A stretch of DNA of 64,000 bases from NCBI RefSeq assembly GCF_001899075.1, contig NZ_MKVA01000003.1, positions 186,001-250,000 on the forward strand, written 5' to 3'. Of this stretch, positions 1 through 64,000 are shown piece by piece; position 1 is the stretch's first letter, and every line of letters begins with the position of its first letter. The position numbers and the translations under genes are program-made. Under the pieces are notes generated by a model. The model made no database searches. It was not told the DNA's origin and saw only the letters and a list, made by a program, of their open reading frames with translations. The stretch comes from Devosia sp. 67-54. GTDB lineage: Bacteria; Pseudomonadota; Alphaproteobacteria; Rhizobiales; Devosiaceae.

Positions 1-1
1 G

Positions 2-907
2 CCAGACGAAGCGGCGGCGGTGGGAGCGGCGATGCTGGTGACCAATACCGGTCGCGTCGACAGCTACTACCCGGTCAATCGCAGCGTCGATGAGGCGGTC
101 GCGGCCATTGCGCGACACCGCGCCACGGTCCTTTGGGGCGTTGCCGGTTTCGTGCGGCGCATCCTGCTCAGGGCCGCCGAAACCGGCGCCGAATTCACGT
201 CGGTTCGCATGGTGATGACGACCGGCGAGGCTGCCTCTCCCGCCATGCGCGACGACCTGCGCCAGCGCATGCGCGACCTCCGTTGCGCCGATACTGTGAT
301 CGTCAACCGCTATGGTTCGACCGAGCAGGGCGGCACGATGATCGAATGCCGCGATGGCTCGGGCTTTCACAGTTCGATGCCCGACCAGGTGTTCCATGAG
401 ATCGTTGACGACGAAACGGGCGAAAGGCTGGCGGATGGGCAAAACGGCATGCTGGCCATCACCCATCTCAATCGGCGCGGCACGGTGTTTCTGCGCTACA
501 AGCTTGGAGACATGGGCGCGCTTGACCACGCACAATGCCCCTATTGCGGCCGCACCTCGGTTCGCCTCTCGTCAAAGCCGGTGCGAATAGGCGACATTAT
601 CAAGATCAAGGGCGCGCTGGTGAACCTCGCCAACCTCAAGGTTGAACTCGACAAGATCGGCCAGCTCGATGAATATCAGATCGTGGTGACATCCGAATCC
701 GAGGCTGATCCATTCTCGCCCGACGTCCTGCTGGTGCGGCTCGCTCCCGCTACGGGCGCCAATGAGACCATCGGCGACGATATCGCGTCTCTGGTGACGC
801 AACTGACGAACTTGCGGCCACGCATCGAGATCACCCGACGCGACGCCATCTACGACCCTGTCACCATGGCGAAGCCTAAGCGTATCGTGGATGTTCGCAG
901 GCGGTAG
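2..907 (+). CDS. Phenylacetate-CoA ligase-like adenylating enzyme (5' truncated)
   Basis: This is the C-terminal part of an acyl-adenylate-forming ligase related to PaaK. Such enzymes activate a carboxylic acid with ATP and join it to CoA in the cytoplasm. The reading frame is open to the first base, so the real start lies outside the window. Visible family signs are the YGSTEQGG adenylate-binding motif, the FLRYKLGD segment that binds ribose in the second core motif, a CPYCG pair downstream, and a C-terminal domain with the late lysine region (MAKPKR). About 302 residues are seen of a usual 400-440. It precedes an amidohydrolase by about 90 bases that hold a promoter/operator, so it probably ends an upstream transcription unit. 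The substrate is unknown. Confidence 0.8.
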   Translation, partial: PDEAAAVGAAMLVTNTGRVDSYYPVNRSVDEAVAAIARHRATVLWGVAGFVRRILLRAAETGAEFTSVRMVMTTGEAASPAMRDDLRQRMRDLRCADTVIVNRYGSTEQGGTMIECRDGSGFHSSMPDQVFHEIVDDETGERLADGQNGMLAITHLNRRGTVFLRYKLGDMGALDHAQCPYCGRTSVRLSSKPVRIGDIIKIKGALVNLANLKVELDKIGQLDEYQIVVTSESEADPFSPDVLLVRLAPATGANETIGDDIASLVTQLTNLRPRIEITRRDAIYDPVTMAKPKRIVDVRRR

Positions 908-942
908 TTCCAGGCCATCTGCTGGCCTCGAAAGATCGTTAA

Positions 943-952
943 CTGTTGACAG
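943..952. promoter_or_regulatory. CTGTTGACAG operator/-35 element, copy 1
   Basis: The 10-mer CTGTTGACAG has half-sites CTGT and ACAG around a TG centre, and here extends to ACTGT-TG-ACAGT. It embeds a perfect TTGACA (946-951), and 17 bases later comes TAGGCT, a weak -10. The same 10-mer occurs before the isochorismatase-like gene and in the divergent region near 6.2 kb. It is probably the operator of the GntR/FCD protein encoded at 1998-2669 (inference). Confidence 0.6.
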
Positions 953-995
953 TACGCCTGTGCGTTTTTAGGCTCTACTCAGCAGGAGGCATGTC

Positions 996-1898
996 GTGGC
1001 CAAGACCGATTACCCGTTTAATGCAAACGCGACCAAAGACGGCTATGGAGCCGTCGACATCGTGGTGAATTTCTATACGCCACAGGTGATCGCCGAGAGG
1101 CGCGTGCCCACCGATGAGAATTTCCGCGACCAGGTCCGCATGGCTGATGATCATCGTCGCGGGCTAACGCCGGAACAGTATATCGAGAAGATGGATCGCG
1201 CCGGCATCGAGCGCTCCTTGCTGATCGCTGCGCGGTGTGGCGATCGCCGGATGAGCACCTCGACCGAGATTCCTTATTCCTACATCTACGAGACCTGCCA
1301 GCAATATCCTCACCGCTACTCTGGTGTCGCCGGCATCAATCCGCTGCTGGGCATTGCCGGGCTTAAGGAGCTGGACCATGCGGTGAAGGATTACGGATTC
1401 GTCGCTGCGCATCTGTATCCACATTGGTTCGGCCAGGCGCCCGATGCCGCGATCTATTACCCCTACTATGCCCGCTGCGCGGAGCTGGGCATTCCGATCA
1501 TGATGCAGGTTGGTCATTGCCTGATCTACAGATCCGACAATCGCCTCGCGACCGTCGCCAAGCCGATCACGCTCGATCGTATCGCCATTGATTTCCCCGA
1601 GCTGACCATTGTCGGGATTCATCTGGGCTATCCCTGGACCGAGGAAATGATCTCGGTGGCAACCAAGCATAAGAATGTCTACATGGCCGGCGATGCCTAT
1701 GCTCCGAAGCATTGGGGGCAGTCGGCGGTCCATTTTGCCAATACGTTCGGGCAGGACAAGTTCATGTTCGGCACCGACTGGTGGGTTATCGATCCCGAAC
1801 GGGCGGTAAAGGACGTCGATGAGCTTGAGTTCCGCGCTCATTCTAAGCGCAAGATCATGCGCGACAATGCGATGCGCGTCTTTAGCCTGCCGGGCTAG
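996..1898 (+). CDS. Amidohydrolase-family (ACMSD-like) hydrolase or decarboxylase
   Basis: This 300-residue TIM-barrel protein of the amidohydrolase-2 group includes decarboxylases of aromatic acids and C-C or amide hydrolases. The GTG start at 996 is set by AGGAGG at 984-989. The ATG at 991 is out of frame and too close. The C-terminal FGTDW motif carries the conserved catalytic Asp, and an internal IHLGYPW keeps a metal-type His. The N-terminal HxH metal motif is not present: the matching strand reads VDIVVNFYT. Some subfamilies are known to have this degenerate strand, so metal use is uncertain. It is followed after 99 bases by a GntR regulator, probably in the same transcript. The pathway is not identifiable. 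Confidence 0.75.
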   Translation: MAKTDYPFNANATKDGYGAVDIVVNFYTPQVIAERRVPTDENFRDQVRMADDHRRGLTPEQYIEKMDRAGIERSLLIAARCGDRRMSTSTEIPYSYIYETCQQYPHRYSGVAGINPLLGIAGLKELDHAVKDYGFVAAHLYPHWFGQAPDAAIYYPYYARCAELGIPIMMQVGHCLIYRSDNRLATVAKPITLDRIAIDFPELTIVGIHLGYPWTEEMISVATKHKNVYMAGDAYAPKHWGQSAVHFANTFGQDKFMFGTDWWVIDPERAVKDVDELEFRAHSKRKIMRDNAMRVFSLPG

Positions 1899-1997
1899 AG
1901 GAGAAGTGTTGGCCGCCTCTTGGATCGCCGCCAAATCGCCGGTAAACAGTCAGCTACCGCTAGGACAAGGTGGGTGTCGGCGGAACCGAGGGCGAGT

Positions 1998-2669
1998 ATG
2001 AGCACCATTCAACCGATCATTGGGGCCTCTCTGAGTTCCGAAGCGCTCGACATGGTCGTTGGGGCGATCACGTCGGGTGAGTTCGAGCCTGGCGAACGCT
2101 TGTCTGAGGCCGATCTTGCCCGGCGGCTGGGCATCAGCCGGGGGCCGTTGCGGGAAGCGTTGGGCCGCCTCGAGGGCCGGCTCGTGACCCGGACGCCGCG
2201 CATCGGTGTGCGCGTGATCGAGTTCTCCAAGCAGGACATCGAAGATCTTTTCTATACCCGCGAGGCGCTTGAAGGCATGGGCGCACGCCTCGCCTGCGAA
2301 CGTATTTCGGCCGCCGAGTTGGCGAATCTGCGCAGCCTGCTCGATCATCATAGCCAGCAGCCGGAAGTGATGGCGGGGGCCGCTTATTCGCCGCGCTCCT
2401 TGGACGAGGATTTCCATCTCTCCATCATCCGCGCAGCCAATTGTGAGCAGATCGAGCGACTGCTCATGGATCAGATCTACTATCAGCTGCGCATTCATCG
2501 GCGGAAGTCCAGCACATTGCCCGGCAGGGCGCGCGCGGCGCTGGCGGAGCATGAGAGCATCGTGCTGGCCTTGGAGGCCCGCGATCCCGACCAGGCGGAA
2601 AGGGCGATGCGTACCCACTTGCGCAATGCACGGATCAGCGCGATGGCGGCTTACGTCGACAAGGATTGA
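1998..2669 (+). CDS. GntR-family regulator, FCD (FadR-type) subfamily
   Basis: This 223-residue transcriptional regulator has an N-terminal winged helix (residues about 13-75, with EADLARRLGISRGPLREAL) and an all-helical FCD effector domain. The FCD metal-site pattern is visible as Asp and His in DEDFHLSII, His in AEHESIV and His in MRTHLRNA. The ATG at 1998 is preferred over an in-frame ATG at 1920 because GAGGGCGAG lies just upstream and the longer form adds an unrelated leader. Family members usually repress catabolic operons until a carboxylate inducer binds. The likely targets are the three CTGTTGACAG sites at 943, 2709 and 6222. Confidence 0.85.
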   Translation: MSTIQPIIGASLSSEALDMVVGAITSGEFEPGERLSEADLARRLGISRGPLREALGRLEGRLVTRTPRIGVRVIEFSKQDIEDLFYTREALEGMGARLACERISAAELANLRSLLDHHSQQPEVMAGAAYSPRSLDEDFHLSIIRAANCEQIERLLMDQIYYQLRIHRRKSSTLPGRARAALAEHESIVLALEARDPDQAERAMRTHLRNARISAMAAYVDKD

Positions 2670-2708
2670 TAGTGAGCGGGCCTTCAGAATTGGCTATGCC
2701 CTGAAAAT

Positions 2709-2718
2709 CTGTTGACAG
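2709..2718. promoter_or_regulatory. CTGTTGACAG operator/-35 element, copy 2
   Basis: This is an identical 10-mer to the sites at 943 and 6222, with TTGACA at 2712-2717. Seventeen bases downstream is GACACT, a poor but correctly spaced -10. It lies 59 bases before the GTG start of the isochorismatase-like gene, so it gives that gene its own promoter under the same regulator (inference). Confidence 0.6.
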
Positions 2719-2776
2719 TCGGCAATATGGTTGGGACACTGGCGACACGCTTATGAACACGTGAAGGGATGGCGTT

Positions 2777-3466
2777 GTGGGCGAGCAGATTTGGGCGGGG
2801 TTGATCCCGGAAGATGAAACCAAGGCATATGAGGCTGCAGGTTTCGGGCGCTCTTCCGGCATCGGCAGTCGTCCGGCCCTGCTTATCATCGATGTACAGT
2901 ATCGAACGATCGGCACGGAACCGAAACCGTTCTGGGAGTCTATCGAGGAATTCCCGACCTCCTGCGGCGAGGTCGGCTGGCAGGCCGCTGCGCGTATCGA
3001 AAAGCTGCTCGCCATATTCCGCGCCAGAGGCTGGCCGGTCATCTACCCCTATGTTGCGCCCAAGGAGACCTTCGATACCGGGCGGCTGGCGGCCAAGGTA
3101 CCGGCGCTCATGGGCGTTGCCGCCAAGGGCTATGAGTTCGTTCCGTCAGTTGCACCGCAGGCCGGTGACATCCTATTGCCCAAGCGGCATCCCAGCGCCT
3201 TTTTCGGCACGCCGCTCGTGAGCTATTTGGTGGAACGCGGCATTGACACGCTGGTTGTCACAGGCTGCACCACCAGCGGTTGTGTGCGCGGCAGCGTCGT
3301 AGATGCCTTTGCTTACAACTATCGTGTTCTGGTGCCGCACGACGCCGTCTATGATCGCTCGCGCACCTCGCACCTGGTCAACCTCTTCGACATGAATGCG
3401 AAGTACGCAGACGTGATGTCCACCGACGAGGCGCTGACGCAATTGGCGGCGGTGAAGGATCGGTAA
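2777..3466 (+). CDS. Isochorismatase-like cysteine hydrolase
   Basis: This 229-residue hydrolase belongs to the isochorismatase/N-carbamoylsarcosine amidase superfamily. Family members cleave amides, carbamoyl groups or vinyl ethers through a cysteine nucleophile. The triad is visible as Asp39 (LLIIDVQ), Lys136 (LPKRHPSAF) and Cys169 in TTSGCVRGS, with a second Cys at 164. The GTG start at 2777 follows AAGGG at 2764-2768. Its own operator precedes it, and the convergent aldehyde dehydrogenase ends 98 bases downstream. With an amidohydrolase and a CoA ligase nearby it probably removes an amide or carbamoyl group in the cassette's pathway. The substrate is unknown. Confidence 0.8.
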   Translation: MGEQIWAGLIPEDETKAYEAAGFGRSSGIGSRPALLIIDVQYRTIGTEPKPFWESIEEFPTSCGEVGWQAAARIEKLLAIFRARGWPVIYPYVAPKETFDTGRLAAKVPALMGVAAKGYEFVPSVAPQAGDILLPKRHPSAFFGTPLVSYLVERGIDTLVVTGCTTSGCVRGSVVDAFAYNYRVLVPHDAVYDRSRTSHLVNLFDMNAKYADVMSTDEALTQLAAVKDR

Positions 3467-3563
3467 GTTTCCCCTCGGTATCGCTCTTCTCGGTCGGGCG
3501 CCTGCTACGACAGAAAAGGACGCGCGAAGCTGCTTCGTGGGGCCTCTCTTCGATGTCGGACGG

Positions 3564-5057
3564 TTAGAGCGGCGCTGCGATAGCCTTGGTTTCCATATAG
3601 GAATTGAATACGTCTTCGCCCTTTTCGCGACCCCAACCCGATTGGCGGAAGCCACCAAAGGGGAGGGCGCTGTCGCCCACGAAGTGGCGGTTGATGCCGA
3701 TCGTGCCGGCTCGGACGCGCGCCGCCATTTTGTGCGCCAGCGAGAAGTCTTGGGTGAAGATGCTTGCGGCGAGCCCATAGGGGCTGCCATTGGCTTCGGC
3801 TGCGATGGCATCGAGGTCATCATCGCCGAACCGCAGCGCTGAAAGCACCGGCCCGAACACCTCTTCACGCACGATAGTCGAGGCCGGTGTGAGGTTTGCA
3901 AGGATCGTGGGCTTGTAGAAATATCCTTCCCCCTCGATAGGCGACGCGCCGGTGACCACGGATGCACCGTCGCGGACCGCCGCTTCGGTCATGCCGGCCA
4001 CGCGGTCGCGGTGGGCGGCTGAAATCAGCGGTCCCATCTGTGTCTGCGGATCGAGGCCATAGCCGACGCGGAGTGCATTGGCCGCCTCAGCCACACCCTC
4101 GACTACGCGGTCGAAGGCCCGTTCATGCACATAGAGCCTCGAACCGGCTGTGCAGATCTGGCCGGCGCCGGAGAAGATGCCATTTGCAATCGCCGGCACC
4201 GCGCTCTTCAGGTCGGCGTCGGGGAAAACGATGACCGGGCTCTTGCCGCCCAGCTCGAGCGTGATGCGCTTGAAATTGGACTGTGCCGCAGCAATGGCGA
4301 TCGAGCGGCCAACTGCCGTCGAGCCGGTGAAGGCGATCTTGTCCACCTGCTGGTGGCTCGCGAGCGCCTTACCGACGTCCGCTCCGCCCAGGACGACGTT
4401 GAACACGCCTGCGGGGATGCCGGCTTCGACCGCCAGTTCCGCCAGATAGAGTGCCGACAGCGGCGTCTGCTCGGCCGGTTTGAGCACGATGGTGCAGCCC
4501 GCAGCTAAGGCAGGCGCGATCTTCCACGCAGCCATCATCAGCGGGCCATTCCACGGCACGATCTGGGCCACGACGCCCACCGGGTCGCGCAGCGTATAAG
4601 CATGCCATTCGCCCGGTGCGGAGACTGGAATGGTCCTGCCGGTCAGCTTGGTCGGCCAGCCCGCGGTATAGCGCAGCAGGTCGATGGAGGTGCCGACATG
4701 ACCGACGCGTGCTGCTCCGATCGGCAGGCCGGCGTTGAGCGACTCGATCTCGGCCAGCACTTCGGAATGCTCTTCGATCAGGTCGGCAAACTTCCAGATG
4801 ACCCGCGAGCGCATATTCGGCTTCATCGTGCGCCAGGGGCCTTTGTCGAAAGCGACGCGCGCGGCGGCCACCGCCTTGTCGACATCCGCCGTCCCTCCGA
4901 CCGGCACACGCTGCATTTCGGCGGCCCGGCCCGGATCCATCACGGGGGCGGTCTCGCCGCTGGCTGCCGGCTCATGTTGCCCGTTGATGAAGTGCCCCAG
5001 CGCGCGGGCGAGGAAGGTCCGCGTTCCCGGCTGAAGATCGGGAAGTTCGCCACTCAT
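3564..5057 (-). CDS. NAD(P)-dependent aldehyde dehydrogenase
   Basis: This 497-residue enzyme oxidises an aldehyde to the acid. Family motifs are all present: the Rossmann FTGSTAVG segment, the ELGGKSP motif with the general-base Glu, and the catalytic Cys302 in GAGQICTAG. Length is normal. Its start overlaps the upstream alcohol dehydrogenase stop by four bases (ATGA), so the two are translationally coupled and probably act in sequence, alcohol to aldehyde to acid. The promoter is the divergent region near 6.2 kb, which carries the third CTGTTGACAG site. The acid produced could feed the CoA ligase at the left edge (inference). Confidence 0.88.
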   Translation of the reverse strand: MSGELPDLQPGTRTFLARALGHFINGQHEPAASGETAPVMDPGRAAEMQRVPVGGTADVDKAVAAARVAFDKGPWRTMKPNMRSRVIWKFADLIEEHSEVLAEIESLNAGLPIGAARVGHVGTSIDLLRYTAGWPTKLTGRTIPVSAPGEWHAYTLRDPVGVVAQIVPWNGPLMMAAWKIAPALAAGCTIVLKPAEQTPLSALYLAELAVEAGIPAGVFNVVLGGADVGKALASHQQVDKIAFTGSTAVGRSIAIAAAQSNFKRITLELGGKSPVIVFPDADLKSAVPAIANGIFSGAGQICTAGSRLYVHERAFDRVVEGVAEAANALRVGYGLDPQTQMGPLISAAHRDRVAGMTEAAVRDGASVVTGASPIEGEGYFYKPTILANLTPASTIVREEVFGPVLSALRFGDDDLDAIAAEANGSPYGLAASIFTQDFSLAHKMAARVRAGTIGINRHFVGDSALPFGGFRQSGWGREKGEDVFNSYMETKAIAAPL

Positions 5058-6151
5058 GCCGAAACCTCGGCATGGAAGTCGAACAGTTGGCGTACCGCCA
5101 CTCCGCTTCGGAGGTTGGCGAAGCCCTGGTTGATCTGGTCGAGTTCGATCTTGTCGCTGATCAAGTGATCGAGCTTCAGCCGGCCCTGGCGGTAATAGTT
5201 CATCAGGTTGGGGATATCGACGCGGAACTGGTTTGAGCCCATGGAGGAACCCTGGATCTTGCGATCCTTGATGAACATCGAACCTTCGAATTCCAGCTTC
5301 TGGCCCGGCTTGAACATACCAATCAGCGTGGCTGTGCCTCCCATGCGCAGCATGCGGAAGGCCTGATCTGCTGTCTGTTTGAGGCCTAGCGCCTCGAAGG
5401 CATAGTTGACGCCACCCTTGGTCATCTCGACCACGTCGCCGACAGGGTCCTTGTCGGTAGCGTTGATGACATCGGTCGCGCCCAGTTCCGTGGCAAGCGC
5501 CAGCTTGCTGTCAAGCCGATCGATCGCGATGATGCGTCCGGCGCCGGCGATCACCGCCCCCGAAATCACCGACAGCCCGACACCGCCGCAGCCGATCACG
5601 GCAACGGTAGAACCAGGTTCAATCTTGGCGGAGTGGATGACCGCGCCGACGCCCGTCAACACGCCGCAGCTGACCAGCGCGGCGCGATCGAGCGGCAGGT
5701 CGCGGTCGATTTTGACGATGGCGTTTTCATGTACGAGCATCTGCTCGGCGAAGGCGGAGATATTGGAGGACTGGTAGACCACCTCGCCATTGAGCGACAT
5801 GCGGCGGGCAACGCCTGGTGCCAATTTGACCGTATCGGATTCGCAGAGATTGGGGTGTCCGGTCACGCACTGCGGACACGTCCCGCAGAAAACCGAGAGG
5901 CAGCCCACCACATGGTCGCCGGGCTTGACATAGATCACGTCTTCGCCCACCGCCTCCACAATGCCGGCCGCCTCGTGTCCTGGCACGTAGGGGACTGGAT
6001 GCGGGTAGGTGCCGTCGGCAAAGTGAAGGTCGGAATGGCAGATACCAGCGTAGGCCGTGCGTACGAGCACCTCGCGGCTCTTGGGCTTTTCGATCGTGAC
6101 ATTCTCGAGGGTGATCGGTTCGCCAGCCTTCCAGACGACTGCAGCTTTCAT
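5054..6151 (-). CDS. Zinc-dependent alcohol dehydrogenase (MDR family)
   Basis: This 365-residue medium-chain dehydrogenase oxidises alcohols with NAD(P). The catalytic zinc ligands are in GICHSDLHF and PGHEAAG. The structural zinc cluster is CGTCPQC with a further Cys in NLCES. The Rossmann motif is GCGGVG. The start at 6151 is chosen because [10 protein letters not shown] is the usual family N-terminus and AGGAACC lies just upstream. An in-frame start at 6193 would add 14 unrelated residues. It overlaps the aldehyde dehydrogenase by four bases. The operator at 6222-6231 lies about 70 bases upstream. Confidence 0.88.
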
Positions 6152-6221
6152 TTTAGGTTCCTGATGCCCGGAGCGCTCTGCTCCTACCGGCAATATTAGT
6201 GGCCGGCTGCCATGATGTCTA

Positions 6222-6231
6222 CTGTTGACAG
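6222..6231. promoter_or_regulatory. CTGTTGACAG operator/-35 element, copy 3 (divergent region)
   Basis: This third identical 10-mer lies between the leftward alcohol dehydrogenase and the rightward ABC transporter. Reading rightward, TTGACA at 6225-6230 is followed after 17 bases by TAGCGT at 6248-6253. One bound repressor here could control both directions (inference). Confidence 0.6.
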
Positions 6232-6333
6232 GTCAATGCTTGGCCACTAGCGTTTCTTGCTGACTGGCGCGCTGACCATCAGAAATCCATCGTCTGAGGT
6301 ACTGCACCCTGAGAGACCGCGAAGGAGGCAGCG

Positions 6334-7251
6334 TTGGCAGGCTTCGTCATCAAGAGGCTGTTGCAGGCAGTGTTAACGGTGATCGGCGTGATCACGGCCG
6401 CGTTCTTCCTGACGCGACTGGCTGGTGACCCGGCGGCTCTGCTGCTCCCGCCGGAAGCCACGCTCGAGGAAACGCAAAGGTTGCGGGCGGCGCTCGGTCT
6501 CGATCAACCGCTGTTCGTCCAATACCTCCTCTTCATGGGCAACGCCCTCAAAGGCGACTTCGGCATGTCGTTGCGCGAAAGCGTGCCCGCCATGAGTCTC
6601 GTGCTGGATCGCGTTCCGGCGACGCTGGAACTGGCGCTGTCGTCCTTCGCCGTCGGTGTTGGCCTCGCCTTCATCCTTGGCATTCTCATGCGCATGACGC
6701 GGCACAACTGGGTGCGCGACCTCATCACATGGATCGCCCTGGCCCGCCAGGCTATTCCCGTCTTCTCGTTTGGCTTGGTGCTTATCCTGATTTTCTCGAT
6801 CTGGCTGAAGTGGCTGCCGTCCTACGGGCGCGGTACGCCGGCACATCTCGTCCTCCCTGCGCTGACCCTGGGCACCTACGAATTGGCGCTCTATCTTCGG
6901 CTCTTCAACTCATCGCTGGCCGCCGAGCAGCGAAACGACTACGTCCGCACGGCCTTCGCCAAGGGACAGGGACGCATCCAGGTGCTGCTCCAACACATGC
7001 TGCCCAATGCGCTGTTGCCGCTGGTGACGGTCGCCGGCATCAATCTGGGCATGCTGCTGGGTGGCACGGTCGTCACTGAAACCGTGTTCAGCTGGCCCGG
7101 TGCAGGACGCCTTATCGTTCAATCGGTAAGCCAGCGCGACTATCCGGTCATCGTCGCCGGTGTGTTCGTCATCTCGGTCATGTTCGTGATCATCAACCTG
7201 ATCGTCGATGTCCTCTACGGCGTTCTCGATCCGCGCGTGAGACTGGCATGA
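6334..7251 (+). CDS. Dipeptide/oligopeptide-type ABC transporter permease (DppB-like)
   Basis: This 305-residue inner-membrane permease of the DppB/OppB class has an N-terminal membrane anchor, a large periplasmic loop with LGLDQPLFVQY, and five further membrane helices. The cytoplasmic EAA loop is around DYVRTAFAKG. The TTG start at 6334 is supported by AAGGAGG at 6322-6328. It overlaps the next permease by four bases. No substrate-binding protein gene is in this operon, so the periplasmic receptor must be encoded elsewhere. Such systems import peptides, but also opines, nickel and glycosides. Confidence 0.88.
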   Translation: MAGFVIKRLLQAVLTVIGVITAAFFLTRLAGDPAALLLPPEATLEETQRLRAALGLDQPLFVQYLLFMGNALKGDFGMSLRESVPAMSLVLDRVPATLELALSSFAVGVGLAFILGILMRMTRHNWVRDLITWIALARQAIPVFSFGLVLILIFSIWLKWLPSYGRGTPAHLVLPALTLGTYELALYLRLFNSSLAAEQRNDYVRTAFAKGQGRIQVLLQHMLPNALLPLVTVAGINLGMLLGGTVVTETVFSWPGAGRLIVQSVSQRDYPVIVAGVFVISVMFVIINLIVDVLYGVLDPRVRLA

Positions 7252-8081
7252 AGGCTCGCTTCTCGCCTTTGCAGACGATCGCCATTCTGCTCCTTGCAGT
7301 CATGGCGGTGCTCGTCATCGTCGTTCCGCTTCTGCCCATATACGATCCCTACGGTCAGAATCTCTCGGATTCGCTGCTGCCGATAGGCGGCCGCTCCTTC
7401 AATGGTCACTTCTACTTGCTGGGTACGGACACGCTGGGTCGTGACATGTTGTCCAGACTTGCCCTCGCCGGTCAGGTGTCCACGCTCATCGGCCTAAGTG
7501 CCGTCGCCGTCAGCCTCGTCATCGGTGTGACGCTGGGCCTGATTGCGGGATATTTTCGTGGGCCGATCGAGGCCATCATTATGGGCCTCGCCGATTTGCA
7601 GCTCTCGATCCCGCGCGTGCTGTTGCTGATCGCAGTGACCGCCATTGTCGGGCCAAGCGTGGCCGGGCTGGCCATCATACTTGGCGTCACCAGTTGGGTC
7701 TCCTATGGCCGTGTTGCCCGGGGCATGACGCTAAGCCTCAGGGAGCGCGAGTTCATCCTGTCTGCTCGGGTACAGGGGGCTTCGGCAGTCTGGAACATCC
7801 GCCAGCACCTGTTGCCCAATGTGCTGCCACAGATGCTGATCGTGGCATCGTACGAATTCGGCATGATCATCGTGCTGGAAGCCTCGCTCAGCTATCTGGG
7901 TCTTGGCGTGCAACCCCCGTTGCCGAGTTGGGGCATGATGGTGGCCGAGGGACAGAACTATCTCGCGCTTGCGCCACACCTCGCCATCATGCCCAGCATC
8001 GCACTCTTCATCCTCGTGATTGGATTCCAGTTCCTGTCCCAGGCCTTCACCAAGGAAAACGACCTGGAGATGGTCGCATGA
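7248..8081 (+). CDS. Dipeptide/oligopeptide-type ABC transporter permease (DppC-like)
   Basis: This 277-residue second permease of the transporter is of the DppC/OppC class. The N-terminal helix is followed by the typical LGTDTLGRDMLSR signature of this subfamily. The EAA loop is at REREFILSARVQGAS, and the C-terminal LGLGVQPPLPSWG segment is characteristic. The ATG at 7248 sits in an ATGA overlap with the preceding gene, and its own stop overlaps the ATPase start in the same way, so the three are tightly coupled. Confidence 0.9.
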   Translation: MKARFSPLQTIAILLLAVMAVLVIVVPLLPIYDPYGQNLSDSLLPIGGRSFNGHFYLLGTDTLGRDMLSRLALAGQVSTLIGLSAVAVSLVIGVTLGLIAGYFRGPIEAIIMGLADLQLSIPRVLLLIAVTAIVGPSVAGLAIILGVTSWVSYGRVARGMTLSLREREFILSARVQGASAVWNIRQHLLPNVLPQMLIVASYEFGMIIVLEASLSYLGLGVQPPLPSWGMMVAEGQNYLALAPHLAIMPSIALFILVIGFQFLSQAFTKENDLEMVA

Positions 8082-10141
8082 CTGATGCTGCCATCGCCGC
8101 TGAAGCCACTCCTACCACGGCCCTCGATCGTGTCCCCGTGCTCAGCGTTCACAATCTGTGCATCGAGGTCAAGACACCTGATGGCGAGCGTGTCGAGTTG
8201 GTCCGCGATGTTTCCTTCGATGTGAACGAACATGAAGTGCTCGGTCTCGTCGGCGAGTCCGGATCTGGCAAGAGCCTCACCATGCTGGCCGTGTTGGGGC
8301 TGCTTGGCAGCGGATTGCGTATCGTCTCGGGCAGCATTCGGCTGCGCGGGCAGGAGATCACCAACCTGTCCTTCCACGAGATGCAGAAGATCCGTGGGAA
8401 GGCCGTCTCGATCATCTTTCAGGATCCACTGACGACGCTCAATCCGGTTCTCCGCGTCGGAAAGCAGGTCGCCGAGGCCATCCGCCTGCACAATCCAGAC
8501 AAGGGCGAGGCCGAGATCAAGGCGCGGGTCATCGAACTGCTGAGCCTGGTGGGTATCCCCAATCCCGAGCGGCGTTATAGCCAGTTCCCCAACGAATTTT
8601 CCGGCGGCATGCGCCAGCGCGTGGTCATTGCCATGGCGATGGCCAATGAGCCCGACCTGCTGATCGCCGATGAGCCGACCACCGCTCTCGATGTGACGAT
8701 CCAGGCCCAGGTGATGGAGGTCCTGGCCGAAGTACGCGCCCGAACCGGCGCGGCCATGGTCCTGATCACGCATGATCTGGGTCTCGTCTCCGAATACGCC
8801 GACCGGCTCGCCGTGATGTATTCGGGTCGGATCGTCGAGCAGGCGCCATCGGCGGAATTGTTTGCCTCGCCGCGACATCCCTATACCGCCGGTCTGATCG
8901 CCAGCCTGCCACAGCTCGAGCGCAAGGTCGAAACGCTCTACTCGATTCCAGGCTTCGTTCCAGATCCGAGGAAGCGCCCGACCGGCTGTGCTTTCGCCCC
9001 GCGCTGCGCCATCGCCAACGGGCGTCCACTATGCTTGTCGCAAAGCCCCGATCTCGAGAGTATCGGCGCGAACCGAGCTGTTGCCTGTCACTACTCCGCC
9101 GAGACCGCAGCCTGGTCCACGGCGTATCAGGCGAAACTCGAGAACGTCGCCACTGAGACGCCGTTGCCCGTGCGCAAGCAGGGCGACGGTACCACCGTCC
9201 TGCGCGCATCGAATCTGAGCAAGGTCTTCACCGTGCGCGGCAAGGGGCTGCAGCGCTCCAAGCTCTACGCTCTACGCAATGTTTCCTTCGACTTGAAGGC
9301 CGGAAAGACACTGGGTATTGTCGGCGAGTCCGGCAGTGGCAAATCCACGCTCGCCCGCGTCTTGCTACGCCTCGCCGAGGCGGGTGGCGGCGAAGTGTAC
9401 CTCAACGGTAGCCCATTGTTTTCTCTTAGAGGCCGCGAGTTGCGCCAGCGTCGTCGCGATCTTCAGGTGGTGTTCCAGGACCCGTATTCTTCGCTGGATC
9501 CACGCATGAAGATCCATGACGTCATCGCGGAGCCGCTGCGCATCGCTGGCAGCTATTCGGCGGAACGGGTCAACCAGTTGCTCGAACATGTTGGCTTGAC
9601 GGCCGCTGCGGGACAGCGTCGATCTCCTGAGTTCTCCGGCGGCCAGCGCCAGCGGATCGCGATCGCCCGCTCTCTGGCACTCAACCCGGATGTCCTCATC
9701 CTGGATGAAGCCGTTTCGGCACTCGATGTTTCCATCCAGGCTCAGATCATCAATCTGCTGAAAAAGCTGCAGCAGGATCTGGGGCTGACCTATGTCTTCA
9801 TTTCGCATGATTTGTCCGTCGTCAGGCACATCTGCGACGAAATCGCGGTGATGTATCTCGGCCGTGTCATCGAATACGCCTCCACAGAGGCTGTGTTCAG
9901 CACGCCGGCACACCCCTATACGCGCGGGCTGCTGGCCGCCATTCCTCGTATCGGGATGTGGCCTCACGGCAAGGGCCTCCTTGCCAGGGGCGATCTGCCC
10001 AACCCGATGAAGCCGCCCTCGGGCTGCGCTTTCCGCACGCGCTGTCCGATGGCGACGGCCTTGTGCGCAGAAAACGAGCCTGTCTTGAGCGATCATGCCG
10101 AGACAAGTCATCTCTCGGCCTGTCACTTCGCCCTGGCATGA
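8078..10141 (+). CDS. Fused double ATPase of dipeptide-type ABC transporter (DppD-DppF fusion)
   Basis: This 687-residue protein carries two complete nucleotide-binding domains in one chain. Each has a GESGSGKS Walker A, and the signature motifs are FSGGMRQR and FSGGQRQR. Each Walker B is followed by the oligopeptide-type C-terminal extension with a cysteine-rich end (GCAFAPRC, GCAFRTRC). The start at 8078 is the ATG overlapping the permease stop, and longer in-frame starts lie inside the permease. The fusion supplies both ATPases for the two permeases. The last bases overlap the following hydrolase start. Confidence 0.92.
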   Translation: MTDAAIAAEATPTTALDRVPVLSVHNLCIEVKTPDGERVELVRDVSFDVNEHEVLGLVGESGSGKSLTMLAVLGLLGSGLRIVSGSIRLRGQEITNLSFHEMQKIRGKAVSIIFQDPLTTLNPVLRVGKQVAEAIRLHNPDKGEAEIKARVIELLSLVGIPNPERRYSQFPNEFSGGMRQRVVIAMAMANEPDLLIADEPTTALDVTIQAQVMEVLAEVRARTGAAMVLITHDLGLVSEYADRLAVMYSGRIVEQAPSAELFASPRHPYTAGLIASLPQLERKVETLYSIPGFVPDPRKRPTGCAFAPRCAIANGRPLCLSQSPDLESIGANRAVACHYSAETAAWSTAYQAKLENVATETPLPVRKQGDGTTVLRASNLSKVFTVRGKGLQRSKLYALRNVSFDLKAGKTLGIVGESGSGKSTLARVLLRLAEAGGGEVYLNGSPLFSLRGRELRQRRRDLQVVFQDPYSSLDPRMKIHDVIAEPLRIAGSYSAERVNQLLEHVGLTAAAGQRRSPEFSGGQRQRIAIARSLALNPDVLILDEAVSALDVSIQAQIINLLKKLQQDLGLTYVFISHDLSVVRHICDEIAVMYLGRVIEYASTEAVFSTPAHPYTRGLLAAIPRIGMWPHGKGLLARGDLPNPMKPPSGCAFRTRCPMATALCAENEPVLSDHAETSHLSACHFALA

Positions 10142-11136
10142 CGAAGCAGACGACGGCATCGGATCGGGCCCGATTGCCTCTAACGGCCTGGGCCGAGGAT
10201 GTGCAGCGCCTGCAATTGCCGATGCCGGCCTTTGGTGGCGTCAATTCCTGGATCATCGGACCGCCCGGCCGGCAGGCGATCATTGACAATGGCCTCCCGG
10301 GCCCGGAAACGGCCGCGGTTTGGGATGCTGTTCTGGCGGAAAAAGCCTGCTCTGGTCTCGACGCCGTTCTTTTGACCCACATGCATATCGACCATGTTGG
10401 ACAAACCGCCAAGCTCATCGCTCGAACCGTGCCGCTCTATATGTCCGTGTGCGAGCACGCGGACCTGACGCAACTTTCGGAAATGCGGCCGTCGGCACGG
10501 CAGGACGCGGAAATGGCATTCCTGAAGAGCGGTGGCCACCCGCCGCCGAATGGGCCATCCTCGCGAGACTACGGGGTGCTGGCGCCCATTCCCAGGACCT
10601 TCGTTCCTCTCGAGACGGGAGCTGAAATCCTGCTTGGCGGCATCGCCTTTGAGATCATGCTCGGCGGCGGCCATTCGTCCGCTGCCGTCTGCCTGATCTG
10701 CAGGGACCGGAAGCTGATCATCGCCGGTGATCAGATACTGAGTGGCTCCGGTCCCCAGATCGCGGTTTGGCCGCACCGGCCCGACGCCGATCCGCTGGAA
10801 CATTACTTCGACTTTCTCGATCGGCTCGAGGCTCTGCCGGACGATCTTGCGGTCCTACCTGGTCACGGCAGCCCAATACTGGATTTCAAAGCGCAGGTCG
10901 CACGCATCCGAAACGGCCATCTCGCGCGACTTGATCGCCTGCGCAGCGCGATCGAGGCAGCAGCCAGTTGCGCGGACCTGATTCCTCTGGTCTTTCCCGG
11001 CGGGATACCTTCGCAACTGCACAACCGTGTTCCCTACCTCGTGCGTCCCCTCGTCAACTACCTTGCCAATCGAGGCTACCTGCGCCCCCAACTCGATGAC
11101 ACGGGCATTCTTAGATTTGAGCCAGTCGCACGATAG
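10138..11136 (+). CDS. Metallo-beta-lactamase-fold hydrolase
   Basis: This 332-residue cytoplasmic hydrolase has the MBL fold. The metal motif HMHIDHVG is present, with later ligands in GGGHSSA (His), AGDQIL (Asp) and LPGHGS (His). A C-terminal helical extension of the LACTB2/BLH type follows. The ATG at 10138 is in an overlap with the ATPase stop, so it is the last gene of the transporter operon. It may hydrolyse an ester or thioester (for example a CoA ester) or the imported substrate. The exact reaction cannot be told from sequence. Confidence 0.82.
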   Translation: MTKQTTASDRARLPLTAWAEDVQRLQLPMPAFGGVNSWIIGPPGRQAIIDNGLPGPETAAVWDAVLAEKACSGLDAVLLTHMHIDHVGQTAKLIARTVPLYMSVCEHADLTQLSEMRPSARQDAEMAFLKSGGHPPPNGPSSRDYGVLAPIPRTFVPLETGAEILLGGIAFEIMLGGGHSSAAVCLICRDRKLIIAGDQILSGSGPQIAVWPHRPDADPLEHYFDFLDRLEALPDDLAVLPGHGSPILDFKAQVARIRNGHLARLDRLRSAIEAAASCADLIPLVFPGGIPSQLHNRVPYLVRPLVNYLANRGYLRPQLDDTGILRFEPVAR

Positions 11137-11235
11137 CGCAATCCTGACGGCGGCAAGAGTACCATTGGCCTGGAAGCCCGTTTGCTAACCCGGAGTAAGG
11201 CTGCGGTCCTCGATCGAGCGACCGATCGCTTCGAC

Positions 11236-11913
11236 CTAACGAGCGTCGGCAGGGACTCGGAAGTATCGGCTCTCCGCGTCGAACGCGGGGCTGTGGTCGG
11301 TCGCTTCAAGCACGACCGCGGTCCCTTGCATGCGGATGAAGTAGCCCGGGCGGCTGATGGATTCCAGGGACAGGCTGCCGCCGGCCGCGAACTTCACCTT
11401 GAAGGAAGCGTCTCGGGCAAACTCGGAGGTGCCGTCGTCCTTTTCGACGACCAGCGCGTCTCCCTTGCGGCGGAGATACCGGCCGATCTGCTGTGCCGAC
11501 TCGAAACTCGCAAATAGAATGCCATTCTCGCCGTCGAGGGCCGAATGCCAGATGATGCGGCCATCGGCCGTTTCGCGTCCGGACGATTTGTCTGCCATGA
11601 TCGGCTGTTCCGCCTGCGGCGACAGATAGCTCGTCAATGCGCTGGCGGATTCGATGGTTCGGCCGTGGCGCGTCAGCGCCGGTCCCGAGGTAAAGTTTGC
11701 ATCCTCGTAGTAGAATGACCTGATCGACAATCCCCAGAAACGGTCAGCGTGTCCGGCGCAGTCTTCAGCGTTTCCGGGACATGCCGCCGGATTCGACGCG
11801 AATCGGCGGACATCGCGCGTCGGCCGTGTCGATGTGGGCAGCTTCGCTCGTTGCTGATGGACGTGCCCGCCGGCCTCGATCTGTCGGCCGGGCCAGCGCG
11901 TCATGGGCGGCAA
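11236..11913 (-). CDS. Small protein with two AbfB-like beta-trefoil repeats (start uncertain, possibly decayed)
   Basis: The reading frame holds up to 225 residues. The second half contains two units resembling the AbfB (arabinose-binding) repeat: FASFESAQQIGRYLRRKG with ARDASFKV, then SLESISRPGYFIRMQG with FDAESRYFRVP. No catalytic domain is attached, which is unusual because AbfB normally rides on a glycosidase. The first 60-70 residues are low in family signal. No ribosome-binding site or signal peptide marks a start, so the true N-terminus is unclear. It lies convergent to the MBL hydrolase in the compositional junction between two gene blocks. It could be a remnant of a longer gene. Confidence 0.45.
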   Translation of the reverse strand: MPPMTRWPGRQIEAGGHVHQQRAKLPTSTRPTRDVRRFASNPAACPGNAEDCAGHADRFWGLSIRSFYYEDANFTSGPALTRHGRTIESASALTSYLSPQAEQPIMADKSSGRETADGRIIWHSALDGENGILFASFESAQQIGRYLRRKGDALVVEKDDGTSEFARDASFKVKFAAGGSLSLESISRPGYFIRMQGTAVVLEATDHSPAFDAESRYFRVPADAR

Positions 11914-12002
11914 TGACGAGCGGCAGAAGGCGGCCGCAGCGTTTGATCGTCGTCAAGACCTGCCGGCCCGCGGGTGCTTTGCTCGGCGCCAGGAAGGCAG
12001 CC

Positions 12003-12161
12003 ATGAGCGATGAGTCCCTCAGGCAGGACATCCTCGACGAGCTCGAATTCGGGCCGTGCGTCGATGCCAGCAGGATTGGCGTCGCCGAGCAGGGCCGCAT
12101 GGTTCGCCCCCCGTCAGCGAAAACAGCAACCAGCTCGCGGTGGGTTGAGCCGGATCAATGA
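12003..12161 (+). pseudogene. BON-domain protein remnant
   Basis: After an AGGAAGG ribosome-binding site, an ATG opens MSDESLRQDILDELEFG and continues CVDASRIGV. This closely matches the start of small BON-domain proteins common in Alphaproteobacteria. The frame then leaves the family: the expected LTG-containing strand and the rest of the domain (about 200 residues in full-length homologues) are missing, and it stops at 12161. It is therefore a 5' fragment. BON genes often accompany universal-stress-protein genes, as here. The FixK-type box for the next gene lies over its 3' end. Confidence 0.6.
12145..12158. promoter_or_regulatory. FNR/FixK-type box, TTGAGCCGGATCAA
   Basis: This 14-bp box matches TTG[AC]-N6-[TG]CAA. 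It is centred 73.5 bases before the GTG of the universal stress protein gene, so a start of transcription about 32 bases before the gene would put it at the usual -41.5 activating position. Confidence 0.65.
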
Positions 12162-12224
12162 CCGCACATCGGCGCCAGGCTAAGCCGGCATTTTCGCCCC
12201 GCGGGCGCACAACGGAGACAGCAA

Positions 12225-13046
12225 GTGGAAATTCGTTCGATACTCGTCAATGTCGACATCGCGACGCCGGACTCGGCGGCGCTGCGCTATGCCATCGATC
12301 TTGCGTCGCAAACCGGCGCCTCGCTGCTCGGGCTCGCCGCGGACCAGCCCAATATCGCCTATGCCGGCTGGGGAGCCGAGGCAGCCGTGCTCGACGTCTA
12401 TTCGCTCGAGCGCGCCGAGATCGAAGCCCAGCTCCAGCAGGCCGAGAGCGCCTTCGGGGCGCTCGTGCCGGCCGCCATCAGCCGGCAGTGGCGCGGCTAC
12501 GTGTCCGATCGCACCGGGGCTTTGACCGCGGCGGCGGTGGCTGCCGATCTGATCGTCACGGCGTCGGTGACGTCCGCCGCCTTGCAGCAGCGCCAGGTCA
12601 CCGATCTGGGCTCGCTCGTACTGGCCAGCGGCCGGCCGGTGATCGACGTCGCATCGACCGCGGCGTCGGCCAAGTTCGACAGGATCGTCATCGGCTGGAA
12701 GGACACCCGCGAGGCGCGGCGCGCCGTGGCCGATGCGCTGCCGTTCCTGAAGCTGGCGCGCGAGGTGGTGGCCCTCACGGTCACCGAGGGCGACACCGTC
12801 GCCGAACGCGCCTCGCTCGACGGCCTCTTGGCCTGGCTGAAGGCGCATGGCATCGCGGCTCGCAGCGACGTCCTCAGCAATCCCGGCGGCTATGCCGACG
12901 TGCTGGAGAGCAACGCGCTGTCCCTCGGCGCCGACCTGCTGGTGATCGGCGGCTACGGCCATAGCCGCATGCGCGAATGGCTCTTCGGCGGCGTCACCCG
13001 CAGCGTGCTTGCCGCGAATACGCTGAACCGCCTGCTGTCGAACTGA
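12225..13046 (+). CDS. Universal stress protein, tandem UspA domains
   Basis: This 273-residue cytoplasmic protein has two UspA folds. The second domain keeps the ATP-binding-type end (GGYGHSRMREWLFGGVTRS, matching G-2x-G-9x-G-S/T). The first domain is degenerate. The GTG start at 12225 has GGAGA eight bases upstream. A FixK-type box precedes it, as for the second tandem Usp at 35948, so induction under low oxygen is likely. It leads into the MgtA-type ATPase 14 bases downstream, probably as one operon. Confidence 0.88.
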   Translation: MEIRSILVNVDIATPDSAALRYAIDLASQTGASLLGLAADQPNIAYAGWGAEAAVLDVYSLERAEIEAQLQQAESAFGALVPAAISRQWRGYVSDRTGALTAAAVAADLIVTASVTSAALQQRQVTDLGSLVLASGRPVIDVASTAASAKFDRIVIGWKDTREARRAVADALPFLKLAREVVALTVTEGDTVAERASLDGLLAWLKAHGIAARSDVLSNPGGYADVLESNALSLGADLLVIGGYGHSRMREWLFGGVTRSVLAANTLNRLLSN

Positions 13047-13060
13047 GCACGGGACCGGCG

Positions 13061-15628
13061 GTGTCGAACTGGCCACATCCGGCGCCGCGGGCCCGCGGGC
13101 CGTTGCGGACAGAACCGGCCGACCAGACGCTGGCCGCCGCCGAGGCACGCCTCGGCGCGTCGGCGGGCGGATTGCAGCCGGCGGAGGCGCAGCGGCGCCT
13201 GGCCCGGTACGGTGCCAATCGCCTGCGCGAGGTGAACGGCAACCGCCCGCTGGCCGTGCTGCTGCGGCAGTTCCGCTCGCCGATGGTGCTGATCCTGCTG
13301 GGCGCCGCGCTGCTGTCGGCTGCCCTCAACGAGGTCGACGAGGCCGCGATGGTCACGATCATCGTGCTGGCCAGCACCGGCCTCGGCTTCGTCCAGGAGT
13401 ATCGGGCGGGCAACGCTCTCGTCGAGCTGCGCCGACGCGTCGCCGTCGCCAGCCTGGTGCGCCGCGACGGGCGCGACGTCGAGGTGCCCTCCGCCGACAT
13501 CGTTCCGGGCGACATCGTGCTGCTCCGCGCCGGCAGCCTCGTCCCGGCGGATGCGCTCATGCTCGAGGCATCGGCCCTGCATGTCGACGAGGCAGCGCTC
13601 ACCGGCGAATCCTTTCCGGTGGTCAAAATCGCTGCGGCGCCCGAGGCGCGACTGACCGCCGACAACCGCGTGCACATGGGCACCTCGGTGCGCAGCGGAG
13701 AGGGCATCGCGCTCGTCACCGAGACAGGTGTGCACACCGAGTTCGGCCGCATCGCCGCCTCCGTCGCGGCGGTCGAGCCCGAGACCAGCTTCGCCCTGGG
13801 CACGCGCCGCTTCGGCCTGTTGATGACGCAGATCATGTTCGTGCTGATCACCATCGTGCTTGTGGCCAATGTGCTGCTCGGCCGTCCGGTGCTGGACTCG
13901 CTGCTGTTCGCGGCGGCGCTTGCCGTCGGCATCACCCCCGAGCTGCTGCCGGCGATCGTCACCGTGACGCTGTCGCGCGGCGCCAGGCTCCTCGCCGATC
14001 GCGGCGTGCTCGTCCGCCGGCTCGTCGCGATCGAAAATCTGGGCGCCATGGATGTGCTGTGCACCGACAAGACCGGCACGCTGACGGCCGGCGACGTGCG
14101 GCTCGACCAGGCCGTCGACGTCGACGGCCGCGCCTCGACCGAGGTGCTGCGCTGGGCGGTCCTCAACGCCAGCCTCCAGACGGCGCTGCCCAATCCGCTC
14201 GACGCCGCCTTGCTGGCGCACCGCGCGGAGCTCGATCTCGCCGGCATCCGCAAGCGCGGCGAAATCCCTTACGACTTCGAGCGCAAGCGGCTGTCGGTCG
14301 TGGTCGATGACTTCGGCGCCGATGTCCTCGCCTGCAAGGGCGCGGCGGGTTCCATTCTGCCGATCTGCACCTCGATCGAGGTGGATGGCGTCGCCCAGCC
14401 GTTCACGGCGGCGCGCCGGCAAGTGGAGGAACAGCGGCTCGCGGCCTGGAGCAGTGAGGGGCAGCGGGTGATCGCGCTCGGGGTTCGCACCGTCGCCGCC
14501 GACCGCGCCTGCGGGCTCGAGGACGAGGCCGGCCTCACGCTGCTGGGCTATCTGCTTTTCGCCGATCCGCTGAAGCCCGGCATCGCCGACACGGTGGCCG
14601 CACTGGCGCGGAACGGCATCGGCCTGCGCATCGTCAGCGGCGACAACCGCTATGTCGCCGAGCACGTTGCCGCCGCCATCGGGCTCACGCCCCGGATCGT
14701 GGTCGGCGAGGAGCTCGAGGGATTGGCAAGCGCGGCCTTCGCGCGTCGCGTCGCCGCCGCCAACGTCTTTGCCGAAATGACGCCGGACCAGAAGGAGCGG
14801 GTCGTCGTGGCGCTGCGTCGCGCCGGCTTCACGGTGGGCTATCTCGGCGACGGCATCAACGATGCGCCTCCGCTGCGGGCGGCCGACATCGGCATCTCGG
14901 TCGACAATGCGGTCGATGCGGCGAAGGCATCGGCCGATGTCATCCTGCTGCAGCGCGATCTGCAGGTGCTGCTCGACGGCGTGCTCGCCGGCCGCACCGC
15001 CTTCGGCAACACCATCAAGTACATCGCCATCACCATCAGCGCCAATTTCGGCAACATGATCTCGATGGCCGCGGCGTCGCTGCTGCTGCCCTTCCTGCCG
15101 ATGCTGGCGGCGCAGATCCTGCTCAACAATCTGCTGTCGGACCTGCCGATGCTGGCCGTCTCGACCGACCGGGTCGACGCCGAACTGCTCGCCGCGCCCC
15201 GGCATTGGGACTTTCCTGCGCTGGTCCGCTCGATGCTCGGCTTCGGCCTGGTCAGTTCCGCCTTCGACGCGGTGACCTTCCTGGTCCTGCTGCAGGTCTT
15301 TCACGCCGCCCCGGCCACGTTCCAGACCGCCTGGTTCGCCGAGTCGCTGTTGACCCAACTCGCCGTCGTCGCCGTCATGCGGACGCGCCAGCGGTTCTAC
15401 CGGAGCCTGCCGTCGCCGCTGCTGCTCGCCACCTCCGTGAGCGTCGCGATCGTCGCGCTGGTGCTGCCCTTCGTTCCCCTCGCCGGTGTCGTCGGCTTCG
15501 TGCCCCTGCCGCCGGCCATGCTGTTCGCCATCGCTGCCATCGTTGTCGCCTATGTGGCGACGTCCGAGCTGCTGAAGCGGTGGATCGGAGTGCTTGGAGC
15601 GCCGCTCAGGCCCGCAGCGGCAGGCTGA
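13061..15628 (+). CDS. P-type cation-transporting ATPase (MgtA-like)
   Basis: This 855-residue P-type ATPase probably moves Mg2+ or another divalent cation across the inner membrane. Visible motifs are ALTGES in the actuator domain, TPELLPAIVTVTLSRGA in helix 4 (close to the MgtA form TPEMLP), the phosphorylation site CTDKTGTLT, and GDGINDAPPLRAADIG in the hinge. The GTG at 13061, just after the Usp stop, is taken as start, since the N-terminal segment before it overlaps the upstream gene. The C-terminus has four or more membrane helices. It overlaps the convergent acyl-CoA synthetase gene by 23 bases. Confidence 0.85.
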   Translation: MSNWPHPAPRARGPLRTEPADQTLAAAEARLGASAGGLQPAEAQRRLARYGANRLREVNGNRPLAVLLRQFRSPMVLILLGAALLSAALNEVDEAAMVTIIVLASTGLGFVQEYRAGNALVELRRRVAVASLVRRDGRDVEVPSADIVPGDIVLLRAGSLVPADALMLEASALHVDEAALTGESFPVVKIAAAPEARLTADNRVHMGTSVRSGEGIALVTETGVHTEFGRIAASVAAVEPETSFALGTRRFGLLMTQIMFVLITIVLVANVLLGRPVLDSLLFAAALAVGITPELLPAIVTVTLSRGARLLADRGVLVRRLVAIENLGAMDVLCTDKTGTLTAGDVRLDQAVDVDGRASTEVLRWAVLNASLQTALPNPLDAALLAHRAELDLAGIRKRGEIPYDFERKRLSVVVDDFGADVLACKGAAGSILPICTSIEVDGVAQPFTAARRQVEEQRLAAWSSEGQRVIALGVRTVAADRACGLEDEAGLTLLGYLLFADPLKPGIADTVAALARNGIGLRIVSGDNRYVAEHVAAAIGLTPRIVVGEELEGLASAAFARRVAAANVFAEMTPDQKERVVVALRRAGFTVGYLGDGINDAPPLRAADIGISVDNAVDAAKASADVILLQRDLQVLLDGVLAGRTAFGNTIKYIAITISANFGNMISMAAASLLLPFLPMLAAQILLNNLLSDLPMLAVSTDRVDAELLAAPRHWDFPALVRSMLGFGLVSSAFDAVTFLVLLQVFHAAPATFQTAWFAESLLTQLAVVAVMRTRQRFYRSLPSPLLLATSVSVAIVALVLPFVPLAGVVGFVPLPPAMLFAIAAIVVAYVATSELLKRWIGVLGAPLRPAAAG

Positions 15629-18281
15629 CATGCGCCATCGTCGGCTCGTCGGCCTGCTCGTAGACGAAGCCGAGCTCGGCGCACAGCGCCAGCATGTTCA
15701 CGTTCTCGCGCAGGACGCGGCCGAACAATTCGCCGATCCCCTCGCGCCTCGCATAGTCGATAAGGCTCAGCATCAGGCGCCGGCCGAGGCCCTGTCCCTT
15801 GAGATCGCTGCGCACCATGATCCCGAACTCGGCCGCGTTGCGGTCGGGGTCCGCCGCGTAGCGCACGATGCCCGCCATCTCCCCGCCGGGCTGCTCCAGC
15901 GCGATGAAGGCCATGTCGCGATCGTAGTCGAGCTGCGTCAATTGGACGAGCAGATCGTGCGACAGGGTCCGCGTCGGCACCAGGAAGCGCCGTCGCATGT
16001 CCTCGGGCTCGATCCGCGCGAGGAAGTCCGGATAGAGCTCGACATCCGCGGGCTTGATCGGCCGCAGCAGATAGCGCTGCGCGTCGAGCTCGATGATCTG
16101 CGTCTCGGCATCCGGATAGGGGCGGATCGCCAGCGCCGGATTGGGGGCAGGGACACCCGCCCGCGCCGGATCGATCTCGATGCGCGCGTCCAGCGCGATG
16201 ACGCCGCCGGCGTCGGCGAGCAGCGGATTGATGTCCACGCCCGTGATCAGCGGGAAATCGATGGCGAGTTGCGACACGGCCACCAGCACCGCGATGATGG
16301 CCTCGCGGTCCGCCGGCTTGTGGTCGCGGTAGCCGGCCAGCCGTCGGCTGATCCGCGTCCTGTCGATGAGATCGGCGGCAAGGACGTCGTCGAGCGGGAC
16401 CAGCCCAGTGGCGGTATCGTCGATGACTTCCACGGCCGTCCCGCCCGCCCCGAACATGATGACGGGCCCGAACGACGCATCGGACGAAAGCCCCACGATC
16501 AGCTCTTCTCCGGCCTTGCGGATCATCGGCTGCACGGTGAAGCCTTCGATCGGCAGCGGCGGCGTTGCCGCGGCGAACCGCGCCGCCATCGCCTGCGCCG
16601 CGGCGCCGGCCGCCGCGGGTGTCGCGAGGTTGAGCGCGACGCCGCCGACGTCGGATTTGTGCGAGATCGCCTTCGCGCGAACCTTGACCACCACGGCCGG
16701 CGCGGTCGCCAGCAATTCGCCCGCGGCGCGTTCCACCGCGGCGGCGCTGTCGGCGATCAGGGTCCTCGGCGTCGGCACGCCATAGGCTGCCAGCACCGCC
16801 TTCGCCTCGTCCTCGGTCAGGAGCGAGCGGCCTTCGGCCGCCACCGCGTGCAGCACCGCCCTCGGCACCTCGCGATCGGCGGGCGGAGCGTGCCGTTCGG
16901 GCGGAACCTGCTGCAGCCGCTCGCGCAGCACCGACCAGCGCGTGAGCAGGCCGACGGCTTCGGCCGCGGCGGAGGGCGTCTCGAAATCGCCGATGCCCGC
17001 GGCGCGCAGGATGTCGCGCGCCGGTTCGGCGGCCTTGTGCCCGAGCCAGCAGGCGAGCAGGGGCTTGTGCTCGATCAATCCGTGCCGGACCTCGCCGGCC
17101 ACGGCAGCCGCCGCCGCGGACGGATCGGCGAGGGCCGTGGGGCAGTTCATCACCAGCAGCGCATCGACGCCCGGATCGCTGGCCGCCGCGCGGATGGCGG
17201 CGCGATAGCGCTCGGGCGGCGCGTCGCCGATGATGTCGATCGGGTTGGCACGCGACCAGGTCGCCGGCAGCGTCGCATCGAGCGCGGCGATCGTCTCCGG
17301 CGCCAGCGTCGCGAGCTCGGCGCGATCGTCCAGCAGCTTGTCCACGGCCAGCACGCCGGCGCCGCCGCCATTGGTGACGATGGCGATGCGCGCGCGCTTC
17401 AGCGGTCGATAGCGCCCGGTGATCTCCGCCGCCTCGAACAGGTCGGCGAGGTCGTCGACGCGGATGATGCCGGCCCGGCGCAGGGCCGCATCGACCACAC
17501 GATCGGCGCCGGCCAGCGCGCCGGTATGGGTCGCGGCGGCCTTGGCCGCCTCGGCGTGGCGGCCGGGCTTGACCGCGATCACCGGCTTGATGCGCGCTGC
17601 GGCGCGCGCCGCCGACATGAATTTGCGCGGCGCGGGGATGGATTCGAGATACATCAGGATCGCCGAGGTGGCGTCGTCGGCCGCCAATTGGTTCAGGCAG
17701 TCGCCGACGTCGACGTCGGCCATGTCGCCCAGCGAATAGATCTGCGAAAAGCCGATGCCTTCGGCGGCCGCCCAGTCGACGATCGACGACACCATCGCGC
17801 CCGATTGCGAGATCAGTCCCAGCCGCCCCATGCTGGGCGCAATGTGGGTGAAGCTGGCGTTGAGCCTGGCGCGCGGCGCCAACAGGCCGATCGTATTGGG
17901 ACCGATGATGCGCAGCAGATGCGGCTGCGCCGCGTCGAGCATCTGCTGCTTTAGCCCGCTCGCCTCGGTAAGGCCGGCGGAGAGGATCACCGCCACCTTC
18001 GTTCCCTTCGCGCCGAGCTCGGCCACGATCCCCGGCACGGTCGGCGCCGGGGTCATGACGATGGCGATGTCGGGGGCCTCCGGCAGGTCGGCGATGCGCC
18101 GGAAGCATTTGCGTCCCGCAATCTCGTCGTACTTCAGATTGACGGGAAAGACCTTGCCGGCAAACCCGTCCGCCAGCACGTTGCGCAGCACCACGCGCCC
18201 GACCGAGCCCTCGCGCGCCGACGCACCGATCAGGGCGATGGAGGCCGGCGCGAGCGTTCGATCGAGATTGCGGATCGTCAC
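15606..18281 (-). CDS. NDP-forming acyl-CoA synthetase fused to GNAT acetyltransferase (Pat-like)
   Basis: This 891-residue protein has a CoA-binding domain at the N-terminus (IALIGASAREGSVGR), a succinyl-CoA-ligase-like domain, an ATP-grasp domain in the middle (GVALNLATP, VQPMIRKAGEEL), and a C-terminal GNAT acetyltransferase (LKGQGLGRRLM is the acetyl-CoA-binding loop). This is the layout of PatZ/Pat protein-lysine acetyltransferases, which often acetylate acyl-CoA synthetases, and of related acetate-CoA ligases. The active-site phospho-His of the ligase part could not be confirmed by eye. It sits 13 bases after the CBS-BON gene, so both share the FixK-type box at 19024. Confidence 0.85.
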   Translation of the reverse strand: MTIRNLDRTLAPASIALIGASAREGSVGRVVLRNVLADGFAGKVFPVNLKYDEIAGRKCFRRIADLPEAPDIAIVMTPAPTVPGIVAELGAKGTKVAVILSAGLTEASGLKQQMLDAAQPHLLRIIGPNTIGLLAPRARLNASFTHIAPSMGRLGLISQSGAMVSSIVDWAAAEGIGFSQIYSLGDMADVDVGDCLNQLAADDATSAILMYLESIPAPRKFMSAARAAARIKPVIAVKPGRHAEAAKAAATHTGALAGADRVVDAALRRAGIIRVDDLADLFEAAEITGRYRPLKRARIAIVTNGGGAGVLAVDKLLDDRAELATLAPETIAALDATLPATWSRANPIDIIGDAPPERYRAAIRAAASDPGVDALLVMNCPTALADPSAAAAAVAGEVRHGLIEHKPLLACWLGHKAAEPARDILRAAGIGDFETPSAAAEAVGLLTRWSVLRERLQQVPPERHAPPADREVPRAVLHAVAAEGRSLLTEDEAKAVLAAYGVPTPRTLIADSAAAVERAAGELLATAPAVVVKVRAKAISHKSDVGGVALNLATPAAAGAAAQAMAARFAAATPPLPIEGFTVQPMIRKAGEELIVGLSSDASFGPVIMFGAGGTAVEVIDDTATGLVPLDDVLAADLIDRTRISRRLAGYRDHKPADREAIIAVLVAVSQLAIDFPLITGVDINPLLADAGGVIALDARIEIDPARAGVPAPNPALAIRPYPDAETQIIELDAQRYLLRPIKPADVELYPDFLARIEPEDMRRRFLVPTRTLSHDLLVQLTQLDYDRDMAFIALEQPGGEMAGIVRYAADPDRNAAEFGIMVRSDLKGQGLGRRLMLSLIDYARREGIGELFGRVLRENVNMLALCAELGFVYEQADEPTMAHVSLPLRA

Positions 18282-18293
18282 CTCGAGCTCCCC

Positions 18294-18965
18294 TCAGCCC
18301 GGGCGAGCGATGGAGAGATGGTCCTCGATGCCGGTGATGCCTTCGACGCCCTCGACGGCAACGTGCGCGGCATCGCGCTCGGCTTCGGATCGCACCCGGC
18401 CCCAGAGGTGGACCACGCCGTTGACCACCGTCACTTCGGGGCAGGCCGCGAACACCGTGTCGGCATCGCGCAGCCGGGCCGTGGCGCTGATCTCGAGCGC
18501 GCTGTCGCCGGCGGCGATCCTTTCGGGCTTGGCCGCGGCGATGATGCGCAGCAGATCCGCCCGGCTGACGATGCCGACGAGCCGGCCGTCGCGCACCACC
18601 GGCGCGCGCTTGATCCCCCGCGTCCCGAACATGACCGCGACATCCGCCAGCGAGGTGTCTTCCGTCGCCGCGACCACCGGCTTGCTCATCACGTCGGCCA
18701 CCCGCCAGCTGTGGCTCTTGACGAAGTCGCGGGCGGCGCCTTCCGCCGACACGGCCTCGATCCAGTGCGGCCGCGACCCCGTGAGGCCGTATTCGACCCG
18801 GCGCAGCAAATCGCCCTCGGTCAGGATGCCAACCAATTGGCCATCTCCATCCACCACCGGAACTCCGCTGACCTTGTGGTCGAGCATCATCTGCGCCGCA
18901 TGCCGGACACTGTGGGCCGGCATCACCGTGACGATGGCTCGGCTCATGACATCGGCAACGTTCAT
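18294..18965 (-). CDS. CBS-domain pair plus BON-domain protein
   Basis: This 223-residue cytoplasmic protein has two CBS domains (residues about 1-60 and 75-140; signatures DVMSRAIVTVMPAHSV and DVMSKPVVAATEDTSL) and a C-terminal BON domain (about 150-215, with VVNGVVHLWGRV). CBS pairs bind adenine nucleotides and so report energy charge. BON is a membrane- or phospholipid-associated module. The start at 18965 is fixed by GGAGG seven bases upstream. Longer versions of the frame run into the aldolase remnant. A TTGATCCGGCTCAA box is centred 65.5 bases upstream. Confidence 0.85.
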   Translation of the reverse strand: MNVADVMSRAIVTVMPAHSVRHAAQMMLDHKVSGVPVVDGDGQLVGILTEGDLLRRVEYGLTGSRPHWIEAVSAEGAARDFVKSHSWRVADVMSKPVVAATEDTSLADVAVMFGTRGIKRAPVVRDGRLVGIVSRADLLRIIAAAKPERIAAGDSALEISATARLRDADTVFAACPEVTVVNGVVHLWGRVRSEAERDAAHVAVEGVEGITGIEDHLSIARPG

Positions 18966-19023
18966 CGATACCTCCGCTCGGCTGCTCCTGGCAACCGCGT
19001 ACGGGATGGACTGCGCGCCTGCC

Positions 19024-19037
19024 TTGATCCGGCTCAA
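19024..19037. promoter_or_regulatory. FNR/FixK-type box, TTGATCCGGCTCAA
   Basis: This perfect TTGA-N6-TCAA box overlaps the stop of the aldolase remnant. It is centred 65.5 bases upstream of the leftward CBS-BON gene and would drive CBS-BON and the acyl-CoA synthetase/GNAT gene. Confidence 0.65.
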
Positions 19038-19288
19038 GCGGCCGGCCGGAGCTGGCCGCCGATCTGTGCGAAGAAGGCGTCGACCGTCTCGCGCTTGCAG
19101 AGCTCCGTCGCCTCGGTGGTCACGGCCGCCGCGGCCGCGGCGACGTGGTCGACGGGCAGGACCACCAGTTTCCCCGAGCCGCCCGGCCGGCCATGCATCA
19201 GCAGCCGCGCAAGGTTCGCCTTCACGCCCGGCCGCTCGCCGTCGTACCAGGCGAGCGTCCGGCGCACCGCGTCGGGGAGCGGCGCCAT
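19034..19288 (-). pseudogene. Class I fructose-bisphosphate aldolase remnant (internally deleted)
   Basis: This is an intact 84-residue frame starting right after the glucokinase stop. Residues 1-46 match the beginning of bacterial class I fructose-1,6-bisphosphate aldolase: an N-terminal helix, then KANLARLLMHGR and GKLVVLPVDH. After the VDH the sequence jumps to an alanine-rich stretch and a tail (CKRETVDAFFAQIGGQLR) that looks like the C-terminal end of such an enzyme. About 250 residues, including the Schiff-base lysine, are missing. It cannot be an active aldolase. It could be a leftover of an internal deletion, or a short expressed protein. Its place next to glucokinase suits an original glycolytic role. 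Confidence 0.6.
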
Positions 19289-19290
19289 GG

Positions 19291-20289
19291 CTAGGCCCGC
19301 AGCCGCCGGACGTTGCTGCTGCGCACCGGCAGGCTGTTGGCGAGCGCAACGGCTGCACCGCGCAGGCCGGCATCGGCGCTCGCCTTGATCACGTGGACGG
19401 GCGCGTCGGCCAGGTAGTCGTGCCGCTCTCCGGTGCCCTCGAAGGCATCGAGGAAATGCCGGCTCTTCAGCGCCGGCGCGATGTTGGCGGGCATGCCGCC
19501 GGCAAGGTACACGCCGCCTGTCGCGCCGTAGTGCAGCGCGACGTCGCCGGCAAAGCGTCCGAGCCAGGTGGCCATCAGCTCCAGCGCCCGGACGGCGGCC
19601 GCATCGTCGCCCGACAGCCCCATTTTGGTGATCTGCGCCGGGGTCAGCGTCGCCGGCGGCTGCCCGGCCTCGCGGGCGAGCGCATCGTAGAGGGCCACGA
19701 GCCCGCGGCCGGTCAGTACGTCCCCGGCAGGCACGAAGCCGTCACGGCCGGCCACCTTGGCGATGTCGAATTCGTGCGCCAGCGGCTGCGGAAACGTCGC
19801 CAGCCGGCTCTCGCCGGAAAGCGCCACCCAGCGCTCGCGCGTCCACAGCAGGGCCGCGGCGCCGAGCCCGGTGCCGGCGCTGATGACGGCGCGGGGATCG
19901 GTGCGCTTGATGGCGCCCTTGTTGATGCTGATCAGCTCGTAATTGCCCAGCGTCGGCGTCGCCAGCGCCAGGGCCTCGAACTCGTTGACGAAGCAGATAT
20001 GCGTCGATCCGGTCACCGCACGGACATCGTTCCAGTCGAACGCCCACGGCAGATGGCTCATCCTCGCCTTCGAGTCGGCCACCGTGCCGGCAATCGAAAG
20101 CCCCACCTTGTCGGGCACGCGCGGCAGCGACTTGATGTAGCGCTCGATCGCCTCCATCGGGCTCTTGAAATCGGCGCTGTTGAGCAGCGCGAAATTGGCG
20201 ATGGCGTATTCGTCGATGTCCACGACCGCGAGGCTGATATACGTCCCGCCGATTGCCCCCACCAATGCCTGCCTGGAATTTTCGGTCAT
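19291..20289 (-). CDS. glk: Glucokinase (Glk family)
   Basis: This 332-residue enzyme phosphorylates glucose to glucose 6-phosphate. Family features are the N-terminal phosphate loop (GAIGGTYISLAVVD), the ICFVNEFEALA segment with the catalytic-type residues, the SAGTGLGAAAL adenosine-binding loop, and GGVYLAGGMP near the end. The start at 20289 has GGAGG seven bases upstream. The longer in-frame alternative starts within the control region. A FixK-type box centred 56.5 bases upstream is shared with the divergent PEP synthase. Confidence 0.85.
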   Translation of the reverse strand: MTENSRQALVGAIGGTYISLAVVDIDEYAIANFALLNSADFKSPMEAIERYIKSLPRVPDKVGLSIAGTVADSKARMSHLPWAFDWNDVRAVTGSTHICFVNEFEALALATPTLGNYELISINKGAIKRTDPRAVISAGTGLGAAALLWTRERWVALSGESRLATFPQPLAHEFDIAKVAGRDGFVPAGDVLTGRGLVALYDALAREAGQPPATLTPAQITKMGLSGDDAAAVRALELMATWLGRFAGDVALHYGATGGVYLAGGMPANIAPALKSRHFLDAFEGTGERHDYLADAPVHVIKASADAGLRGAAVALANSLPVRSSNVRRLRA

Positions 20290-20338
20290 CTCTGCCTCCA
20301 CCTGTGCGGCCACCATAGCCGCCCCGAACCGGCGGGGT

Positions 20339-20352
20339 TTGATGCTGATCAA
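20339..20352. promoter_or_regulatory. FNR/FixK-type box shared by glk and ppsA, TTGATGCTGATCAA
   Basis: This box is nearly symmetrical (TTGAT...ATCAA) in the divergent gap. Its centre is 56.5 bases from the glucokinase start and 63.5 bases from the ppsA start, so it can activate both directions. Confidence 0.7.
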
Positions 20353-20408
20353 GGTGAGCCGCTGCCGTCCGGCCCAATGTCGCAGCCACACAGCCTGCGA
20401 GGTTCGGG

Positions 20409-22790
20409 ATGCTCGAGAAGCTTGCCTTGATCGACTGGTTCGAGACCGTCGGCCGCGGCGACGTTGCCCGCGTTGGCGGCAAGAACGCGTCGCTGGGTGA
20501 AATGGTGCGGACGCTGGGAGGACAGGGCATCAAGGTGCCGCCCGGCTTCGCCACCACCGCCGACGCCTATTGGCGCTTCATCGACGCCAACGACTACCGG
20601 GCCGAGATCGCCGCCCTGATCGAGGACTGGACCGAGGGCCGGATGTCCCTGGCGGAAGCCGGCACGGCCATCCGGCAGCTCATCCTGCAGGGCAACTGGC
20701 CGAACGAGCTCGCGGCCGCAATTGCCCAATCCTATCGCGAGCTTTGCCGGCGCGCCGGGCGCGACGACCTCTCGGTTGCCGTGCGGTCGAGCGCGACGGC
20801 CGAGGACCTGCCGGATGCGAGCTTCGCCGGCCAGCAGGAAACCTTCCTCAACATTCGCGGCGAGGCCGCCCTGCTGCTCGCCTGCCGCCGGTGCTACGCC
20901 TCGCTGTTCACCGATCGCGCCATCAGCTACCGCCAGGCCAAGGGCTTCGACCACATGAAGGTCGGCCTCTCCATCGGCGTGCAGCAGATGGTGCGCTCCG
21001 ATCTGGGCGGCTCGGGGGTGATGTTCTCGATCGACACCGAGACCGGCTTCGACAAGGTGGTGCTGATCAACGCCGCCTGGGGCTTGGGCGAGAACGTCGT
21101 GCAGGGCACGGTCAATCCGGACGAATATGTCGTCTTCAAGCCGTTTCTCGGCAATGCCGCTTTGCTCCCGGTCATCGAGAAGGCGCGCGGCGACAAGGCC
21201 ATCAAGATGATCTACGCCACCGGCGACAAGCCCACCCGCAACGTGCCCACCTCGAAGGCGGAGCGCGCGGCGTTCGTGCTCTCGGATGCCGAAATCCTGC
21301 AGCTGGCGCGCTGGGCGGTGACCATCGAGACCCACTATGGCTGCCCCATGGACATGGAGTGGGCGCGCGACGGCGAGACCGGCGAGATGTTCATCGTCCA
21401 GGCGCGCCCCGAGACGGTGCAGTCGCGCCGCAGCACCGGCACGCTGCGCAGCTACGACATCACGGACAAGGGCAGGTCCATCGCGCAGGGTATCGCCATC
21501 GGCGAAGCCGTCGTCACCGGACAGGTCTGCCTGATCGAGGATGTCAGGGACATCGGCAAATTCGTCGACGGCTCGGTGCTGGTGACATCGACCACCGATC
21601 CGGACTGGGTGCCGATCATGCGCCGCGCGGCGGCGATCGTCACCGACCATGGCGGGCGGACCTCGCATGCGGCGATCGTCAGCCGCGAACTCGGCCTGCC
21701 GGCGATCGTCGGAACCGGCAACGCCACCGAGATCCTGCATTCGGGGCAGGAGGTGACCGTCTCCTGCGCCGAGGGCGATGTCGGCCACGTCTATGCCGGC
21801 ACCGCCAGGTTCACCGTCAGCGACATCGACGTGGCGACGCTGCCCCCGACCAGGACGCAGGTCATGCTCAACCTCGCCAACCCCGGCGCCGCCTTCCGGT
21901 GGTGGCAGTTGCCCGCCGATGGCGTGGGGCTCGCGCGCATGGAGTTCGTCATCGCCAACACCATCCGCGTACACCCGATGGCGCTGCTGAAATTCGATGC
22001 GCTCGAGGACGCGGCGGCCAGGGCCGACATCGCGGCGCTCACCAAGGGCTACTCCGACAAGGCGGAGTACTTCGTCGACAAGCTCTCCCGCGGCCTCGCC
22101 CGCATCGCCGCCGTCGCCTATCCCAGGCCGGTGATCGTGCGGATGAGCGACTTCAAGACCAACGAATATGCCGGCCTGCTGGGGGGCCGGCAGTTCGAGC
22201 CGTCCGAAGCGAACCCCATGCTCGGCTTTCGCGGTGCCTCCCGCTACTACTCGCCGCAATATCGCGACGGCTTCGCCCTCGAATGCCGGGCCATCGAGCG
22301 CCTGCGCAACACGCTCGGCTTCACCAATGTGGTGGTCATGATCCCGTTCTGCCGCTCCGTCGGAGAGGCCGACAAGGTCCTCGAGGTCATGGCCGAGAAC
22401 GGGCTCGGGCGCGGCAAGGACGGCCTCGAGATCTACGTGATGTGCGAGATCCCCTCCAACGTCATCCTGGCCAAATCCTTCGCCAGCCGTTTCGACGGCT
22501 TCTCCATCGGCTCGAACGACCTCACCCAGCTGACCCTGGGCGTCGACCGCGACTCCGCCGAGCTCGCGGGCCTGTTCGACGAGCAGGACGAAGCCGTCAG
22601 GTGGATGATCGAGCGCATCATCATCAAGGCCGGCTCGGTCGGCGCTAAAGTCGGGCTCTGCGGCCAGGCGCCGAGCGACCATCCGGAGTTCGCGAGATTC
22701 CTCGTCGAATGCGGCATCGACTCCATGTCGGTCAGCCCCGACAGCTTCGTGGCGGTGAAGCGCCAGGTCGCTCTCGCCGAGGGGGTTTGA
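20409..22790 (+). CDS. ppsA: Phosphoenolpyruvate synthase
   Basis: This 793-residue enzyme converts pyruvate and ATP to PEP, AMP and phosphate. Domains in order are the N-terminal ATP-grasp (VGGKNASLGEM at the start, SSATAEDLPDASFAGQQ), the swivelling phospho-His domain with the catalytic His420 in DHGGRTSHAAI, and the C-terminal PEP-utilising barrel ending in GLCGQAPSDHPEF. Length and motif order match PpsA rather than pyruvate phosphate dikinase. Start ATG at 20409. With glucokinase sharing its control box, the pair points to carbon-flux adjustment when oxygen falls. Confidence 0.93.
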   Translation: MLEKLALIDWFETVGRGDVARVGGKNASLGEMVRTLGGQGIKVPPGFATTADAYWRFIDANDYRAEIAALIEDWTEGRMSLAEAGTAIRQLILQGNWPNELAAAIAQSYRELCRRAGRDDLSVAVRSSATAEDLPDASFAGQQETFLNIRGEAALLLACRRCYASLFTDRAISYRQAKGFDHMKVGLSIGVQQMVRSDLGGSGVMFSIDTETGFDKVVLINAAWGLGENVVQGTVNPDEYVVFKPFLGNAALLPVIEKARGDKAIKMIYATGDKPTRNVPTSKAERAAFVLSDAEILQLARWAVTIETHYGCPMDMEWARDGETGEMFIVQARPETVQSRRSTGTLRSYDITDKGRSIAQGIAIGEAVVTGQVCLIEDVRDIGKFVDGSVLVTSTTDPDWVPIMRRAAAIVTDHGGRTSHAAIVSRELGLPAIVGTGNATEILHSGQEVTVSCAEGDVGHVYAGTARFTVSDIDVATLPPTRTQVMLNLANPGAAFRWWQLPADGVGLARMEFVIANTIRVHPMALLKFDALEDAAARADIAALTKGYSDKAEYFVDKLSRGLARIAAVAYPRPVIVRMSDFKTNEYAGLLGGRQFEPSEANPMLGFRGASRYYSPQYRDGFALECRAIERLRNTLGFTNVVVMIPFCRSVGEADKVLEVMAENGLGRGKDGLEIYVMCEIPSNVILAKSFASRFDGFSIGSNDLTQLTLGVDRDSAELAGLFDEQDEAVRWMIERIIIKAGSVGAKVGLCGQAPSDHPEFARFLVECGIDSMSVSPDSFVAVKRQVALAEGV

Positions 22791-22858
22791 CCGTCATCAA
22801 GGCTCCCCTCCGGCGGTCGTGCACAATGACATAGAACCACAGTTTACGGAGAACACAG

Positions 22859-23611
22859 ATGGCCGAGTTCAGCGGCAAGGTTGCAATCGTCACCGGTGGC
22901 GGGTCCGGCATCGGCGAAGCCATCGTCAGGGAGCTGGCGGCAGAGGGCGCCAGGGTCGTCGTCGCCGACCGCGACCAGGCGGGCATCGATCGCGTGGTTG
23001 CGGCCGTAGCGGCGGCCGGCGGCACCGCCTCGGGCTTCAGCCTCGACGTGGCGAGCGCCGAGCAGAATGCAGCGATGGTGGACTACGCCGAAAAGACCTA
23101 TGGCGGCCTGCACCTCGCGGTCAACAACGCCGGCATCGGCGGACCGGCGGCGCTGACCGGCGACTATCCGCTCGATGGCTGGAAGACGGTCATCGACATC
23201 AATCTCAACGGCGTCTTCTACGGCCTGCGCTACGAAATCCCGGCCATGCTCCGGTCCGGCGGCGGCGCGATCGTCAACATGGCCTCGATCCTGGGCAGTG
23301 TCGGCTTCGCCACCGCCGTGGCCTACACCTCCGCCAAGCATGCGCTGCTGGGCATGACCAAGGTCGCGGCGATGGAATATGCGGCCAGGGGCCTGCGCGT
23401 GAATGCCGTCGGTCCGGGCTTCATCGACACCCCGCTGCTCGCGAGGAACCTCGATGCCGGCACGCTGCAGCACATCGCCGCCCTGCATCCCGTGCAGCGC
23501 CTCGGCCGGCCGGAGGAAGTGTCGGCCCTGACATGCTTCCTGCTGTCCGACCGTGCATCCTTCATCACCGGCAGCTATCATCTCGTCGATGGCGGCTACG
23601 TTGCCCAATAG
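22859..23611 (+). CDS. Short-chain dehydrogenase/reductase
   Basis: This is a 250-residue classical SDR. The cofactor loop is TGGGSGIG, NNAG follows at about residue 88, and the catalytic Ser, Tyr and Lys are in the ILGS and YTSAKH segments. Asp in VVVADRDQ after the second strand favours NAD over NADP. The start ATG at 22859 follows ACGGAGAAC. It lies 68 bases after ppsA in the same direction with no clear terminator, so it may be co-transcribed. The substrate is unknown. Confidence 0.88.
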   Translation: MAEFSGKVAIVTGGGSGIGEAIVRELAAEGARVVVADRDQAGIDRVVAAVAAAGGTASGFSLDVASAEQNAAMVDYAEKTYGGLHLAVNNAGIGGPAALTGDYPLDGWKTVIDINLNGVFYGLRYEIPAMLRSGGGAIVNMASILGSVGFATAVAYTSAKHALLGMTKVAAMEYAARGLRVNAVGPGFIDTPLLARNLDAGTLQHIAALHPVQRLGRPEEVSALTCFLLSDRASFITGSYHLVDGGYVAQ

Positions 23612-23619
23612 GACGCATC

Positions 23620-24035
23620 ATGCCCGAGCCCATCGATCTGCGGCAACGGCTGAAGGCGCTTTACAGCGCCTCCGGCACGCCCACGCTTGTGGGGGCCCCG
23701 ACAGGTCGCGCTGGCTGTGGACCGCCATGATCATGCAGCCCGATTTCATCACGCCCGGCCAGGTCGACGAGGCCATTGCCGCCGTCCGCCGCAAGGCGCC
23801 CGGCGACACGCTCGCGCATCTGCGCTTCGACTCCTTTGCCGAAGGCCGCGCGGCGCAGCTCCTGCACCTCGGTCCCTATTCCGCCGAGGCGCCCAACATC
23901 GAGCGGCTGCACGCCGTCATCGCCGGGCAGGGCGGCCGGCTCGGCGGCAAGCACCACGAGATCTGCCTCAGCGACCCGCGGCGCGTTGCGCCCGACAAGC
24001 TCAAGACCATCATCCGCCAGCCCTTCACCCTGTAG
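23620..24035 (+). pseudogene. GyrI-like small-molecule-binding protein, internally deleted and frameshifted
   Basis: An ATG at 23620 opens MPEPIDLRQRLKALYS, the usual start of a family of stand-alone GyrI-like proteins of about 200 residues. That frame stops at 23730. A second frame, overlapping it and ending at 24035, holds the family's C-terminal half: LWTAMIMQPDF, AAQLLHLGPYSAEAP, GGKHHEICLSDPRR and KTIIRQP. The middle 70-80 residues are missing and the two ends are out of frame. It is therefore broken by a deletion near 23695-23715. A shorter product of the C-terminal half alone cannot be excluded. Confidence 0.65.
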
Positions 24036-24042
24036 GCGGCAC

Positions 24043-24873
24043 ATGGGGCTGCTTCGCCTGATCGCCGGGGGGCTCGCCATCACCATCGCGCTTGGCACGG
24101 CGGGGATCGTCGTCGCCTGCATGCTGTTCGCCGGCGACATCGCCGCCGATCTCGCGCGGCTGACGGCAGCGGCGCGATCGCCGGCAACGATCGTCACCGA
24201 GGCGATGCTGGCGGCGCTGCCGCCGCCGGCACAGCGCTATCTCCGGCAGGCCGGCGTCGTCGGCAAGCCCATCCCCACAATCGTGCGCCTGACGCAGACG
24301 GGACGCATCCGCGCCAGCGCCGACGCGGCCTGGATGGCTTTCGAGGCCGACGAGACCTGTTCGACCAGCCCGCCGGCCTTCGTCTGGCGCGCCTGGCTGC
24401 CGGGCCGGATGCTGCCCGTCGCGCTCGGCCGCGACGAATATCTCGAGGGCAAGGGCAGCATCCTGATCAAGCTGCTGGGCCTGGTGCCGCTCGCCGACGC
24501 GCACGGGGACGAGCTCGCCGCCGCCGGCCTCATGCGCTACCTCAACGAGAGCATGTGGTTTCCGTCGGTCCTGCTCGCCACCGGCGTCTCGATCAGCCCG
24601 GCCGGCCCCGACGCCTTCCGCGCCGTCCTCACCGACCATGGCCGCACCGCCGAGGCGCTGTTCTTCGTCGACGCCGCCGGCCGCCTCACCAACTTTCGGG
24701 CGCAACGCTTCAACACCGCGACGCAGCGGCTCGAAACCTGGGAAACCCCCATCGGCGGCTACCGTACCTTCAACGGATCGCCGCTGCCCGCCTCAGGCAC
24801 CGCGATCTGGAAACAGCCCGAAGGCGACCTCGCCTATATCGACCTCACGATCGCCAGCCTGACTTACGACTAG
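24043..24873 (+). CDS. Membrane-anchored DUF6544-like protein
   Basis: This 276-residue protein has an N-terminal hydrophobic segment (residues 3-27) that is probably an uncleaved anchor or signal peptide. The soluble part has the pattern AQRYLRQAGVVGKP...VRLTQTGRIR, then a FEADE strand, which is typical of the DUF6544/DUF6920 family. Its function is not established. The start ATG at 24043 lies seven bases after the stop of the broken GyrI-like gene. It converges on the DUF3830 gene and closes the anaerobic block on this side. Confidence 0.65.
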   Translation: MGLLRLIAGGLAITIALGTAGIVVACMLFAGDIAADLARLTAAARSPATIVTEAMLAALPPPAQRYLRQAGVVGKPIPTIVRLTQTGRIRASADAAWMAFEADETCSTSPPAFVWRAWLPGRMLPVALGRDEYLEGKGSILIKLLGLVPLADAHGDELAAAGLMRYLNESMWFPSVLLATGVSISPAGPDAFRAVLTDHGRTAEALFFVDAAGRLTNFRAQRFNTATQRLETWETPIGGYRTFNGSPLPASGTAIWKQPEGDLAYIDLTIASLTYD

Positions 24874-24890
24874 CCTGCCCTGGCGCCTGC

Positions 24891-25307
24891 CTACGGCGCG
24901 AGCGAGAACCGCACCGGCTGCGCGCCTTTCCATAACACCAGCTCGCCGAGCGCGCGCAGCGTGTCCAGCCCGTTCTCGATGGTGATGAAATGGTTGCCCG
25001 CCAATTGGCCCATCTTCGAGGAGAAATCCACCGCGCCATAGGCAAGGATGATCTCGGTCTCGCTGATGCCACCGGGATACAGCAGAATCTGACCCGGTGC
25101 CGGATGGCTGGTATGGTTCTCATAGCCGACGCCGAAATTGCGGTCGCCGAGCGGCACCCAGACGCCTTCGCCACTCCAGCGGACATGGATGAGCTGGCTT
25201 TCGAACGGCATTGCGGCAGCAAACGCGGCGCATGTCTTGGGAGCGGCAGTGGTCTCCAGCCGCGCACCGTAGGTGTAGGGGCCGGCGGTGATGATGATCT
25301 GTGTCAT
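24891..25307 (-). CDS. DUF3830 family protein (cyclophilin-like fold)
   Basis: This 138-residue protein resembles DUF3830, a small cyclophilin-like family often found beside transporters and amino-acid or amide-degrading enzymes. Visible features are the strand pattern, AAMPFESQLIHVRWSGEGVW, and HPAPGQILLYPGG typical of this family. It is the third gene of a leftward operon after the dihydrodipicolinate-synthase-like and the fused dehydrogenase genes. The role is unknown. It may bind or isomerise the pathway substrate. Confidence 0.7.
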   Translation of the reverse strand: MTQIIITAGPYTYGARLETTAAPKTCAAFAAAMPFESQLIHVRWSGEGVWVPLGDRNFGVGYENHTSHPAPGQILLYPGGISETEIILAYGAVDFSSKMGQLAGNHFITIENGLDTLRALGELVLWKGAQPVRFSLAP

Positions 25308-25341
25308 GGAACGGCCTTTGCGAGGAGTCGGAAGCGGAAAG

Positions 25342-28218
25342 CTAGAAGCGGTCGAGGTTGAAGGCGGCGAGGTCGGGAGCGGTACGGCCAGTCAGGACGA
25401 GGGTAGCGGCCTCCTGTCCCATCAGCGGCCCCAGGGTGAAGCCGTTGGCAGTGGCGGCCACGACGACGTGCGGGTGACCGGGCAGCGCCGACAACAACGG
25501 CGCTCCGTCGATGTCGATGTTCATCGCCGCCCAGCTTCGCACCAGGGATAGTCCGGCCAGCGCGGGAACCGTCCGGCGGGCGACCCAGAGATTGCCCTCG
25601 ATGCTGTCGGGCAGCACCTGCGGTTGGCCGCTCGCTGCGGTCTCGGCGGTCCACGCGCCGCCGATCAGCACGGTGCCGTTCGCGGTCTGCTTCATCGTCA
25701 GATGCCGGTCCGCATGTGCGAGCAGGCAGGGAAGTATCGGCGCCACCGGTTCGGTGACCAGCATCTGCAAGGGCGCCCCCCGGATCGGCAGGTCGATGCC
25801 CAGATGTTGCCCCAGGGCCGCGCTCCACCCGCCCGCAGCAATGATCACGCGCGCCGCCGTGATGGCGCCGCGGCTCGTTTCAACGCGATAGGATGTGCCT
25901 TCTGCCGCAATGCCGGTGACGCGGGCCAGCGTTTCGATCGCGGCTCCCGCGTCGCGCGCGGCGCGCGCCAGGGCAAGGGTCGCGGGAAGCGGGTTGATCT
26001 TGCCTTCGCCCGGACACCAGGCGCCGGCAACGATATCAGGTGACAGATGCGGGACCAGGGCATGGACCGCGGCCTGGTCCAGCACCTCGGTCTGGATGCC
26101 CACGGTTGCTTCGGCTGCCGCCTTGCGCGTTAGAAAGTCGATCTGGGCGGGGTTCTCGGCAACCATCAATCCGCCGGTCACCTGCATCTCGAAGTCCGCG
26201 TTCAGGCGCGTTTCGAGCGCCTCCCACAAGGCGATCGAGCGCTTCTGCAGGGCCAGCGTCCGCAGCGCGGCCGAGCCCCCCGCGAAAGCCTTGGCCCCGA
26301 AATCCCAGGACAGCAATTGCAGGTGCAGGCTGCCGGCATTACCGCCTGACGCCTCGGCGCCGACCCGGCCCTGATCGACCACGACCACGCTGGCGCCGCG
26401 CTGCGCGGCCTCGAATGCCGCAGCGAGGCCGGTGACCCCGGCACCGACGATGACGAGGTCGGCCTGCGTGACCCGCAACGGCGAGGGATCGGCGAGGAAA
26501 GGACGAGCGGCCGGGCGGCTTTCGCGGTGGCCCGCCCATTCCGGCTTTTCGACCGTCACCTCGGCCAGTGGCAAAGGCCTGACGGGCAGTTGCGGAGCGA
26601 ACAGCATCGCCGCATCCATCTCGCATCCGGCGGTGTCCAGCAGGGCCAGCGCCGGCCGCGTGCAATAGCGTCCCTGACAGCGCCCCATCCCCAGCCGGGT
26701 AGCGCGCTTGATTGCGCCGAGGTCGCGCGCGCCCCCCGCGATGGCGCCGCGCACCTGCGCCGCGTTGATGCCTTCGCAGCGGCAGATCGTCAGGTCGTCG
26801 GCGGCCTGCGTCATGGCGCGCGGTGGCGCCCGATATAGCTGCCAGAGCGCAGCCTGGAACCGCTGCACGCGCGCCACCCGGCGCTGCGGCGACCTGCCGG
26901 TGGGTGATGTTTGCCCCAGCCACGCGGCAGCCGAGCGGGCGGCGATCTCACCCTGCAGCAATGCCGATTGTGCACCGCCAAGGCCTCCGGCGTCGCCCGC
27001 AATCCACAATCCCGGCACCGGCGTTGCACAATCGGCAGCCCGGCGCGGCCTTGGCACGTTGTCGACGAGATCGACCGGGCACCCCAGCAGCCGCGCCAAT
27101 TCGGCCTGCGGCGCGAACCCTTCGCCCATGCACAGCGCATCGGTTTCGATCGTTCTGGTTGCCTCGCCCGAAATCTCCTGCAGATGCACCGCCAGCGGCG
27201 GGCCGGCGTCGATGCGGCGGATTTGCCATCCCTGCAGAACGGGTATCCGGGCCAGTGCAAGACGGGCCCGATAGGCGAGGCCCCGCGCCACGAGTGCGGG
27301 ATCGGCCAGCGCCGCGCGCGCCAGCGCGGCGCTCATTTGCGGCCGAGCGCGTTCGGCAACGCCCGACAGCGTCCCGCCCAGCGCCAGCAGCTCCGCCGCC
27401 AATTGCAGGCCCAGCGGTCCGTTCCCGGCGATCAGCGTTCGTCGCCCCGGGGCGACGCCGTAGCGCCTGACCAGTGTCTGCCCGGCGCCGATCGTCATCA
27501 CCCCTGGCAAGTTCCAGCCTGGGACCAGCGCCGGCAGCTCATAGGCCCCCGTGGCGAGGATCACCGCGCGCGCGGTGACGTGCAGGCGACCCGACGGACC
27601 GAGGGCGCGAACCTGGAATTGGCCGTCTTGCGCACGGCGGGCAAACCAGACCGTGTGGCCGCTGCGGACATCCACCCCCGCGGCGCGGGCGCGCAAGGCA
27701 TCGCCGGCGCGGTGCTGGGCATCGGCACGATCGGCGTGGCGGGACGTGGCCGTTCGTGGCTTGAAATACTGTCCCCCTAAGGCGTCGCGCTCGTCGAGCA
27801 CCAGCACGTCCACGCCCAGATCGCGGCAGGAAATGGCGGCCGCCAATCCGGCGGGGCCGGCTCCGATCACCAGGACGACCGTCGTAATGGTGGTTTCGGG
27901 CGCCGGCCCGTCCATCGATCGGAGAGGCGGTCCCGCAAAGCGAATGTCATTCTGGCTGCTGACCTCCATGCCGTCGCGAACATGGGTCATGCAGGCGCGT
28001 TGCGAGCGCCGTCCGTCGATCTCGACCAGGCAGTCCTGGCAGGCTCCCATGCCGCAGAAAATGCCGCTGGCGTTGCCGGATGCGGTGCGGTGCAACTGGG
28101 TGAACCCGGCCTCGGCAAGGGCCGCCGCCACGCTGTCGCCGGGACGAGCGACAATTTCGTGCCCGTCGAAACGTAGTCGTACGGGAAGGGATGGTGCGTC
28201 TGTCCGGCGCGACGTCAT
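25342..28218 (-). CDS. Three-part fused amine/opine-type dehydrogenase (HcnA-HcnB-HcnC-like)
   Basis: This 958-residue protein joins modules that are usually separate subunits of D-hydroxyproline, opine or glycine (HCN) dehydrogenases. Residues about 1-95 form a plant-type [2Fe-2S] domain (CGMGACQDC plus a later Cys). Residues 110-470 form a pyridine-nucleotide-disulfide-type FAD protein (VIGAGPAGLAA). Residues about 480-530 carry a BFD-like [2Fe-2S] motif (ICRCEG...GRCQGRYC). From about 590 to the end is a DAO-family FAD domain (VIVGAGVTGLAAA). The predicted reaction is oxidation of a secondary or D-amino acid, with electrons passed inside one chain. It overlaps the dihydrodipicolinate-synthase-like gene by four bases. 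Confidence 0.85.
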   Translation of the reverse strand: MTSRRTDAPSLPVRLRFDGHEIVARPGDSVAAALAEAGFTQLHRTASGNASGIFCGMGACQDCLVEIDGRRSQRACMTHVRDGMEVSSQNDIRFAGPPLRSMDGPAPETTITTVVLVIGAGPAGLAAAISCRDLGVDVLVLDERDALGGQYFKPRTATSRHADRADAQHRAGDALRARAAGVDVRSGHTVWFARRAQDGQFQVRALGPSGRLHVTARAVILATGAYELPALVPGWNLPGVMTIGAGQTLVRRYGVAPGRRTLIAGNGPLGLQLAAELLALGGTLSGVAERARPQMSAALARAALADPALVARGLAYRARLALARIPVLQGWQIRRIDAGPPLAVHLQEISGEATRTIETDALCMGEGFAPQAELARLLGCPVDLVDNVPRPRRAADCATPVPGLWIAGDAGGLGGAQSALLQGEIAARSAAAWLGQTSPTGRSPQRRVARVQRFQAALWQLYRAPPRAMTQAADDLTICRCEGINAAQVRGAIAGGARDLGAIKRATRLGMGRCQGRYCTRPALALLDTAGCEMDAAMLFAPQLPVRPLPLAEVTVEKPEWAGHRESRPAARPFLADPSPLRVTQADLVIVGAGVTGLAAAFEAAQRGASVVVVDQGRVGAEASGGNAGSLHLQLLSWDFGAKAFAGGSAALRTLALQKRSIALWEALETRLNADFEMQVTGGLMVAENPAQIDFLTRKAAAEATVGIQTEVLDQAAVHALVPHLSPDIVAGAWCPGEGKINPLPATLALARAARDAGAAIETLARVTGIAAEGTSYRVETSRGAITAARVIIAAGGWSAALGQHLGIDLPIRGAPLQMLVTEPVAPILPCLLAHADRHLTMKQTANGTVLIGGAWTAETAASGQPQVLPDSIEGNLWVARRTVPALAGLSLVRSWAAMNIDIDGAPLLSALPGHPHVVVAATANGFTLGPLMGQEAATLVLTGRTAPDLAAFNLDRF

Positions 28219-29108
28219 GTCGTCCGCGTCGGCGCCAGGCCCGCGGCCTCAAGCGCGCGAACCACCGAATCCATCTCGGCCGGCGGCGTCGGCAGCCGTG
28301 GCGGGCGCGGATTGCCCACCGGATGCCCCAGCATCGCCAGCGCCGTCTTGGTCGCCGAAACGTAGCGATGCTCGCCCACCAGCCGGATCACTGGCAGGGC
28401 CTGCTGATACAATGCGCGCGCGCCGGCAATGTCGCCGGCGTCGCTCAACTCGAACAGGCGGGCGAATTCGCGCGGCATGATGTTCGAGCCGACCGCGACC
28501 CAGCCCTGGGCCCCATTCATGAACGACTCGAAGCCCATGATGCCGCCGAATACCGTCATGCGTCCGTCGCACAGATCGAGGATGTCGCGCACCCGGGTTA
28601 CATCCATCGTCGATTCCTTGATGTAGGAGATGCCTTCGATGGTGGAGAGGCGCGCGACGATGGGGGGCGTGAGGTCGACATTGGCGGTCGCCGGGTTGTT
28701 GTAGAGCATGATCGGCACCGAGATCGCCGCTGCGATTCGCCGATAGTGCTCGAAGAGTTCGTCCTCCGTCGGGGTCGAATAATAGGGCGGAATGACCATG
28801 ACGCCGTCGGCGCCCAGCGCCTCCGCCTGCTGCGAATAGCGGATCGCGTCGTCGGTGTTTTCCGCTCCGGTGCCGATCAGGACTGGCACCCGGCCCGCCA
28901 CGGAGTCGATGACGCAACGCGCCACGGATACACGCTCCAGCTCGGTCATCGACAGGAATTCGCCGGTTGAGCCCAGCGGGATCAGGCCGTGAATTCCCTG
29001 CCCCACCTGCCAGTCCGTATAGGCAGCCATTTTTTCCAGATCGACCCGGCCTTTTGCGTCGAACGCGGTGACCATGACGGAGTAGGTGCCACGGAATTTT
29101 CTGGCCAT
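28215..29108 (-). CDS. Dihydrodipicolinate synthase family aldolase/deaminase
   Basis: This 297-residue Schiff-base aldolase is of the DapA/NanA superfamily. It shows GSTGEFLSM (carboxylate-binding loop), the YYSTPTEDE region and GISYIKEST with the catalytic Lys. The start at 29108 is fixed by AAGGAG upstream. An in-frame start at 29189 adds a poor leader. Because it is coupled to a fused D-hydroxyproline/opine-type dehydrogenase, a likely role is 1-pyrroline-4-hydroxy-2-carboxylate deaminase or another catabolic keto-acid step rather than lysine synthesis (inference). Hydroxyproline epimerase is not in the window. Confidence 0.85.
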   Translation of the reverse strand: MARKFRGTYSVMVTAFDAKGRVDLEKMAAYTDWQVGQGIHGLIPLGSTGEFLSMTELERVSVARCVIDSVAGRVPVLIGTGAENTDDAIRYSQQAEALGADGVMVIPPYYSTPTEDELFEHYRRIAAAISVPIMLYNNPATANVDLTPPIVARLSTIEGISYIKESTMDVTRVRDILDLCDGRMTVFGGIMGFESFMNGAQGWVAVGSNIMPREFARLFELSDAGDIAGARALYQQALPVIRLVGEHRYVSATKTALAMLGHPVGNPRPPRLPTPPAEMDSVVRALEAAGLAPTRTT

Positions 29109-29297
29109 CGGCCGGACTCCTTGCAGACAAGAAAGCACTGCGCTGCTGCAGGTCAGTGCTCGAAATGTAGTTGGGTAGAACCGGACCAAGTCGGTACCAG
29201 TCAGAATATTGTCAGCGCCAAATCTACCCGGCGCAGCCTGGCAGAATGCCCTGTGTCTCTCCCCGCCCTCCGAAGCAGCTCAGCCGCCGCCCTCCGC

Positions 29298-29305
29298 TGT
29301 ATACA
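29298..29305. promoter_or_regulatory. TGTATACA palindrome, candidate GntR operator
   Basis: This perfect 8-bp palindrome lies about 190 bases upstream of the dihydrodipicolinate-synthase-like gene. GTATAC cores are known in operators of several FCD-type GntR proteins. A related site lies at 29372 and a longer one at 30619. Confidence 0.45.
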
Positions 29306-29371
29306 AATAGGCTCGGTTAGCGTCGGAATATGAAGTCACCGCCATGCTGACCTCAGGTTCTCCGATGTCGT

Positions 29372-29381
29372 CGGTATACAG
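29372..29381. promoter_or_regulatory. CGGTATACAG, second GTATAC-centred site
   Basis: This imperfect palindrome around GTATAC lies 74 bases from the first copy and 188 bases before the chosen gntR start. It is probably bound by the same regulator. Confidence 0.4.
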
Positions 29382-29568
29382 AAGCTTCCGATTCCATTGC
29401 AACCCGATTCGCGTAGGGCGAATGCCGCGCGCGTCTCGGCGCGGCTATTTTCGCACGACAACCGGGGCTCATAGGTCCGCGGGCGGCCAATCTGGATCGG
29501 GGCGCTTGCGTCGGTTTGCGCGGCAATGCAATTACAGAAGGGTATCTTACTCGCTAACCGGTTTGGCA

Positions 29569-30255
29569 ATGAACCAATCACGACCACGCAGATCGTCGGA
29601 AGAATGGGTCGGTCCAAAAGCTCAGGCGGCGCCGCGGCGGTTGTCCGACATTGCCTACGACACGCTGTCCCTGGCGATCCGCGAGCGAAAGCTGCGAGCT
29701 GGCGAAGTGATCGTCGAACAATATCTCGCCGAGAGTCTCGGCTTGTCGCGCACGCCGCTGAGGCAGGCACTGCAGCGCCTCGAAATCGAGGGTCAACTGG
29801 TCAAGTCCGGTGGACGGTCCTTCAAGATCAGGCAGGTCAGCACCGACGAGTATCTACAGAGCCTGAAAGTACGTGAGATGCTGGAGCCCGAGGCGGCAGC
29901 GCTGGCGACTGATCGGTTGGATCGCGGCGCAATTGCCGCCGCGCGCGCGGCGCTGTGGGGGCTGAGCAGCCAGCGTCCCTATGATGTGATTGCCCACTGG
30001 AAGGCCGACGACGCGCTGCATCATCTCTTCATCGACAATTGCGGCAATCAGGTCATGTCGCGGTCGTTGCGCGCGCTTCGCGTCACGACACAATTGTTCG
30101 AGATCGAGCGACTGACGGACCGGCTCGATCCAGACTCGCGGGGCCACGATCTGATCCTGGACGCGCTGGAAGCTCGCGACAGTAAGGCCGCCCGTCGCGC
30201 CGTTACGCAGCACATTCGTGCGCTGATCAAGTTCGCTACCGCGACGTTGTCCTGA
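29569..30255 (+). CDS. GntR-family regulator, FCD subfamily
   Basis: This 228-residue regulator is divergent from the dehydrogenase operon. The winged helix is at residues about 23-85 (VEQYLAESLGLSRTPLRQAL), and the FCD domain follows with metal-type residues in DDALHHLF, SRGHDLIL and VTQHIRAL. The ATG at 29569 is chosen because the in-frame sequence before it (from 29344) is arginine-rich with no domain and covers a GTATAC site. The ribosome-binding site is weak. It probably represses the flanking catabolic and uptake genes through the GTATAC palindromes (inference). Confidence 0.82.
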   Translation: MNQSRPRRSSEEWVGPKAQAAPRRLSDIAYDTLSLAIRERKLRAGEVIVEQYLAESLGLSRTPLRQALQRLEIEGQLVKSGGRSFKIRQVSTDEYLQSLKVREMLEPEAAALATDRLDRGAIAAARAALWGLSSQRPYDVIAHWKADDALHHLFIDNCGNQVMSRSLRALRVTTQLFEIERLTDRLDPDSRGHDLILDALEARDSKAARRAVTQHIRALIKFATATLS

Positions 30256-30645
30256 CCGTTGCATGCCCGCAGCATCCGGGTCGCGAGGTGCTGGAACAAA
30301 CCTCAAAGACGATCTGCCTCGTTCCGTCGCGCGTCGCCGCGAAGGTCTTCGCGATAGGTGAAGCGGGATCGGATCGCCCAGCGCTCTGTGCACCTTGCGG
30401 CACGTTGCGCATCTGGCGCCACGTGCCGCTCACGGTGCTCGCAATGGCGCTGACGGAGCGATAGTCAACCCCAGTCGGTCCGTTTCGGCAGAACAATTAT
30501 CGTGTTATTACAGAATGTTACGAAAGGGCACGTCCTCTTGCGACGGCGCTGGCTGAATCTATTTGGTCGCAGCGCGTGGGCGCTTGACTCGGGAGGACGC
30601 TCGTGAAACCGTCTCCAAACGGTATACCGTACGGGAGCAGACGGG
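30256..30645. other. Gene-free stretch before the M20 hydrolase
   Basis: About 390 bases hold no supportable gene. The first half is featureless. An AT-richer patch near 30490-30530 may hold a promoter, and the 12-bp palindrome at 30619 lies just before the next gene. Confidence 0.45.
30619..30630. promoter_or_regulatory. ACGGTATACCGT perfect palindrome before the M20 hydrolase
   Basis: This 12-bp perfect inverted repeat has the same GTATAC core as the two sites near gntR. It lies 15 bases before the ATG at 30646, close to the ribosome-binding site, where a bound repressor would block transcription. Confidence 0.5.
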
Positions 30646-31908
30646 ATGACGATTCAGGTTCGAGATGTCGTGGCACGGGTCCATGGCGACGCTGACGAAA
30701 CCCTCGATCTGCTGCGGCGCGTGGTGGCTATCCCCAGTGTCACCGGCAATACCGCCGCGATGCATGAGTTCCTTGCGAGCGAGCTTCGGCATCTCGGCTT
30801 TAGCGTGGACGACGTTCCGAGCAATCCCGACGACGTACGCGATACGCCGGAGTTTTCGCCGCCAACGCGCAAGACGTCTGGCGGCGGCATGGTGGCTCAT
30901 AAGCCCGGCCAGCGCGGGCTCATGCTTTTTGCTCACTCGGATACCTGCGATCCTGCCGAGCAGGGGGCGTGGACTGCCGACCCGCTGGTGCTGACCGCCG
31001 ACGGCCGGGGCCGGGTCGCGGGCATCGGGGTTGCTGACTGCAAGGCCGGCGTAGTCGCCATTGTCGCGGCGCTTCGAGCGATCGAGCGCAGTGGACTGGT
31101 CTTGCGCAAAGCTCCCGCCGTCGTGATCGCCGAAGCCAAGACCGGCGGCTTCACCGGAATGTTCCAGTCCGTGCGCCAGGCCGGCAAGAGCGAGGGCGCG
31201 CTCTACTGCCATCCCGGCGAGGTTGGGGACGGAATGGGGCGCATCAAGGTTGCGACGCGTGGGGTCCTGTCGTTCCGCATCGAGGTCGCGGGCCGCACGC
31301 CCGTGCCGCTGGAATCGTCGGCACGAAGCGCCGATCCGCGCCAGGGCGAGAACGCTCTTGTTCACGGCGCCAATATCGTCGCCGCCATCGTGCAATGGGC
31401 AGACACGCAGCCCAAGCTCATCTGCTCGGTAAACAGCATCAAGGCCGGTCGTGACGCCATCGAGGTTCCCGACATCTGCGTCATGGAGGGCACCTGCTGG
31501 TATACTGAAGGGTCGATTGACTCGGTCATCGCGGGGCTGCGAGGAGCTGTCGCGCGTGCCGCGTCCGCCAGTCCGTGGCTGCAGCAGCATATGCCGGCGG
31601 TCGAGCTCATCGGCGTGCGGTCCAACCCGGCAAGCTGCGAGGGCTCGGAGTTTGCCCGCGTGGTGCAGGATGCCGTTGCCACGGTCACTGGCACGACGCC
31701 GGAGCCGTATGGCTGGCACAGCGCCAGCGACATCCGCTTCCCCATGCGCCATGCCGACACGCCGACGGTCGGCATCGGATCCGTTGCGGGCAATTTTGGC
31801 CGCTCCGACGAATGGCTGGATGTCGATGACTTCATGCGGATGGTCGAAGTCATCGCTCGCGTTCTGGTGAGCTGGGACGAGAAAACCGCGCCTTCTGCCG
31901 CCACCTGA
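30646..31908 (+). CDS. M20-family metallohydrolase (ArgE/DapE/CPG2-like) with altered metal ligands
   Basis: This 420-residue protein of the M20 amidohydrolase/peptidase family typically removes acyl groups from amino acids or cleaves peptides. His97 and Asp99 (FAHSDT) and Asp131 (GVADCKAG) match one metal site and the bridging Asp. The usual Glu-Glu pair reads Glu163-Ala164 (AEAKTGG). The late His that normally precedes the DEW motif is Gly385 (NFGRSDEW). In carboxypeptidase G2 these two lost residues bind the same zinc. It could be mononuclear, have another activity, or be inactive. It leads the amino-acid ABC transporter operon. Confidence 0.8.
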   Translation: MTIQVRDVVARVHGDADETLDLLRRVVAIPSVTGNTAAMHEFLASELRHLGFSVDDVPSNPDDVRDTPEFSPPTRKTSGGGMVAHKPGQRGLMLFAHSDTCDPAEQGAWTADPLVLTADGRGRVAGIGVADCKAGVVAIVAALRAIERSGLVLRKAPAVVIAEAKTGGFTGMFQSVRQAGKSEGALYCHPGEVGDGMGRIKVATRGVLSFRIEVAGRTPVPLESSARSADPRQGENALVHGANIVAAIVQWADTQPKLICSVNSIKAGRDAIEVPDICVMEGTCWYTEGSIDSVIAGLRGAVARAASASPWLQQHMPAVELIGVRSNPASCEGSEFARVVQDAVATVTGTTPEPYGWHSASDIRFPMRHADTPTVGIGSVAGNFGRSDEWLDVDDFMRMVEVIARVLVSWDEKTAPSAAT

Positions 31909-31944
31909 CTGGAGATCCGACTTACGACCTGAAGGAGGCGGAGG

Positions 31945-32883
31945 GTGGCTTACGCACGTTCCTTCAGACCCAGCAACCTTCCAACCCACGGTGAAAGACA
32001 AGACATGTCCAGAAACTCCATTCGACGGGCTGCACTCACCCTCTCGTCAGTTGCGCTGCTGCTCGCGGCGGCGGCCTTCGGGACGAGCCCCACGCTCGCC
32101 GCCGGCACGGAAACGGCCGCCGGCAAGAAATGCGTGGAAGTCCCCGCGTCCTCATTGGTCAAGCCAGGCACGCTCACTGTCGTCACCAACGCCGCGAGCT
32201 ACCCGAGCTCCTACGTCGACCAGGACGGCAAGATCGTCGGCGTTCGCGCCGAGATGGCCAAAATGATCGCCGACGGACTGTGCCTCGATCTGGAAATGAT
32301 CAATTCGCCGTTCGACACCCACATTCCCGGCCTGCAGAGCAAGCGTTGGGACATCAGCGCCAGCGGCATGGTCTACACGCCGGCGCGGGTGGAGGTCGTC
32401 AAGATGATCCCGGTCGAGGTTCAGGGGGTCGTGGTTTGGGTGACGGCGGGCAATCCGCACAACATCAAGACCGTCGACGACATGGCGGGCCTGCGCGTGG
32501 CGACGGAAGGGCCGGGCTACGAGTTCGACACGACCAACAAGCTCAGCGACGGTCTCGTCGCCGCCGGCAAGAAGCCGTTCGAGGTGCTGGTGTTCGACGA
32601 CAACACGAAAGCGGCCCAGGCGCTCGCCGCAGGTCAGGCCGACGCGCTCATCACCACGGGGCTGCCGCCCTCCGACGGGCGGTTCGAGCTTGCGGGCGAA
32701 CCGCTCAACCAGACGTTCAAATGTCTTGGCCTGAACGACGAGGCCCTCGCCGAGGCCGTCGTCGAGGTCGTCAAGAACCTGCGTCAGGATGGAAGCCTGA
32801 AAGCCCTCCTCGATAAATACGGGTTCACGATGTACCAGGGGGTAACGAAGGTTATCACCGCCGACTCGCCACCCAAGAACTGA
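31945..32883 (+). CDS. Amino-acid ABC transporter substrate-binding protein
   Basis: This periplasmic solute-binding protein belongs to the polar amino-acid family (SBP-3). A signal peptide is clear from MSRNSIRRAALTLSS through the LLLAAAA core to an ALA-type cleavage site. The binding domain follows with VVTNAASYP and YVDQDGKIVGV. Two starts compete: GTG at 31945, with a strong AGGAGG six bases upstream, or ATG at 32005, which gives a normal-length signal peptide but a poor ribosome-binding site. I list the longer form. It works with the permease and ATPase that follow and so delivers an amino acid or derivative. Confidence 0.85.
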   Translation: MAYARSFRPSNLPTHGERQDMSRNSIRRAALTLSSVALLLAAAAFGTSPTLAAGTETAAGKKCVEVPASSLVKPGTLTVVTNAASYPSSYVDQDGKIVGVRAEMAKMIADGLCLDLEMINSPFDTHIPGLQSKRWDISASGMVYTPARVEVVKMIPVEVQGVVVWVTAGNPHNIKTVDDMAGLRVATEGPGYEFDTTNKLSDGLVAAGKKPFEVLVFDDNTKAAQALAAGQADALITTGLPPSDGRFELAGEPLNQTFKCLGLNDEALAEAVVEVVKNLRQDGSLKALLDKYGFTMYQGVTKVITADSPPKN

Positions 32884-32895
32884 CGAGGAACGACG

Positions 32896-33567
32896 ATGTG
32901 GTCTTGGTCGAGCTTTTTCGAGTTCCTGGTCAGCAGGCAGTACGTTTCGGGCGCGTGGACCTCGATCTGGCTCACCTCGGTCTGTCTGATCATGGGCTTG
33001 GCCCTGGCCATCGTGCTCGCGCTGATGCGCATGTCCAACAACCGGGGGCTGCGCTGGCCCTCGGCCTTCTTCACCTGGCTGTTCCGCGGCGTGCCGCTCC
33101 TGGTGACTCTGGTGATCATCTATACCGGCCTGCCGCAGTTCGGAATCCGGCTTGGCCCGCTGGCGGCCGGTATTCTTGGCCTCACGCTCAACGAGGCGGC
33201 CTATCTGTCCGAAATCGTTCGCTCGGGAATATTGTCGGTGCCCAAGGGCCAGTACGAGGCCGCCCGGGCGCTCGGAATGACCCCCGCGCGGGTCATGCGG
33301 GTCGTCGTGTTCCCGCAGGCTTCGCGAATCATCGTGCCGCCGCTGGGCAACGCGGTGAATGGCCTGTTCAAGACGACGACGCTGCTGTCGGTCGTGGCCG
33401 TGAACGAATTGCTGCGCAACGCGCAGTTCGCCATCCAGATCAACTATCGCGTCCTGGAAGGCCTGGTTGCGGCGGCGATCTACTATCTCGTTCTGGTCTC
33501 GATCTGGCAGGTCGTTCAGAACTACATCGAGAACCGGCTCAACCAGAGCTACGTCACCACCTCATGA
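32896..33567 (+). CDS. Polar amino-acid ABC transporter permease (HisM/GlnP-like)
   Basis: This 223-residue inner-membrane permease has about five helices. The family region FRGVPLLVTLVIIYTGLP and the EAA loop (SVPKGQYEAARALGM) are plain. The start ATG at 32896 follows GAGGAACG, 12 bases after the binding-protein stop. Only one permease gene is present, so it probably acts as a homodimer. Many polar amino-acid systems use two different permeases. Confidence 0.9.
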   Translation: MWSWSSFFEFLVSRQYVSGAWTSIWLTSVCLIMGLALAIVLALMRMSNNRGLRWPSAFFTWLFRGVPLLVTLVIIYTGLPQFGIRLGPLAAGILGLTLNEAAYLSEIVRSGILSVPKGQYEAARALGMTPARVMRVVVFPQASRIIVPPLGNAVNGLFKTTTLLSVVAVNELLRNAQFAIQINYRVLEGLVAAAIYYLVLVSIWQVVQNYIENRLNQSYVTTS

Positions 33568-33655
33568 GAAAGGCCAAGACCGTGAGAAAACTGCAGTCGT
33601 CGAAACGCCCGGTCGTTCTTTCGAATGGCGGCGTCATGTGCGGGCGTGACCGGAA

Positions 33656-34441
33656 ATGACGGCGCTCGCGGCCGCATCCACGCCGATACTGGAAGCCATC
33701 GACGTTCGCAAATCGTTCGGCAAGCTCGATGTCCTGAAGGGCATTTCGGTGAGCCTCAACAAGGGCGACTCCCTCTGCATCATGGGCCCCAGCGGCGGTG
33801 GCAAGAGCACGTTCCTCAGATCCATCAACTGTCTCGAGATGATCGATTCGGGCGTGATGAAGGTCTGCGGCGAGGAAATGGGCTACCGGATGGCCGCCGG
33901 CACGCGCCGGCGGCTCGGCGAGGCCGCCGTCGCGCGGCAGCGCCGCAAGACCGGAATGGTGTTCCAGCAGTTCAATCTGTTCCTGACCATGAATGCCCTC
34001 GACAATGTCGCCTCTGGGCTGGTGCACGTTTACGGCGTCAAGAAGGAGCAGGCCCGCGAGCAGGCGTACGAGCAGCTCAAGCTCGTCGGCATTGCCGACA
34101 AGGCGAAGGCCTATCCCATTCAGCTTTCGGGCGGCCAGCAGCAACGCGTCGCGATTGCCCGGGCGCTTGCGGTCAAGCCGGAACTCATGCTTTTCGACGA
34201 GCCGACGTCGGCGCTCGATCCGGAAATGGTTCAAGAAGTTCTGGACGTCATCTACAGCCTGCGCGACAGTGGCATGACGATGGTCATCGTCACGCACGAG
34301 GTCGGGTTCGCCAAGAAGGCGGCCGACGAAGTCTTGCTCATTGCCGATGGCGTCGTGGCGGAACGCACCTCGCCGCAGAACTTCTTCGAAAACCCGCAAA
34401 GCGAGCGGACACGGCAATTTCTCTCGCGCGTGCTGCACTGA
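33656..34441 (+). CDS. Polar amino-acid ABC transporter ATPase (GlnQ/HisP-like)
   Basis: This 261-residue ATPase has Walker A GPSGGGKST, the Q-loop MVFQQFNLF, the signature LSGGQQQR, Walker B LMLFDEPTSALDP and the switch His in VTHEVGF. The ATG at 33656 is about 90 bases after the permease. An insertion after the Q-loop entry (residues about 75-95, arginine-rich) is longer than in GlnQ. It is the last gene of the uptake operon that starts with the M20 hydrolase. Confidence 0.92.
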   Translation: MTALAAASTPILEAIDVRKSFGKLDVLKGISVSLNKGDSLCIMGPSGGGKSTFLRSINCLEMIDSGVMKVCGEEMGYRMAAGTRRRLGEAAVARQRRKTGMVFQQFNLFLTMNALDNVASGLVHVYGVKKEQAREQAYEQLKLVGIADKAKAYPIQLSGGQQQRVAIARALAVKPELMLFDEPTSALDPEMVQEVLDVIYSLRDSGMTMVIVTHEVGFAKKAADEVLLIADGVVAERTSPQNFFENPQSERTRQFLSRVLH

Positions 34442-34755
34442 TGCGTAGCGCCGCCATGGCGGCGGGAGCGCGGTCGGTGCAGCGCCCGCCGGCGACGATG
34501 CCGAAATTGCAGCGGTCGCAGCGACGGCTGATCGGTGCGGACAAGATCGATTATCATGCCAGGCATGGTCGGGGACGGCCACATCCCGGTGATGGTAATC
34601 AAAGGTCGGCGCACGGGTGGAAGCTGCAGCCGGTCGGCGGGTCCTGTCAGCGGTTCGAGGGCCCGCTCATTCAAAGCGAGCCGGGCCGTTCGGTCATGCT
34701 GTGTCGGGCCGCGCTGGCAGGGTAGGGCGCACCGCGATCACGGCGGCCCCTCCCG
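34442..34755. other. Non-coding junction after the amino-acid transporter
   Basis: About 314 bases hold no supportable gene. A 16-bp perfect GC-rich palindrome lies at 34449-34464, just after the ATPase stop. The rest shows no family signal. It separates the second catabolic cassette from the FixK-regulated block. Confidence 0.45.
34449..34464. terminator. 16-bp GC palindrome after the ATPase gene (possible terminator hairpin)
   Basis: CGCCGCCATGGCGGCG is perfectly self-complementary and begins eight bases after the stop codon. No T-run follows, so intrinsic termination is doubtful. It may protect the 3' end of the transcript. Confidence 0.3.
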
Positions 34756-35145
34756 TCACGACGCGTGCATGCGGGTCGCGGCGCGGAAGTATTTTCGCGC
34801 GGCGGCGATGAGCTGGGCGTCGGTCGGATGGTCCATCGCTTCGATGCCCCAGACCTTTTTCGCCAGCGCCGGGTGGGTGTCCGTCAGGTAGCCGGCGAAT
34901 TCGGTGCGGGCCACGCCCGGCCCGACGATGAGGATCCTGCGAAAGCCTCCGAGCTTGTCGGCGATGTCGGCGAAGAACTCCGTGTTGGGCGCCTCCTTGC
35001 CGAGATGCACATGGTCGGCGCGGCGGTGGATGTGCTGCGGCGCGTGCGCGTCGTGCACGACGATCTCGTCGGCGTCGTCGACCGACAGTCCGAAGATGCG
35101 GGCCTCGCGATGGTCGATCCAGACGCAGCCGCTGGTGTGGTGCAT
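34756..35145 (-). CDS. Small baeRF/host-attachment-like protein
   Basis: This 129-residue cytoplasmic protein begins with a HHTSGCVWIDHREARIFGL strand pattern and has GGFRRILIVGPGVARTEF and a DHPTDAQLIAAARKYF tail. This is the layout of proteins annotated as translational-machinery or bacterial eRF1-like (baeRF) domain proteins. It is rich in histidine in the middle (HIHRRADHVH). The start at 35145 has AGAGGA upstream. Its function is unknown. It lies downstream of doxX, with a 132-base gap, inside the low-oxygen block. Confidence 0.6.
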   Translation of the reverse strand: MHHTSGCVWIDHREARIFGLSVDDADEIVVHDAHAPQHIHRRADHVHLGKEAPNTEFFADIADKLGGFRRILIVGPGVARTEFAGYLTDTHPALAKKVWGIEAMDHPTDAQLIAAARKYFRAATRMHAS

Positions 35146-35277
35146 GATGTGTCCTCTTGTGGTTGGCGGCAGCGGGCGCGGGGTCCCTTGCACCGCGATG
35201 AAGTCGTGGTGGCTGGTCCGAAATGTCGCCGTCGCGCGCGCGGCGCGGCGGCGATCGGGGTCATGCGGTGGGGACGG

Positions 35278-35760
35278 TCAGGCGGTGGCCCAGCCCAGCC
35301 ATTTGTTGCGATGCACCTGGTCGAGCTTGGCGGCCCATGCGTCGAGCCCGAAGATGTGGCCGGCGCTGGTCGCGATCATCAGGCCGAGCACCAGCGCATA
35401 GACGATGTGCTCGTCGAGCAAGAAGTTCGTGGTGGCCGAGATGTACGGGAAGTCCATATGCGCCATCCAGTAGAACAGCATCAGGGCGATGCCGAAGCTC
35501 GCGCTGAGCCGCACCATCAGGCCGCTGAGCAGCGACAGGCCGATCAGCAGGTGCCCGTAGGCGACGAGAAAGCTGAGCACGCCCGCGAGCGGCTCCGTGG
35601 CCAGCGGCGCGAACAGCCAGTGGAAGGTCTTGGTCGAGCCCAGAAAGCCAGAGACCGAAAATCCCCCGAACACCTGGTGGCTGGCCGCGTAGAGAAAGAC
35701 CCACGCCATGGCGAGGCGCAGGAGGACGACGAGTGGTTTGACGGCGGGTGAGCTGAACAT
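35278..35760 (-). CDS. DoxX/TQO-like small membrane protein
   Basis: This 160-residue protein has four membrane helices resembling DoxD/DoxX, the small subunit type linked to quinone reduction. The segments LLRLAMAWVFLYAASHQ and YGHLLIGLSLLSGLMVR are typical. The start at 35760 is fixed by GGAGGAG six bases upstream. A FixK-type box is centred 61.5 bases before it, so it is expected to rise when oxygen falls. The partner is not obvious. Confidence 0.75.
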   Translation of the reverse strand: MFSSPAVKPLVVLLRLAMAWVFLYAASHQVFGGFSVSGFLGSTKTFHWLFAPLATEPLAGVLSFLVAYGHLLIGLSLLSGLMVRLSASFGIALMLFYWMAHMDFPYISATTNFLLDEHIVYALVLGLMIATSAGHIFGLDAWAAKLDQVHRNKWLGWATA

Positions 35761-35814
35761 CTGCTCCTCCAATCTGGAATGGACGCAGGATCGTCCCATC
35801 AGGCCCGGCGCGAC

Positions 35815-35828
35815 TTGATATTGGTCAA
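35815..35828. promoter_or_regulatory. FNR/FixK-type box for doxX, TTGATATTGGTCAA
   Basis: This TTGA-N6-TCAA box is centred 61.5 bases upstream of the leftward doxX-like start. A second box lies 42 bases further along for the rightward gene, so each divergent promoter has its own site. Confidence 0.65.
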
Positions 35829-35870
35829 TCGGGTGCGCGCTGCGGGCCGCCATCGCGCCATGGCCCGGCT

Positions 35871-35884
35871 TTGACCTCGATCAA
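35871..35884. promoter_or_regulatory. FNR/FixK-type box for universal stress protein, TTGACCTCGATCAA
   Basis: This TTGA-N6-TCAA box is centred 70.5 bases before the ATG at 35948. Confidence 0.65.
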
Positions 35885-35947
35885 GGAGCGGCGGCGCCGA
35901 TGCCGATATCTAGTGGCCTTGCTGATGCAACGCTGCAGGAGGTTTCC

Positions 35948-36781
35948 ATGCTTCGGGCTTTTCTCCCTGTCCTGACCTATCCGACGCCCACCGCGTTGCC
36001 CGGACTGCAGCGGGCTCTCGATCTTGTCGCGACGCTGCAGGGCGAAGTCGCCGCCACCATCGCCGAGGTCGACGTGCCGCCGGTGTCGGCGCCGCTCGGT
36101 CCTGTCGGCATCGATGTGTCGGCGATGGCGGCGGAAGCCGAGGCCATGAGCCGCTCGCACGCCAGCGACGCGGCTGGCCACCTGCGCAACGAAGCGAAGC
36201 GGCTCGGCCTCGAGATCGGCATCGATCACGTGCGCTCCCGCTGGGAGTGGGCGGCGGGCGCGCTCGCCGGCGCCGCCCGGCTGCACGATCTGTCGCTCAT
36301 GGCCATGGGCGACAGCAGCGACGAGCGGCGGGTCGCCGAGGCGCTGATTTTCGAGTCCGGTGGTCCGGTGGTGCTGATCCCCGCAAGCGGCGAGGCGCCG
36401 GTGCATCTCAACACCGTCGCCGTGGCGTGGGACGACAGCGCCGCCTCGGCCCGGGCGTTGCGCGACGCCATGCCGCTGCTCGAGGCGGCCGATCGCGTGA
36501 TCCTGCTCACCGCCGACATGGACAAGCCGATCGATCCGCAGAGCGTCGAAGGCATCCTCGCGGCGCTCGATCGCCGCGGCATCCAGAACAGCCATTTCGA
36601 GGTGCTGGTCGGCAGCGGACAATCCGTCGGCGAGGCGCTTCAGGCCGCCGCCCGGCGCAAGGATGCGGGGCTGCTCGCCATGGGCGCCTACGGCCACAGC
36701 CGCATCCGCGAGTTCATTCTCGGCGGCGCCACCAGGTCGGTCCTCGCCAGCCTGCAGATGGCCGTGCTGATGTCGCATTAG
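35948..36781 (+). CDS. Universal stress protein, tandem UspA domains (second copy)
   Basis: This 277-residue two-domain Usp ends with GAYGHSRIREFILGGATRSV, the nucleotide-binding signature of the C-terminal domain, nearly identical in layout to the Usp at 12225. Start ATG at 35948 with AGGAGG upstream. The first half is degenerate, as is usual. Both tandem Usps are preceded by FixK-type boxes of the TCAA class. Confidence 0.87.
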   Translation: MLRAFLPVLTYPTPTALPGLQRALDLVATLQGEVAATIAEVDVPPVSAPLGPVGIDVSAMAAEAEAMSRSHASDAAGHLRNEAKRLGLEIGIDHVRSRWEWAAGALAGAARLHDLSLMAMGDSSDERRVAEALIFESGGPVVLIPASGEAPVHLNTVAVAWDDSAASARALRDAMPLLEAADRVILLTADMDKPIDPQSVEGILAALDRRGIQNSHFEVLVGSGQSVGEALQAAARRKDAGLLAMGAYGHSRIREFILGGATRSVLASLQMAVLMSH

Positions 36782-36876
36782 GACGCGCCCCGCCAACGAC
36801 AGCAAATTGTCCCGGCCCGCATGCGTTCGGCGCCGGGGCGGTGTACAACATGCCGGGCTCCCCTCGCGAGGCTGCA

Positions 36877-37449
36877 ATGCGCATTTACGTCCTCTACGCT
36901 CATCCCGACACCGAGCGCTTCGGCGGCCGGCTGGCCGAAGCCTATGCCGAGGCCGCCGTCGACCATGGCCACGAGGTGCGGCGGCAGGACCTGTTCGAGC
37001 TCAGCTTCGATCCGGTCCTGCGCGCCGGCCTGCGCCTGGTGCAGCCGCTGGAGCCGGATCTGATCGCGGCCCGCGCCAATCTCGACTGGTGCGAGCATTT
37101 CGCGCTGTTCTACCCCGTCTGGTGGGGCAACGTGCCGGCGCTGCTGAAGGGATTCTTCGACCGCACGCTGTATTCGGAGATCACCTATCGCCACGACGTG
37201 CAGGACCCGTCCTGGAGCAAGATGCTGGCTGGCCGCTCGGCCCACATCGTCACCACCTCCGACGCGCCCGCCGCCTGGCTGCGCGACCACAATCGCGACA
37301 GCGACCTCAACGCCGTCCGGCGCGGCACCCTGGAGTTCTGCGGCATGCAGCCGGTCAAGGTCACCCGCATCGGCGGCGTCAAGGACATGGACCAGAAGCG
37401 GCGCGATAGCTGGGTCGAAAAGCTGCGACGGCTCGGCGAAGCCCCGTGA
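36877..37449 (+). CDS. Flavodoxin-fold NAD(P)H:quinone oxidoreductase (NQO/KefF-like)
   Basis: This 190-residue cytoplasmic flavoprotein reduces quinones with NAD(P)H by two electrons. The fold begins IYVLYAHPDTERFGG (FMN/FAD phosphate loop), and the YPVWWGNVPALLKGFFDR motif is the family signature. The ATG at 36877 gives the usual N-terminus, and an in-frame ATG at 36850 is possible. It is convergent with the anaerobic ubiquinone genes, so it may act on the same quinone pool (inference). Confidence 0.85.
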   Translation: MRIYVLYAHPDTERFGGRLAEAYAEAAVDHGHEVRRQDLFELSFDPVLRAGLRLVQPLEPDLIAARANLDWCEHFALFYPVWWGNVPALLKGFFDRTLYSEITYRHDVQDPSWSKMLAGRSAHIVTTSDAPAAWLRDHNRDSDLNAVRRGTLEFCGMQPVKVTRIGGVKDMDQKRRDSWVEKLRRLGEAP

Positions 37450-37456
37450 GCTCGGC

Positions 37457-38395
37457 TCACTGCGCCTGCCCCGCCGCGACCAGCTCGCGCCCCGGCCGCC
37501 CATGCAGGAAGCCATTGGAGAACGGCACGTCGGGATAGATCTCGGCGAGCCGCCGTCGGCCCACGGCAGCCTCGAGCCGCCGCTCGCTCACCGCGCGGAA
37601 GATCTGCGCCACCGCCACCATGTCGCAGCTCTGCGGCGACAGGCGCAGCCCTCGCACGCCGGCCCGCCGCAGGCCGTCGATGTCGTCGAGGGCGACGTGG
37701 CACGTCCCCGAGACCGTCTGCACGCCGTTGAGCGCGAGGAAGCGCTGCCCGTCGAGCGTATCGACCGCCACCCCGTCCGGGTCCTCGCCGCAGATGAACT
37801 GGCAGGTGTCCTTGGTCAGCCCGCGAAACCGGGCATGGGCGCAGCGCGCCGAGATCGCCAGCGGCACCTTGCCGAAGGCGAACACCTCGATGCCGACGCG
37901 CGGCGCCTGCGCGCAAATCCGCTCGAGCGAGGCGAGCGGCAGTTCCGGCGGCAGGCAGATCGTCGTCGCCCCGAGCTTGGCCAGCACCTCCGCCGTCGCC
38001 GCGTTGTAGACGTTGACCATCGGCCCGACCGCGAACGGCCGCCCCCGCAGCCGCGGCACCGCCGACAGCTCGCCGATCTCCACCGCGAAACGCTCCTGCG
38101 CCGCCAGCCGCTGCACCGATTTCCGCTCGCGCGGCGCGGTGACCAGCGCCAGCGAGGCGAGCCGCACCGTCTTGCCCGCCCGCGTGAGCCGCTCGGCCAC
38201 CTCGTCCATGGCGCGCGCATGAAAATGCTCGCGCTTGGAGCACACCGTTTCGCCGATCACCACCGCGTCGAGATCGGCTTCGTCCGCGATCCGGAAGTAG
38301 AAATCGCGCCAGCGCTCCTCGCTCCACAGGAACAGCACCGGGCCGAGCGTGAGGGTGAGCCGGCCCGCGCCGGGATCAGCGCCAGCGTCGGTCAT
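37457..38395 (-). CDS. ubiV: UbiV, O2-independent ubiquinone hydroxylation protein
   Basis: This 312-residue U32-family protein pairs with UbiU to hydroxylate the ubiquinone ring without oxygen, using a [4Fe-4S] cluster and prephenate as oxygen donor. Cys pattern: Cys in TVCSKREHF, then DTCQFICGEDPDG and another in SPQSCD. The start at 38395 overlaps the upstream ubiU end by 20 bases. The order ubiT-ubiU-ubiV matches other proteobacteria that make quinone anaerobically. It is driven by the TTGC...GCAA box at 39898 through ubiT. Confidence 0.9.
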   Translation of the reverse strand: MTDAGADPGAGRLTLTLGPVLFLWSEERWRDFYFRIADEADLDAVVIGETVCSKREHFHARAMDEVAERLTRAGKTVRLASLALVTAPRERKSVQRLAAQERFAVEIGELSAVPRLRGRPFAVGPMVNVYNAATAEVLAKLGATTICLPPELPLASLERICAQAPRVGIEVFAFGKVPLAISARCAHARFRGLTKDTCQFICGEDPDGVAVDTLDGQRFLALNGVQTVSGTCHVALDDIDGLRRAGVRGLRLSPQSCDMVAVAQIFRAVSERRLEAAVGRRRLAEIYPDVPFSNGFLHGRPGRELVAAGQAQ

Positions 38396-39350
38396 AGGAC
38401 CCCTCCGTGGTGCGCTGCCCCTCGCTCATCCGGCGCAGCGCCTCGGCGCCGTCGGCCGCGCCGGAGCCCGATTGCAGCCGCCGGCGGATTTCCTTGACCA
38501 CCTGCGCGACATAGGCGCGTCCGCGCTGCCGGCCTTCGATCTTGAGGGCGCTAACGCCGGCCTTGTGCAGCGTGTCGAGATGCGCCAGGGCGTCGAGGCT
38601 CACCGGGTCCTCGAACACGTAGCCGTCGCGGCCCTCGGCCGTGAACCGCCCCTTGCAGATGGTCGGGTACCCGGCGGCCTCGCCGGCGCCGAACCGGTTG
38701 ATGGTGAAGTCGCCGAGCATGGACACCATCGCCTCGCCGTCCTTGCGGTAGCGCACATGGCTCGCGGGCGAGCACACGCCATGCATGTTCGGCGACAGCC
38801 CCGTCGCGTACGACGACAGCGAGCACCGCCCTTCCTCCATCACGCACAGTCCGCCGAACACGAATACTTCGGTCTCGCACGGCACCTCGCGCGTCAGCGC
38901 CGCGACCTCGGTCAGCGACAGCACGCGCGGCAGCACCGCGCGCTTGATGCCGAACGCCTCGACCAGAAAGCCGATGTGATCGGCGTTCGCCGCTCCCGCC
39001 TGCACCGACAGATGCCGCCGCGCCTGCGGATGCCTCTCGGCCGTGTAGGCGATGAGGCCCAGATCGGCGAGGATCAGCGCGTCGGCGCCCAGCCGCACCG
39101 CATCGTCCACCGCCCGCTCCCACAGCGCTTCGCTGCCGGCGCGCATGAAGGTGTTGATGGCGACCAGCACATGCACCTGCCTCGAATGCGCATAGGCGAT
39201 CTCGCGCTCCAGCTCCTCGCGGCTGAAATTGAGCCCCGGGAAGTTCCTGGCATTGGTCTCGTCGCGGAACCCGCAATAGACCGCGTCGGCGCCGAGATCG
39301 ACCGCATCGCGCAGCGCCGCCGGCGTGCCGGCCGGACAGATCAGTTGCAT
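38376..39350 (-). CDS. ubiU: UbiU, O2-independent ubiquinone hydroxylation protein
   Basis: This 324-residue U32-family protein is the partner of UbiV. The N-terminus MQLICPAGTPAALRDAVD is typical. The cysteine cluster is visible as GLCVMEEGRC, GVCSPASH and a later YPTICKGR, which are the [4Fe-4S] ligands in known UbiU. The start at 39350 overlaps the end of ubiT by 10 bases. A C-terminal extension of about 20 residues (SEGQRTTEGSYDRRWR) overlaps ubiV. Confidence 0.92.
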   Translation of the reverse strand: MQLICPAGTPAALRDAVDLGADAVYCGFRDETNARNFPGLNFSREELEREIAYAHSRQVHVLVAINTFMRAGSEALWERAVDDAVRLGADALILADLGLIAYTAERHPQARRHLSVQAGAANADHIGFLVEAFGIKRAVLPRVLSLTEVAALTREVPCETEVFVFGGLCVMEEGRCSLSSYATGLSPNMHGVCSPASHVRYRKDGEAMVSMLGDFTINRFGAGEAAGYPTICKGRFTAEGRDGYVFEDPVSLDALAHLDTLHKAGVSALKIEGRQRGRAYVAQVVKEIRRRLQSGSGAADGAEALRRMSEGQRTTEGSYDRRWR

Positions 39351-39847
39351 GGCACGCCCTCGCGCTCCAGCAGCGACCGGCGCACCGCCCCCAGCACCGC
39401 CTGCCCCGGGCGCTGCGCCCAGCGCCAGGGCGGCGCCAGGTCGCGCACGAAATCGAGCGGGATGCTTTCGGCCGCGTTGCGCAGCGCCAGCGCCGTCTCC
39501 ATGTCGCCCTCGATGCTGATGTGGCGTCCGAAAAACTCCGCATCGCCGTCCAGCCGCCCCTCGGCGAGCGCCAGCAGCAGCACGATCGGGCCGCAGATGC
39601 GGGTCGCGTAGGCCGGTGGCGTCGCCCCGCGCCGCGTGACGCGCACGCTGCGGCGCGCCAGCACCAGCGTGAAGTCGAACGGCGCGTCGGTGGGCGAGAT
39701 GGCGATCGGCCGTGCCGCGAACGTCCCGAGCCGGTCGAACAGCCCGGGATGCTCGCGAAGGATGTGCGTGAGGCTCGCTTGCGCCATCCCTTGCACCAGG
39801 GGCAGGGGCAGCGGCGTGGCGAGCAGGCGGAGGATCGGCGGCAGCAT
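39341..39847 (-). CDS. ubiT: UbiT, SCP2-domain quinone-binding accessory factor
   Basis: This 168-residue protein has an SCP2-like lipid-binding domain that presents quinone intermediates to UbiU-UbiV. Typical features are the N-terminal helix LATPLPLPLVQGMAQ, the strand FTLVLARRSVRVT, and DAEFFGRHISIEGDMETAL. The start at 39847 has AAGGA upstream. It is the first gene of the ubiTUV operon. It is divergent from ubiD around a single symmetrical Crp-Fnr box lying 57.5 bases from each start. Confidence 0.9.
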   Translation of the reverse strand: MLPPILRLLATPLPLPLVQGMAQASLTHILREHPGLFDRLGTFAARPIAISPTDAPFDFTLVLARRSVRVTRRGATPPAYATRICGPIVLLLALAEGRLDGDAEFFGRHISIEGDMETALALRNAAESIPLDFVRDLAPPWRWAQRPGQAVLGAVRRSLLEREGVPCN

Positions 39848-39897
39848 CGGAACGTCCTTGAACCGGCCGACCGTAGCATCGGGGCCGGCAAGCCTGT

Positions 39898-39911
39898 TTG
39901 CGTTTGCGCAA
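39898..39911. promoter_or_regulatory. Crp/Fnr box midway between ubiT and ubiD, TTGCGTTTGCGCAA
   Basis: This TTGC-N6-GCAA box is centred at 39904.5, exactly 57.5 bases from the ubiT start and 57.5 bases from the ubiD start. One bound dimer could activate both transcripts. It is of the GCAA class, like the boxes at 42042 and 44795. Confidence 0.7.
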
Positions 39912-39961
39912 AGACAGATGCGTCGCCTCCATGGTCGGTACCGGAAAACGGGTACCGCCAG

Positions 39962-41449
39962 ATGGGACGTTCCGACCTGCGCCAATTCATGGCCGAGCTC
40001 GATGCGGCCGGCATGCTGGTGCGTGTCGCCGAGCCGGTCTCTCTCGTGCACGAGATGACCGAGATTCACCGGCGCGTGCTCGCCGCCCGCGGTCCCGCCA
40101 TCCTGTTCGAGCGGCCGGTCGATGCGGCCGGCAGCGAGCTTTGTTATCCCGTCCTGGTCAATCTCTTCGGCACGCCGCAGCGCGTCGCCATGGGCCTCGG
40201 CATCGAGGCGGCGGGCATGGCCGAGCTCGGCGAAACGCTGGCCTATCTGCGCCATCCCGAGCCGCCCGCGACGCTGCGCGGCGCGCTGCGGCGGTTGCCG
40301 GAGCTGCGCGCGGCGCTGGCCATGGGTACCCGCTCCGTGTCGCGCCCGCCGGTGCAGCAGGTGGTCGTTCCGGCCGCCGAGCTCGATCTCGGCGCGCTGC
40401 CCATCCAGTGGTGCTGGCCCGGCGAGCCCGCGCCGCTGATCACCTGGCCGTTGGTGGTCACGCGCGACCCCGACGATGCCGCCGACATCAATGTCGGCGT
40501 CTATCGCCTGCAGGTTCTCGGGCGCGGCCGGTTGATCGTGCGCTGGCTTCCGGGCCGGGGAGGCGCGCGTCATTTCGCCCGCTGGCAGGCGCGCGGCGAG
40601 GACATGCCGATCGCCATCGCCATCGGCGCCGACCCCGCGACCATGCTGGCCGCGGCAATGCCGATTCCCGACGGCGTCAGCGAGCTCGCCTTCGCCGGTC
40701 TGCTGCGTCGGGAAAAGACCGGCGTGGCCCGGGCCGTGAGCGTGGACCTGCCGGTTCCGGCCAATGCCGAGTTCGTGCTCGAAGGCGCCGTGTCGTCGAC
40801 CGAGCGCGCGCCGGAGGGACCGTATGGCGACCATACCGGCTACTACAACGCCGTGGAGCCGTTCCCCGTCGTCACCCTCGGCGCCATCACGCATCGCCAC
40901 GATCCGACCTATGTATCGACCTTCACCGGGCGCCCGCCGGACGAGCCGGCGGTGCTCGCCGAGGCGCTGGGCGGCCTGTTCGTGCCGCTGGTGCGCCGGC
41001 AGTTCCCCGAAATTCGCGACGTTCACTTCCCGTCCGCCGCCTGCTCCTACCGCTTCGCCATCGTCGCCATCGACAAGCGCTATCCGGGGCAGGCGCGCCG
41101 CGTCATGCTGGGGCTGTGGTCGATGCTGCCGCAATTCATGATGACCAAGACCATCGTCGTGGTCGACGCGGCCGATATCGACATCCGCAATTGGGACGAC
41201 GTTCTGTGGGCGATCTCCACCCGCTTCGACGCCTCGCGCGATCTGGTGCAGCTCGACAACACGCCGATCGACTATCTCGATTTTGCCTCGCCGCTGCCCG
41301 GCCTTGGCGGCAAGATCGGGCTCGACGCCACCAACAAGATCGGTGCCGAGACCGCCCGCCCATGGGGCAGGGTGCTCGCCATGAGCAGCGAGGCGATGTC
41401 GCGCATCGACGAGATCTGGCCACGGCTGGGTCTGGGTGCCGCCCCATGA
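39962..41449 (+). CDS. ubiD: UbiD-family decarboxylase
   Basis: This 495-residue prenylated-FMN-dependent decarboxylase presumably removes the carboxyl group of the polyprenyl-hydroxybenzoate intermediate of ubiquinone. It contains the Glu-Arg-Glu-type catalytic region, seen here as INVGVYRLQVLG and FVLEGAVSSTERAPEGPYGDHTGYY. The ATG at 39962 follows the divergent control region. It is coupled to ubiX by four bases, which provides its flavin. Other UbiD enzymes act on aromatic or alpha,beta-unsaturated acids, but the ubiTUV context favours quinone synthesis. Confidence 0.9.
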   Translation: MGRSDLRQFMAELDAAGMLVRVAEPVSLVHEMTEIHRRVLAARGPAILFERPVDAAGSELCYPVLVNLFGTPQRVAMGLGIEAAGMAELGETLAYLRHPEPPATLRGALRRLPELRAALAMGTRSVSRPPVQQVVVPAAELDLGALPIQWCWPGEPAPLITWPLVVTRDPDDAADINVGVYRLQVLGRGRLIVRWLPGRGGARHFARWQARGEDMPIAIAIGADPATMLAAAMPIPDGVSELAFAGLLRREKTGVARAVSVDLPVPANAEFVLEGAVSSTERAPEGPYGDHTGYYNAVEPFPVVTLGAITHRHDPTYVSTFTGRPPDEPAVLAEALGGLFVPLVRRQFPEIRDVHFPSAACSYRFAIVAIDKRYPGQARRVMLGLWSMLPQFMMTKTIVVVDAADIDIRNWDDVLWAISTRFDASRDLVQLDNTPIDYLDFASPLPGLGGKIGLDATNKIGAETARPWGRVLAMSSEAMSRIDEIWPRLGLGAAP

Positions 41450-42033
41450 CATCTCGCGTCGTCATCGGCATGTCCGGAGCGTCGGGCGCGTGCCTCGGCC
41501 TGCGTGTCCTCGAAATCCTGTCGCAGGCCGCTGGCATCGAGACCCATTTGGTCGTCAGCAAGGCCGGGCGGCAGACGCTCCGCCACGAATTGGGCGCGCA
41601 CGGCCTCGCGCGCGCCGAAGCGCTCGCCACCGTCGTTCATCCGGTCGGCGCCATCGGCGACACCATCGCCAGCGGCTCGTTCGCGACCCACGGGATGATC
41701 GTCGCCCCCTGTTCGATCCGTACCCTGTCGGCGATCTCCTGCTGCCTTTCGGACAATCTGCTGACCCGCGCCGCCGACGTGCATCTCAAGGAGCGGCGTC
41801 TGCTCGTCCTCATGGTGCGCGAATCGCCGCTGCATCTGGGGCATCTGCGGGCCATGGCCGCCGTCACCGAGATGGGCGCCATCGTCGCGCCGCCGGCCCT
41901 GCCGTTCTACCAGGGGCCGCAGACCCTCGAGGCGATGGTCGACCAGATGGCGCGCCGGGCGCTGGCGCTGCTGCAGCTCGACGCGCTGCCGCCGGCCGCG
42001 TCCTGGCCAGGGCTCGCATCGGCGGCGACCTGA
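41446..42033 (+). CDS. ubiX: UbiX, flavin prenyltransferase
   Basis: This 195-residue enzyme makes the prenylated FMN used by UbiD. It has the N-terminal flavin loop GMSGASGACLGLR, the APCSIRTLSAISCCLSDNLLTRAADV segment and the ESPLHLGHLRAMAAVTEMG region, all standard for UbiX. The ATG at 41446 lies in an ATGA overlap with ubiD. Downstream, 75 bases separate it from the next operon, which has its own box. Confidence 0.92.
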   Translation: MTSRVVIGMSGASGACLGLRVLEILSQAAGIETHLVVSKAGRQTLRHELGAHGLARAEALATVVHPVGAIGDTIASGSFATHGMIVAPCSIRTLSAISCCLSDNLLTRAADVHLKERRLLVLMVRESPLHLGHLRAMAAVTEMGAIVAPPALPFYQGPQTLEAMVDQMARRALALLQLDALPPAASWPGLASAAT

Positions 42034-42041
42034 GCCGGAAT

Positions 42042-42055
42042 TTGCGCTGGCGCAA
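42042..42055. promoter_or_regulatory. Crp/Fnr box, TTGCGCTGGCGCAA
   Basis: This TTGC-N6-GCAA box is centred 60.5 bases before the GTG of the DUF59 gene, with a TAATCA -10-like hexamer at 42078-42083, the right distance for a class II activator site. The operon it drives ends in a Crp-Fnr gene, so autoregulation is likely. Confidence 0.7.
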
Positions 42056-42108
42056 AGAAGCGATGCGCCGCCGGCCGTAATCATGCAGCGTTCCAGCAGA
42101 ACGAAGGC

Positions 42109-42444
42109 GTGACGGTGCTGATCCCGATCCTCGACCCGGATATTTGCGCCTGCCTCGGCGAGGTCATCGACCCCGAGCTCGGCATCAACATCGTCGATCT
42201 CGGCCTCGTGCTGTCGGCCACCCGGTCCGGCGCCGCGATCGAAATCGTCTTCACGCTGACCAGCCGGGCTTGCCCGCTCGGCAGCCTGATCCGCGACGAT
42301 GTGCGCGAGCGGCTCGGCGCCGCATTTCCCGACGCCGAAACCATCGACGTGCGGCTGGTGTGGGATCCCCCATGGTCTGAGGACATGGTGAGCGATCACG
42401 GCTTCGAGCTGCTGGGAATGACGCGAACAAGGAATTATGCCTGA
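42109..42444 (+). CDS. DUF59/MIP18-family protein (iron-sulfur assembly type), module A
   Basis: This 111-residue protein has the hallmark VIDPELGINIVDLGLV motif of the DUF59 family (PaaD, SufT and MIP18 relatives), a TSRACPLG segment with the conserved Cys, and a WDPPWSEDM end. Members help insert or mature Fe-S clusters in specific targets. The GTG start at 42109 has GAAGG upstream. It overlaps the next gene's start by one base. A paralogue with the same layout is at 58783. This is the first gene of an operon DUF59, DUF2249, membrane protein, Crp-Fnr. Confidence 0.85.
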   Translation: MTVLIPILDPDICACLGEVIDPELGINIVDLGLVLSATRSGAAIEIVFTLTSRACPLGSLIRDDVRERLGAAFPDAETIDVRLVWDPPWSEDMVSDHGFELLGMTRTRNYA

Positions 42445-42695
42445 TGTGCAACGACTGCCAAGCGACCGACACCACCATCGACGTGCGCGTGATCGCGCCG
42501 CGCCTGCGCCACCCGATGATCTTCAGCACCTTCGACAACCTGCTGCCGGGCGAATTCTTCCGCATCGTCAACGATCACGATCCGCGCCCGCTGTTCTACC
42601 AGTTCAGCACCGAATATCCGGGCAGCTTCGAGTGGACCTACGAGAAGTCGGGACCTGAGGTGTGGCAGGTCAAGATTGACCGCATCGCCTCCTAG
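42444..42695 (+). CDS. DUF2249-domain protein, module A
   Basis: This 83-residue single-domain DUF2249 protein has a TIDVRVIAPRLRHP strand, the NHD-type core (FRIVNDHDPRPLFYQF) and the ending WTYEKSGPEVWQVKI. The family is abundant in denitrifiers and nitric-oxide-responsive operons, but its biochemical role is not settled. It has Cys near the start (MCNDCQ), absent from the paralogue at 61023. Its end overlaps the next gene by 20 bases, so translation is coupled. Confidence 0.85.
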   Translation: MCNDCQATDTTIDVRVIAPRLRHPMIFSTFDNLLPGEFFRIVNDHDPRPLFYQFSTEYPGSFEWTYEKSGPEVWQVKIDRIAS

Positions 42696-43791
42696 CCAGG
42701 ACGCAACCCGTCTCGCACGTACGGCGAACGTCGTTCTCCTCGGGCTCGCCGGTGCCGCCGCAATGGCGGGCCTCTGGGGTGGTCTCGTCCGCCTCGGCCT
42801 GCCGCTGGAGGGAGACGCCGTCGCCGAAATCCACGGACCGCTCATGGTCTGCGGCCTGTTCGGCACGGTGATCTCGCTCGAACGCGCCGTCGCGCTCGAG
42901 CGGCGCTGGGCGCTGGTCGCGCCGCTGGCCTTCGCGGCGGGCGGCGTGTGCTGCCTGCTCGGCGCGCCGGCTGCCGGGGCGGGGCTCTTTCTTGCCGGCG
43001 GGCTGGTGCTGTTCGCCGCCTCGGTGGCCGTCTTCCTGCTGCAGCGCGCGCTGTTCACCTTCAGCCTCGCCGTCGGGGCCTTCTGCATGGCGGCCGGCGA
43101 TTTCGTCTGGATGCTGTCGGCCGATGCCCGCGCCAGCGTCGGCCTGTGGATCGCCTTCTTCGTCGGCACCATCGCCGCCGAACGGCTGGAGCTGAGCCGC
43201 ACCCTGCGGCCTGGCGAGCTCAGCCGCACGGCCTTTGCCGGGCTGCTGTGCCTGCTGGTCATCGGCGCGGCGCTCGGTATCGACAGCCTGTCCGGGCGCT
43301 GGCTGCTGGGCGGTGCGCTGCTCGGGCTCGCCGTCTGGCTCTGTCGCTACGACGTCGCGCGGCGCGTCATCCGGCGCCCCGGCGCCTCCCGCTTCTTCGC
43401 CACGGGCATGCTCGCCGGCTATGTCTGGCTGGCGGTGTCGGGCGGCCTGCTGCTGTTCGGCGACGACCTCGACCGCGCCTACGACCTGCAATTGCACACC
43501 GTATTCCTCGGCTTCGTGCTGTCGATGCTGATGGCGCACGCGCTCATCATCCTGCCGGCGGTGCTCGGCATCCATCTGAGCTTCAGCCCGTCGCTCTATT
43601 GGCCGCTGGCGCTGCTGCATCTGTCGCTGCTGCTGCGCCTGCTGGGCGGCACCGTCGGCCCCGACTCGCTGCGCCTGCTGAGCGGACCGGTTACCGTCGC
43701 CAGCCTCGCGGCGTTCGTCGTGCTGGTCGTCTGGACGCAATGGCGGTTGCGACGGAATCGACCATTGCCGCGCCCGCTGTCGCTGCCATAG
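42676..43791 (+). CDS. Polytopic membrane protein, NnrS/heme-copper-oxidase-like, module A
   Basis: This 371-residue protein has about 10-12 predicted membrane helices covering most of its length. Two His-containing helices are conserved-looking: AEIHGPLMVCGLFGTV and LQLHTVFLGFVLSMLMAHALI. This is reminiscent of the haem- or copper-binding helices of NnrS and oxidase subunit I, though no full match is claimed. The TTG start at 42676 overlaps the DUF2249 gene. The role is unknown. Its place between DUF2249 and an NnrR-like regulator suggests nitric-oxide or nitrite-related stress at the membrane (inference). Confidence 0.65.
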   Translation: MTASPPSQDATRLARTANVVLLGLAGAAAMAGLWGGLVRLGLPLEGDAVAEIHGPLMVCGLFGTVISLERAVALERRWALVAPLAFAAGGVCCLLGAPAAGAGLFLAGGLVLFAASVAVFLLQRALFTFSLAVGAFCMAAGDFVWMLSADARASVGLWIAFFVGTIAAERLELSRTLRPGELSRTAFAGLLCLLVIGAALGIDSLSGRWLLGGALLGLAVWLCRYDVARRVIRRPGASRFFATGMLAGYVWLAVSGGLLLFGDDLDRAYDLQLHTVFLGFVLSMLMAHALIILPAVLGIHLSFSPSLYWPLALLHLSLLLRLLGGTVGPDSLRLLSGPVTVASLAAFVVLVVWTQWRLRRNRPLPRPLSLP

Positions 43792-43828
43792 CTTGGCGCC
43801 ATGCGAGTGGCCCTGGAGGTCGACCGTC

Positions 43829-44533
43829 ATGCTTGACCGCACGCTGATCCGCGATCTTGCCCTGTTTGCCCGCCTGGACGATGCCGCCCTCGACGACGTG
43901 CTGTCGGAGGCCGGCAGCCAGCGTTATGCCGCCGGCGACGTGGTGTTCGAGCAAGGGGAAATCGCCGAGCGCTTCTTCGTCCTGCTGCATGGCCGCCTGC
44001 GGGTCACGCAGATGACCTCGGAGGGCCAGCAGATCGTCATCCGCATGGTCGCGCCCGGCGACCTCTTCGGCATCGCCAGGGTCATGCAGCGGCCGGACTA
44101 TCCCGGCACCGCCACGGCCGTGCTGGAGAGCGTGGCGCTGGCCTGGCCGATGTCGGCGTGGTCCACCGTGGTCGACGGCCATCCGGCCTTCGCGGTGAAC
44201 GCCATGCAGATCATGGGAGAGCGGCTGCAGGAGGCGCAGCTGCGCATCCGGGAGTTCTCGACCGAGGCGGTCGAGCGCCGTGTCGGCCACGCCGTGCTCC
44301 GGCTCGCCCGGCAGTCGGGCTATCCCGAGGACGACGGGGTACGGATCGATTTCCCCATCTCCAAGCAGGATATCGCCGAAATGACCGGAACCACGCTCCA
44401 CACCGTGTCGCGCATTCTTACCGCCTGGGAGGCGGCTGGTCTGGTCAGCACCGGCCGGCAGAAGCTGCTCGTCAGGAACCCGCATCATCTGCTGCTCATC
44501 GCCGACGGCGTCGAGGCGGCGCTGGCGAAATAG
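43829..44533 (+). CDS. Crp/Fnr-family regulator, NnrR/Dnr-like
   Basis: This 234-residue regulator has a cyclic-nucleotide-fold sensor (GDVVFEQGEIAERFFVLLHGRLRV), a long dimer helix and a winged helix. The recognition helix reads TTLHTVSRILTAWE, with His191 where FNR and FixK have Glu. It has no cysteines at all, so it cannot carry an FNR-type iron-sulfur cluster. This fits the NnrR/Dnr group that responds to nitric oxide. The start at 43829 is set by GGAGG upstream. It ends an operon controlled by a TTGC...GCAA box, so it probably regulates itself. Confidence 0.8.
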   Translation: MLDRTLIRDLALFARLDDAALDDVLSEAGSQRYAAGDVVFEQGEIAERFFVLLHGRLRVTQMTSEGQQIVIRMVAPGDLFGIARVMQRPDYPGTATAVLESVALAWPMSAWSTVVDGHPAFAVNAMQIMGERLQEAQLRIREFSTEAVERRVGHAVLRLARQSGYPEDDGVRIDFPISKQDIAEMTGTTLHTVSRILTAWEAAGLVSTGRQKLLVRNPHHLLLIADGVEAALAK

Positions 44534-44744
44534 GGCGGTTCTCGATGGCGCGCACGATCGCCGCCCGCAGCGCCGCGCGATTGTAGCCGTGCTCGTCCGC
44601 CGAATCCGCGAGGCTGTGGAAATCGGCGATCGGGCAGCCGATGCAATGCAGGTGCCAGTCGATGAACACGCGGATGGTGCGCGGCCAGATGCGCATGATC
44701 TCGTTCAGCGACAGGGTGTCAAGGACAGTGCTGGGGTCGGCCAT
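44496..44744 (-). CDS. DUF1858-type redox-disulfide small protein
   Basis: This 82-residue protein matches the DUF1858 domain. The pattern LSLNEIMRIWPRTIRVF is followed by HCIGCP, the CxxC-like redox pair of this family, and then a helical end with an arginine-rich tail. Members occur with hybrid cluster protein and nitrogen-oxide metabolism. The start at 44744 has GGAGG upstream. A TTGC...GCAA box is centred 57.5 bases away. Its 3' end overlaps the convergent Crp-Fnr gene by 38 bases. Confidence 0.75.
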   Translation of the reverse strand: MADPSTVLDTLSLNEIMRIWPRTIRVFIDWHLHCIGCPIADFHSLADSADEHGYNRAALRAAIVRAIENRPISPAPPRRRRR

Positions 44745-44794
44745 CGCAGCTCCTCCATGAACCGGAAAGCCTAGCCCGCTGCCCGGCGCTGTCC

Positions 44795-44808
44795 TTGCGC
44801 CCGCGCAA
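44795..44808. promoter_or_regulatory. Crp/Fnr box for DUF1858 gene, TTGCGCCCGCGCAA
   Basis: This TTGC-N6-GCAA palindrome is centred 57.5 bases from the leftward DUF1858 start. The divergent gene has a separate box 64 bases away. Confidence 0.65.
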
Positions 44809-44858
44809 ACACCGCCGAAAAAGTCCCGCTGCCGCCGCTGCGACTTTCGTCGCCGTCC

Positions 44859-44872
44859 TTGATCTGGCGCAA
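44859..44872. promoter_or_regulatory. Crp/Fnr box for the 122-residue protein gene, TTGATCTGGCGCAA
   Basis: This mixed-class box (TTGA left half, GCAA right half) is centred 98.5 bases upstream of the ATG at 44964. That is further than the other boxes, so the transcript probably has a longer leader of about 57 bases. Confidence 0.6.
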
Positions 44873-44963
44873 AGTTCGTCACCGGGGCCGGGCGTATGCG
44901 ACCTCCATCGCCCGTCGCGCGCTGCCCGCCGCGCGCGGGACTGCACCGGCAAGGAGGTGATCG

Positions 44964-45332
44964 ATGACGCGCGCCGCAATCTGTCATGTCCAGCTCGAGC
45001 TCGACCGCGAACCGCAGCATCCCTTCGGCGAGCGCGGCCGCCTCTACAACCTCTACGTGCCGCTGCGCTCCGACGGCAGCGTCGACGCCGAGGCGCTGCG
45101 CCGCGGCCATGGCTGCTGCCACGGCACCCGGCTGCGCTCCGGACACCGGCCGGTGGGCGGCAGGATCAGGCTCGGCGACGGCGGCGAGCTGGTGCTCGAA
45201 TATGATGGCGGCCCGCTGTTCCGCTCGGTCCTCGCGCTCGACGCCCCGCTCGCCGTCGGCGCCTCCATCCCCGTCACCGAGGCCAATGGCGAGGCGCACC
45301 GCTTCCAGGTGATCGCGGTGCGGCCCGTATGA
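44964..45332 (+). CDS. Uncharacterised 122-residue protein of the FixK-type regulon
   Basis: No family is recognised with confidence. The protein looks soluble and beta-rich, with an RRGHGCCHGTRLRSG segment containing adjacent cysteines flanked by histidines that could bind metal or haem. There is no signal peptide. The start ATG at 44964 is fixed by AAGGAGGTG at 44951-44959. It is followed after 83 bases by the DUF4342 gene, which has its own box. The presence of two nearby Crp-Fnr boxes argues that it is a real low-oxygen gene. Confidence 0.6.
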   Translation: MTRAAICHVQLELDREPQHPFGERGRLYNLYVPLRSDGSVDAEALRRGHGCCHGTRLRSGHRPVGGRIRLGDGGELVLEYDGGPLFRSVLALDAPLAVGASIPVTEANGEAHRFQVIAVRPV

Positions 45333-45345
45333 GCGCCGCGCCCGC

Positions 45346-45359
45346 TTGAGCCAGATCAA
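45346..45359. promoter_or_regulatory. FNR/FixK-type box for DUF4342 gene, TTGAGCCAGATCAA
   Basis: This TTGA-N6-TCAA box is centred 63.5 bases before the ATG at 45416. Confidence 0.65.
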
Positions 45360-45415
45360 GTCCGCCGCCGCGGCGGCGTCTATTGTGCGTCCAAGTGCTG
45401 CCGAAGGAGGGCTTA

Positions 45416-45757
45416 ATGAGCGACGACACCAAGACCGCATGGAAGACCTTCGTCGAGGAAATCGAGGTCTCCGGCAAGCACCTGCTGGACGAGCTCAACC
45501 GCCTGATGGCCGAAGGCAATGTGCGCAAGCTCGTGGTCAAGAGCAGCGACGGCGACGTGTTCCTCACCCTGCCGCTGACGGCGGGCGCCGTCGCCGGCGG
45601 CATCGTGACGCTCGGCGCGCCCTGGCTCGCGATCCTTGCGACCGTCGCCGGGCTTCTCGCCAAGGTCAACGTCGAGATCACCCGCGACGACACGCCGGCG
45701 CAACCCGCCCGCCAGCCGGACGCGCCGGCGCCGGCCCCGCCCGAAACGCCGCGGTGA
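45416..45757 (+). CDS. DUF4342-domain protein with one hydrophobic segment
   Basis: This 113-residue protein has the DUF4342 layout. An N-terminal amphipathic part (FVEEIEVSGKHLLDELNRLMAEGNVRKLVV, described by position: residues about 10-40) is followed by a hydrophobic hairpin (LPLTAGAVAGGIVTLGAPWL) and a proline-rich tail. Members of this family occur mainly in Firmicutes but also in proteobacteria, and their function is unknown. The ATG at 45416 has AAGGAGG upstream. A FixK-type box precedes it. Confidence 0.7.
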   Translation: MSDDTKTAWKTFVEEIEVSGKHLLDELNRLMAEGNVRKLVVKSSDGDVFLTLPLTAGAVAGGIVTLGAPWLAILATVAGLLAKVNVEITRDDTPAQPARQPDAPAPAPPETPR

Positions 45758-45819
45758 CGGGCGGCCCCCCAGCCCGCGCGGTGGAAGGGCGCGACATGCG
45801 CGCCCTCCCGCCTCGCCGC

Positions 45820-46281
45820 CTATTGCGGCCGCGACTTCACCCAGCCGATCATCTCGGCGATCTCCGCCGCCTGTCCGTCCAGGATCCGCTGGGCCAGCGC
45901 CCGGGCCCACGGATCCTTGCCGTGCGCCAGCTCGGCCCGGGCCATGTCGACGGCGCCCTGATGGTGCGGAATCATGGAGCAGATGAAGGCCGCATCGATG
46001 TCGGCGACCTGCATGCCCTCGTCCATGTTGGCGTGCATCTCCTGCATGCCCTGCATGAGGTCCCGGTGCGCGGCGTCCAGGTCGCCGGCGCCGGTCATGT
46101 CCATGCCGCTCATGTCCATGCCCCCGGCCGCCATGTGGTCCATATGCGCGTCGGCGGCGGCCGTCGTCCGGCAGGCGTCGGGCAGGCTGCGTCCCGCTTC
46201 GGTGTCGGCCGGCCGGGCCGGTGCGGCGAGCAGCAGCAATGTCGCGCCCGCCAGGGCCGCGCGTGCGAATGTACGAATCAT
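45820..46281 (-). CDS. Exported DUF305 protein, Met/His-rich
   Basis: This 153-residue periplasmic protein has a signal peptide (AALAGATLLLLAAPARPA) and a DUF305 domain. The core motif AAFICSMIPHHQGAVDMA is diagnostic. The N-terminal half is rich in Met and His (DAHMDHMAAGGMDMSGMDM), a common copper-binding composition. The start at 46281 has AGGAGA upstream. It shares orientation with the next small exported protein and lies beside the cbb3 operon, so a role in copper handling for the oxidase is plausible. Confidence 0.82.
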   Translation of the reverse strand: MIRTFARAALAGATLLLLAAPARPADTEAGRSLPDACRTTAAADAHMDHMAAGGMDMSGMDMTGAGDLDAAHRDLMQGMQEMHANMDEGMQVADIDAAFICSMIPHHQGAVDMARAELAHGKDPWARALAQRILDGQAAEIAEMIGWVKSRPQ

Positions 46282-46343
46282 GTCGAAACTTCTCCTGAGT
46301 TGAGTGCTACGGATCTGCGGCCGCGACGGGCCGCCTGCGCGCC

Positions 46344-46736
46344 TCAGCTCAGGGTCGGCGGCCGGAACGGCAGCGACGCGACGGAGCTCGTCCGCAGCGG
46401 CGCCGGCGCCGCGACCAGGGCCGGCCGCCCGGCCGTCGGAAAGCCGATGTCGGGCGTCGGCACCACCCCGATGAAACACTGCTCCAGCACGCAGCACGCC
46501 GGCGCCGGAGCGCAGTGCGGCGCCATGCACGATGCGTCGTGCGACATGTGCTGCATCTGCGGCGCCCCCGCCGTCATGGTCATGCCGGCCGGCATCGCCT
46601 CCGCCATTGCCCCCGCATCGAGCGCCATCGCCATGGCCGCTTCATGCGCGGCCACCCCCAGCGACAGCAGCGCGGCGACGAACGCCACGCGCAGCAGGCG
46701 TCCGCCCCGCGCCAGCGCCCGGTCGAGCCATCGCAT
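46344..46736 (-). CDS. Small exported Met/His/Cys-rich protein
   Basis: This protein of about 130 residues has an N-terminal hydrophobic segment (LLRVAFVAALLSLGVAA) suggesting export. The mature part is rich in Met, His and Cys (MQHMSHDASCMAPHC, APACCVLEQC) and would bind copper or another soft metal. I recognise no family. The start at 46736 is chosen because it sits just before the signal peptide. The ribosome-binding site is weak. It lies immediately before the DUF305 gene on the same strand and divergent from ccoN. Confidence 0.6.
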   Translation of the reverse strand: MRWLDRALARGGRLLRVAFVAALLSLGVAAHEAAMAMALDAGAMAEAMPAGMTMTAGAPQMQHMSHDASCMAPHCAPAPACCVLEQCFIGVVPTPDIGFPTAGRPALVAAPAPLRTSSVASLPFRPPTLS

Positions 46737-47077
46737 CCGGTTGAAACGCCACGACTTTGCGGTCGTCGCGCCCGTTGCCGCGCGCCGCCGCCCCCGCCAG
46801 AACGGGTGGCGCGAAACCACGCCTCCAGATGCAACGAACGACGACGGCCAAGCCATGCTGCGCGGTCCTTGCGACAGATGTGTCGATCCCACTGTGGCGG
46901 ATGCCGGCGTCGGCCGTCAATGCGCGACGATGCGGGCTGCGACATGAAGAACCATGTTTTAACCGCGGGGCGGTGTGTAGTGTCACGACGGGGCAGAAAG
47001 AGGGCAGTCGCGATCTGGGCGGATCGCGACGCTGCGCACACATGCGCCCCCGGCATGCAACCAGGAGGCGACGGCGC
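46737..47077. other. Divergent region between the metal-rich exported proteins and ccoN
   Basis: About 340 bases hold no supportable gene. No TTG[AC]-N6-[TG]CAA box was found here, although the oxidase operon would be expected to have one. A 24-base inverted repeat at 47007 is the main feature. Confidence 0.5.
47007..47030. promoter_or_regulatory. 9-bp inverted repeat upstream of ccoN
   Basis: GTCGCGATC and GATCGCGAC are perfect reverse complements around a six-base loop, about 48 bases before the ccoN start. It could be an operator or an mRNA hairpin in the leader. The half-site spacing does not fit FixK. Confidence 0.45.
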
Positions 47078-48730
47078 ATGGTTTCCACAATGACGGTCGG
47101 CGAGCGCCAGATGGCGCTTGGCCTGTGTGTGCTCGTGGCGCTGTGCGGCCTGTTCATGGCAGTCGCCGGCCGCAACGATCTGATGGGGCCGCAGGGCGTT
47201 GTGGTGCTGCTTGCCGGCATCCTCGGCGCCATCGTCGTGCTGCGGCGTCTCGATGCGCCGGAGCCGGGTCCGGAGCGGCTCGCGAGCTATTACGACGAGC
47301 CGATCAAGTTCGGCATCGTCGCCGCCATGGTGTGGGCCATCATCGGCATGCTGGTCGGCGACTGGGTCGCCTGGCTGCTGGCCTTCCCCAGGCTGACCTT
47401 CGCCGATGTGCCATGGGCGAGCTTCGGGCGGCTGCGCCCCATCCACACCACCGGCATCATCTTCGGCTTCGGCGGCAACGCCTTGATCGCAACGTCCATG
47501 CACGTCATGCAGCGCACCTCGCGGGCGCGGCTGCCCGACCAGTTGTCGCCGTGGTTCGTGCTCGCCGGCTACAATCTCTTCTGCGTCCTCGCCGTGTCCG
47601 GCTACCTCATCGGCGTCACGCAGTCCAAGGAATATGCCGAGCCGGAATGGTATGCCGACATCTGGCTGGTGATCGTCTGGGTCACCTATTTCATCCTCTA
47701 TCTGCGCACGCTGGCGCGCCGCCGCGAGCCGCACATCTACGTGGCCAACTGGTACTTCCTTGCCTTCATCCTGGTCGTGGCCATGCTGCACATCGTCAAC
47801 AATCTGGCGCTGCCGGTGTCGCTCAGCAGCGCCAAGAGCTACTCGCTGTTCTCCGGCGTGCAGGACGCGATGGTGCAATGGTGGTACGGCCACAACGCCG
47901 TGGCCTTCTTCCTAACCGCGGGCTTCCTCGGCATGCTCTATTACTATCTGCCCAAGCGGGCAGGGCGGCCGATCTACTCCTATCGCATGTCGATCATCGG
48001 CTTTTGGGGCATCACCTTCTTCTACGTCTGGGTGGGCTCGCACCATCTGCATTACACGGCGCTACCGCAATGGGTGCAGACGCTCGGCATGACCTTCTCG
48101 GTGATGCTGCTGGTGCCCTCCTGGATCGCCGCCGCCAATGCGCTGCTGACCCTCAACGGCGCCTGGCACAAGGTGCGCGACGACGCCACGCTGCGCTTCA
48201 TGATGGTGGCGGCGGTGTTCTACGGCCTGTCGACCTTCGAGGGCTCGTTCCTCGCCATCCAGCCGGTCAACGCGCTGTCGCACTATACCGACTGGACCAT
48301 CGCCCACGTGCATGCCGGCACGCTCGGCTGGAACGCCATGATCATCTTCGGCGCCATCTACTACCTCGTCCCGCAATTGTGGAAGCGGCCGAGCATGTAT
48401 TCGCCGCGGCTGGTCGAGGTGCACTTCTGGTTCGCCATCGCCGGGACCGTCATCTACGTCTTTGCGATGTGGAACTCCGGCATCACCCAGGGGCTGATGT
48501 GGCGCACCTACAATGACAGCGGCACGCTCGCCTATTCCTTCGTGGATTCCCTGCTCGCCATGCATCCCTACTACATCGCCCGCGCCTTCGGCGGCCTGCT
48601 CTTCCTCATCGGCACGGCGGTCGGCTGCTACAACATCTGGATGACCACGCGCACCGCGCCGGCCGCCCGCATCGCGCCGGCCGGCCAGGTGCCCGACATG
48701 CCCTCGGCGCCCGTGGTGGCTGGGGAGTAG
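47078..48730 (+). CDS. ccoN: CcoN, cbb3-type cytochrome oxidase catalytic subunit I
   Basis: This 550-residue protein with 12 or more membrane helices binds low-spin haem b, haem b3 and CuB and reduces oxygen at high affinity. His-bearing helices are visible in RPIHTTGIIFGFGGNAL, QWWYGHNAVAFFLTAG, GSHHLHYTALP and IAHVHAGTLGWNAM, the last being typical of CcoN. The ATG at 47078 follows AGGAGG. It begins the rightward operon ccoN-ccoO-ccoQ-ccoP followed by assembly genes. Confidence 0.95.
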   Translation: MVSTMTVGERQMALGLCVLVALCGLFMAVAGRNDLMGPQGVVVLLAGILGAIVVLRRLDAPEPGPERLASYYDEPIKFGIVAAMVWAIIGMLVGDWVAWLLAFPRLTFADVPWASFGRLRPIHTTGIIFGFGGNALIATSMHVMQRTSRARLPDQLSPWFVLAGYNLFCVLAVSGYLIGVTQSKEYAEPEWYADIWLVIVWVTYFILYLRTLARRREPHIYVANWYFLAFILVVAMLHIVNNLALPVSLSSAKSYSLFSGVQDAMVQWWYGHNAVAFFLTAGFLGMLYYYLPKRAGRPIYSYRMSIIGFWGITFFYVWVGSHHLHYTALPQWVQTLGMTFSVMLLVPSWIAAANALLTLNGAWHKVRDDATLRFMMVAAVFYGLSTFEGSFLAIQPVNALSHYTDWTIAHVHAGTLGWNAMIIFGAIYYLVPQLWKRPSMYSPRLVEVHFWFAIAGTVIYVFAMWNSGITQGLMWRTYNDSGTLAYSFVDSLLAMHPYYIARAFGGLLFLIGTAVGCYNIWMTTRTAPAARIAPAGQVPDMPSAPVVAGE

Positions 48731-48734
48731 CGCC

Positions 48735-49472
48735 ATGTTCAATTCGCACTACCAGCTCGAGCGCTACTCGATCGGCCTCGCCGTCGCCATCATCGTCGTC
48801 GCCAGCATCGGCGGCCTCGTCGAGATCGGCCCGCTCTTCACCATCCAGCAGACGGTGGAGGCCGCGCCGGGCATGCGCGTCTATACCCCGCTCGAGCTTG
48901 CCGGCCGCAACATCTACATGCGCGAAGGCTGCTATGCCTGTCACTCGCAGATGATCCGCACGCTGAGCGACGAGGTCGAGCGCTACGGGCCATACTCCCT
49001 CGCCGTCGAGTCGCAATACGACCACCCGATGCTGTGGGGCTCGAAGCGCACCGGTCCCGATCTCGCCCGCGTCGGCGACAAATATTCCGACCAGTGGCAG
49101 GTGGCGCACCTCACCGATCCGCGCGCCGTGGTGCCGGAATCGATCATGCCCGGCTACGCCTTCCTCGAGCGCACCAGCCTCCGGACCGACGATCTGCCGT
49201 CCAACCTCGCGGCGCTGAAGGCTCTCGGCGTCCCCTACAGCGACGAGATGGTCCACAACGCCACGACGGATGCCTATGGCCAGTCGGCGCCCGACAGCAC
49301 CGAGGCGCAGGGCGTCAAGGCCCGCTACGGCGATGCCACGGCGGTGCGCAGCTTCGACGGCAATGCTGGTGTCGTCACCGAGATGGATGCGCTGGTCGCC
49401 TACCTGCAGGTGCTGGGCAAGCTCACCGACGTGGCGCACGCCGAACCGCAACTGCAAGGAGACGCGCAATGA
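48735..49472 (+). CDS. ccoO: CcoO, membrane-bound monohaem cytochrome c subunit II of cbb3 oxidase
   Basis: This 245-residue protein has one N-terminal membrane helix (SIGLAVAIIVVASIGGL) and one c-type haem site, EGCYACHSQMIR, close to residue 70. The usual Met ligand region with GYAFLERT is present. It transfers electrons from CcoP to CcoN. The start at 48735 is four bases after the ccoN stop, and its end overlaps ccoQ. Confidence 0.95.
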   Translation: MFNSHYQLERYSIGLAVAIIVVASIGGLVEIGPLFTIQQTVEAAPGMRVYTPLELAGRNIYMREGCYACHSQMIRTLSDEVERYGPYSLAVESQYDHPMLWGSKRTGPDLARVGDKYSDQWQVAHLTDPRAVVPESIMPGYAFLERTSLRTDDLPSNLAALKALGVPYSDEMVHNATTDAYGQSAPDSTEAQGVKARYGDATAVRSFDGNAGVVTEMDALVAYLQVLGKLTDVAHAEPQLQGDAQ

Positions 49473-49642
49473 TGGGCCTCGAGCACAACCTCATGCTCGG
49501 CTTCGCCAAATCGTGGGGCCTGTTCTACCTGATCGCGCTGGCGCTGGGGGTCGTCGTCTACACCTTCTGGCCCGGCAACAGGAAGCGCTTCGAGCGCGCC
49601 AGGACCTCCATCATGAACGACGAGAGCGGGCCATGGGCGTAA
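49469..49642 (+). CDS. ccoQ: CcoQ, small cbb3 oxidase subunit IV
   Basis: This 57-residue single-helix protein (FYLIALALGVVVYTFWPG, then a basic stretch RKRFERAR) is standard for CcoQ/FixQ. The ATG at 49469 overlaps the ccoO stop, and the gene's end overlaps the ccoP start by ten bases. It stabilises the interaction of CcoP with the CcoNO core. Confidence 0.9.
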   Translation: MMGLEHNLMLGFAKSWGLFYLIALALGVVVYTFWPGNRKRFERARTSIMNDESGPWA

Positions 49643-50505
49643 TCGAGCGCGATCCGCACACCGGGCACGGCACCACCGGCCACGAATGGAACGGCATCAA
49701 GGAGCTCAACACCCGCGTGCCGTGGCCGATCTGGATGTTCCTCACCTTGGCCGTGGCCTTCGCGCTGGTCTGGTGGGTGCTGATGCCGGCCTTTCCGCTC
49801 GGCACCACCTACACCAGGGGCCTGCTCGGCGCCGACGTGAAGCAGGACGTCGCCAACGGGCTGCAGCTCGCCGCCGACAACCGCGCCGACTGGACGCGGA
49901 AGATCGCCGGCGAGGATTTCGCCACCATCCAGGCCGATCCGGCGCTGATGCGCGACGTGCGCGAGACCGGCCACGCTCTGTTCGGCGACAATTGCGCCGC
50001 CTGCCACGGCGTCACCGCCACCGGCGGGCCCGGCTATCCCAACCTCACCGATTCGCGCTGGCTGTGGGGCGGCTCGCCCGACGAGGTGTTCGAGACCATC
50101 CGCGTCGGCATCAATTCCGACCATCCCGACACGCATTTTTCGCAGATGCCCGCCTGGGGCCGCGACGCCATGATCGACCGCGACTCGATACGCGCCGTCG
50201 CCACCTACGTCCACGATTTGTCGCATCCGGGCACCGGCGCCACCGATCTCGTCGCCACCGGCCGGCAGGTGTTCGCCGACAATTGCGCGGCCTGCCACGG
50301 CGAGGACGCCCGCGGCGCCCCCGGCACCGGCGCGCCCGATCTGACCGATGCCTTCTGGCTCTACGGCGGCGACGAAGCGTCGATCTACACCAGCATCTAC
50401 AACGGCCGGCAGGGACACATGCCGACCTGGGAGGCGCGCCTCAGCGCCACCGACCGCAAGATCCTGGCGCTCTACGTCCTCGATCTCGGCCGGAGCGGGC
50501 AATGA
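49633..50505 (+). CDS. ccoP: CcoP, dihaem cytochrome c subunit III of cbb3 oxidase
   Basis: This 290-residue protein has one N-terminal membrane helix (IWMFLTLAVAFALVWWVL) and two c-type haem sites, each CAACHG, at residues about 124 and 221. The N-terminal HEWNGIKELNTRVPWPIW segment is the family signature. The ATG at 49633 overlaps ccoQ. It accepts electrons from a periplasmic cytochrome or the bc1 complex. Confidence 0.95.
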   Translation: MGVIERDPHTGHGTTGHEWNGIKELNTRVPWPIWMFLTLAVAFALVWWVLMPAFPLGTTYTRGLLGADVKQDVANGLQLAADNRADWTRKIAGEDFATIQADPALMRDVRETGHALFGDNCAACHGVTATGGPGYPNLTDSRWLWGGSPDEVFETIRVGINSDHPDTHFSQMPAWGRDAMIDRDSIRAVATYVHDLSHPGTGATDLVATGRQVFADNCAACHGEDARGAPGTGAPDLTDAFWLYGGDEASIYTSIYNGRQGHMPTWEARLSATDRKILALYVLDLGRSGQ

Positions 50506-50684
50506 CCTCGCGGCTGCGCACACGGCTGCTCGTCGGGCTGGCGCTGGCCGCCGGCGTCGCGCTGTTCGCCGCCGCCAATACGCATCTGATCTGGACCTCG
50601 GTGCTGTCGCAGCCCGATTGCGTGCCGCATCTCAAGGCGCCCGGCCCGGCCGGCGGCTACCAGGCCGCGCAATCGTCCTGCTGA
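50502..50684 (+). CDS. Small membrane protein within the cbb3 assembly operon
   Basis: This 60-residue protein has one hydrophobic segment (LLVGLALAAGVALFAAANTH) near the N-terminus and a short periplasmic tail with SQPDC and a C-terminal Cys. The ATG at 50502 overlaps the ccoP stop by four bases. It occupies the position where ccoG and ccoH usually lie, but it is too short to be either. Two cysteines that would face the periplasm could play a copper or redox role. Confidence 0.7.
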   Translation: MTSRLRTRLLVGLALAAGVALFAAANTHLIWTSVLSQPDCVPHLKAPGPAGGYQAAQSSC

Positions 50685-50694
50685 ACGAAGGGAA

Positions 50695-51561
50695 ATGGTG
50701 ATGGCCACACTGGGCAAATCCGACACGCTGCCGCCGGTGCTGCCGCCCATCGCGGCGGCCAGCCCCGACTGGCGCCGCAGCGCCACCCCCGCCGACGCCT
50801 TCGGCTGGCTCGCCGCCGGCTGGCGCGATTTCGCCACGCGCCCCGGCCTGAGCCTCGCCTATGGCGGGCTGATCTTCGTTGTCTCGCTGCTGATCGTCTG
50901 GGGCCTGGTCGATTTCGGCTACGACTACATCCTCTTCCCCTCGCTGTCGGGCTTCCTGGTGGTCGCGCCGCTCGCCGCCACCGGCCTCTACGAAAAGAGC
51001 CGCCGTCTCGCCGCCGGCGACACCGTGACCCTCGCCGACATGCTGTTCGTGCGCATCCGCTCGGGCGGCCAGATCGTCTTCGTCGGCCTGCTCCTGCTGC
51101 TGCTGATGCTGCTGTGGAACCGCGCCGCCGTGCTGCTGTTCGCGCTGTTCTTCGGCCTGCTGCCGTTCCCCAGCTTCGACCACGTGCTGCCCGTGCTGCT
51201 CGGCACGCCGCTCGGCCTGCTGCTGCTGCTCGTGGGCAGCCTCGTCGGCGGCCTGTTCGCCGCCTTCTCCTTCGCCGTCAGCGTCTTCGCCATCCCCCGG
51301 CTGCTCGACCAGCGCACCGACGCGCTCAGCGCCATGGGGCGCAGCATGGCGATCGTCTCGCACAATCTGCCGGTGATGCTCACCTGGGCCGCCATCGTCG
51401 TCGCGCTGTTCGCGCTCAGCGTCGCCACCGCGCTCGTCGGCCTCGTCGTCGTCTTCCCGCTGCTCGGCCACGCCACCTGGCACGCTTATGTGGCGATGCG
51501 CGGTCCGGCCGGAACATCGGCCCCGGCGACCTCCGCCACCCCCGCCGGAGCGCCTGCATGA
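50695..51561 (+). CDS. DUF2189-like polytopic membrane protein in the oxidase operon
   Basis: This 288-residue integral membrane protein has about six helices and resembles the DUF2189 family: an N-terminal DAFGWLAAGWRDF segment, then YGGLIFVVSLLIVWGL and LLDQRTDALSAMGRSM. The start is ATG at 50695, or ATG at 50701, which has better spacing from AAGGGA. The alanine- and proline-rich tail overlaps the ccoI start by four bases. Its function is unknown. Its fixed place suggests a role in oxidase assembly or a low-oxygen membrane function. Confidence 0.75.
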   Translation: MVMATLGKSDTLPPVLPPIAAASPDWRRSATPADAFGWLAAGWRDFATRPGLSLAYGGLIFVVSLLIVWGLVDFGYDYILFPSLSGFLVVAPLAATGLYEKSRRLAAGDTVTLADMLFVRIRSGGQIVFVGLLLLLLMLLWNRAAVLLFALFFGLLPFPSFDHVLPVLLGTPLGLLLLLVGSLVGGLFAAFSFAVSVFAIPRLLDQRTDALSAMGRSMAIVSHNLPVMLTWAAIVVALFALSVATALVGLVVVFPLLGHATWHAYVAMRGPAGTSAPATSATPAGAPA

Positions 51562-53798
51562 GCGCCGCCGCCGACGGCCCCCGCATCATCCCCTCGCGCG
51601 AGGAATTGCTGCTGGCTTCGCGCCCGGCCGCCGATGCGCTGCGCGAGGTGCGGCTGTCGGTGCCGAGCATCCATTGCGGCGGCTGCCTCGCCACCATCGA
51701 GCGCACCCTCGGCCAGCTCGACGGCGTGGCCGAAGCCCGCGCCAACCTCACCACCAAGAGCGTCGTCGTGCGCTGGCCCGACGGCGCCGCGCCGCCGCCA
51801 ATCGGCCCGGCGCTCGCCGCCATCGGCCACCCGCCGCATCTGAGCGAGGCCGACGCCGCCGCCCCCGACGGCAGCTTCGGCGAGCTGGTGCGCGCTCTGG
51901 CCGTCGCCGGCTTCGCCGCCATGAACATCATGGCCTTCTCGGTCTCGGTCTGGGCCGGCGCCGGCCCCGAGCTGCGCCAGCTCTTCCACCTGCTCTCGGC
52001 GCTGATCGCGCTGCCGGTGCTGCTCTATTCCGGTCGCATCTTCTACCGCTCGGCCTTCGCCGCGCTGCGCCACGGCCACACCAACATGGACGTGCCGATC
52101 ACCATCGGCGTCGCCCTGGCCTTCGGCATGAGCGCCTACGACACCCTGACCGGCGGACCGCACGCCTATTTCGACGCCGCCGTGATGCTGCTGTTCTTCC
52201 TGCTCGTCGGCCGCACCCTCGACGACGCCATGCGCGCCCGCGCCCGCGCCGCCATCGGCGACCTCGCCCGGCTGGCGCCGCGCGGCGCCACCGTCGAGGA
52301 CCGCGACGGCGCGCGCCGCTTCCTCGCGGTCGACCAGATCGTGCCCGGCATGGTGCTGCTGCTCGCGGCCGGCGAGCGCGTGCCGGTCGATGCGCGCGTG
52401 CTCGCCGGCGTCTCCGAGCTCGACCGCTCGCTGGTGACCGGCGAGAGCCTGCCGCTGGCCGTCTCGCCCGGTGCCAGCATCGAGGCCGGCACGCTCAACC
52501 TCACCGCGCCGCTCCGGCTCGAGGCCATCGCCGCCGCCCATGACTCCTTTCTCGCCGAGATGATGCGGCTGATGGCGGCAGCCGAAGCCGGCCGCTCCGG
52601 CTATCGCCGCCTCGCCGACCGCGCCGCGAGCCTCTACGCCCCGGTGGTGCACGGCGCCGCGCTGCTGTCCTTCCTCGCCTGGGCGCTGGCCACCGGCGAT
52701 CTGCATCGCGCCGCGACCATCGCCGTGGCGGTGCTGATCATCACCTGTCCCTGCGCCCTCGGCCTCGCGGTGCCGATCGTGCAGGTGATCGCGGCGCGCC
52801 GCCTGTTCGAGCGCGGCATCATGGTCAGGGACGGGGCCGGGCTCGAACGGCTCGCCGGGATCGACACCGTGGTGTTCGACAAGACCGGCACGCTGACCAC
52901 CGGCCGCCCCGAGCTCGCCGGCCCGGCCGACGCCGAGGCGCTGGCGCTCGCCGCGCTGCTTGCGGCCCACTCCCGCCACCCCTATGCGCAGGCGCTCGTC
53001 GCGGCCCAGGCCGGTGCCACGCCCCCGGGCGTTCGCCTCGACGACGTGCACGAAGTGCCCGGCCACGGCCTCGAGGCGCGCGCCGGGGCCGATCGACTGC
53101 GGCTCGGCCGCCCCGACTGGGCGCTCGCCCGGCCGCAGCAATCGGCGCCCGCCGCCCGGCCGGCGACGGTGCTGTCGCGCAATGGCGAACTCGTCGCCTG
53201 CTTCAGCTTCCGCGAGCATCTGCGCGACGGCGCCCGCGACGCCATCGCCGCCCTCGGCGCGCGCGGCCTCGCGGTCGAGATCCTCTCGGGCGATGCCGCC
53301 GCGGCGGTCGCCCGGCTCGCCGGCGAGCTCGGCGTGACACGCTTTCAGGGCGGCATCCGCCCGGCCGGCAAGCTCGCCCGGCTCGAGGCGCTGCGCGCCG
53401 CCGGCCACAGGGTGCTGATGGTCGGCGACGGCTTGAACGACACTCCGGCGCTTGCCGCCGCGCACGTCTCGATGGCGCCCTCGGGCGCCGTCGATGCCGG
53501 CCGCAGCGCCGCCGATTTCGTCTTCCTGCGCGATGGCCTCGAGGCGGTGCCTGCCGCCCTCGCGGTGGCCCGGCAGGCGCACCGCCTCATCGTGCAGAAT
53601 TTTGCCCTCGCCATCCTCTACAATGCGGTGGCGCTGCCCTTCGCCATCGCCGGCCTCGTCACGCCGCTCGCCGCCGCGCTCGCCATGTCGGCATCGTCCA
53701 TCCTGGTCGTGCTCAACGCGCTGCGCCTCGACGGCCGCGCCGGCGCCCCCCGGCCGATCGGCCGCTTCATGCCGCTGCGCGCGCGGTTCGCCCGATGA
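51558..53798 (+). CDS. ccoI: CcoI, copper-exporting P-type ATPase for cbb3 assembly
   Basis: This 746-residue P1B-type ATPase exports Cu+ to the periplasm for CcoN maturation. An N-terminal metal-binding domain has HCGGC (residues about 39-43) in place of the more usual MxCxxC. The ion-channel motif CPCALG is in helix 6. The actuator motif TGES, phosphorylation site FDKTGTLT and hinge GDGLNDTPAL follow. The ATG at 51558 overlaps the DUF2189-like gene. Its end overlaps ccoS. Confidence 0.92.
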   Translation: MSAAADGPRIIPSREELLLASRPAADALREVRLSVPSIHCGGCLATIERTLGQLDGVAEARANLTTKSVVVRWPDGAAPPPIGPALAAIGHPPHLSEADAAAPDGSFGELVRALAVAGFAAMNIMAFSVSVWAGAGPELRQLFHLLSALIALPVLLYSGRIFYRSAFAALRHGHTNMDVPITIGVALAFGMSAYDTLTGGPHAYFDAAVMLLFFLLVGRTLDDAMRARARAAIGDLARLAPRGATVEDRDGARRFLAVDQIVPGMVLLLAAGERVPVDARVLAGVSELDRSLVTGESLPLAVSPGASIEAGTLNLTAPLRLEAIAAAHDSFLAEMMRLMAAAEAGRSGYRRLADRAASLYAPVVHGAALLSFLAWALATGDLHRAATIAVAVLIITCPCALGLAVPIVQVIAARRLFERGIMVRDGAGLERLAGIDTVVFDKTGTLTTGRPELAGPADAEALALAALLAAHSRHPYAQALVAAQAGATPPGVRLDDVHEVPGHGLEARAGADRLRLGRPDWALARPQQSAPAARPATVLSRNGELVACFSFREHLRDGARDAIAALGARGLAVEILSGDAAAAVARLAGELGVTRFQGGIRPAGKLARLEALRAAGHRVLMVGDGLNDTPALAAAHVSMAPSGAVDAGRSAADFVFLRDGLEAVPAALAVARQAHRLIVQNFALAILYNAVALPFAIAGLVTPLAAALAMSASSILVVLNALRLDGRAGAPRPIGRFMPLRARFAR

Positions 53799-54007
53799 GC
53801 GTGCTGATCTATCTGATCCCGGTCTCGATCGCGCTCGGGGCCATCGGCCTCGTCGCCTTCCTCTGGTCGCTGCGCAGCGGCCAGTACCAGGATCTCGACG
53901 GCGCCGCCGAGCGCATCCTGTTCGACGACGACCGCCCGGTGCGCGCTGGCCGCGACGCGGCGCGGCCGGCGCCGCGGGGAGGGCGCAATGCCGATGGTCC
54001 GGCATGA
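53795..54007 (+). CDS. ccoS: CcoS, cbb3 oxidase maturation protein
   Basis: This 70-residue protein has an N-terminal helix (LIYLIPVSIALGAIGLVAF) followed by LWSLRSGQYQDLDGAAERILFDDD, the CcoS hallmark. CcoS is required for insertion of haem and copper into CcoN. It is the last gene of the operon and starts within the ccoI end (ATGA). Confidence 0.92.
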   Translation: MSVLIYLIPVSIALGAIGLVAFLWSLRSGQYQDLDGAAERILFDDDRPVRAGRDAARPAPRGGRNADGPA

Positions 54008-54187
54008 CCGCCGCGGCGTCGCTGCCGCGCTGCGCCCTCCGGTTCGTTCGGCGGCGTGATTTATCGTCGCGGCCCCGGCTGGCGACCCGGTCCTGACCGG
54101 CGGCATCGTCGTGCCGGCGGCCGGCTTGCCCGCGCCGCGGCTGGCCCCTAAGCTGCCGTGAATTTCACGAGCCAGCAGTGTCCAGCA

Positions 54188-55657
54188 ATGATCTCGTTGC
54201 TTCGCCAGCGATGGGCGCCGTACGTCGCCGCAGTGGCGTTCGTCGGCATTTCGACCGCCGTCCGGCTCGCCATTCACAATCTGCTGCCGAGCTCGGCGGT
54301 CGGGCTGCTGTTCGCCCCGGCGATTCTCGCCGCCGCCATGTGGGGCGGCCTGTTTCCCGGCCTGTTCGCCACGCTCGTCGCGACCCCGGCGGTGTTCTAT
54401 TTCGTCTCCAACCGTGCCGATCCCATCGACTCCTCCATTCTCAACATCACGCTGTTCCTCATCGTCGGCGCCACCATCGCCTGGCTCGGCGGCATGCTGC
54501 ACCGCACGCGTGCCGAATGGGCGGCGGTCAAGGTCGCGCTGCAGCGGCGCGAGGCGCATCTGCAATCGGTGCTCGACACCGTCCCCGACGCCTCGATCGT
54601 CATCGACGCCAAGGGGACGATGACCTCCTTCAACCGGGCGGCCGTGCGGCAGTTCGGCTACCAGCCGGAGGAGGCGCTCGGGCAGAATGTCAGGATGCTG
54701 ATGCCCTCGCCCTACAGCGAACAGCATGACGGCTATCTGCACCGTTATCTGCAGACCGGCGAAAAGCGCATCATCGGCATCGATCGCGTCGTCGTCGGCC
54801 GCCGCAAGGACGGCTCCACCTTTCCCATGACGCTCGCGGTGGGCGAGTCGCGCACCGGTGACGACGTCTATTTCACCGGCTTCATCCGCGATCTCACCGA
54901 GCACCAGGAGAGCGAGGCCCGGCTGCAGGAGGCGCAGAGCGAGCTGGTCCGGCTTGCCCGCCTCAACGAGCTGGGCGAAATGGCCTCGACCCTGGCGCAC
55001 GAGCTCAACCAGCCGCTGGCGGCGATCGCCAATTACGTGCAGGGCTGCACCCGGCTGCTGGCGCAGATCCCGGGCGCCCCGGCCGAGCTGATGCGCGGCG
55101 CCTTGCAGGAGACCGCCAAGCAGGCGTTGCGGGCCGGCGACATCATCCGGCATTTGCGGGAGTTCACCACCCGCGGCGAGACCGAGAAGCGCCCCGAAGA
55201 CGTCAAGAAACTGATCGAGGAGGCCGGGGCGCTCGCCCTCGTCGGCTCGCGCGAGTATGGCATCCGCACCGAATTTGCGTTTGCGCCGGACGACGCCATG
55301 GTGCTTGCCGATCGCGTGCAGATCCAGCAAGTGCTCACCAACCTCATGCGCAACGCCATCGAGGCCATGCGGGAAAGCCCGCGCCGCGAGCTCGTGGTCC
55401 GCACCTATGTGGAAGGAAACCAGGCAATGCATGTCGACGTCAGCGACACCGGCCCCGGCATCGCCGACGAGATTGCCGACCGGCTATTCCAGCCCTTCGT
55501 CACCACCAAGGCCGGCGGCATGGGCATCGGCCTGTCGATCTCCCGCCGCATCATTCAGTCCCACGGCAGCGACCTGACCTACCGCCGCAACGAGGCCGGC
55601 GGCTCGACCTTCAGCTTCGCGCTGCCGATCGTCCAGGAGGCCCCGAGCGATGAGTAG
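54188..55657 (+). CDS. fixL: FixL, haem-PAS oxygen-sensing histidine kinase
   Basis: This 489-residue membrane kinase has four N-terminal membrane helices (residues about 10-105) and one PAS domain (about 125-235) with the haem signature: His180 in [10 protein letters not shown] and Arg200 in [13 protein letters not shown]. The kinase core has the phosphoacceptor His271 ([13 protein letters not shown]), and the ATP site has [10 protein letters not shown]. It activates FixJ when oxygen is low. ATG at 54188 is preferred, and a GTG at 54158 would add ten residues without a ribosome-binding site. The end overlaps fixJ. Confidence 0.93.
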
Positions 55658-56294
55658 CGCGGATGTCGTTGTCCATATCGTCGACGACGAGGAGCCGGTG
55701 CGCAATTCCCTGGCCTTCCTGCTCGGATCGGCCGGCTTTGCGGTGCGCACCCACAGCTCGGCGGCGGCCTTCCTCGACGTTGCGCCCTCGGTGCGCAACG
55801 GGTGCCTCGTCACCGACCTGCGCATGCCCGATATCGACGGCGTCGAGCTGCTGCGGCGTCTCAAGGCCGCCGGCACCATGCTGCCGGCGATCGTCGTCAC
55901 CGGCCATGGCGACGTGCAGATGGCGGTCGAGGCGATGAAGACCGGCGCCATGGATTTCATCGAAAAGCCGTTCAGCGACGAGGTGCTGATCGACTCGATC
56001 AACCGCGCGGTGGCGGTCGCTGCCTCGCGCGGCGACGCGGCGGCGGCGGCCGCGCGCACGCATGAGCGCCTCGCCAGCCTCAGCGATCGCGAATTGCAGG
56101 TGCTGAAGCGGGTGGTGCAGGGGCAGGCCAACAAGGCGATCGCCTACGAGCTCGGCCTCAGCCCGCGCACCGTCGAGGTCTATCGCGCCGGCCTGATGGG
56201 CAAGATGCAGGCCAAGAACCTGGCCGAGTTGGTGCGCACCGTCATCGACATCGATCTCGACCAGTTCGGCGGCTCGGGCCCCGACCCCTCTTGA
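55650..56294 (+). CDS. fixJ: FixJ, response regulator
   Basis: This 214-residue regulator has a receiver domain (Asp12-Asp13, phosphoacceptor Asp56 in VTDLRMPD, Lys in EKPF) and a LuxR/NarL-type helix-turn-helix ([33 protein letters not shown] by position residues about 140-175). The start overlaps fixL by eight bases. Phosphorylated FixJ turns on fixK. A FixK-type box follows its stop codon, for the next small gene. Confidence 0.94.
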
Positions 56295-56304
56295 TCTGAC
56301 GCAA
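56291..56304. promoter_or_regulatory. Crp/Fnr box for FixT-like gene, TTGATCTGACGCAA
   Basis: This mixed-class TTGA-N6-GCAA box overlaps the fixJ stop. Its centre is only 44.5 bases before the ATG at 56342, so with the box at -41.5 the transcript would be nearly leaderless. Confidence 0.65.
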
Positions 56305-56341
56305 AGCGCGGGTCCGGGGCGGGGGCTAGTTTCGCCGCATC

Positions 56342-56680
56342 ATGGCCCGCATTCTCCTCATTGCGCTGGATACCGAGCTTCGCCGGTCACTCGAATTTGC
56401 GCTGGCGGCGGAGGGCCACGACGTCACCTCGCGCGCGAGCATTGCCGCGCCGCACGAGCCCAATTTCGATTGCACCGTGCTCGACCATCATGCGGTCGGC
56501 GCCGACGGGGCGGCGGCCGCCGCGTTCTGCGGCCGCCATGCGCCGGTGATCCTGCTCGCCAACCAGGCCTCGCATCCGCTGGCGCCGTGGACGTTCCGCA
56601 CCCTGCTGAAGCCGCTGCTCGGCCTCTCGCTCACCGATGCGGTCTACGAGGCTGTGGCGGCGCGCAGCGCCACTAAGTAA
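56342..56680 (+). CDS. FixT-like stand-alone receiver-fold protein
   Basis: This 112-residue protein looks like a response-regulator receiver domain. The first strand is ARILLIALDTE with a single Asp10 instead of the acidic pair. The possible phosphoacceptor is Asp48 in TVLDHH, and Lys90-Pro91 matches the conserved KP turn. It lacks the Ser/Thr of active receivers. It has Cys44 and Cys63. Caulobacter and Sinorhizobium encode FixT, a receiver-like inhibitor of FixL induced by FixK. Gene position between fixJ and fixK plus a FixK box fit this role. Confidence 0.65.
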   Translation: MARILLIALDTELRRSLEFALAAEGHDVTSRASIAAPHEPNFDCTVLDHHAVGADGAAAAAFCGRHAPVILLANQASHPLAPWTFRTLLKPLLGLSLTDAVYEAVAARSATK

Positions 56681-56689
56681 ACCCCCTAG
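56673..56689. promoter_or_regulatory. Possible FixJ-binding site before fixK
   Basis: The stretch CTAAGTAAACCCCCTAG has short complementary ends (CTA/TAG) and a TAAGTA...CCCC pattern reminiscent of FixJ sites of rhizobia. It lies about 70 bases before fixK and overlaps the stop codon of the preceding gene. Confidence 0.3.
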
Positions 56690-56757
56690 TCGCACGACCG
56701 GAATTTCGGCGCACGGCCCGGCCCGGCAGTATCTCCCCATTACCTGGAGACGCCGTC

Positions 56758-57408
56758 ATGTTTGCCCAAACCGCCATCCCGATCCCTGCCACTCCCAGCC
56801 ACTTCCAGGATCCGGATGTGCGCGATCTGCTCGCACAGAGCCAGCCGGGGACGGTGAGCTACTATCCGGCCGATGCCATGATCTACGCCCAGGGCGACGA
56901 CACCGGCCCGCTCTATCTCGTCGAGTTCGGCACCGTCCGCATCTGCCAGATGACCGCCGACGGGCGCCGCCAGATCACCAGTTTCTGCTACGCCGGGGAC
57001 GTCTTCGGCCTCGAGCCCGGCGAGGAGCACGAATGCTGCGCCGAGAGCGTCGACGGCGCCGGCATCCGCATGCTGCGTCCGGCGAACAGTGCCGGCTTCG
57101 CCCAGAAGCTGCTCGGCTTCGCGCTGCGCCACTTCGCCCGCATGCAGTCGCATCTGGTGCTGCTTGGCCGGCTGAGCGCCAACGAGAAGATGGCGAGCTT
57201 CCTGTGCGACCTGCTCGACCGCCAGGACACCGGCGACACGGTCGTCCTGCCCATGCAGCGCAGCGACATCGCCGACTATCTCGGCATCACCTTCGAGACG
57301 GTGTCGCGCGTGCTGCGCGTGCTCAAGGACCGGGGGATCATCCGCGTCACGGCGCTCGACCGCATCGAGATCCTCGATCCCGGCGCGTTGCGTACGCTGA
57401 GCGACTGA
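56758..57408 (+). CDS. fixK: FixK, Crp/Fnr-family activator of the low-oxygen regulon
   Basis: This 216-residue regulator has an N-terminal cyclic-nucleotide-like fold (YPADAMIYAQGDDTGPLYLV) and a winged helix with DIADYLGITFETVSR. The recognition helix keeps Glu180, Ser183 and Arg184 of the FNR/FixK class, which read TTGA...TCAA. There is no N-terminal cysteine cluster, so it is FixK rather than FNR. It is placed directly after fixLJ and the FixT-like gene. It converges on the FAD reductase gene with only two bases between stops. Confidence 0.9.
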   Translation: MFAQTAIPIPATPSHFQDPDVRDLLAQSQPGTVSYYPADAMIYAQGDDTGPLYLVEFGTVRICQMTADGRRQITSFCYAGDVFGLEPGEEHECCAESVDGAGIRMLRPANSAGFAQKLLGFALRHFARMQSHLVLLGRLSANEKMASFLCDLLDRQDTGDTVVLPMQRSDIADYLGITFETVSRVLRVLKDRGIIRVTALDRIEILDPGALRTLSD

Positions 57409-57410
57409 GC

Positions 57411-58565
57411 TCAGTAGATCGACCGGCAGTAGCGGCCATCGCGCGCGAGGTGGCGAAGACAGGCTGCCGCCTCCTCCGGCGATGTCCGCCCCTCATGCGC
57501 GATGATCTCGAGCAGCGCCGCGTGCACCGCCGGCGCCATGCCGGCGGCGTCGCCGCAGACATAGATCGACGCGCCGTTCTCGATCCATGCATAGAGTTCG
57601 GCGGCGTGCTCGAGCAGCCGGTGCTGCACGTACACCTTACCAGCGATATCCTGCGAGAATGCCAGGTCGAGCCGCGTGAGCGTTCCGTCCTCGATCGCCG
57701 CATCCCATTGATCCGCATAGATAAAATCGTCGCGGCGGGAACGGGCCCCAAACACCAGCCACGCCCGTCCGGCGCTGGTCCGCGCCCGCCGTTCCGCCAC
57801 GAACGCGCGGAACGGCGCGACCCCCGTTCCGGCTCCGATCATCACGATATCCCCTTGTAAACGCAGCCGAAATCGCGGTTCCGGCTGCACGAAGACCGGC
57901 AGCGTCGTCCCCGGCCGCGCCTGCGGTGCCATATACCCCGTCACCACCCCCAGCCGCTGCTCCCCCCGCAGCGAATAATCCAGCGTTGCCAATGTGATAG
58001 CCGCTCTCGCCGGGTCCACCGCCGGGCTCGACGCGATCGAACAGAGCCGCGGCTGCAGCGGCCGCAACCCAGCCACCACCGCCTCCGCCGCAAGGCCTTC
58101 CACCGGCCACCCCCGCACGATGTCCTGGATGTGGTAAGCGCGCAGAAACCCCCGCCGCGCCTCGGTTTTTTCGGGTGCGGCAAGCGCCCGCAATTCGGTG
58201 CTTCCGCTCAATTTCGCCCACAGATTGAGAAACCGCGGCGTCGCGACGGCGATTTCGAACTGCGTAGCCAGAGCCTGCGCGAACCGCATGCGCCCACCCC
58301 CGACTCGCACCTCCGCGTGCCCATCGATGCCGAGCACCGTGAGCACGGTCTCGACCAGCCGCGGATCGTTGCGAGGCACGATGGCGAGCGCATCGCCAGC
58401 GGAATAGCTCAGCCCGCTGCCGCGCAGATCCACTTCGATATGCCGCTTCTCGTTGCGCGCGCCTGGCCCTGTGAGGACGACATTGGCAACGACCGGCGCT
58501 TCGAACGGCCGGGACGCGCCGTAGTGCGGCGGAGCGTCGGGCATGATCAATTCGGCGAGCGGCAT
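57411..58565 (-). CDS. FAD/NAD(P)H reductase resembling the CysJ C-terminal half
   Basis: This 384-residue cytoplasmic flavoprotein has the FAD-binding helical domain (SYSAGDALAIVPRND, LCSIASSP for FAD) and a pyridine-nucleotide domain (GAGTGVAPFRAFV, YVCGDAAGMAPAVH). This is the C-terminal half of diflavin reductases such as CysJ, with no flavodoxin domain. It would pass NADPH electrons to a separate flavodoxin, ferredoxin or Fe-S protein. It is the last gene of the leftward six-gene operon. It overlaps the 79-residue gene by 19 bases. Confidence 0.82.
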   Translation of the reverse strand: MPLAELIMPDAPPHYGASRPFEAPVVANVVLTGPGARNEKRHIEVDLRGSGLSYSAGDALAIVPRNDPRLVETVLTVLGIDGHAEVRVGGGRMRFAQALATQFEIAVATPRFLNLWAKLSGSTELRALAAPEKTEARRGFLRAYHIQDIVRGWPVEGLAAEAVVAGLRPLQPRLCSIASSPAVDPARAAITLATLDYSLRGEQRLGVVTGYMAPQARPGTTLPVFVQPEPRFRLRLQGDIVMIGAGTGVAPFRAFVAERRARTSAGRAWLVFGARSRRDDFIYADQWDAAIEDGTLTRLDLAFSQDIAGKVYVQHRLLEHAAELYAWIENGASIYVCGDAAGMAPAVHAALLEIIAHEGRTSPEEAAACLRHLARDGRYCRSIY

Positions 58566-58786
58566 CGGCCGATCAGGGAGCAGGCGCCCCGGTCGGGCCG
58601 GGTCAGGCGATGCAGCAGCGCGTCGAAGCGCCGCCAGCCATGGATATTGTCAGGGCGCAGGATGGCACAGGCCCCGCCGGCCAGCCGACAGGCGGCCTCG
58701 GTCTCGCCGGCCGCCGCCAGTTGCCGCAGGCTCTCGAGCAACAGGTCGATCAGCGCGTTCGCCTGGGAAGGAGCGTCAGCACTCAT
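58547..58786 (-). CDS. Uncharacterised 79-residue protein of the nsrR-divergent operon
   Basis: No family recognised. The protein is helical and soluble, with three Cys (EAACRLAGGACAI and GACSLIGRC region) and a WRRFDALLHRL segment. The start at 58786 lies in an ATGA overlap with the DUF59 stop, and its end overlaps the reductase gene start. Tight packing with overlapping starts and stops supports that it is translated. The cysteines suggest a small electron or Fe-S partner of the adjacent reductase (inference). Confidence 0.65.
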   Translation of the reverse strand: MSADAPSQANALIDLLLESLRQLAAAGETEAACRLAGGACAILRPDNIHGWRRFDALLHRLTRPDRGACSLIGRCRSPN

Positions 58787-59100
58787 GCGAACCCCAAATG
58801 CTGCTTGGCCGCGTCGGTCATCATCTCGGGAACCCAGTGCGGCTCGTAGGTCAGCGTGACGTCGACGAACTCCACGCCCGGCACGGCCCACGCCCCGTCG
58901 CGCGCGCCGTCCTTGAGGAAACCGGTGGCCGGACACCCGCGTGTCGTCGTGGTCATGACGATGTCGACCACGCCGCCTTCGGCTGCCGTGATGCTGTAGA
59001 CGAGGCCGAGATCGACGATGTTGTAGCCGAGTTCCGGATCGATGACGACGCGCAGCGCTTCCGTCACCCGTTCGATCAATGCGTCGCTCTCGGCGCTCAT
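58783..59100 (-). CDS. DUF59/MIP18-family protein, module B
   Basis: This 105-residue protein has VVIDPELGYNIVDLGLVYS, the DUF59 hallmark, and TTTRGCPATGF with the conserved Cys, ending in YEPHWVPEMMTD. It is a paralogue of the gene at 42109. Related proteins (PaaD, SufT) act in Fe-S cluster maturation. The start at 59100 overlaps the tandem DUF2249 gene stop by four bases. The operon context links it to nitrosative-stress control by NsrR (inference). Confidence 0.87.
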   Translation of the reverse strand: MSAESDALIERVTEALRVVIDPELGYNIVDLGLVYSITAAEGGVVDIVMTTTTRGCPATGFLKDGARDGAWAVPGVEFVDVTLTYEPHWVPEMMTDAAKQHLGFA

Positions 59101-59612
59101 GGCTTTGCATCCTTGCCGCCGATGCGGATCAGCAGGCGATAGGTGGTGCCGTCCGCATCGAATCCACCGCGCCAGGCGTGCCCGCGCTTGGCGAGTTCGG
59201 GGAACAGGAACACCGGTTCGCGGCCGAGCAGCGCCGCGAGCACCTCGCCGGTCGGCATCGCTTCAATTGCCGCAAGGATATTCACCATCGGTTCGGGTGG
59301 ATCGAGGTCGCGACCATCGACATTGCGCACCGGTGCCGGCCAGTCCGAGTTACTGTCCACCGGAGCATAGGCATCCGCCTCGCCCGTCGGATAGAACAGC
59401 ACCTGCCAGTCGCCGCCGCCCATCTCGATGGCTTCGTTTCCGAAGCCTCTCGCCCCGAGCACGGCAAACAGCGGCGTCGGCTTGAAGTTCGCGAACAGAC
59501 GCAGCCCTTCGTCCGGCGCCAGCCTGCCGATCGCTTCCATGATCGCCGCGAAGGGCTCGCCCCCGGCCCGCAATATCGGCCGAACGTCCAGGTCAACGTA
59601 ACGCGAGATCAT
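59097..59612 (-). CDS. Tandem DUF2249 protein, module B
   Basis: This 171-residue protein has two DUF2249-like halves: YVDLDVRPILRAGGEPF with the second strand GLRLFANFKPTPLF, then NVDGRDLDPPEPMVNI with EPVFLFPELAKRG. Each has the family's strand-loop pattern ending in WQVLF- or YRLLI-type strands. It is a two-domain form of the single-domain proteins at 42444 and 61023. It follows the membrane protein gene by nine bases. Function unknown; the family is linked to denitrification. Confidence 0.82.
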   Translation of the reverse strand: MISRYVDLDVRPILRAGGEPFAAIMEAIGRLAPDEGLRLFANFKPTPLFAVLGARGFGNEAIEMGGGDWQVLFYPTGEADAYAPVDSNSDWPAPVRNVDGRDLDPPEPMVNILAAIEAMPTGEVLAALLGREPVFLFPELAKRGHAWRGGFDADGTTYRLLIRIGGKDAKP

Positions 59613-59621
59613 TCAGTCACC

Positions 59622-60977
59622 TCAGGGTTGAGCAACTAGGGCACAGAGCAACCGTGGCCGGTGTGGAACGTCTTGCCCTTGCGGGCCTATGGCGACATCG
59701 GCCAGCCGGCGCGTGCGCACGAACTCGACGACAAGTCCGGCGGTCGCCAGCAACAACAGCAAGGCGAGACCACGGAACACGAGCGCCTGCTCCGCCAGGA
59801 GAGCTACTGTCCCGAACCAGACGGCGCCGAAGTAGAGATAGAACCATTTGCGGGCGCGGCTTTCGACGACGAGGTCCTGCACCCGCGGCGTGGGAGCACG
59901 ACCCAGCAGCGGACCGTAGCATTCGAGCCAGGTGACGAAGGCGACGATCTTGTAGAGCTGCGACAGGCCAAGGCCTGACAGCCAGCCGAAGGCGAGCAGG
60001 TAGAGCACCGCTCCGGCAAACCGCGGCATTTGCCCCAGCGCCAGCAGCGCCAGCAGCAGCGCCGCAGCGAGGGCAAGTGAGATCAGCGCCGGCGCCGCCA
60101 TCAAACTGTTGGTTTCGAGCTTGCGCCGCTTGCGCTTGGCATAGAGTCGAATCACGTCGTGACCGTAGGCGGCCAGCACGGGCACGGCCAGCAACGCCGC
60201 GGCGACGAACACGGGGGTAGGGTCGGCGTTCAGCAGGACTGCGCCTGCACCTCCGCCGACGGCGAGCAGCAGCACGCCGATGCCGCCCCACAGCGCAGCG
60301 ATCGAGGTCCACCGCCTGTCTTCGGGGGCCAGAATGAACATTGCGAGCAGGCGATAGCTGACACCCATCGCGGACAAGGTAAGCCAACCGCCGACGCCGG
60401 CCACGATGTGCAAGGGCAGGCCGCTTGCCGCAAGGTCGGCGAGCGGCGGCGCCGTTGCAAGGCCGGTGAGAACAAAGGCGAAGATCAGGCCGAGGCTGGC
60501 GGCAGCCGCGACGCCACAGAGCCCGGCGACGAAGAAGCGGGCGGGCAAGGGCAGTGGCCGGCCTGCCCACAGGGTGCGGCCCAGATTGTAGAGCACCAGA
60601 ACGAAGCCAAGTGCCAGCAGCGAGCCGGCCGCCGGAAGCAGCGGCCAATCGCCCTCGAGCGTACCGTCGAGTTGCAGGAAGCCGCAAAGCAGCAGCACGA
60701 GACCGGCCAGCAGACAGCAGAGAGTAGCAAAGGGTAGGTGATTGTCGTGCAGAGGTCTGGCGACCAGCACCGGAACGAACTGGAACAGAGCTCCACAAAG
60801 CAGCAGGCTCAGCCAGCCCAGCGCCACCACGTGTACCAGCACCAACGTGGCCGGCGCTTCGACCGGAGCGCTGGGAAAGCCGAAGCCGAGGACCATCATC
60901 GTCTCCGCCGCCAGCAGCGCGACGAGCGCCGCGGCAAAGTACGACATGGTCCAGCGCGACAGTGAGACACCAGCCAT
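59622..60977 (-). CDS. Polytopic membrane protein, NnrS/heme-copper-oxidase-like, module B
   Basis: This 451-residue protein has about 12 membrane helices. The His-bearing helices LVHVVALGWLSLLL and LPLHIVAGVGGWLTLSAMGVSYRL resemble haem-ligand helices of oxidase subunit I and NnrS. It is longer than the module A protein at 42676 and not an obvious homologue across its full length. The start at 60977 has GGGAGG upstream. It is the second gene of the leftward operon, following a DUF2249 gene. Candidate roles are haem- or copper-based NO handling or electron transfer. This is inferred from context. Confidence 0.7.
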   Translation of the reverse strand: MAGVSLSRWTMSYFAAALVALLAAETMMVLGFGFPSAPVEAPATLVLVHVVALGWLSLLLCGALFQFVPVLVARPLHDNHLPFATLCCLLAGLVLLLCGFLQLDGTLEGDWPLLPAAGSLLALGFVLVLYNLGRTLWAGRPLPLPARFFVAGLCGVAAAASLGLIFAFVLTGLATAPPLADLAASGLPLHIVAGVGGWLTLSAMGVSYRLLAMFILAPEDRRWTSIAALWGGIGVLLLAVGGGAGAVLLNADPTPVFVAAALLAVPVLAAYGHDVIRLYAKRKRRKLETNSLMAAPALISLALAAALLLALLALGQMPRFAGAVLYLLAFGWLSGLGLSQLYKIVAFVTWLECYGPLLGRAPTPRVQDLVVESRARKWFYLYFGAVWFGTVALLAEQALVFRGLALLLLLATAGLVVEFVRTRRLADVAIGPQGQDVPHRPRLLCALVAQP

Positions 60978-61022
60978 CGAGAGGCCTCCCGGCCCGGCCT
61001 GCGAAGCGGTCGCCGTGGCCGG

Positions 61023-61283
61023 TTACGCCACCTTGAGCAATCTGGCGATTTCCACCCGCCAGACCTCTGGGCCGCTTTCGAGGTAGGTCCAGGAGAACTG
61101 CCCGGGATGCTCAGCTTCGAGCTGGTAGTAGAGCGGCTTGGGGTCGTGGTCATTGACCAGCACGAACCCCGTTCCGGGTGCCAGCCGGTCGACGAGCTCG
61201 AAGATCTTTTGGTGGCGCTGCATCGGCACCAGAGAACGCACGTCGATGGTGTCTGGCGTTTGTGCGGCCGCAGGATTGGGCAT
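61023..61283 (-). CDS. DUF2249-domain protein, module B, first gene
   Basis: This 86-residue protein is close to the one at 42444: TIDVRSLVPMQRH, FVLVNDHDPKPLYYQL and WTYLESGPEVWRVEI. The start at 61283 has CAAGGAG upstream. It leads the six-gene operon DUF2249, membrane protein, double DUF2249, DUF59, 79-residue protein, FAD reductase. A 17-bp AT-rich palindrome lies about 110 bases upstream, between it and nsrR. Confidence 0.87.
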   Translation of the reverse strand: MPNPAAAQTPDTIDVRSLVPMQRHQKIFELVDRLAPGTGFVLVNDHDPKPLYYQLEAEHPGQFSWTYLESGPEVWRVEIARLLKVA

Positions 61284-61385
61284 CAAAAGTCTCCTTGAGC
61301 CGCTGTCGTGAAGCATCGGAGGAAGCGCGGCACGATCCGCTCCGGGGCGCCGATCCGGCGTTCGTGATGCTTCGTCCTTAAAAGA

Positions 61386-61402
61386 TATATTGTCAATATA
61401 TG
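61386..61402. promoter_or_regulatory. NsrR-type palindrome in the nsrR divergent region
   Basis: ATATATTG and CAATATAT are perfect reverse complements around a single T. The spacing and the flanking AAG...TTT resemble NsrR operators (AAGATGCATTT-type half-sites). It is the AT-richest spot of the neighbourhood, so it also probably covers a promoter. It can serve nsrR (start 61475) and the six-gene operon (start 61283). Confidence 0.65.
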
Positions 61403-61474
61403 TTTTATCGCGCATGTTGCCGCAGCGGTGCAGCCATGCATTTTGCTTGAACGCCATTCCGGGAGAGCACGCCG

Positions 61475-61897
61475 ATGCGACTGACCAATTTCAGCGATTA
61501 CGCCCTGCGGGTGCTCATGTATGCGGCGGTTCGCGACGGTGCACTTGTCACCATCGAAGAGACGGCCGACCGCTACGGCATTTCCCGCACGCATCTGATG
61601 AAGGTCGCCAATCTGCTGACCCGGTCGGGTTATCTCACGGCGGTGCGCGGGCGGACCGGAGGCCTGCGGTTAGGCAAGCCGCCGGACAAGATTGGTCTGG
61701 GTGACGTGGTGCGCGCCACCGAGCCGGATTTCGATCTGGTGGAATGTTTCGCCGGCGGCAGGTGCCGCATCACGCCAAACTGCCGCTTGCGCGGCGTGCT
61801 AGGGGAAGCCCTTGCCGCCTTCGTCTCCACTCTGGATCGCTACACGCTCGCCGACCTCGTTCTCAGCCCTGCCGATTTTGGCCTTGAACCGGCTTAG
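61475..61897 (+). CDS. nsrR: NsrR, Rrf2-family nitric-oxide-sensing repressor
   Basis: This 140-residue Rrf2-type regulator has the N-terminal winged helix (RLTNFSDYALRVLMYAA, GISRTHLMKVANLL). Its three cysteines, Cys91 (ECFAGG), Cys97 and Cys103 (GRCRITPNCRLR), match the NsrR Fe-S cluster ligands. NO destroys the cluster and relieves repression. Start ATG at 61475. The palindrome at 61386 is its likely operator. It faces a six-gene operon, which is therefore its probable target. Confidence 0.9.
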   Translation: MRLTNFSDYALRVLMYAAVRDGALVTIEETADRYGISRTHLMKVANLLTRSGYLTAVRGRTGGLRLGKPPDKIGLGDVVRATEPDFDLVECFAGGRCRITPNCRLRGVLGEALAAFVSTLDRYTLADLVLSPADFGLEPA

Positions 61898-61930
61898 AGA
61901 CCGGTCGCAAATTGTCGCCGCCCGCCATCG

Positions 61931-62455
61931 CTAGGTGGGACGGAATGCCGAGACGACTCTGGCGTTGGTCTCCATATGTCCGGCCCCGATCAATTCGAGA
62001 CAATACGGAATGGCCGGAAACACGGCGTCGAGGCAGGTCGTGATCGACGCTGGCTTGCCGGGCAGGCTTACGATCAATGTCTTGCCGCGAACGCCCGCAC
62101 TCTGGCGCGAGAGGATCGCCGTGGGCACTTCGTAGAGGCTGACCCTTCGCATCAACTCGCCGAATCCCGGCAACTCCTTGTCGATCACCCGCGCCATTGC
62201 TTCCGGTGTCTGGTCGCGGGGAGAGGGGCCGGTGCCGCCAGTGCTGAGGATCAATGCCGCCCCGGCCTCGCAGAGTTCGACCATGGCCGTTGCGACGGAG
62301 TCGACACCGTCGGGAACGATACGTCTGAGCGCCGTCCATGAGCTCGATAGAGCTGCGTCCAGATAGGAGATGATCGCGGGGCCGCCGAGGTCTTCATAGT
62401 CTCCGCGGCTGGCGCGGTCGGAAACCGTCAATATGCCGATAATCATGCCGTCCAT
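61931..62455 (-). CDS. mogA: MogA/MoaB-type molybdopterin adenylyltransferase
   Basis: This enzyme of about 174 residues activates molybdopterin by adenylylation for molybdenum insertion. Motifs: IGILTVSDRASRGDYEDLGGP at the N-terminus, then LSTGGTGPSPRD and LPGKPASITTCLDAV, all typical. The start at 62455 is listed, and an in-frame Met at 62446 gives an equally likely N-terminus. It lies next to narK-narG, which encode a nitrate transporter and a molybdenum nitrate reductase, so it helps supply their cofactor. Confidence 0.88.
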   Translation of the reverse strand: MDGMIIGILTVSDRASRGDYEDLGGPAIISYLDAALSSSWTALRRIVPDGVDSVATAMVELCEAGAALILSTGGTGPSPRDQTPEAMARVIDKELPGFGELMRRVSLYEVPTAILSRQSAGVRGKTLIVSLPGKPASITTCLDAVFPAIPYCLELIGAGHMETNARVVSAFRPT

Positions 62456-62527
62456 TGCAAGTGTAGCTACAAGATGTGCGAAATCTCGCGAGCGGGTAGC
62501 AGGACGGCAAGAGCCGCGGCATTGTCT

Positions 62528-62541
62528 TTGAGCTAGCGCAA
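62528..62541. promoter_or_regulatory. Crp/Fnr box for narK, TTGAGCTAGCGCAA
   Basis: This mixed-class TTGA-N6-GCAA box is centred 69.5 bases before the narK start, with TAGACG near the expected -10 position. It should make nitrate respiration oxygen- and possibly NO-dependent. Confidence 0.65.
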
Positions 62542-62603
62542 AGACCGGGAGGGTTCCGGCGTGTAGACGGGATCGTCACCGGTGCGACCAGGGGGCGACG
62601 AAA

Positions 62604-63845
62604 ATGACCGATGTCGTCGGCATGCGGGTGCTGATCGTCAGCACGTTTGCCTTCACTGTCTGCTTCGCGGTGTGGTTGATGTTCGGCGTCACCGGCATTC
62701 CCATACGCAGCGAGCTCGGGCTCGACTCGACGCAGTTCGGCCTGTTGACGGCGACGCCAGTGCTGTCGGGCGCGTTGTTTCGCCTGCCCTTGGGGGTGTG
62801 GACGGATCGCCTCGGCGGCCGGCTGGTGATGCTGATTCTGCTGGTGGGCTGCGCCATCCCCGTGTGGATCTCCTCGTACGCCACGGCGCTGTGGCAATTC
62901 CTGCTGCTGGGGCTGGCGCTCGGCCTGGTCGGCGCCTCGTTTTCGGTCGGAACCCCTTATGTGGCGCGGTTTTTCGACAAGCGGCGGCGCGGTTTTGCCA
63001 TGGGCGTTTTCGGCGCGGGCACCGTCGGGGCGGCGCTCAACATGTTCGTCGCTCCAGCACTTATGTCAGGTTATGGCTGGCAGATGGTGCCGCGAGTTTA
63101 TGCGGTGGCGCTGCTGGTGACGGCGGGGCTGTTCTACCTGCTGTCGGCGCCAGATCCGGGCAAGGGCAAGGCGCAGGCGCCGCTGTGGGAGCAGCTCCGG
63201 GTGCTGCGCGAGCCGCGCGTGTGGAAGTACTGCCAATACTATTCCATCGTGTTCGGCGGCTTCACCGCGCTGTCGATCTGGATGCCGCAATATTTCAGGT
63301 CCGAATATGGCTTCTCGGTCGGCGAGGCGGCGCTGTTTGCCGCCGCCTTCGCATTGCCGGCCGGCGTGTTCCGCGCCTTCGGCGGCTGGCTGTCGGACCG
63401 CTTCGGCGCCCACGCCGTGACCTGGTGGGTGATGTGGGTCGCCTGGATCTGCCTGTTCATCCTGTCCTATCCGCACACCGACTTCACCATTCAGACCGTC
63501 AAGGGGCCGGTGAGCTTTGCCATCGCGCTGCCGGCCTGGGCGTTTGCGGCGCTGCTGTTCATCCTCGGCGTCGCGCTCGCCTGCGGCATGGCGTCGACGT
63601 TCAAATATGTCGGTGACGACTACCCCGAATCCATGGGCGTGATCTCGGGTGTCGTGGGCATGATGGGCGGTCTGGGAGGGTTTCTGCTGCCGATTATGTT
63701 CGGAGCCCTACTGGATATGCTTGGCATCAATTCGAGCTGCTTCATGCTGCTTTACGGAATTGTGTCCGTCTCCTTGATGCTCAACTACTTGACGGAGGTC
63801 CGGCGTGCGCCCGTTATGGGCGAGATGGCCGCCGAGTCTCCATAG
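62604..63845 (+). CDS. narK: NarK-type nitrate/nitrite transporter (MFS)
   Basis: This 413-residue MFS protein has 12 membrane helices. Typical features: FGVTGIPIRSELGLDSTQFG after helix 1, Arg in helix 2 (FRLPLGVWTDRLGGR) and glycine-rich helices (GVFGAGTVGAALNMFVAP, and near the end GVISGVVGMMGGLGGFLLP). The N-terminal domain is NarK1-like, so nitrate/proton symport or nitrate/nitrite exchange is possible. ATG at 62604. It is followed after 14 bases by narG. Confidence 0.88.
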   Translation: MTDVVGMRVLIVSTFAFTVCFAVWLMFGVTGIPIRSELGLDSTQFGLLTATPVLSGALFRLPLGVWTDRLGGRLVMLILLVGCAIPVWISSYATALWQFLLLGLALGLVGASFSVGTPYVARFFDKRRRGFAMGVFGAGTVGAALNMFVAPALMSGYGWQMVPRVYAVALLVTAGLFYLLSAPDPGKGKAQAPLWEQLRVLREPRVWKYCQYYSIVFGGFTALSIWMPQYFRSEYGFSVGEAALFAAAFALPAGVFRAFGGWLSDRFGAHAVTWWVMWVAWICLFILSYPHTDFTIQTVKGPVSFAIALPAWAFAALLFILGVALACGMASTFKYVGDDYPESMGVISGVVGMMGGLGGFLLPIMFGALLDMLGINSSCFMLLYGIVSVSLMLNYLTEVRRAPVMGEMAAESP

Positions 63846-63859
63846 GGAGGAGGAATGAC

Positions 63860-64000
63860 GTGAGCCACTTTCTCGAGCGCCTCACTTATCTGTCGCGCTT
63901 GCGCGAGCCGTTCGCCGACGGTCATGGCGAACTGCGCGATGAGGATCGCCGCTGGGAGGAGGGCTACCGCCAGCGCTGGCAGCACGACAAGATCGTGCGC
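63860..64000 (+). CDS. narG: NarG, nitrate reductase alpha subunit (3' truncated by the window)
   Basis: Only the first 47 codons are visible. Translation from GTG at 63860 gives SHFLERLTYLSRLREPFADG at the start and later WEEGYRQRWQHDKIVR. This is the highly conserved N-terminus of the membrane-bound respiratory nitrate reductase alpha subunit. The ribosome-binding site is GGAGGAGG at 63846-63853. The molybdenum site and rest of the operon (narHJI) lie beyond the window. Confidence 0.88.
   Translation, partial: MSHFLERLTYLSRLREPFADGHGELRDEDRRWEEGYRQRWQHDKIVR

Follow-up and report, generated by a model that had tools for sequence, protein, structure and literature searches.

The window analyzed here is a 64,000-nt stretch of contig NZ_MKVA01000003.1 of Devosia sp. 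67-54, and all coordinates are positions within it. Two gene modules, A and B, lie in the window with cbb3 genes between them. The features in and around module A, and the cbb3 reading frame, were as follows:

39897-39912: palindrome TTTGCGTTTGCGCAAA, candidate operator of the Crp/Fnr-NnrR type, 49 bp ahead of where ubiD likely starts
42041-42056: 16-bp palindrome TTTGCGCTGGCGCAAA, candidate operator of the Crp/Fnr-NnrR type, 52 bp ahead of the module A start codon
42109-42444, + strand: DUF59 (FeS_assembly_P) protein (PF01883, 1.4e-12)
42444-42695, + strand: DUF2249 protein (PF10006, 5.8e-30)
42676-43791, + strand: memA, 12-helix membrane protein with a haem-copper-oxidase-like fold and invariant H53, H274 and H288 (AF2, Foldseek, alignment)
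43793-44533, + strand: Crp/Fnr-family regulator (PF00027, 1.5e-17; PF13545, 4.1e-16)
47105-48730: ccoN reading frame (cbb3)

Module B and its surroundings comprised the following:

61475-61897, + strand: NsrR-like repressor of the Rrf2 family, divergent from module B (PF02082, 1.1e-33)
61385-61401: palindrome ATATATTGTCAATATAT (other strand ATATATTGACAATATAT), operator of the NsrR type, between module B and the Rrf2 gene
61283-61023, - strand: DUF2249 protein, first gene of the module (PF10006, 6e-32)
60977-59622, - strand: memB, 12-helix membrane protein with a haem-copper-oxidase-like fold and invariant H49 and H190 (AF2, Foldseek, alignment)
59612-59097, - strand: double DUF2249 protein with a TusA-like second half (PF10006, 6.8e-33, in two stretches)
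59100-58783, - strand: DUF59 protein with an invariant Cys in G-C-P (PF01883, 1.3e-16)
58786-58547, - strand: 79-residue accessory protein with a conserved C33, present in 47/77 memB loci
58565-57411, - strand: CysJ-like FAD/NAD(P) reductase lacking the CysJ N-terminal part (TIGR01931, 1.1e-113)

Domain matches and coordinates confirmed the gene order originally predicted for module A, and the order predicted for module B, facing nsrR, was likewise borne out. The genes are closely packed, with junctions of -1, -20 and +1 nt in module A and of +45, +9, -4, -4 and -19 nt in module B, each in gene order. The regulator of module A matched general Crp/Fnr domains, with more specific models far below their cut-offs.

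Both DUF59 proteins scored over the PF01883 cut-off of 23.5 bits (48.1 bits in module A and 61 bits in module B). The module B protein has a Cys, C56, that was invariant in 76/76 alignment rows, and a Cys was also seen in the sequence of the module A protein. According to the cited part of PMC4982691, DUF59 proteins take part in Fe-S assembly, and the invariant Cys supports the connection with Fe-S chemistry made in the original prediction. Counting against the role proposed below, PaaD-type models scored near SufT-type models for both proteins. In the second half of the double DUF2249 protein, the TusA-like match (PF01206, 2.4e-5) was below cut-off. Comparison of DUF2249 with solved structures gave best values of 0.49 and 0.65, which is no useful match, and its function is recorded as unknown in the portion of PMC11218638 cited here, where the family is described as recurrent in denitrification clusters. 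The 79-residue protein had no match in a Pfam search, and its C33 was kept in 93% of 49 alignment rows. The reductase cannot be counted as a CysJ, as it scored 380.9 bits against a TIGR01931 cut-off of 668 and covered model positions 227-597 only. The absent N-terminal part is presumably the flavodoxin domain.

Linkage of the module genes in other genomes

The search of other genomes for co-occurrence that had been proposed as a check was carried out, and the cores of both modules were found to be conserved, so that the lack of linkage which would have refuted the earlier interpretation did not show up. For memB, counts were made on the best 80 loci found for it in other genomes, with the testable loci as denominators. 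The double DUF2249 gene followed memB in 78/78 testable loci, and a DUF59 gene accompanied memB in 75/78, being absent from three. The upstream DUF2249 gene was absent from 22/76 loci, and the order DUF2249-memB-double DUF2249-DUF59 was found in every locus having all four genes (57/57). Because the order recurs in many genomes, it is not due to chance.

The reductase behaved differently, as it followed memB in none of the 72 testable loci. The single reductase match near memB was 5.2 kb off (locus L078), the gene was absent from two module B stretches of the genome's own family and order, and examination of the reductase in 60 relatives led nowhere. Based on the 0/72 count, the idea that the reductase belongs to module B was rejected; the gene looks like a local neighbor of the module. 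The proposal that module B has its own NADPH electron supply therefore fails, since the reductase is not conserved with memB.

The genome has narG, nirK and a separate, true nnrS, and since nirK is present the host should make NO. A PF00115 search found no NO reductase in the genome; the same model detects the NorB-type protein of one related memB locus (L058, PF22085) at 207 bits. A gene cluster with a single annotated representative, NnrS, was found in 13/80 memB loci, and NnrS-like genes were near memA in two of four distant loci.

COG4309, which we take to be DUF2249, is relevant to a different explanation of the modules, namely that they encode accessory or assembly factors that would insert haem or metals into a respiratory enzyme, either an NO reductase where one is present or the cbb3 oxidase. 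In the cited section of Rodionov et al. 2005 (PMC1274295), COG4309 is often co-transcribed with norB and was proposed to be relevant for NO reductase. The NorB-type gene of L058, the PF00115-type genes taken for norB in two further memB loci (L092 and L103) and the location of the cbb3 genes between the modules also favor an assembly role. However, no NO reductase was detected in this genome with PF00115, and only 11/80 loci had FixO-type genes at most 7 kb from memB, and we consider an assembly role unlikely.

Operators and regulators

The TTGC...GCAA box reported previously before module A could be refined to the 16-bp palindrome at 42041-42056. Palindromes of this Crp/Fnr type occurred only twice in the genome, the other being that before ubiD, whose start we chose to take as 39962. 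Among the relatives of module A, boxes with at most one mismatch were found in approximately 1-kb stretches of 6/10 other loci, a count without a matched control. Boxes of the same type before memB operons were near background, at 4/77 (background mean 2.3, maximum 7), with a second count giving 10/77 (mean 2.8, maximum 10).

The site at 61385-61401 was the only + strand match in the window to ATRYATTGWCAATRYAT at two or fewer mismatches. It has two mismatches to ATGYATNNNNNATRCAT, to which exact matches were found among the relatives (loci L049, L062 and L068). An operator of the NsrR type preceded 37/77 related memB operons and was absent from 40/77, compared with a mean of 2.25 and a maximum of 8 in random windows, a control that included coding DNA, and a mean of 2.56 and a maximum of 7 in a second control of shuffles of the same promoter stretches. 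The best NCBIfam model for the Rrf2 gene was NsrR (NF008240) at 139.7 bits, under the cut-off of 182, with RirA second at 124.2. Module B thus has both a linked NsrR-type gene and an operator close to gATGyAT-N5-ATrCATc, as expected of a member of an NsrR regulon. Together, the recurrence of this operator before related operons and the rarity of the palindrome before module A supported the prediction that both modules are under NO-linked control.

A further explanation is that the modules are sensors of NO or nitrogen oxides, in which a haem-containing membrane sensor would signal through DUF2249 to transcription. The Crp/Fnr gene directly after memA would suit such a role, but to our knowledge DUF59 has no signalling role, and 25/80 memB loci, some of which have short flanks, lacked both Rrf2 and Crp/Fnr genes of these kinds within 7 kb. 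As described in the cited excerpt of PMC6282519, the Thermus DUF2249 protein DrpA is periplasmic, is tied to nitrate signalling and influences the expression of nar and dnr, and the DUF2249 genes of H. mediterranei are induced in denitrification and named putative sensors in the cited portion of PMC11218638. By analogy, a periplasmic, nitrate-signalling protein such as DrpA would fit better with a sensor than with repair. On balance, we regard a sensor role for the modules as improbable.

Fold and histidines of the membrane proteins

Pfam and NCBIfam searches with memA gave no match at E 0.1, and for memB there was no match in Pfam and one in NCBIfam at 0.066, far under its cut-off. The AF2 models, which are of single chains, had 12 long helices each (memA: pLDDT 91.3, pTM 0.88; memB: pLDDT 91.7, pTM 0.92), consistent with the 12 helices predicted for memB and narrowing the 10-12 predicted for memA. 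The memB model matched a cbb3 oxidase (3mk7, Foldseek E 3.8e-7, TM 0.69) and an NO reductase (4xyd, E 4.2e-7), and the best 50 of its 212 matches were all haem-copper enzymes or supercomplexes holding one. The best match of memA was also a cbb3 oxidase (E 6.5e-3, TM 0.69), with none below 0.001; ranks 1-26 among the 50 matches listed were haem-copper enzymes or supercomplexes, and the remainder was noise. The 12-helix fold of haem-copper oxidases and NO reductases was therefore clear in memB and weaker in memA. Transporters were rejected for memB on the basis of its 50 listed matches, and for memA because transporters appeared only at E >0.6 among the matches listed.

Sequence kinship was studied by hhalign of four-helix units, using one set of unit borders and 66 pairs, for which values are per pair; the best of 66 reversed-column controls was 0.011. 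Unit 3 of memA aligned with unit 3 of NnrS at 2.9e-7, and the whole-length comparison of the two gave 1e-4. The memB units aligned with one another (1-2, 1.8e-6; 2-3, 1.1e-5; 1-3, 1.3e-4), and memB unit 1 aligned with memA unit 3 (1.8e-5) and, as a weak link, with CcoN unit 3 (4.1e-4). The memA units did not find one another (0.045, 0.2 and 0.78); the method is insensitive, since it also missed the known repeat of CcoN (0.34 to 0.76). These alignments appear to link memA and memB with each other and with NnrS, and memB weakly with CcoN.

Whole-length comparisons of memA and memB with a NorB set (0.049 and 0.53) and of memB with NnrS (0.015) were negative, and the memB profile had no match by sequence to solved structures at E 1. 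The PF00115 cut-off was not reached in either family (1/16 memB members matched at 0.029, and 0/11 memA members), and PF05940 (NnrS) had no match at E 0.1 among the same 16 and 11 members. A single sequence family for memA and memB was rejected (whole-length hhalign 0.048, or 0.006 with a wider memB profile). The earlier view that the same families repeat in both modules thus holds for DUF59 and DUF2249, while memA and memB are two sequence families with a common fold.

Haem-copper oxidases and NO reductases have six conserved histidines for their haems and dinuclear site. In memB, only H49 and H190 were invariant (47/47, and 16/16 in an alignment with distant relatives), H49 being opposite the second His of the CcoN HVH, and in memA only H53, H274 and H288 (11/11). 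With so few invariant histidines, neither protein has the oxidase active site, and each likely holds one bis-His haem. The connection with haem in the original prediction gained support, because both proteins resemble haem-copper oxidases, memA more weakly, and keep invariant histidines.

The NO-reductase-like fold, the NsrR-type operator and the presence of nirK and narG in a genome with no PF00115-detected NO reductase could indicate that memA, memB or both are unusual NO-consuming enzymes, a new class of NO reductase replacing the missing one. We consider this very improbable, as the dinuclear-site histidines of known enzymes are absent, other ligands would be needed for a haem together with a second metal site, and the genome may need no replacement given other possible NO sinks (Hmp, NorVW and Hcp).

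A proposed role in coping with nitric oxide

The analysis shows which genes the modules contain, that their linkage is conserved, which operator motifs precede them, and the predicted fold, unit homology and invariant histidines of the membrane proteins. In both modules Fe-S helpers are paired with an oxidase-fold membrane protein lacking most metal-binding histidines, which is suggestive of a membrane-based means of coping with nitric oxide. The nearest known system is NnrS. In other bacteria this membrane protein is controlled by NsrR or NnrR, as described in the cited section of PMC1274295, and in that of PMC11526790 it is a haem protein shielding the iron pool from dinitrosyl iron complexes. 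The resemblance lies in a membrane protein under NO-linked regulators and in the alignment of memA unit 3; in contrast to NnrS, memA and memB are accompanied by DUF59 and DUF2249 and have no PF05940 match, and the true NnrS of the genome is separate. CcoN of cbb3 and NorB share the fold of memA and memB, and memB unit 1 aligns with CcoN unit 3, but memA and memB lack most of the histidines conserved in CcoN and NorB. The HCO homology (HCOH) families of Pei et al. 2014 are reportedly homologues of haem-copper oxidases that have 12 helices in three units, carry two conserved histidines and occur in denitrification contexts. By that description memB fits in its oxidase fold, 12 helices, two conserved histidines and lack of a catalytic site, and memA fits too, but with H288 as a third invariant histidine. 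According to the cited portion of PMC11218638, a paper citing Pei et al., DUF2249 has been associated with this superfamily. In the cited section of Rodionov et al. 2005 (PMC1274295), COG4309 is one gene family controlled by NnrR in some taxa and by NsrR in others, a split that parallels the two modules, and that section names no membrane partner or DUF59.

We give about an even chance to memA and memB being NnrS-like haem proteins that counter NO damage together with an Fe-S carrier. The fold and linkage in this proposal are supported by the data above; we infer the chemistry, including haem binding, NO contact and Fe-S transfer. Each module would provide one membrane protein of the haem-copper oxidase fold that has lost its O2- or NO-reducing site and in which a single bis-His haem is probably bound, with DUF59, of the Fe-S cluster carrier type, and DUF2249 as small soluble partners. 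As for regulation and the order of steps, NO would relieve NsrR and turn on the module B genes, and would act via the Crp/Fnr regulator on those of module A. The membrane protein would then bind NO or handle nitrosylated iron at the membrane, as proposed for NnrS, and DUF59 and DUF2249 may pass on or accept Fe-S clusters or iron, such that damaged centers are protected or rebuilt.

A more specific version, which we think doubtful, places the haem of memB between helices 2 and 6 and that of memA on the usual pair of helices 2 and 10. The memB site would be the low-spin haem site of oxidases (helices 10 and 2) turned by one unit in a three-fold pseudo-symmetric scaffold. With DUF59 and DUF2249, memA or memB would form a membrane complex handling Fe-S clusters and iron-nitrosyls, by which the nirK-positive host could survive its own NO without an ordinary NO reductase.

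With nirK present and no NO reductase detected by PF00115, the effect of deleting the modules may be visible in this organism. DUF2249 and DUF59 are now tied to two oxidase-fold membrane families that have no Pfam or NCBIfam match over cut-off, and the question of how DUF2249 and oxidase look-alikes act under NO is narrowed to a defined operon for which a likely operator, partners and two to three key histidines can be named.

Gene content and linkage of the two modules

Gene calls and Pfam/NCBIfam scans identified all the genes of the original prediction, with the coordinates and order that it had proposed:

42109-44533, plus strand: module A, consisting of DUF59 (PF01883), DUF2249 (PF10006), a 12-helix membrane protein (memA) and a Crp/Fnr regulator
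61283-57411, minus strand: module B, consisting of DUF2249, a second 12-helix membrane protein (memB), a double DUF2249, DUF59, a 79-residue protein and a CysJ-like reductase
61475-61897, plus strand: NsrR-like Rrf2 gene facing module B

The junctions within module A are -1, -20 and +1 nt, and those within module B, in gene order from DUF2249 through the reductase, are +45, +9, -4, -4 and -19 nt. Searching the whole 4.2-Mb genome found only the window's four DUF2249 domains, in three genes. At E 0.1, memA matched nothing in Pfam or NCBIfam; memB likewise matched nothing in Pfam and had a single NCBIfam match at 0.066, far under its cut-off. Pfam scans of 16 memB members (from the wide alignment) and 11 memA members gave best values of at least 0.01, in single members only.

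The 60 relatives contain memB clearly in two cases (L025 and L026; the count leaves out a third, weak match, L016), and both keep the order DUF2249-memB-double DUF2249-DUF59. When GTDB genome contigs were scanned by pattern, 447 stretches encoding a memB relative emerged; the best 80, including some near copies, were kept, and each count takes in only those loci whose flank permits the test. Downstream of memB, the double DUF2249 was found in 78/78 loci and DUF59 in 75/78; all DUF59 matches in these loci, 75 in number, were at most 2.5 kb from memB. DUF2249 lay upstream in 54/76 and the 79-residue protein was present in 47/77; the four-gene order was kept in all 57 loci that had all four genes. 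The CysJ-like reductase accompanied memB in none of the 72 testable loci. The window's reductase (57411-58565) lacks the N-terminal part of CysJ, and a search of its own genome matched only itself. In the class sample, memB had three strong matches (L108-L110) and nine distant ones. The gene context of six distant matches, with E 2.3e-9 to 4.4e-13, was examined: a DUF2249-like gene adjoined each of them, and one also had DUF59. The distant memB relatives L152-L157, each beside a DUF2249-like gene, seem to be further unassigned families.

MemA was present in 6 of the 60 relatives. In the stretches fetched from these genomes it adjoins DUF59 in 6/6 and DUF2249 in 5/6 (missing in L023), a count that leaves out a second memA copy in genome G006 (L024), which is cut at a contig edge. 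Fetched stretches of five of the six also contain ubiD and ubiX (in G006, beside the cut copy). Wider sampling at class level (385 genomes) and phylum level (398 genomes), the window's own counted in both, yielded four further strong memA loci (three weak partial matches left out). These had DUF59 in 4/4 and DUF2249 in 3/4 (one divergent), with NnrS-like genes near two and a nosZ-like gene near one.

Control of the modules

Two palindromes lie before the modules, and a further gene lies beyond the NsrR-like gene:

61385-61401: palindrome ATATATTGTCAATATAT, between module B and the NsrR-like gene
52 bp before the first codon of module A: palindrome TTTGCGCTGGCGCAAA
62604-63845: NarK-like gene, beyond the NsrR-like gene, its best model under the cut-off

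The NsrR motif is published as gATGyAT-N5-ATrCATc (PMC1274295); with up to two mismatches allowed, its core is present in 37 of the 77 module B promoters. In 200 sets of random windows drawn from the same loci the mean count was 2.25 (maximum 8), and in 100 sets of dinucleotide-shuffled promoters it was 2.56 (maximum 7). Where a divergent Rrf2 gene was present, 14 of 19 loci had an NsrR-type motif. A refined motif, ATRYATTGWCAATRYAT, matched 41/77 promoters, a count that is not independent as the motif was fitted on the same sequences. Since the 64-kb window has four plus-strand matches to the published core at two mismatches, the 61385-61401 site among them, that site would be weak if taken alone, and the case for a putative NsrR-type operator comes from the relatives' promoters.

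The refined motif was used to compare control among the 76 memB loci with sufficient upstream flank. In 33, the upstream DUF2249, the 79-residue protein and an NsrR-type motif were all present with no such Crp/Fnr gene within 4 kb, whereas 15 had none of these three features and a Crp/Fnr gene within 4 kb; the other 28 were mixed. A memB tree of 82 rows (quick method, L074 left out) requires 5 or 6 changes for the upstream DUF2249, of which at least 4 fall on starred branches. Thus the pattern originally predicted for the two modules, one core under two NO-linked controls, recurs inside the memB family itself. The make-up of module B tracks its control, and the switches are repeated on the tree. 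A rival explanation is that the modules form a sensor.

For module A, TTTGCG-N4-CGCAAA occurs at two places only in the genome, before module A and before ubiD, and a control pattern occurs at none. The genes ubiD and ubiX, directly upstream of module A, thus have the only other copy of the 16-bp palindrome; the region (37457-42033) also holds a U32 peptidase gene (37457-38395). We take the ubiD, ubiX and U32 peptidase region to hold genes of oxygen-independent quinone synthesis, and these genes and module A may be under one control. According to PMC6710368, the NnrR-dependent genes of Bradyrhizobium include norE, which carries TTGCGTCGGCGCAA, and one for a U32 peptidase.

Other boxes and regulators were also observed. 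In the region 44496-44808, a DUF1858 coding stretch (minus strand; 29.1 of 32.2 bits) is accompanied by a perfect TTGCG-N4-CGCAA box at 44795-44808, which lies in the gap to an unassigned 122-residue gene (44964-45332). A gene cluster with DUF1858 as its annotated representative was found at 11/80 memB loci. A one-mismatch copy of the TTGCG-N4-CGCAA box (62528-62541) precedes the NarK-like gene by 62 bp, and a second Crp/Fnr gene (56758-57408) lies between the modules.

Fold and relationships of memA and memB

HCO homology families were reportedly described by Pei et al. in 2014. The memB model had 12 long helices, pLDDT 91.7 and pTM 0.92; its 47 input sequences were the window's own, those of L025 and L026, and 44 taken from the 80 named loci. 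Foldseek against the PDB gave 212 matches, 33 with E <= 0.001, and by their titles the best 50 were all haem-copper oxidases, NO reductases or supercomplexes containing one, led by 3mk7 (cbb3; E 3.8e-7, TM 0.69) and 4xyd (NO reductase; E 4.2e-7). The memA model (11 sequences; pLDDT 91.3, pTM 0.88) matched the same kind at ranks 1-26 of the 50 listed (best E 6.5e-3, TM 0.69). MemA is the weaker fold case because none of its 262 matches fell below 0.001.

The memA, memB, CcoN and NnrS profiles were split into three four-helix units each, with borders of our choosing, and all 66 unit pairs were compared by hhalign, as were 66 reversed-column control pairs (best 0.011). MemA unit 3 matched NnrS unit 3 at 2.9e-7. 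The memB units resembled one another (1 and 2, 1.8e-6; 2 and 3, 1.1e-5; 1 and 3, 1.3e-4), and memB unit 1 matched memA unit 3 at 1.8e-5 and CcoN unit 3 at 4.1e-4. After multiplication by 66, the five best pairs stayed below 0.01 and memB 1/CcoN 3 was about 0.03. MemA's own units were not significantly alike (0.045, 0.2, 0.78). The unit comparison also missed the known internal repeat of CcoN (0.34 to 0.76, from a shallow profile of 8 similar rows) and found none within NnrS (0.21 to 0.7).

Two memB histidines, H49 in helix 2 and H190 in helix 6, are invariant across all 47 rows, and in 16/16 including distant relatives; in memA, H53 (helix 2) and H274 and H288 (helix 10) are invariant in 11/11. 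A weak whole-length alignment (0.0065) places memB H49 opposite the second histidine of the CcoN HVH motif, a low-spin haem ligand, and we infer that the memB haem would occupy a site turned by one unit. Among the soluble partners, the module B DUF59 has one invariant cysteine (76/76 rows), and DUF2249 has D45, D47 and P48 in 61/61 rows and H46 in 96%. A sequence search yielded no related solved structure for DUF2249. DUF59 proteins are known to take part in Fe-S assembly (PMC4982691).

Genome setting and possible role

Beyond the NsrR-like gene lies narG (2168.9 bits). A different contig carries nirK (348.2 bits) and nnrS, separated by about 2 kb, and no cytochrome cd1 nitrite reductase turned up in the genome with PF02239. 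PF00115 matched four proteins, three CtaD-type oxidases and the window's cbb3 gene, and no NO reductase. The same model scored 207 bits on the NorB-type protein of locus L058 and 210 and 247 bits on two proteins taken to be NorB, so it would be expected to reveal an ordinary NO reductase in this assembly (completeness 99.93). One rival explanation is that memA and memB are a new NO-consuming enzyme. Another is that the modules help to assemble respiratory enzymes. Genes for a cbb3 oxidase (COX1, FixO, a heavy-metal P-type ATPase and FixS) and a two-component system lie within 46757-57408, between the modules.

The presence of DUF2249, which we take to be COG4309, in NO regulons is already published. 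COG4309 was placed under NnrR or NsrR together with nor genes (PMC1274295), DUF2249 was induced in a haloarchaeon (PMC11218638), and it is known in an NO-regulon setting from Thermus DrpA (PMC6282519). Open-licence literature on DUF2249/COG4309 with DUF59, NnrS and nitric oxide did not contain the present modules among the matches listed. PMC11526790 sums NnrS up as a haem protein whose role is to protect the iron pool against dinitrosyl iron complexes. Our preferred reading, to which we give an even chance of being right, is that memA and memB are NnrS-like haem proteins that would act with an Fe-S carrier against NO damage.
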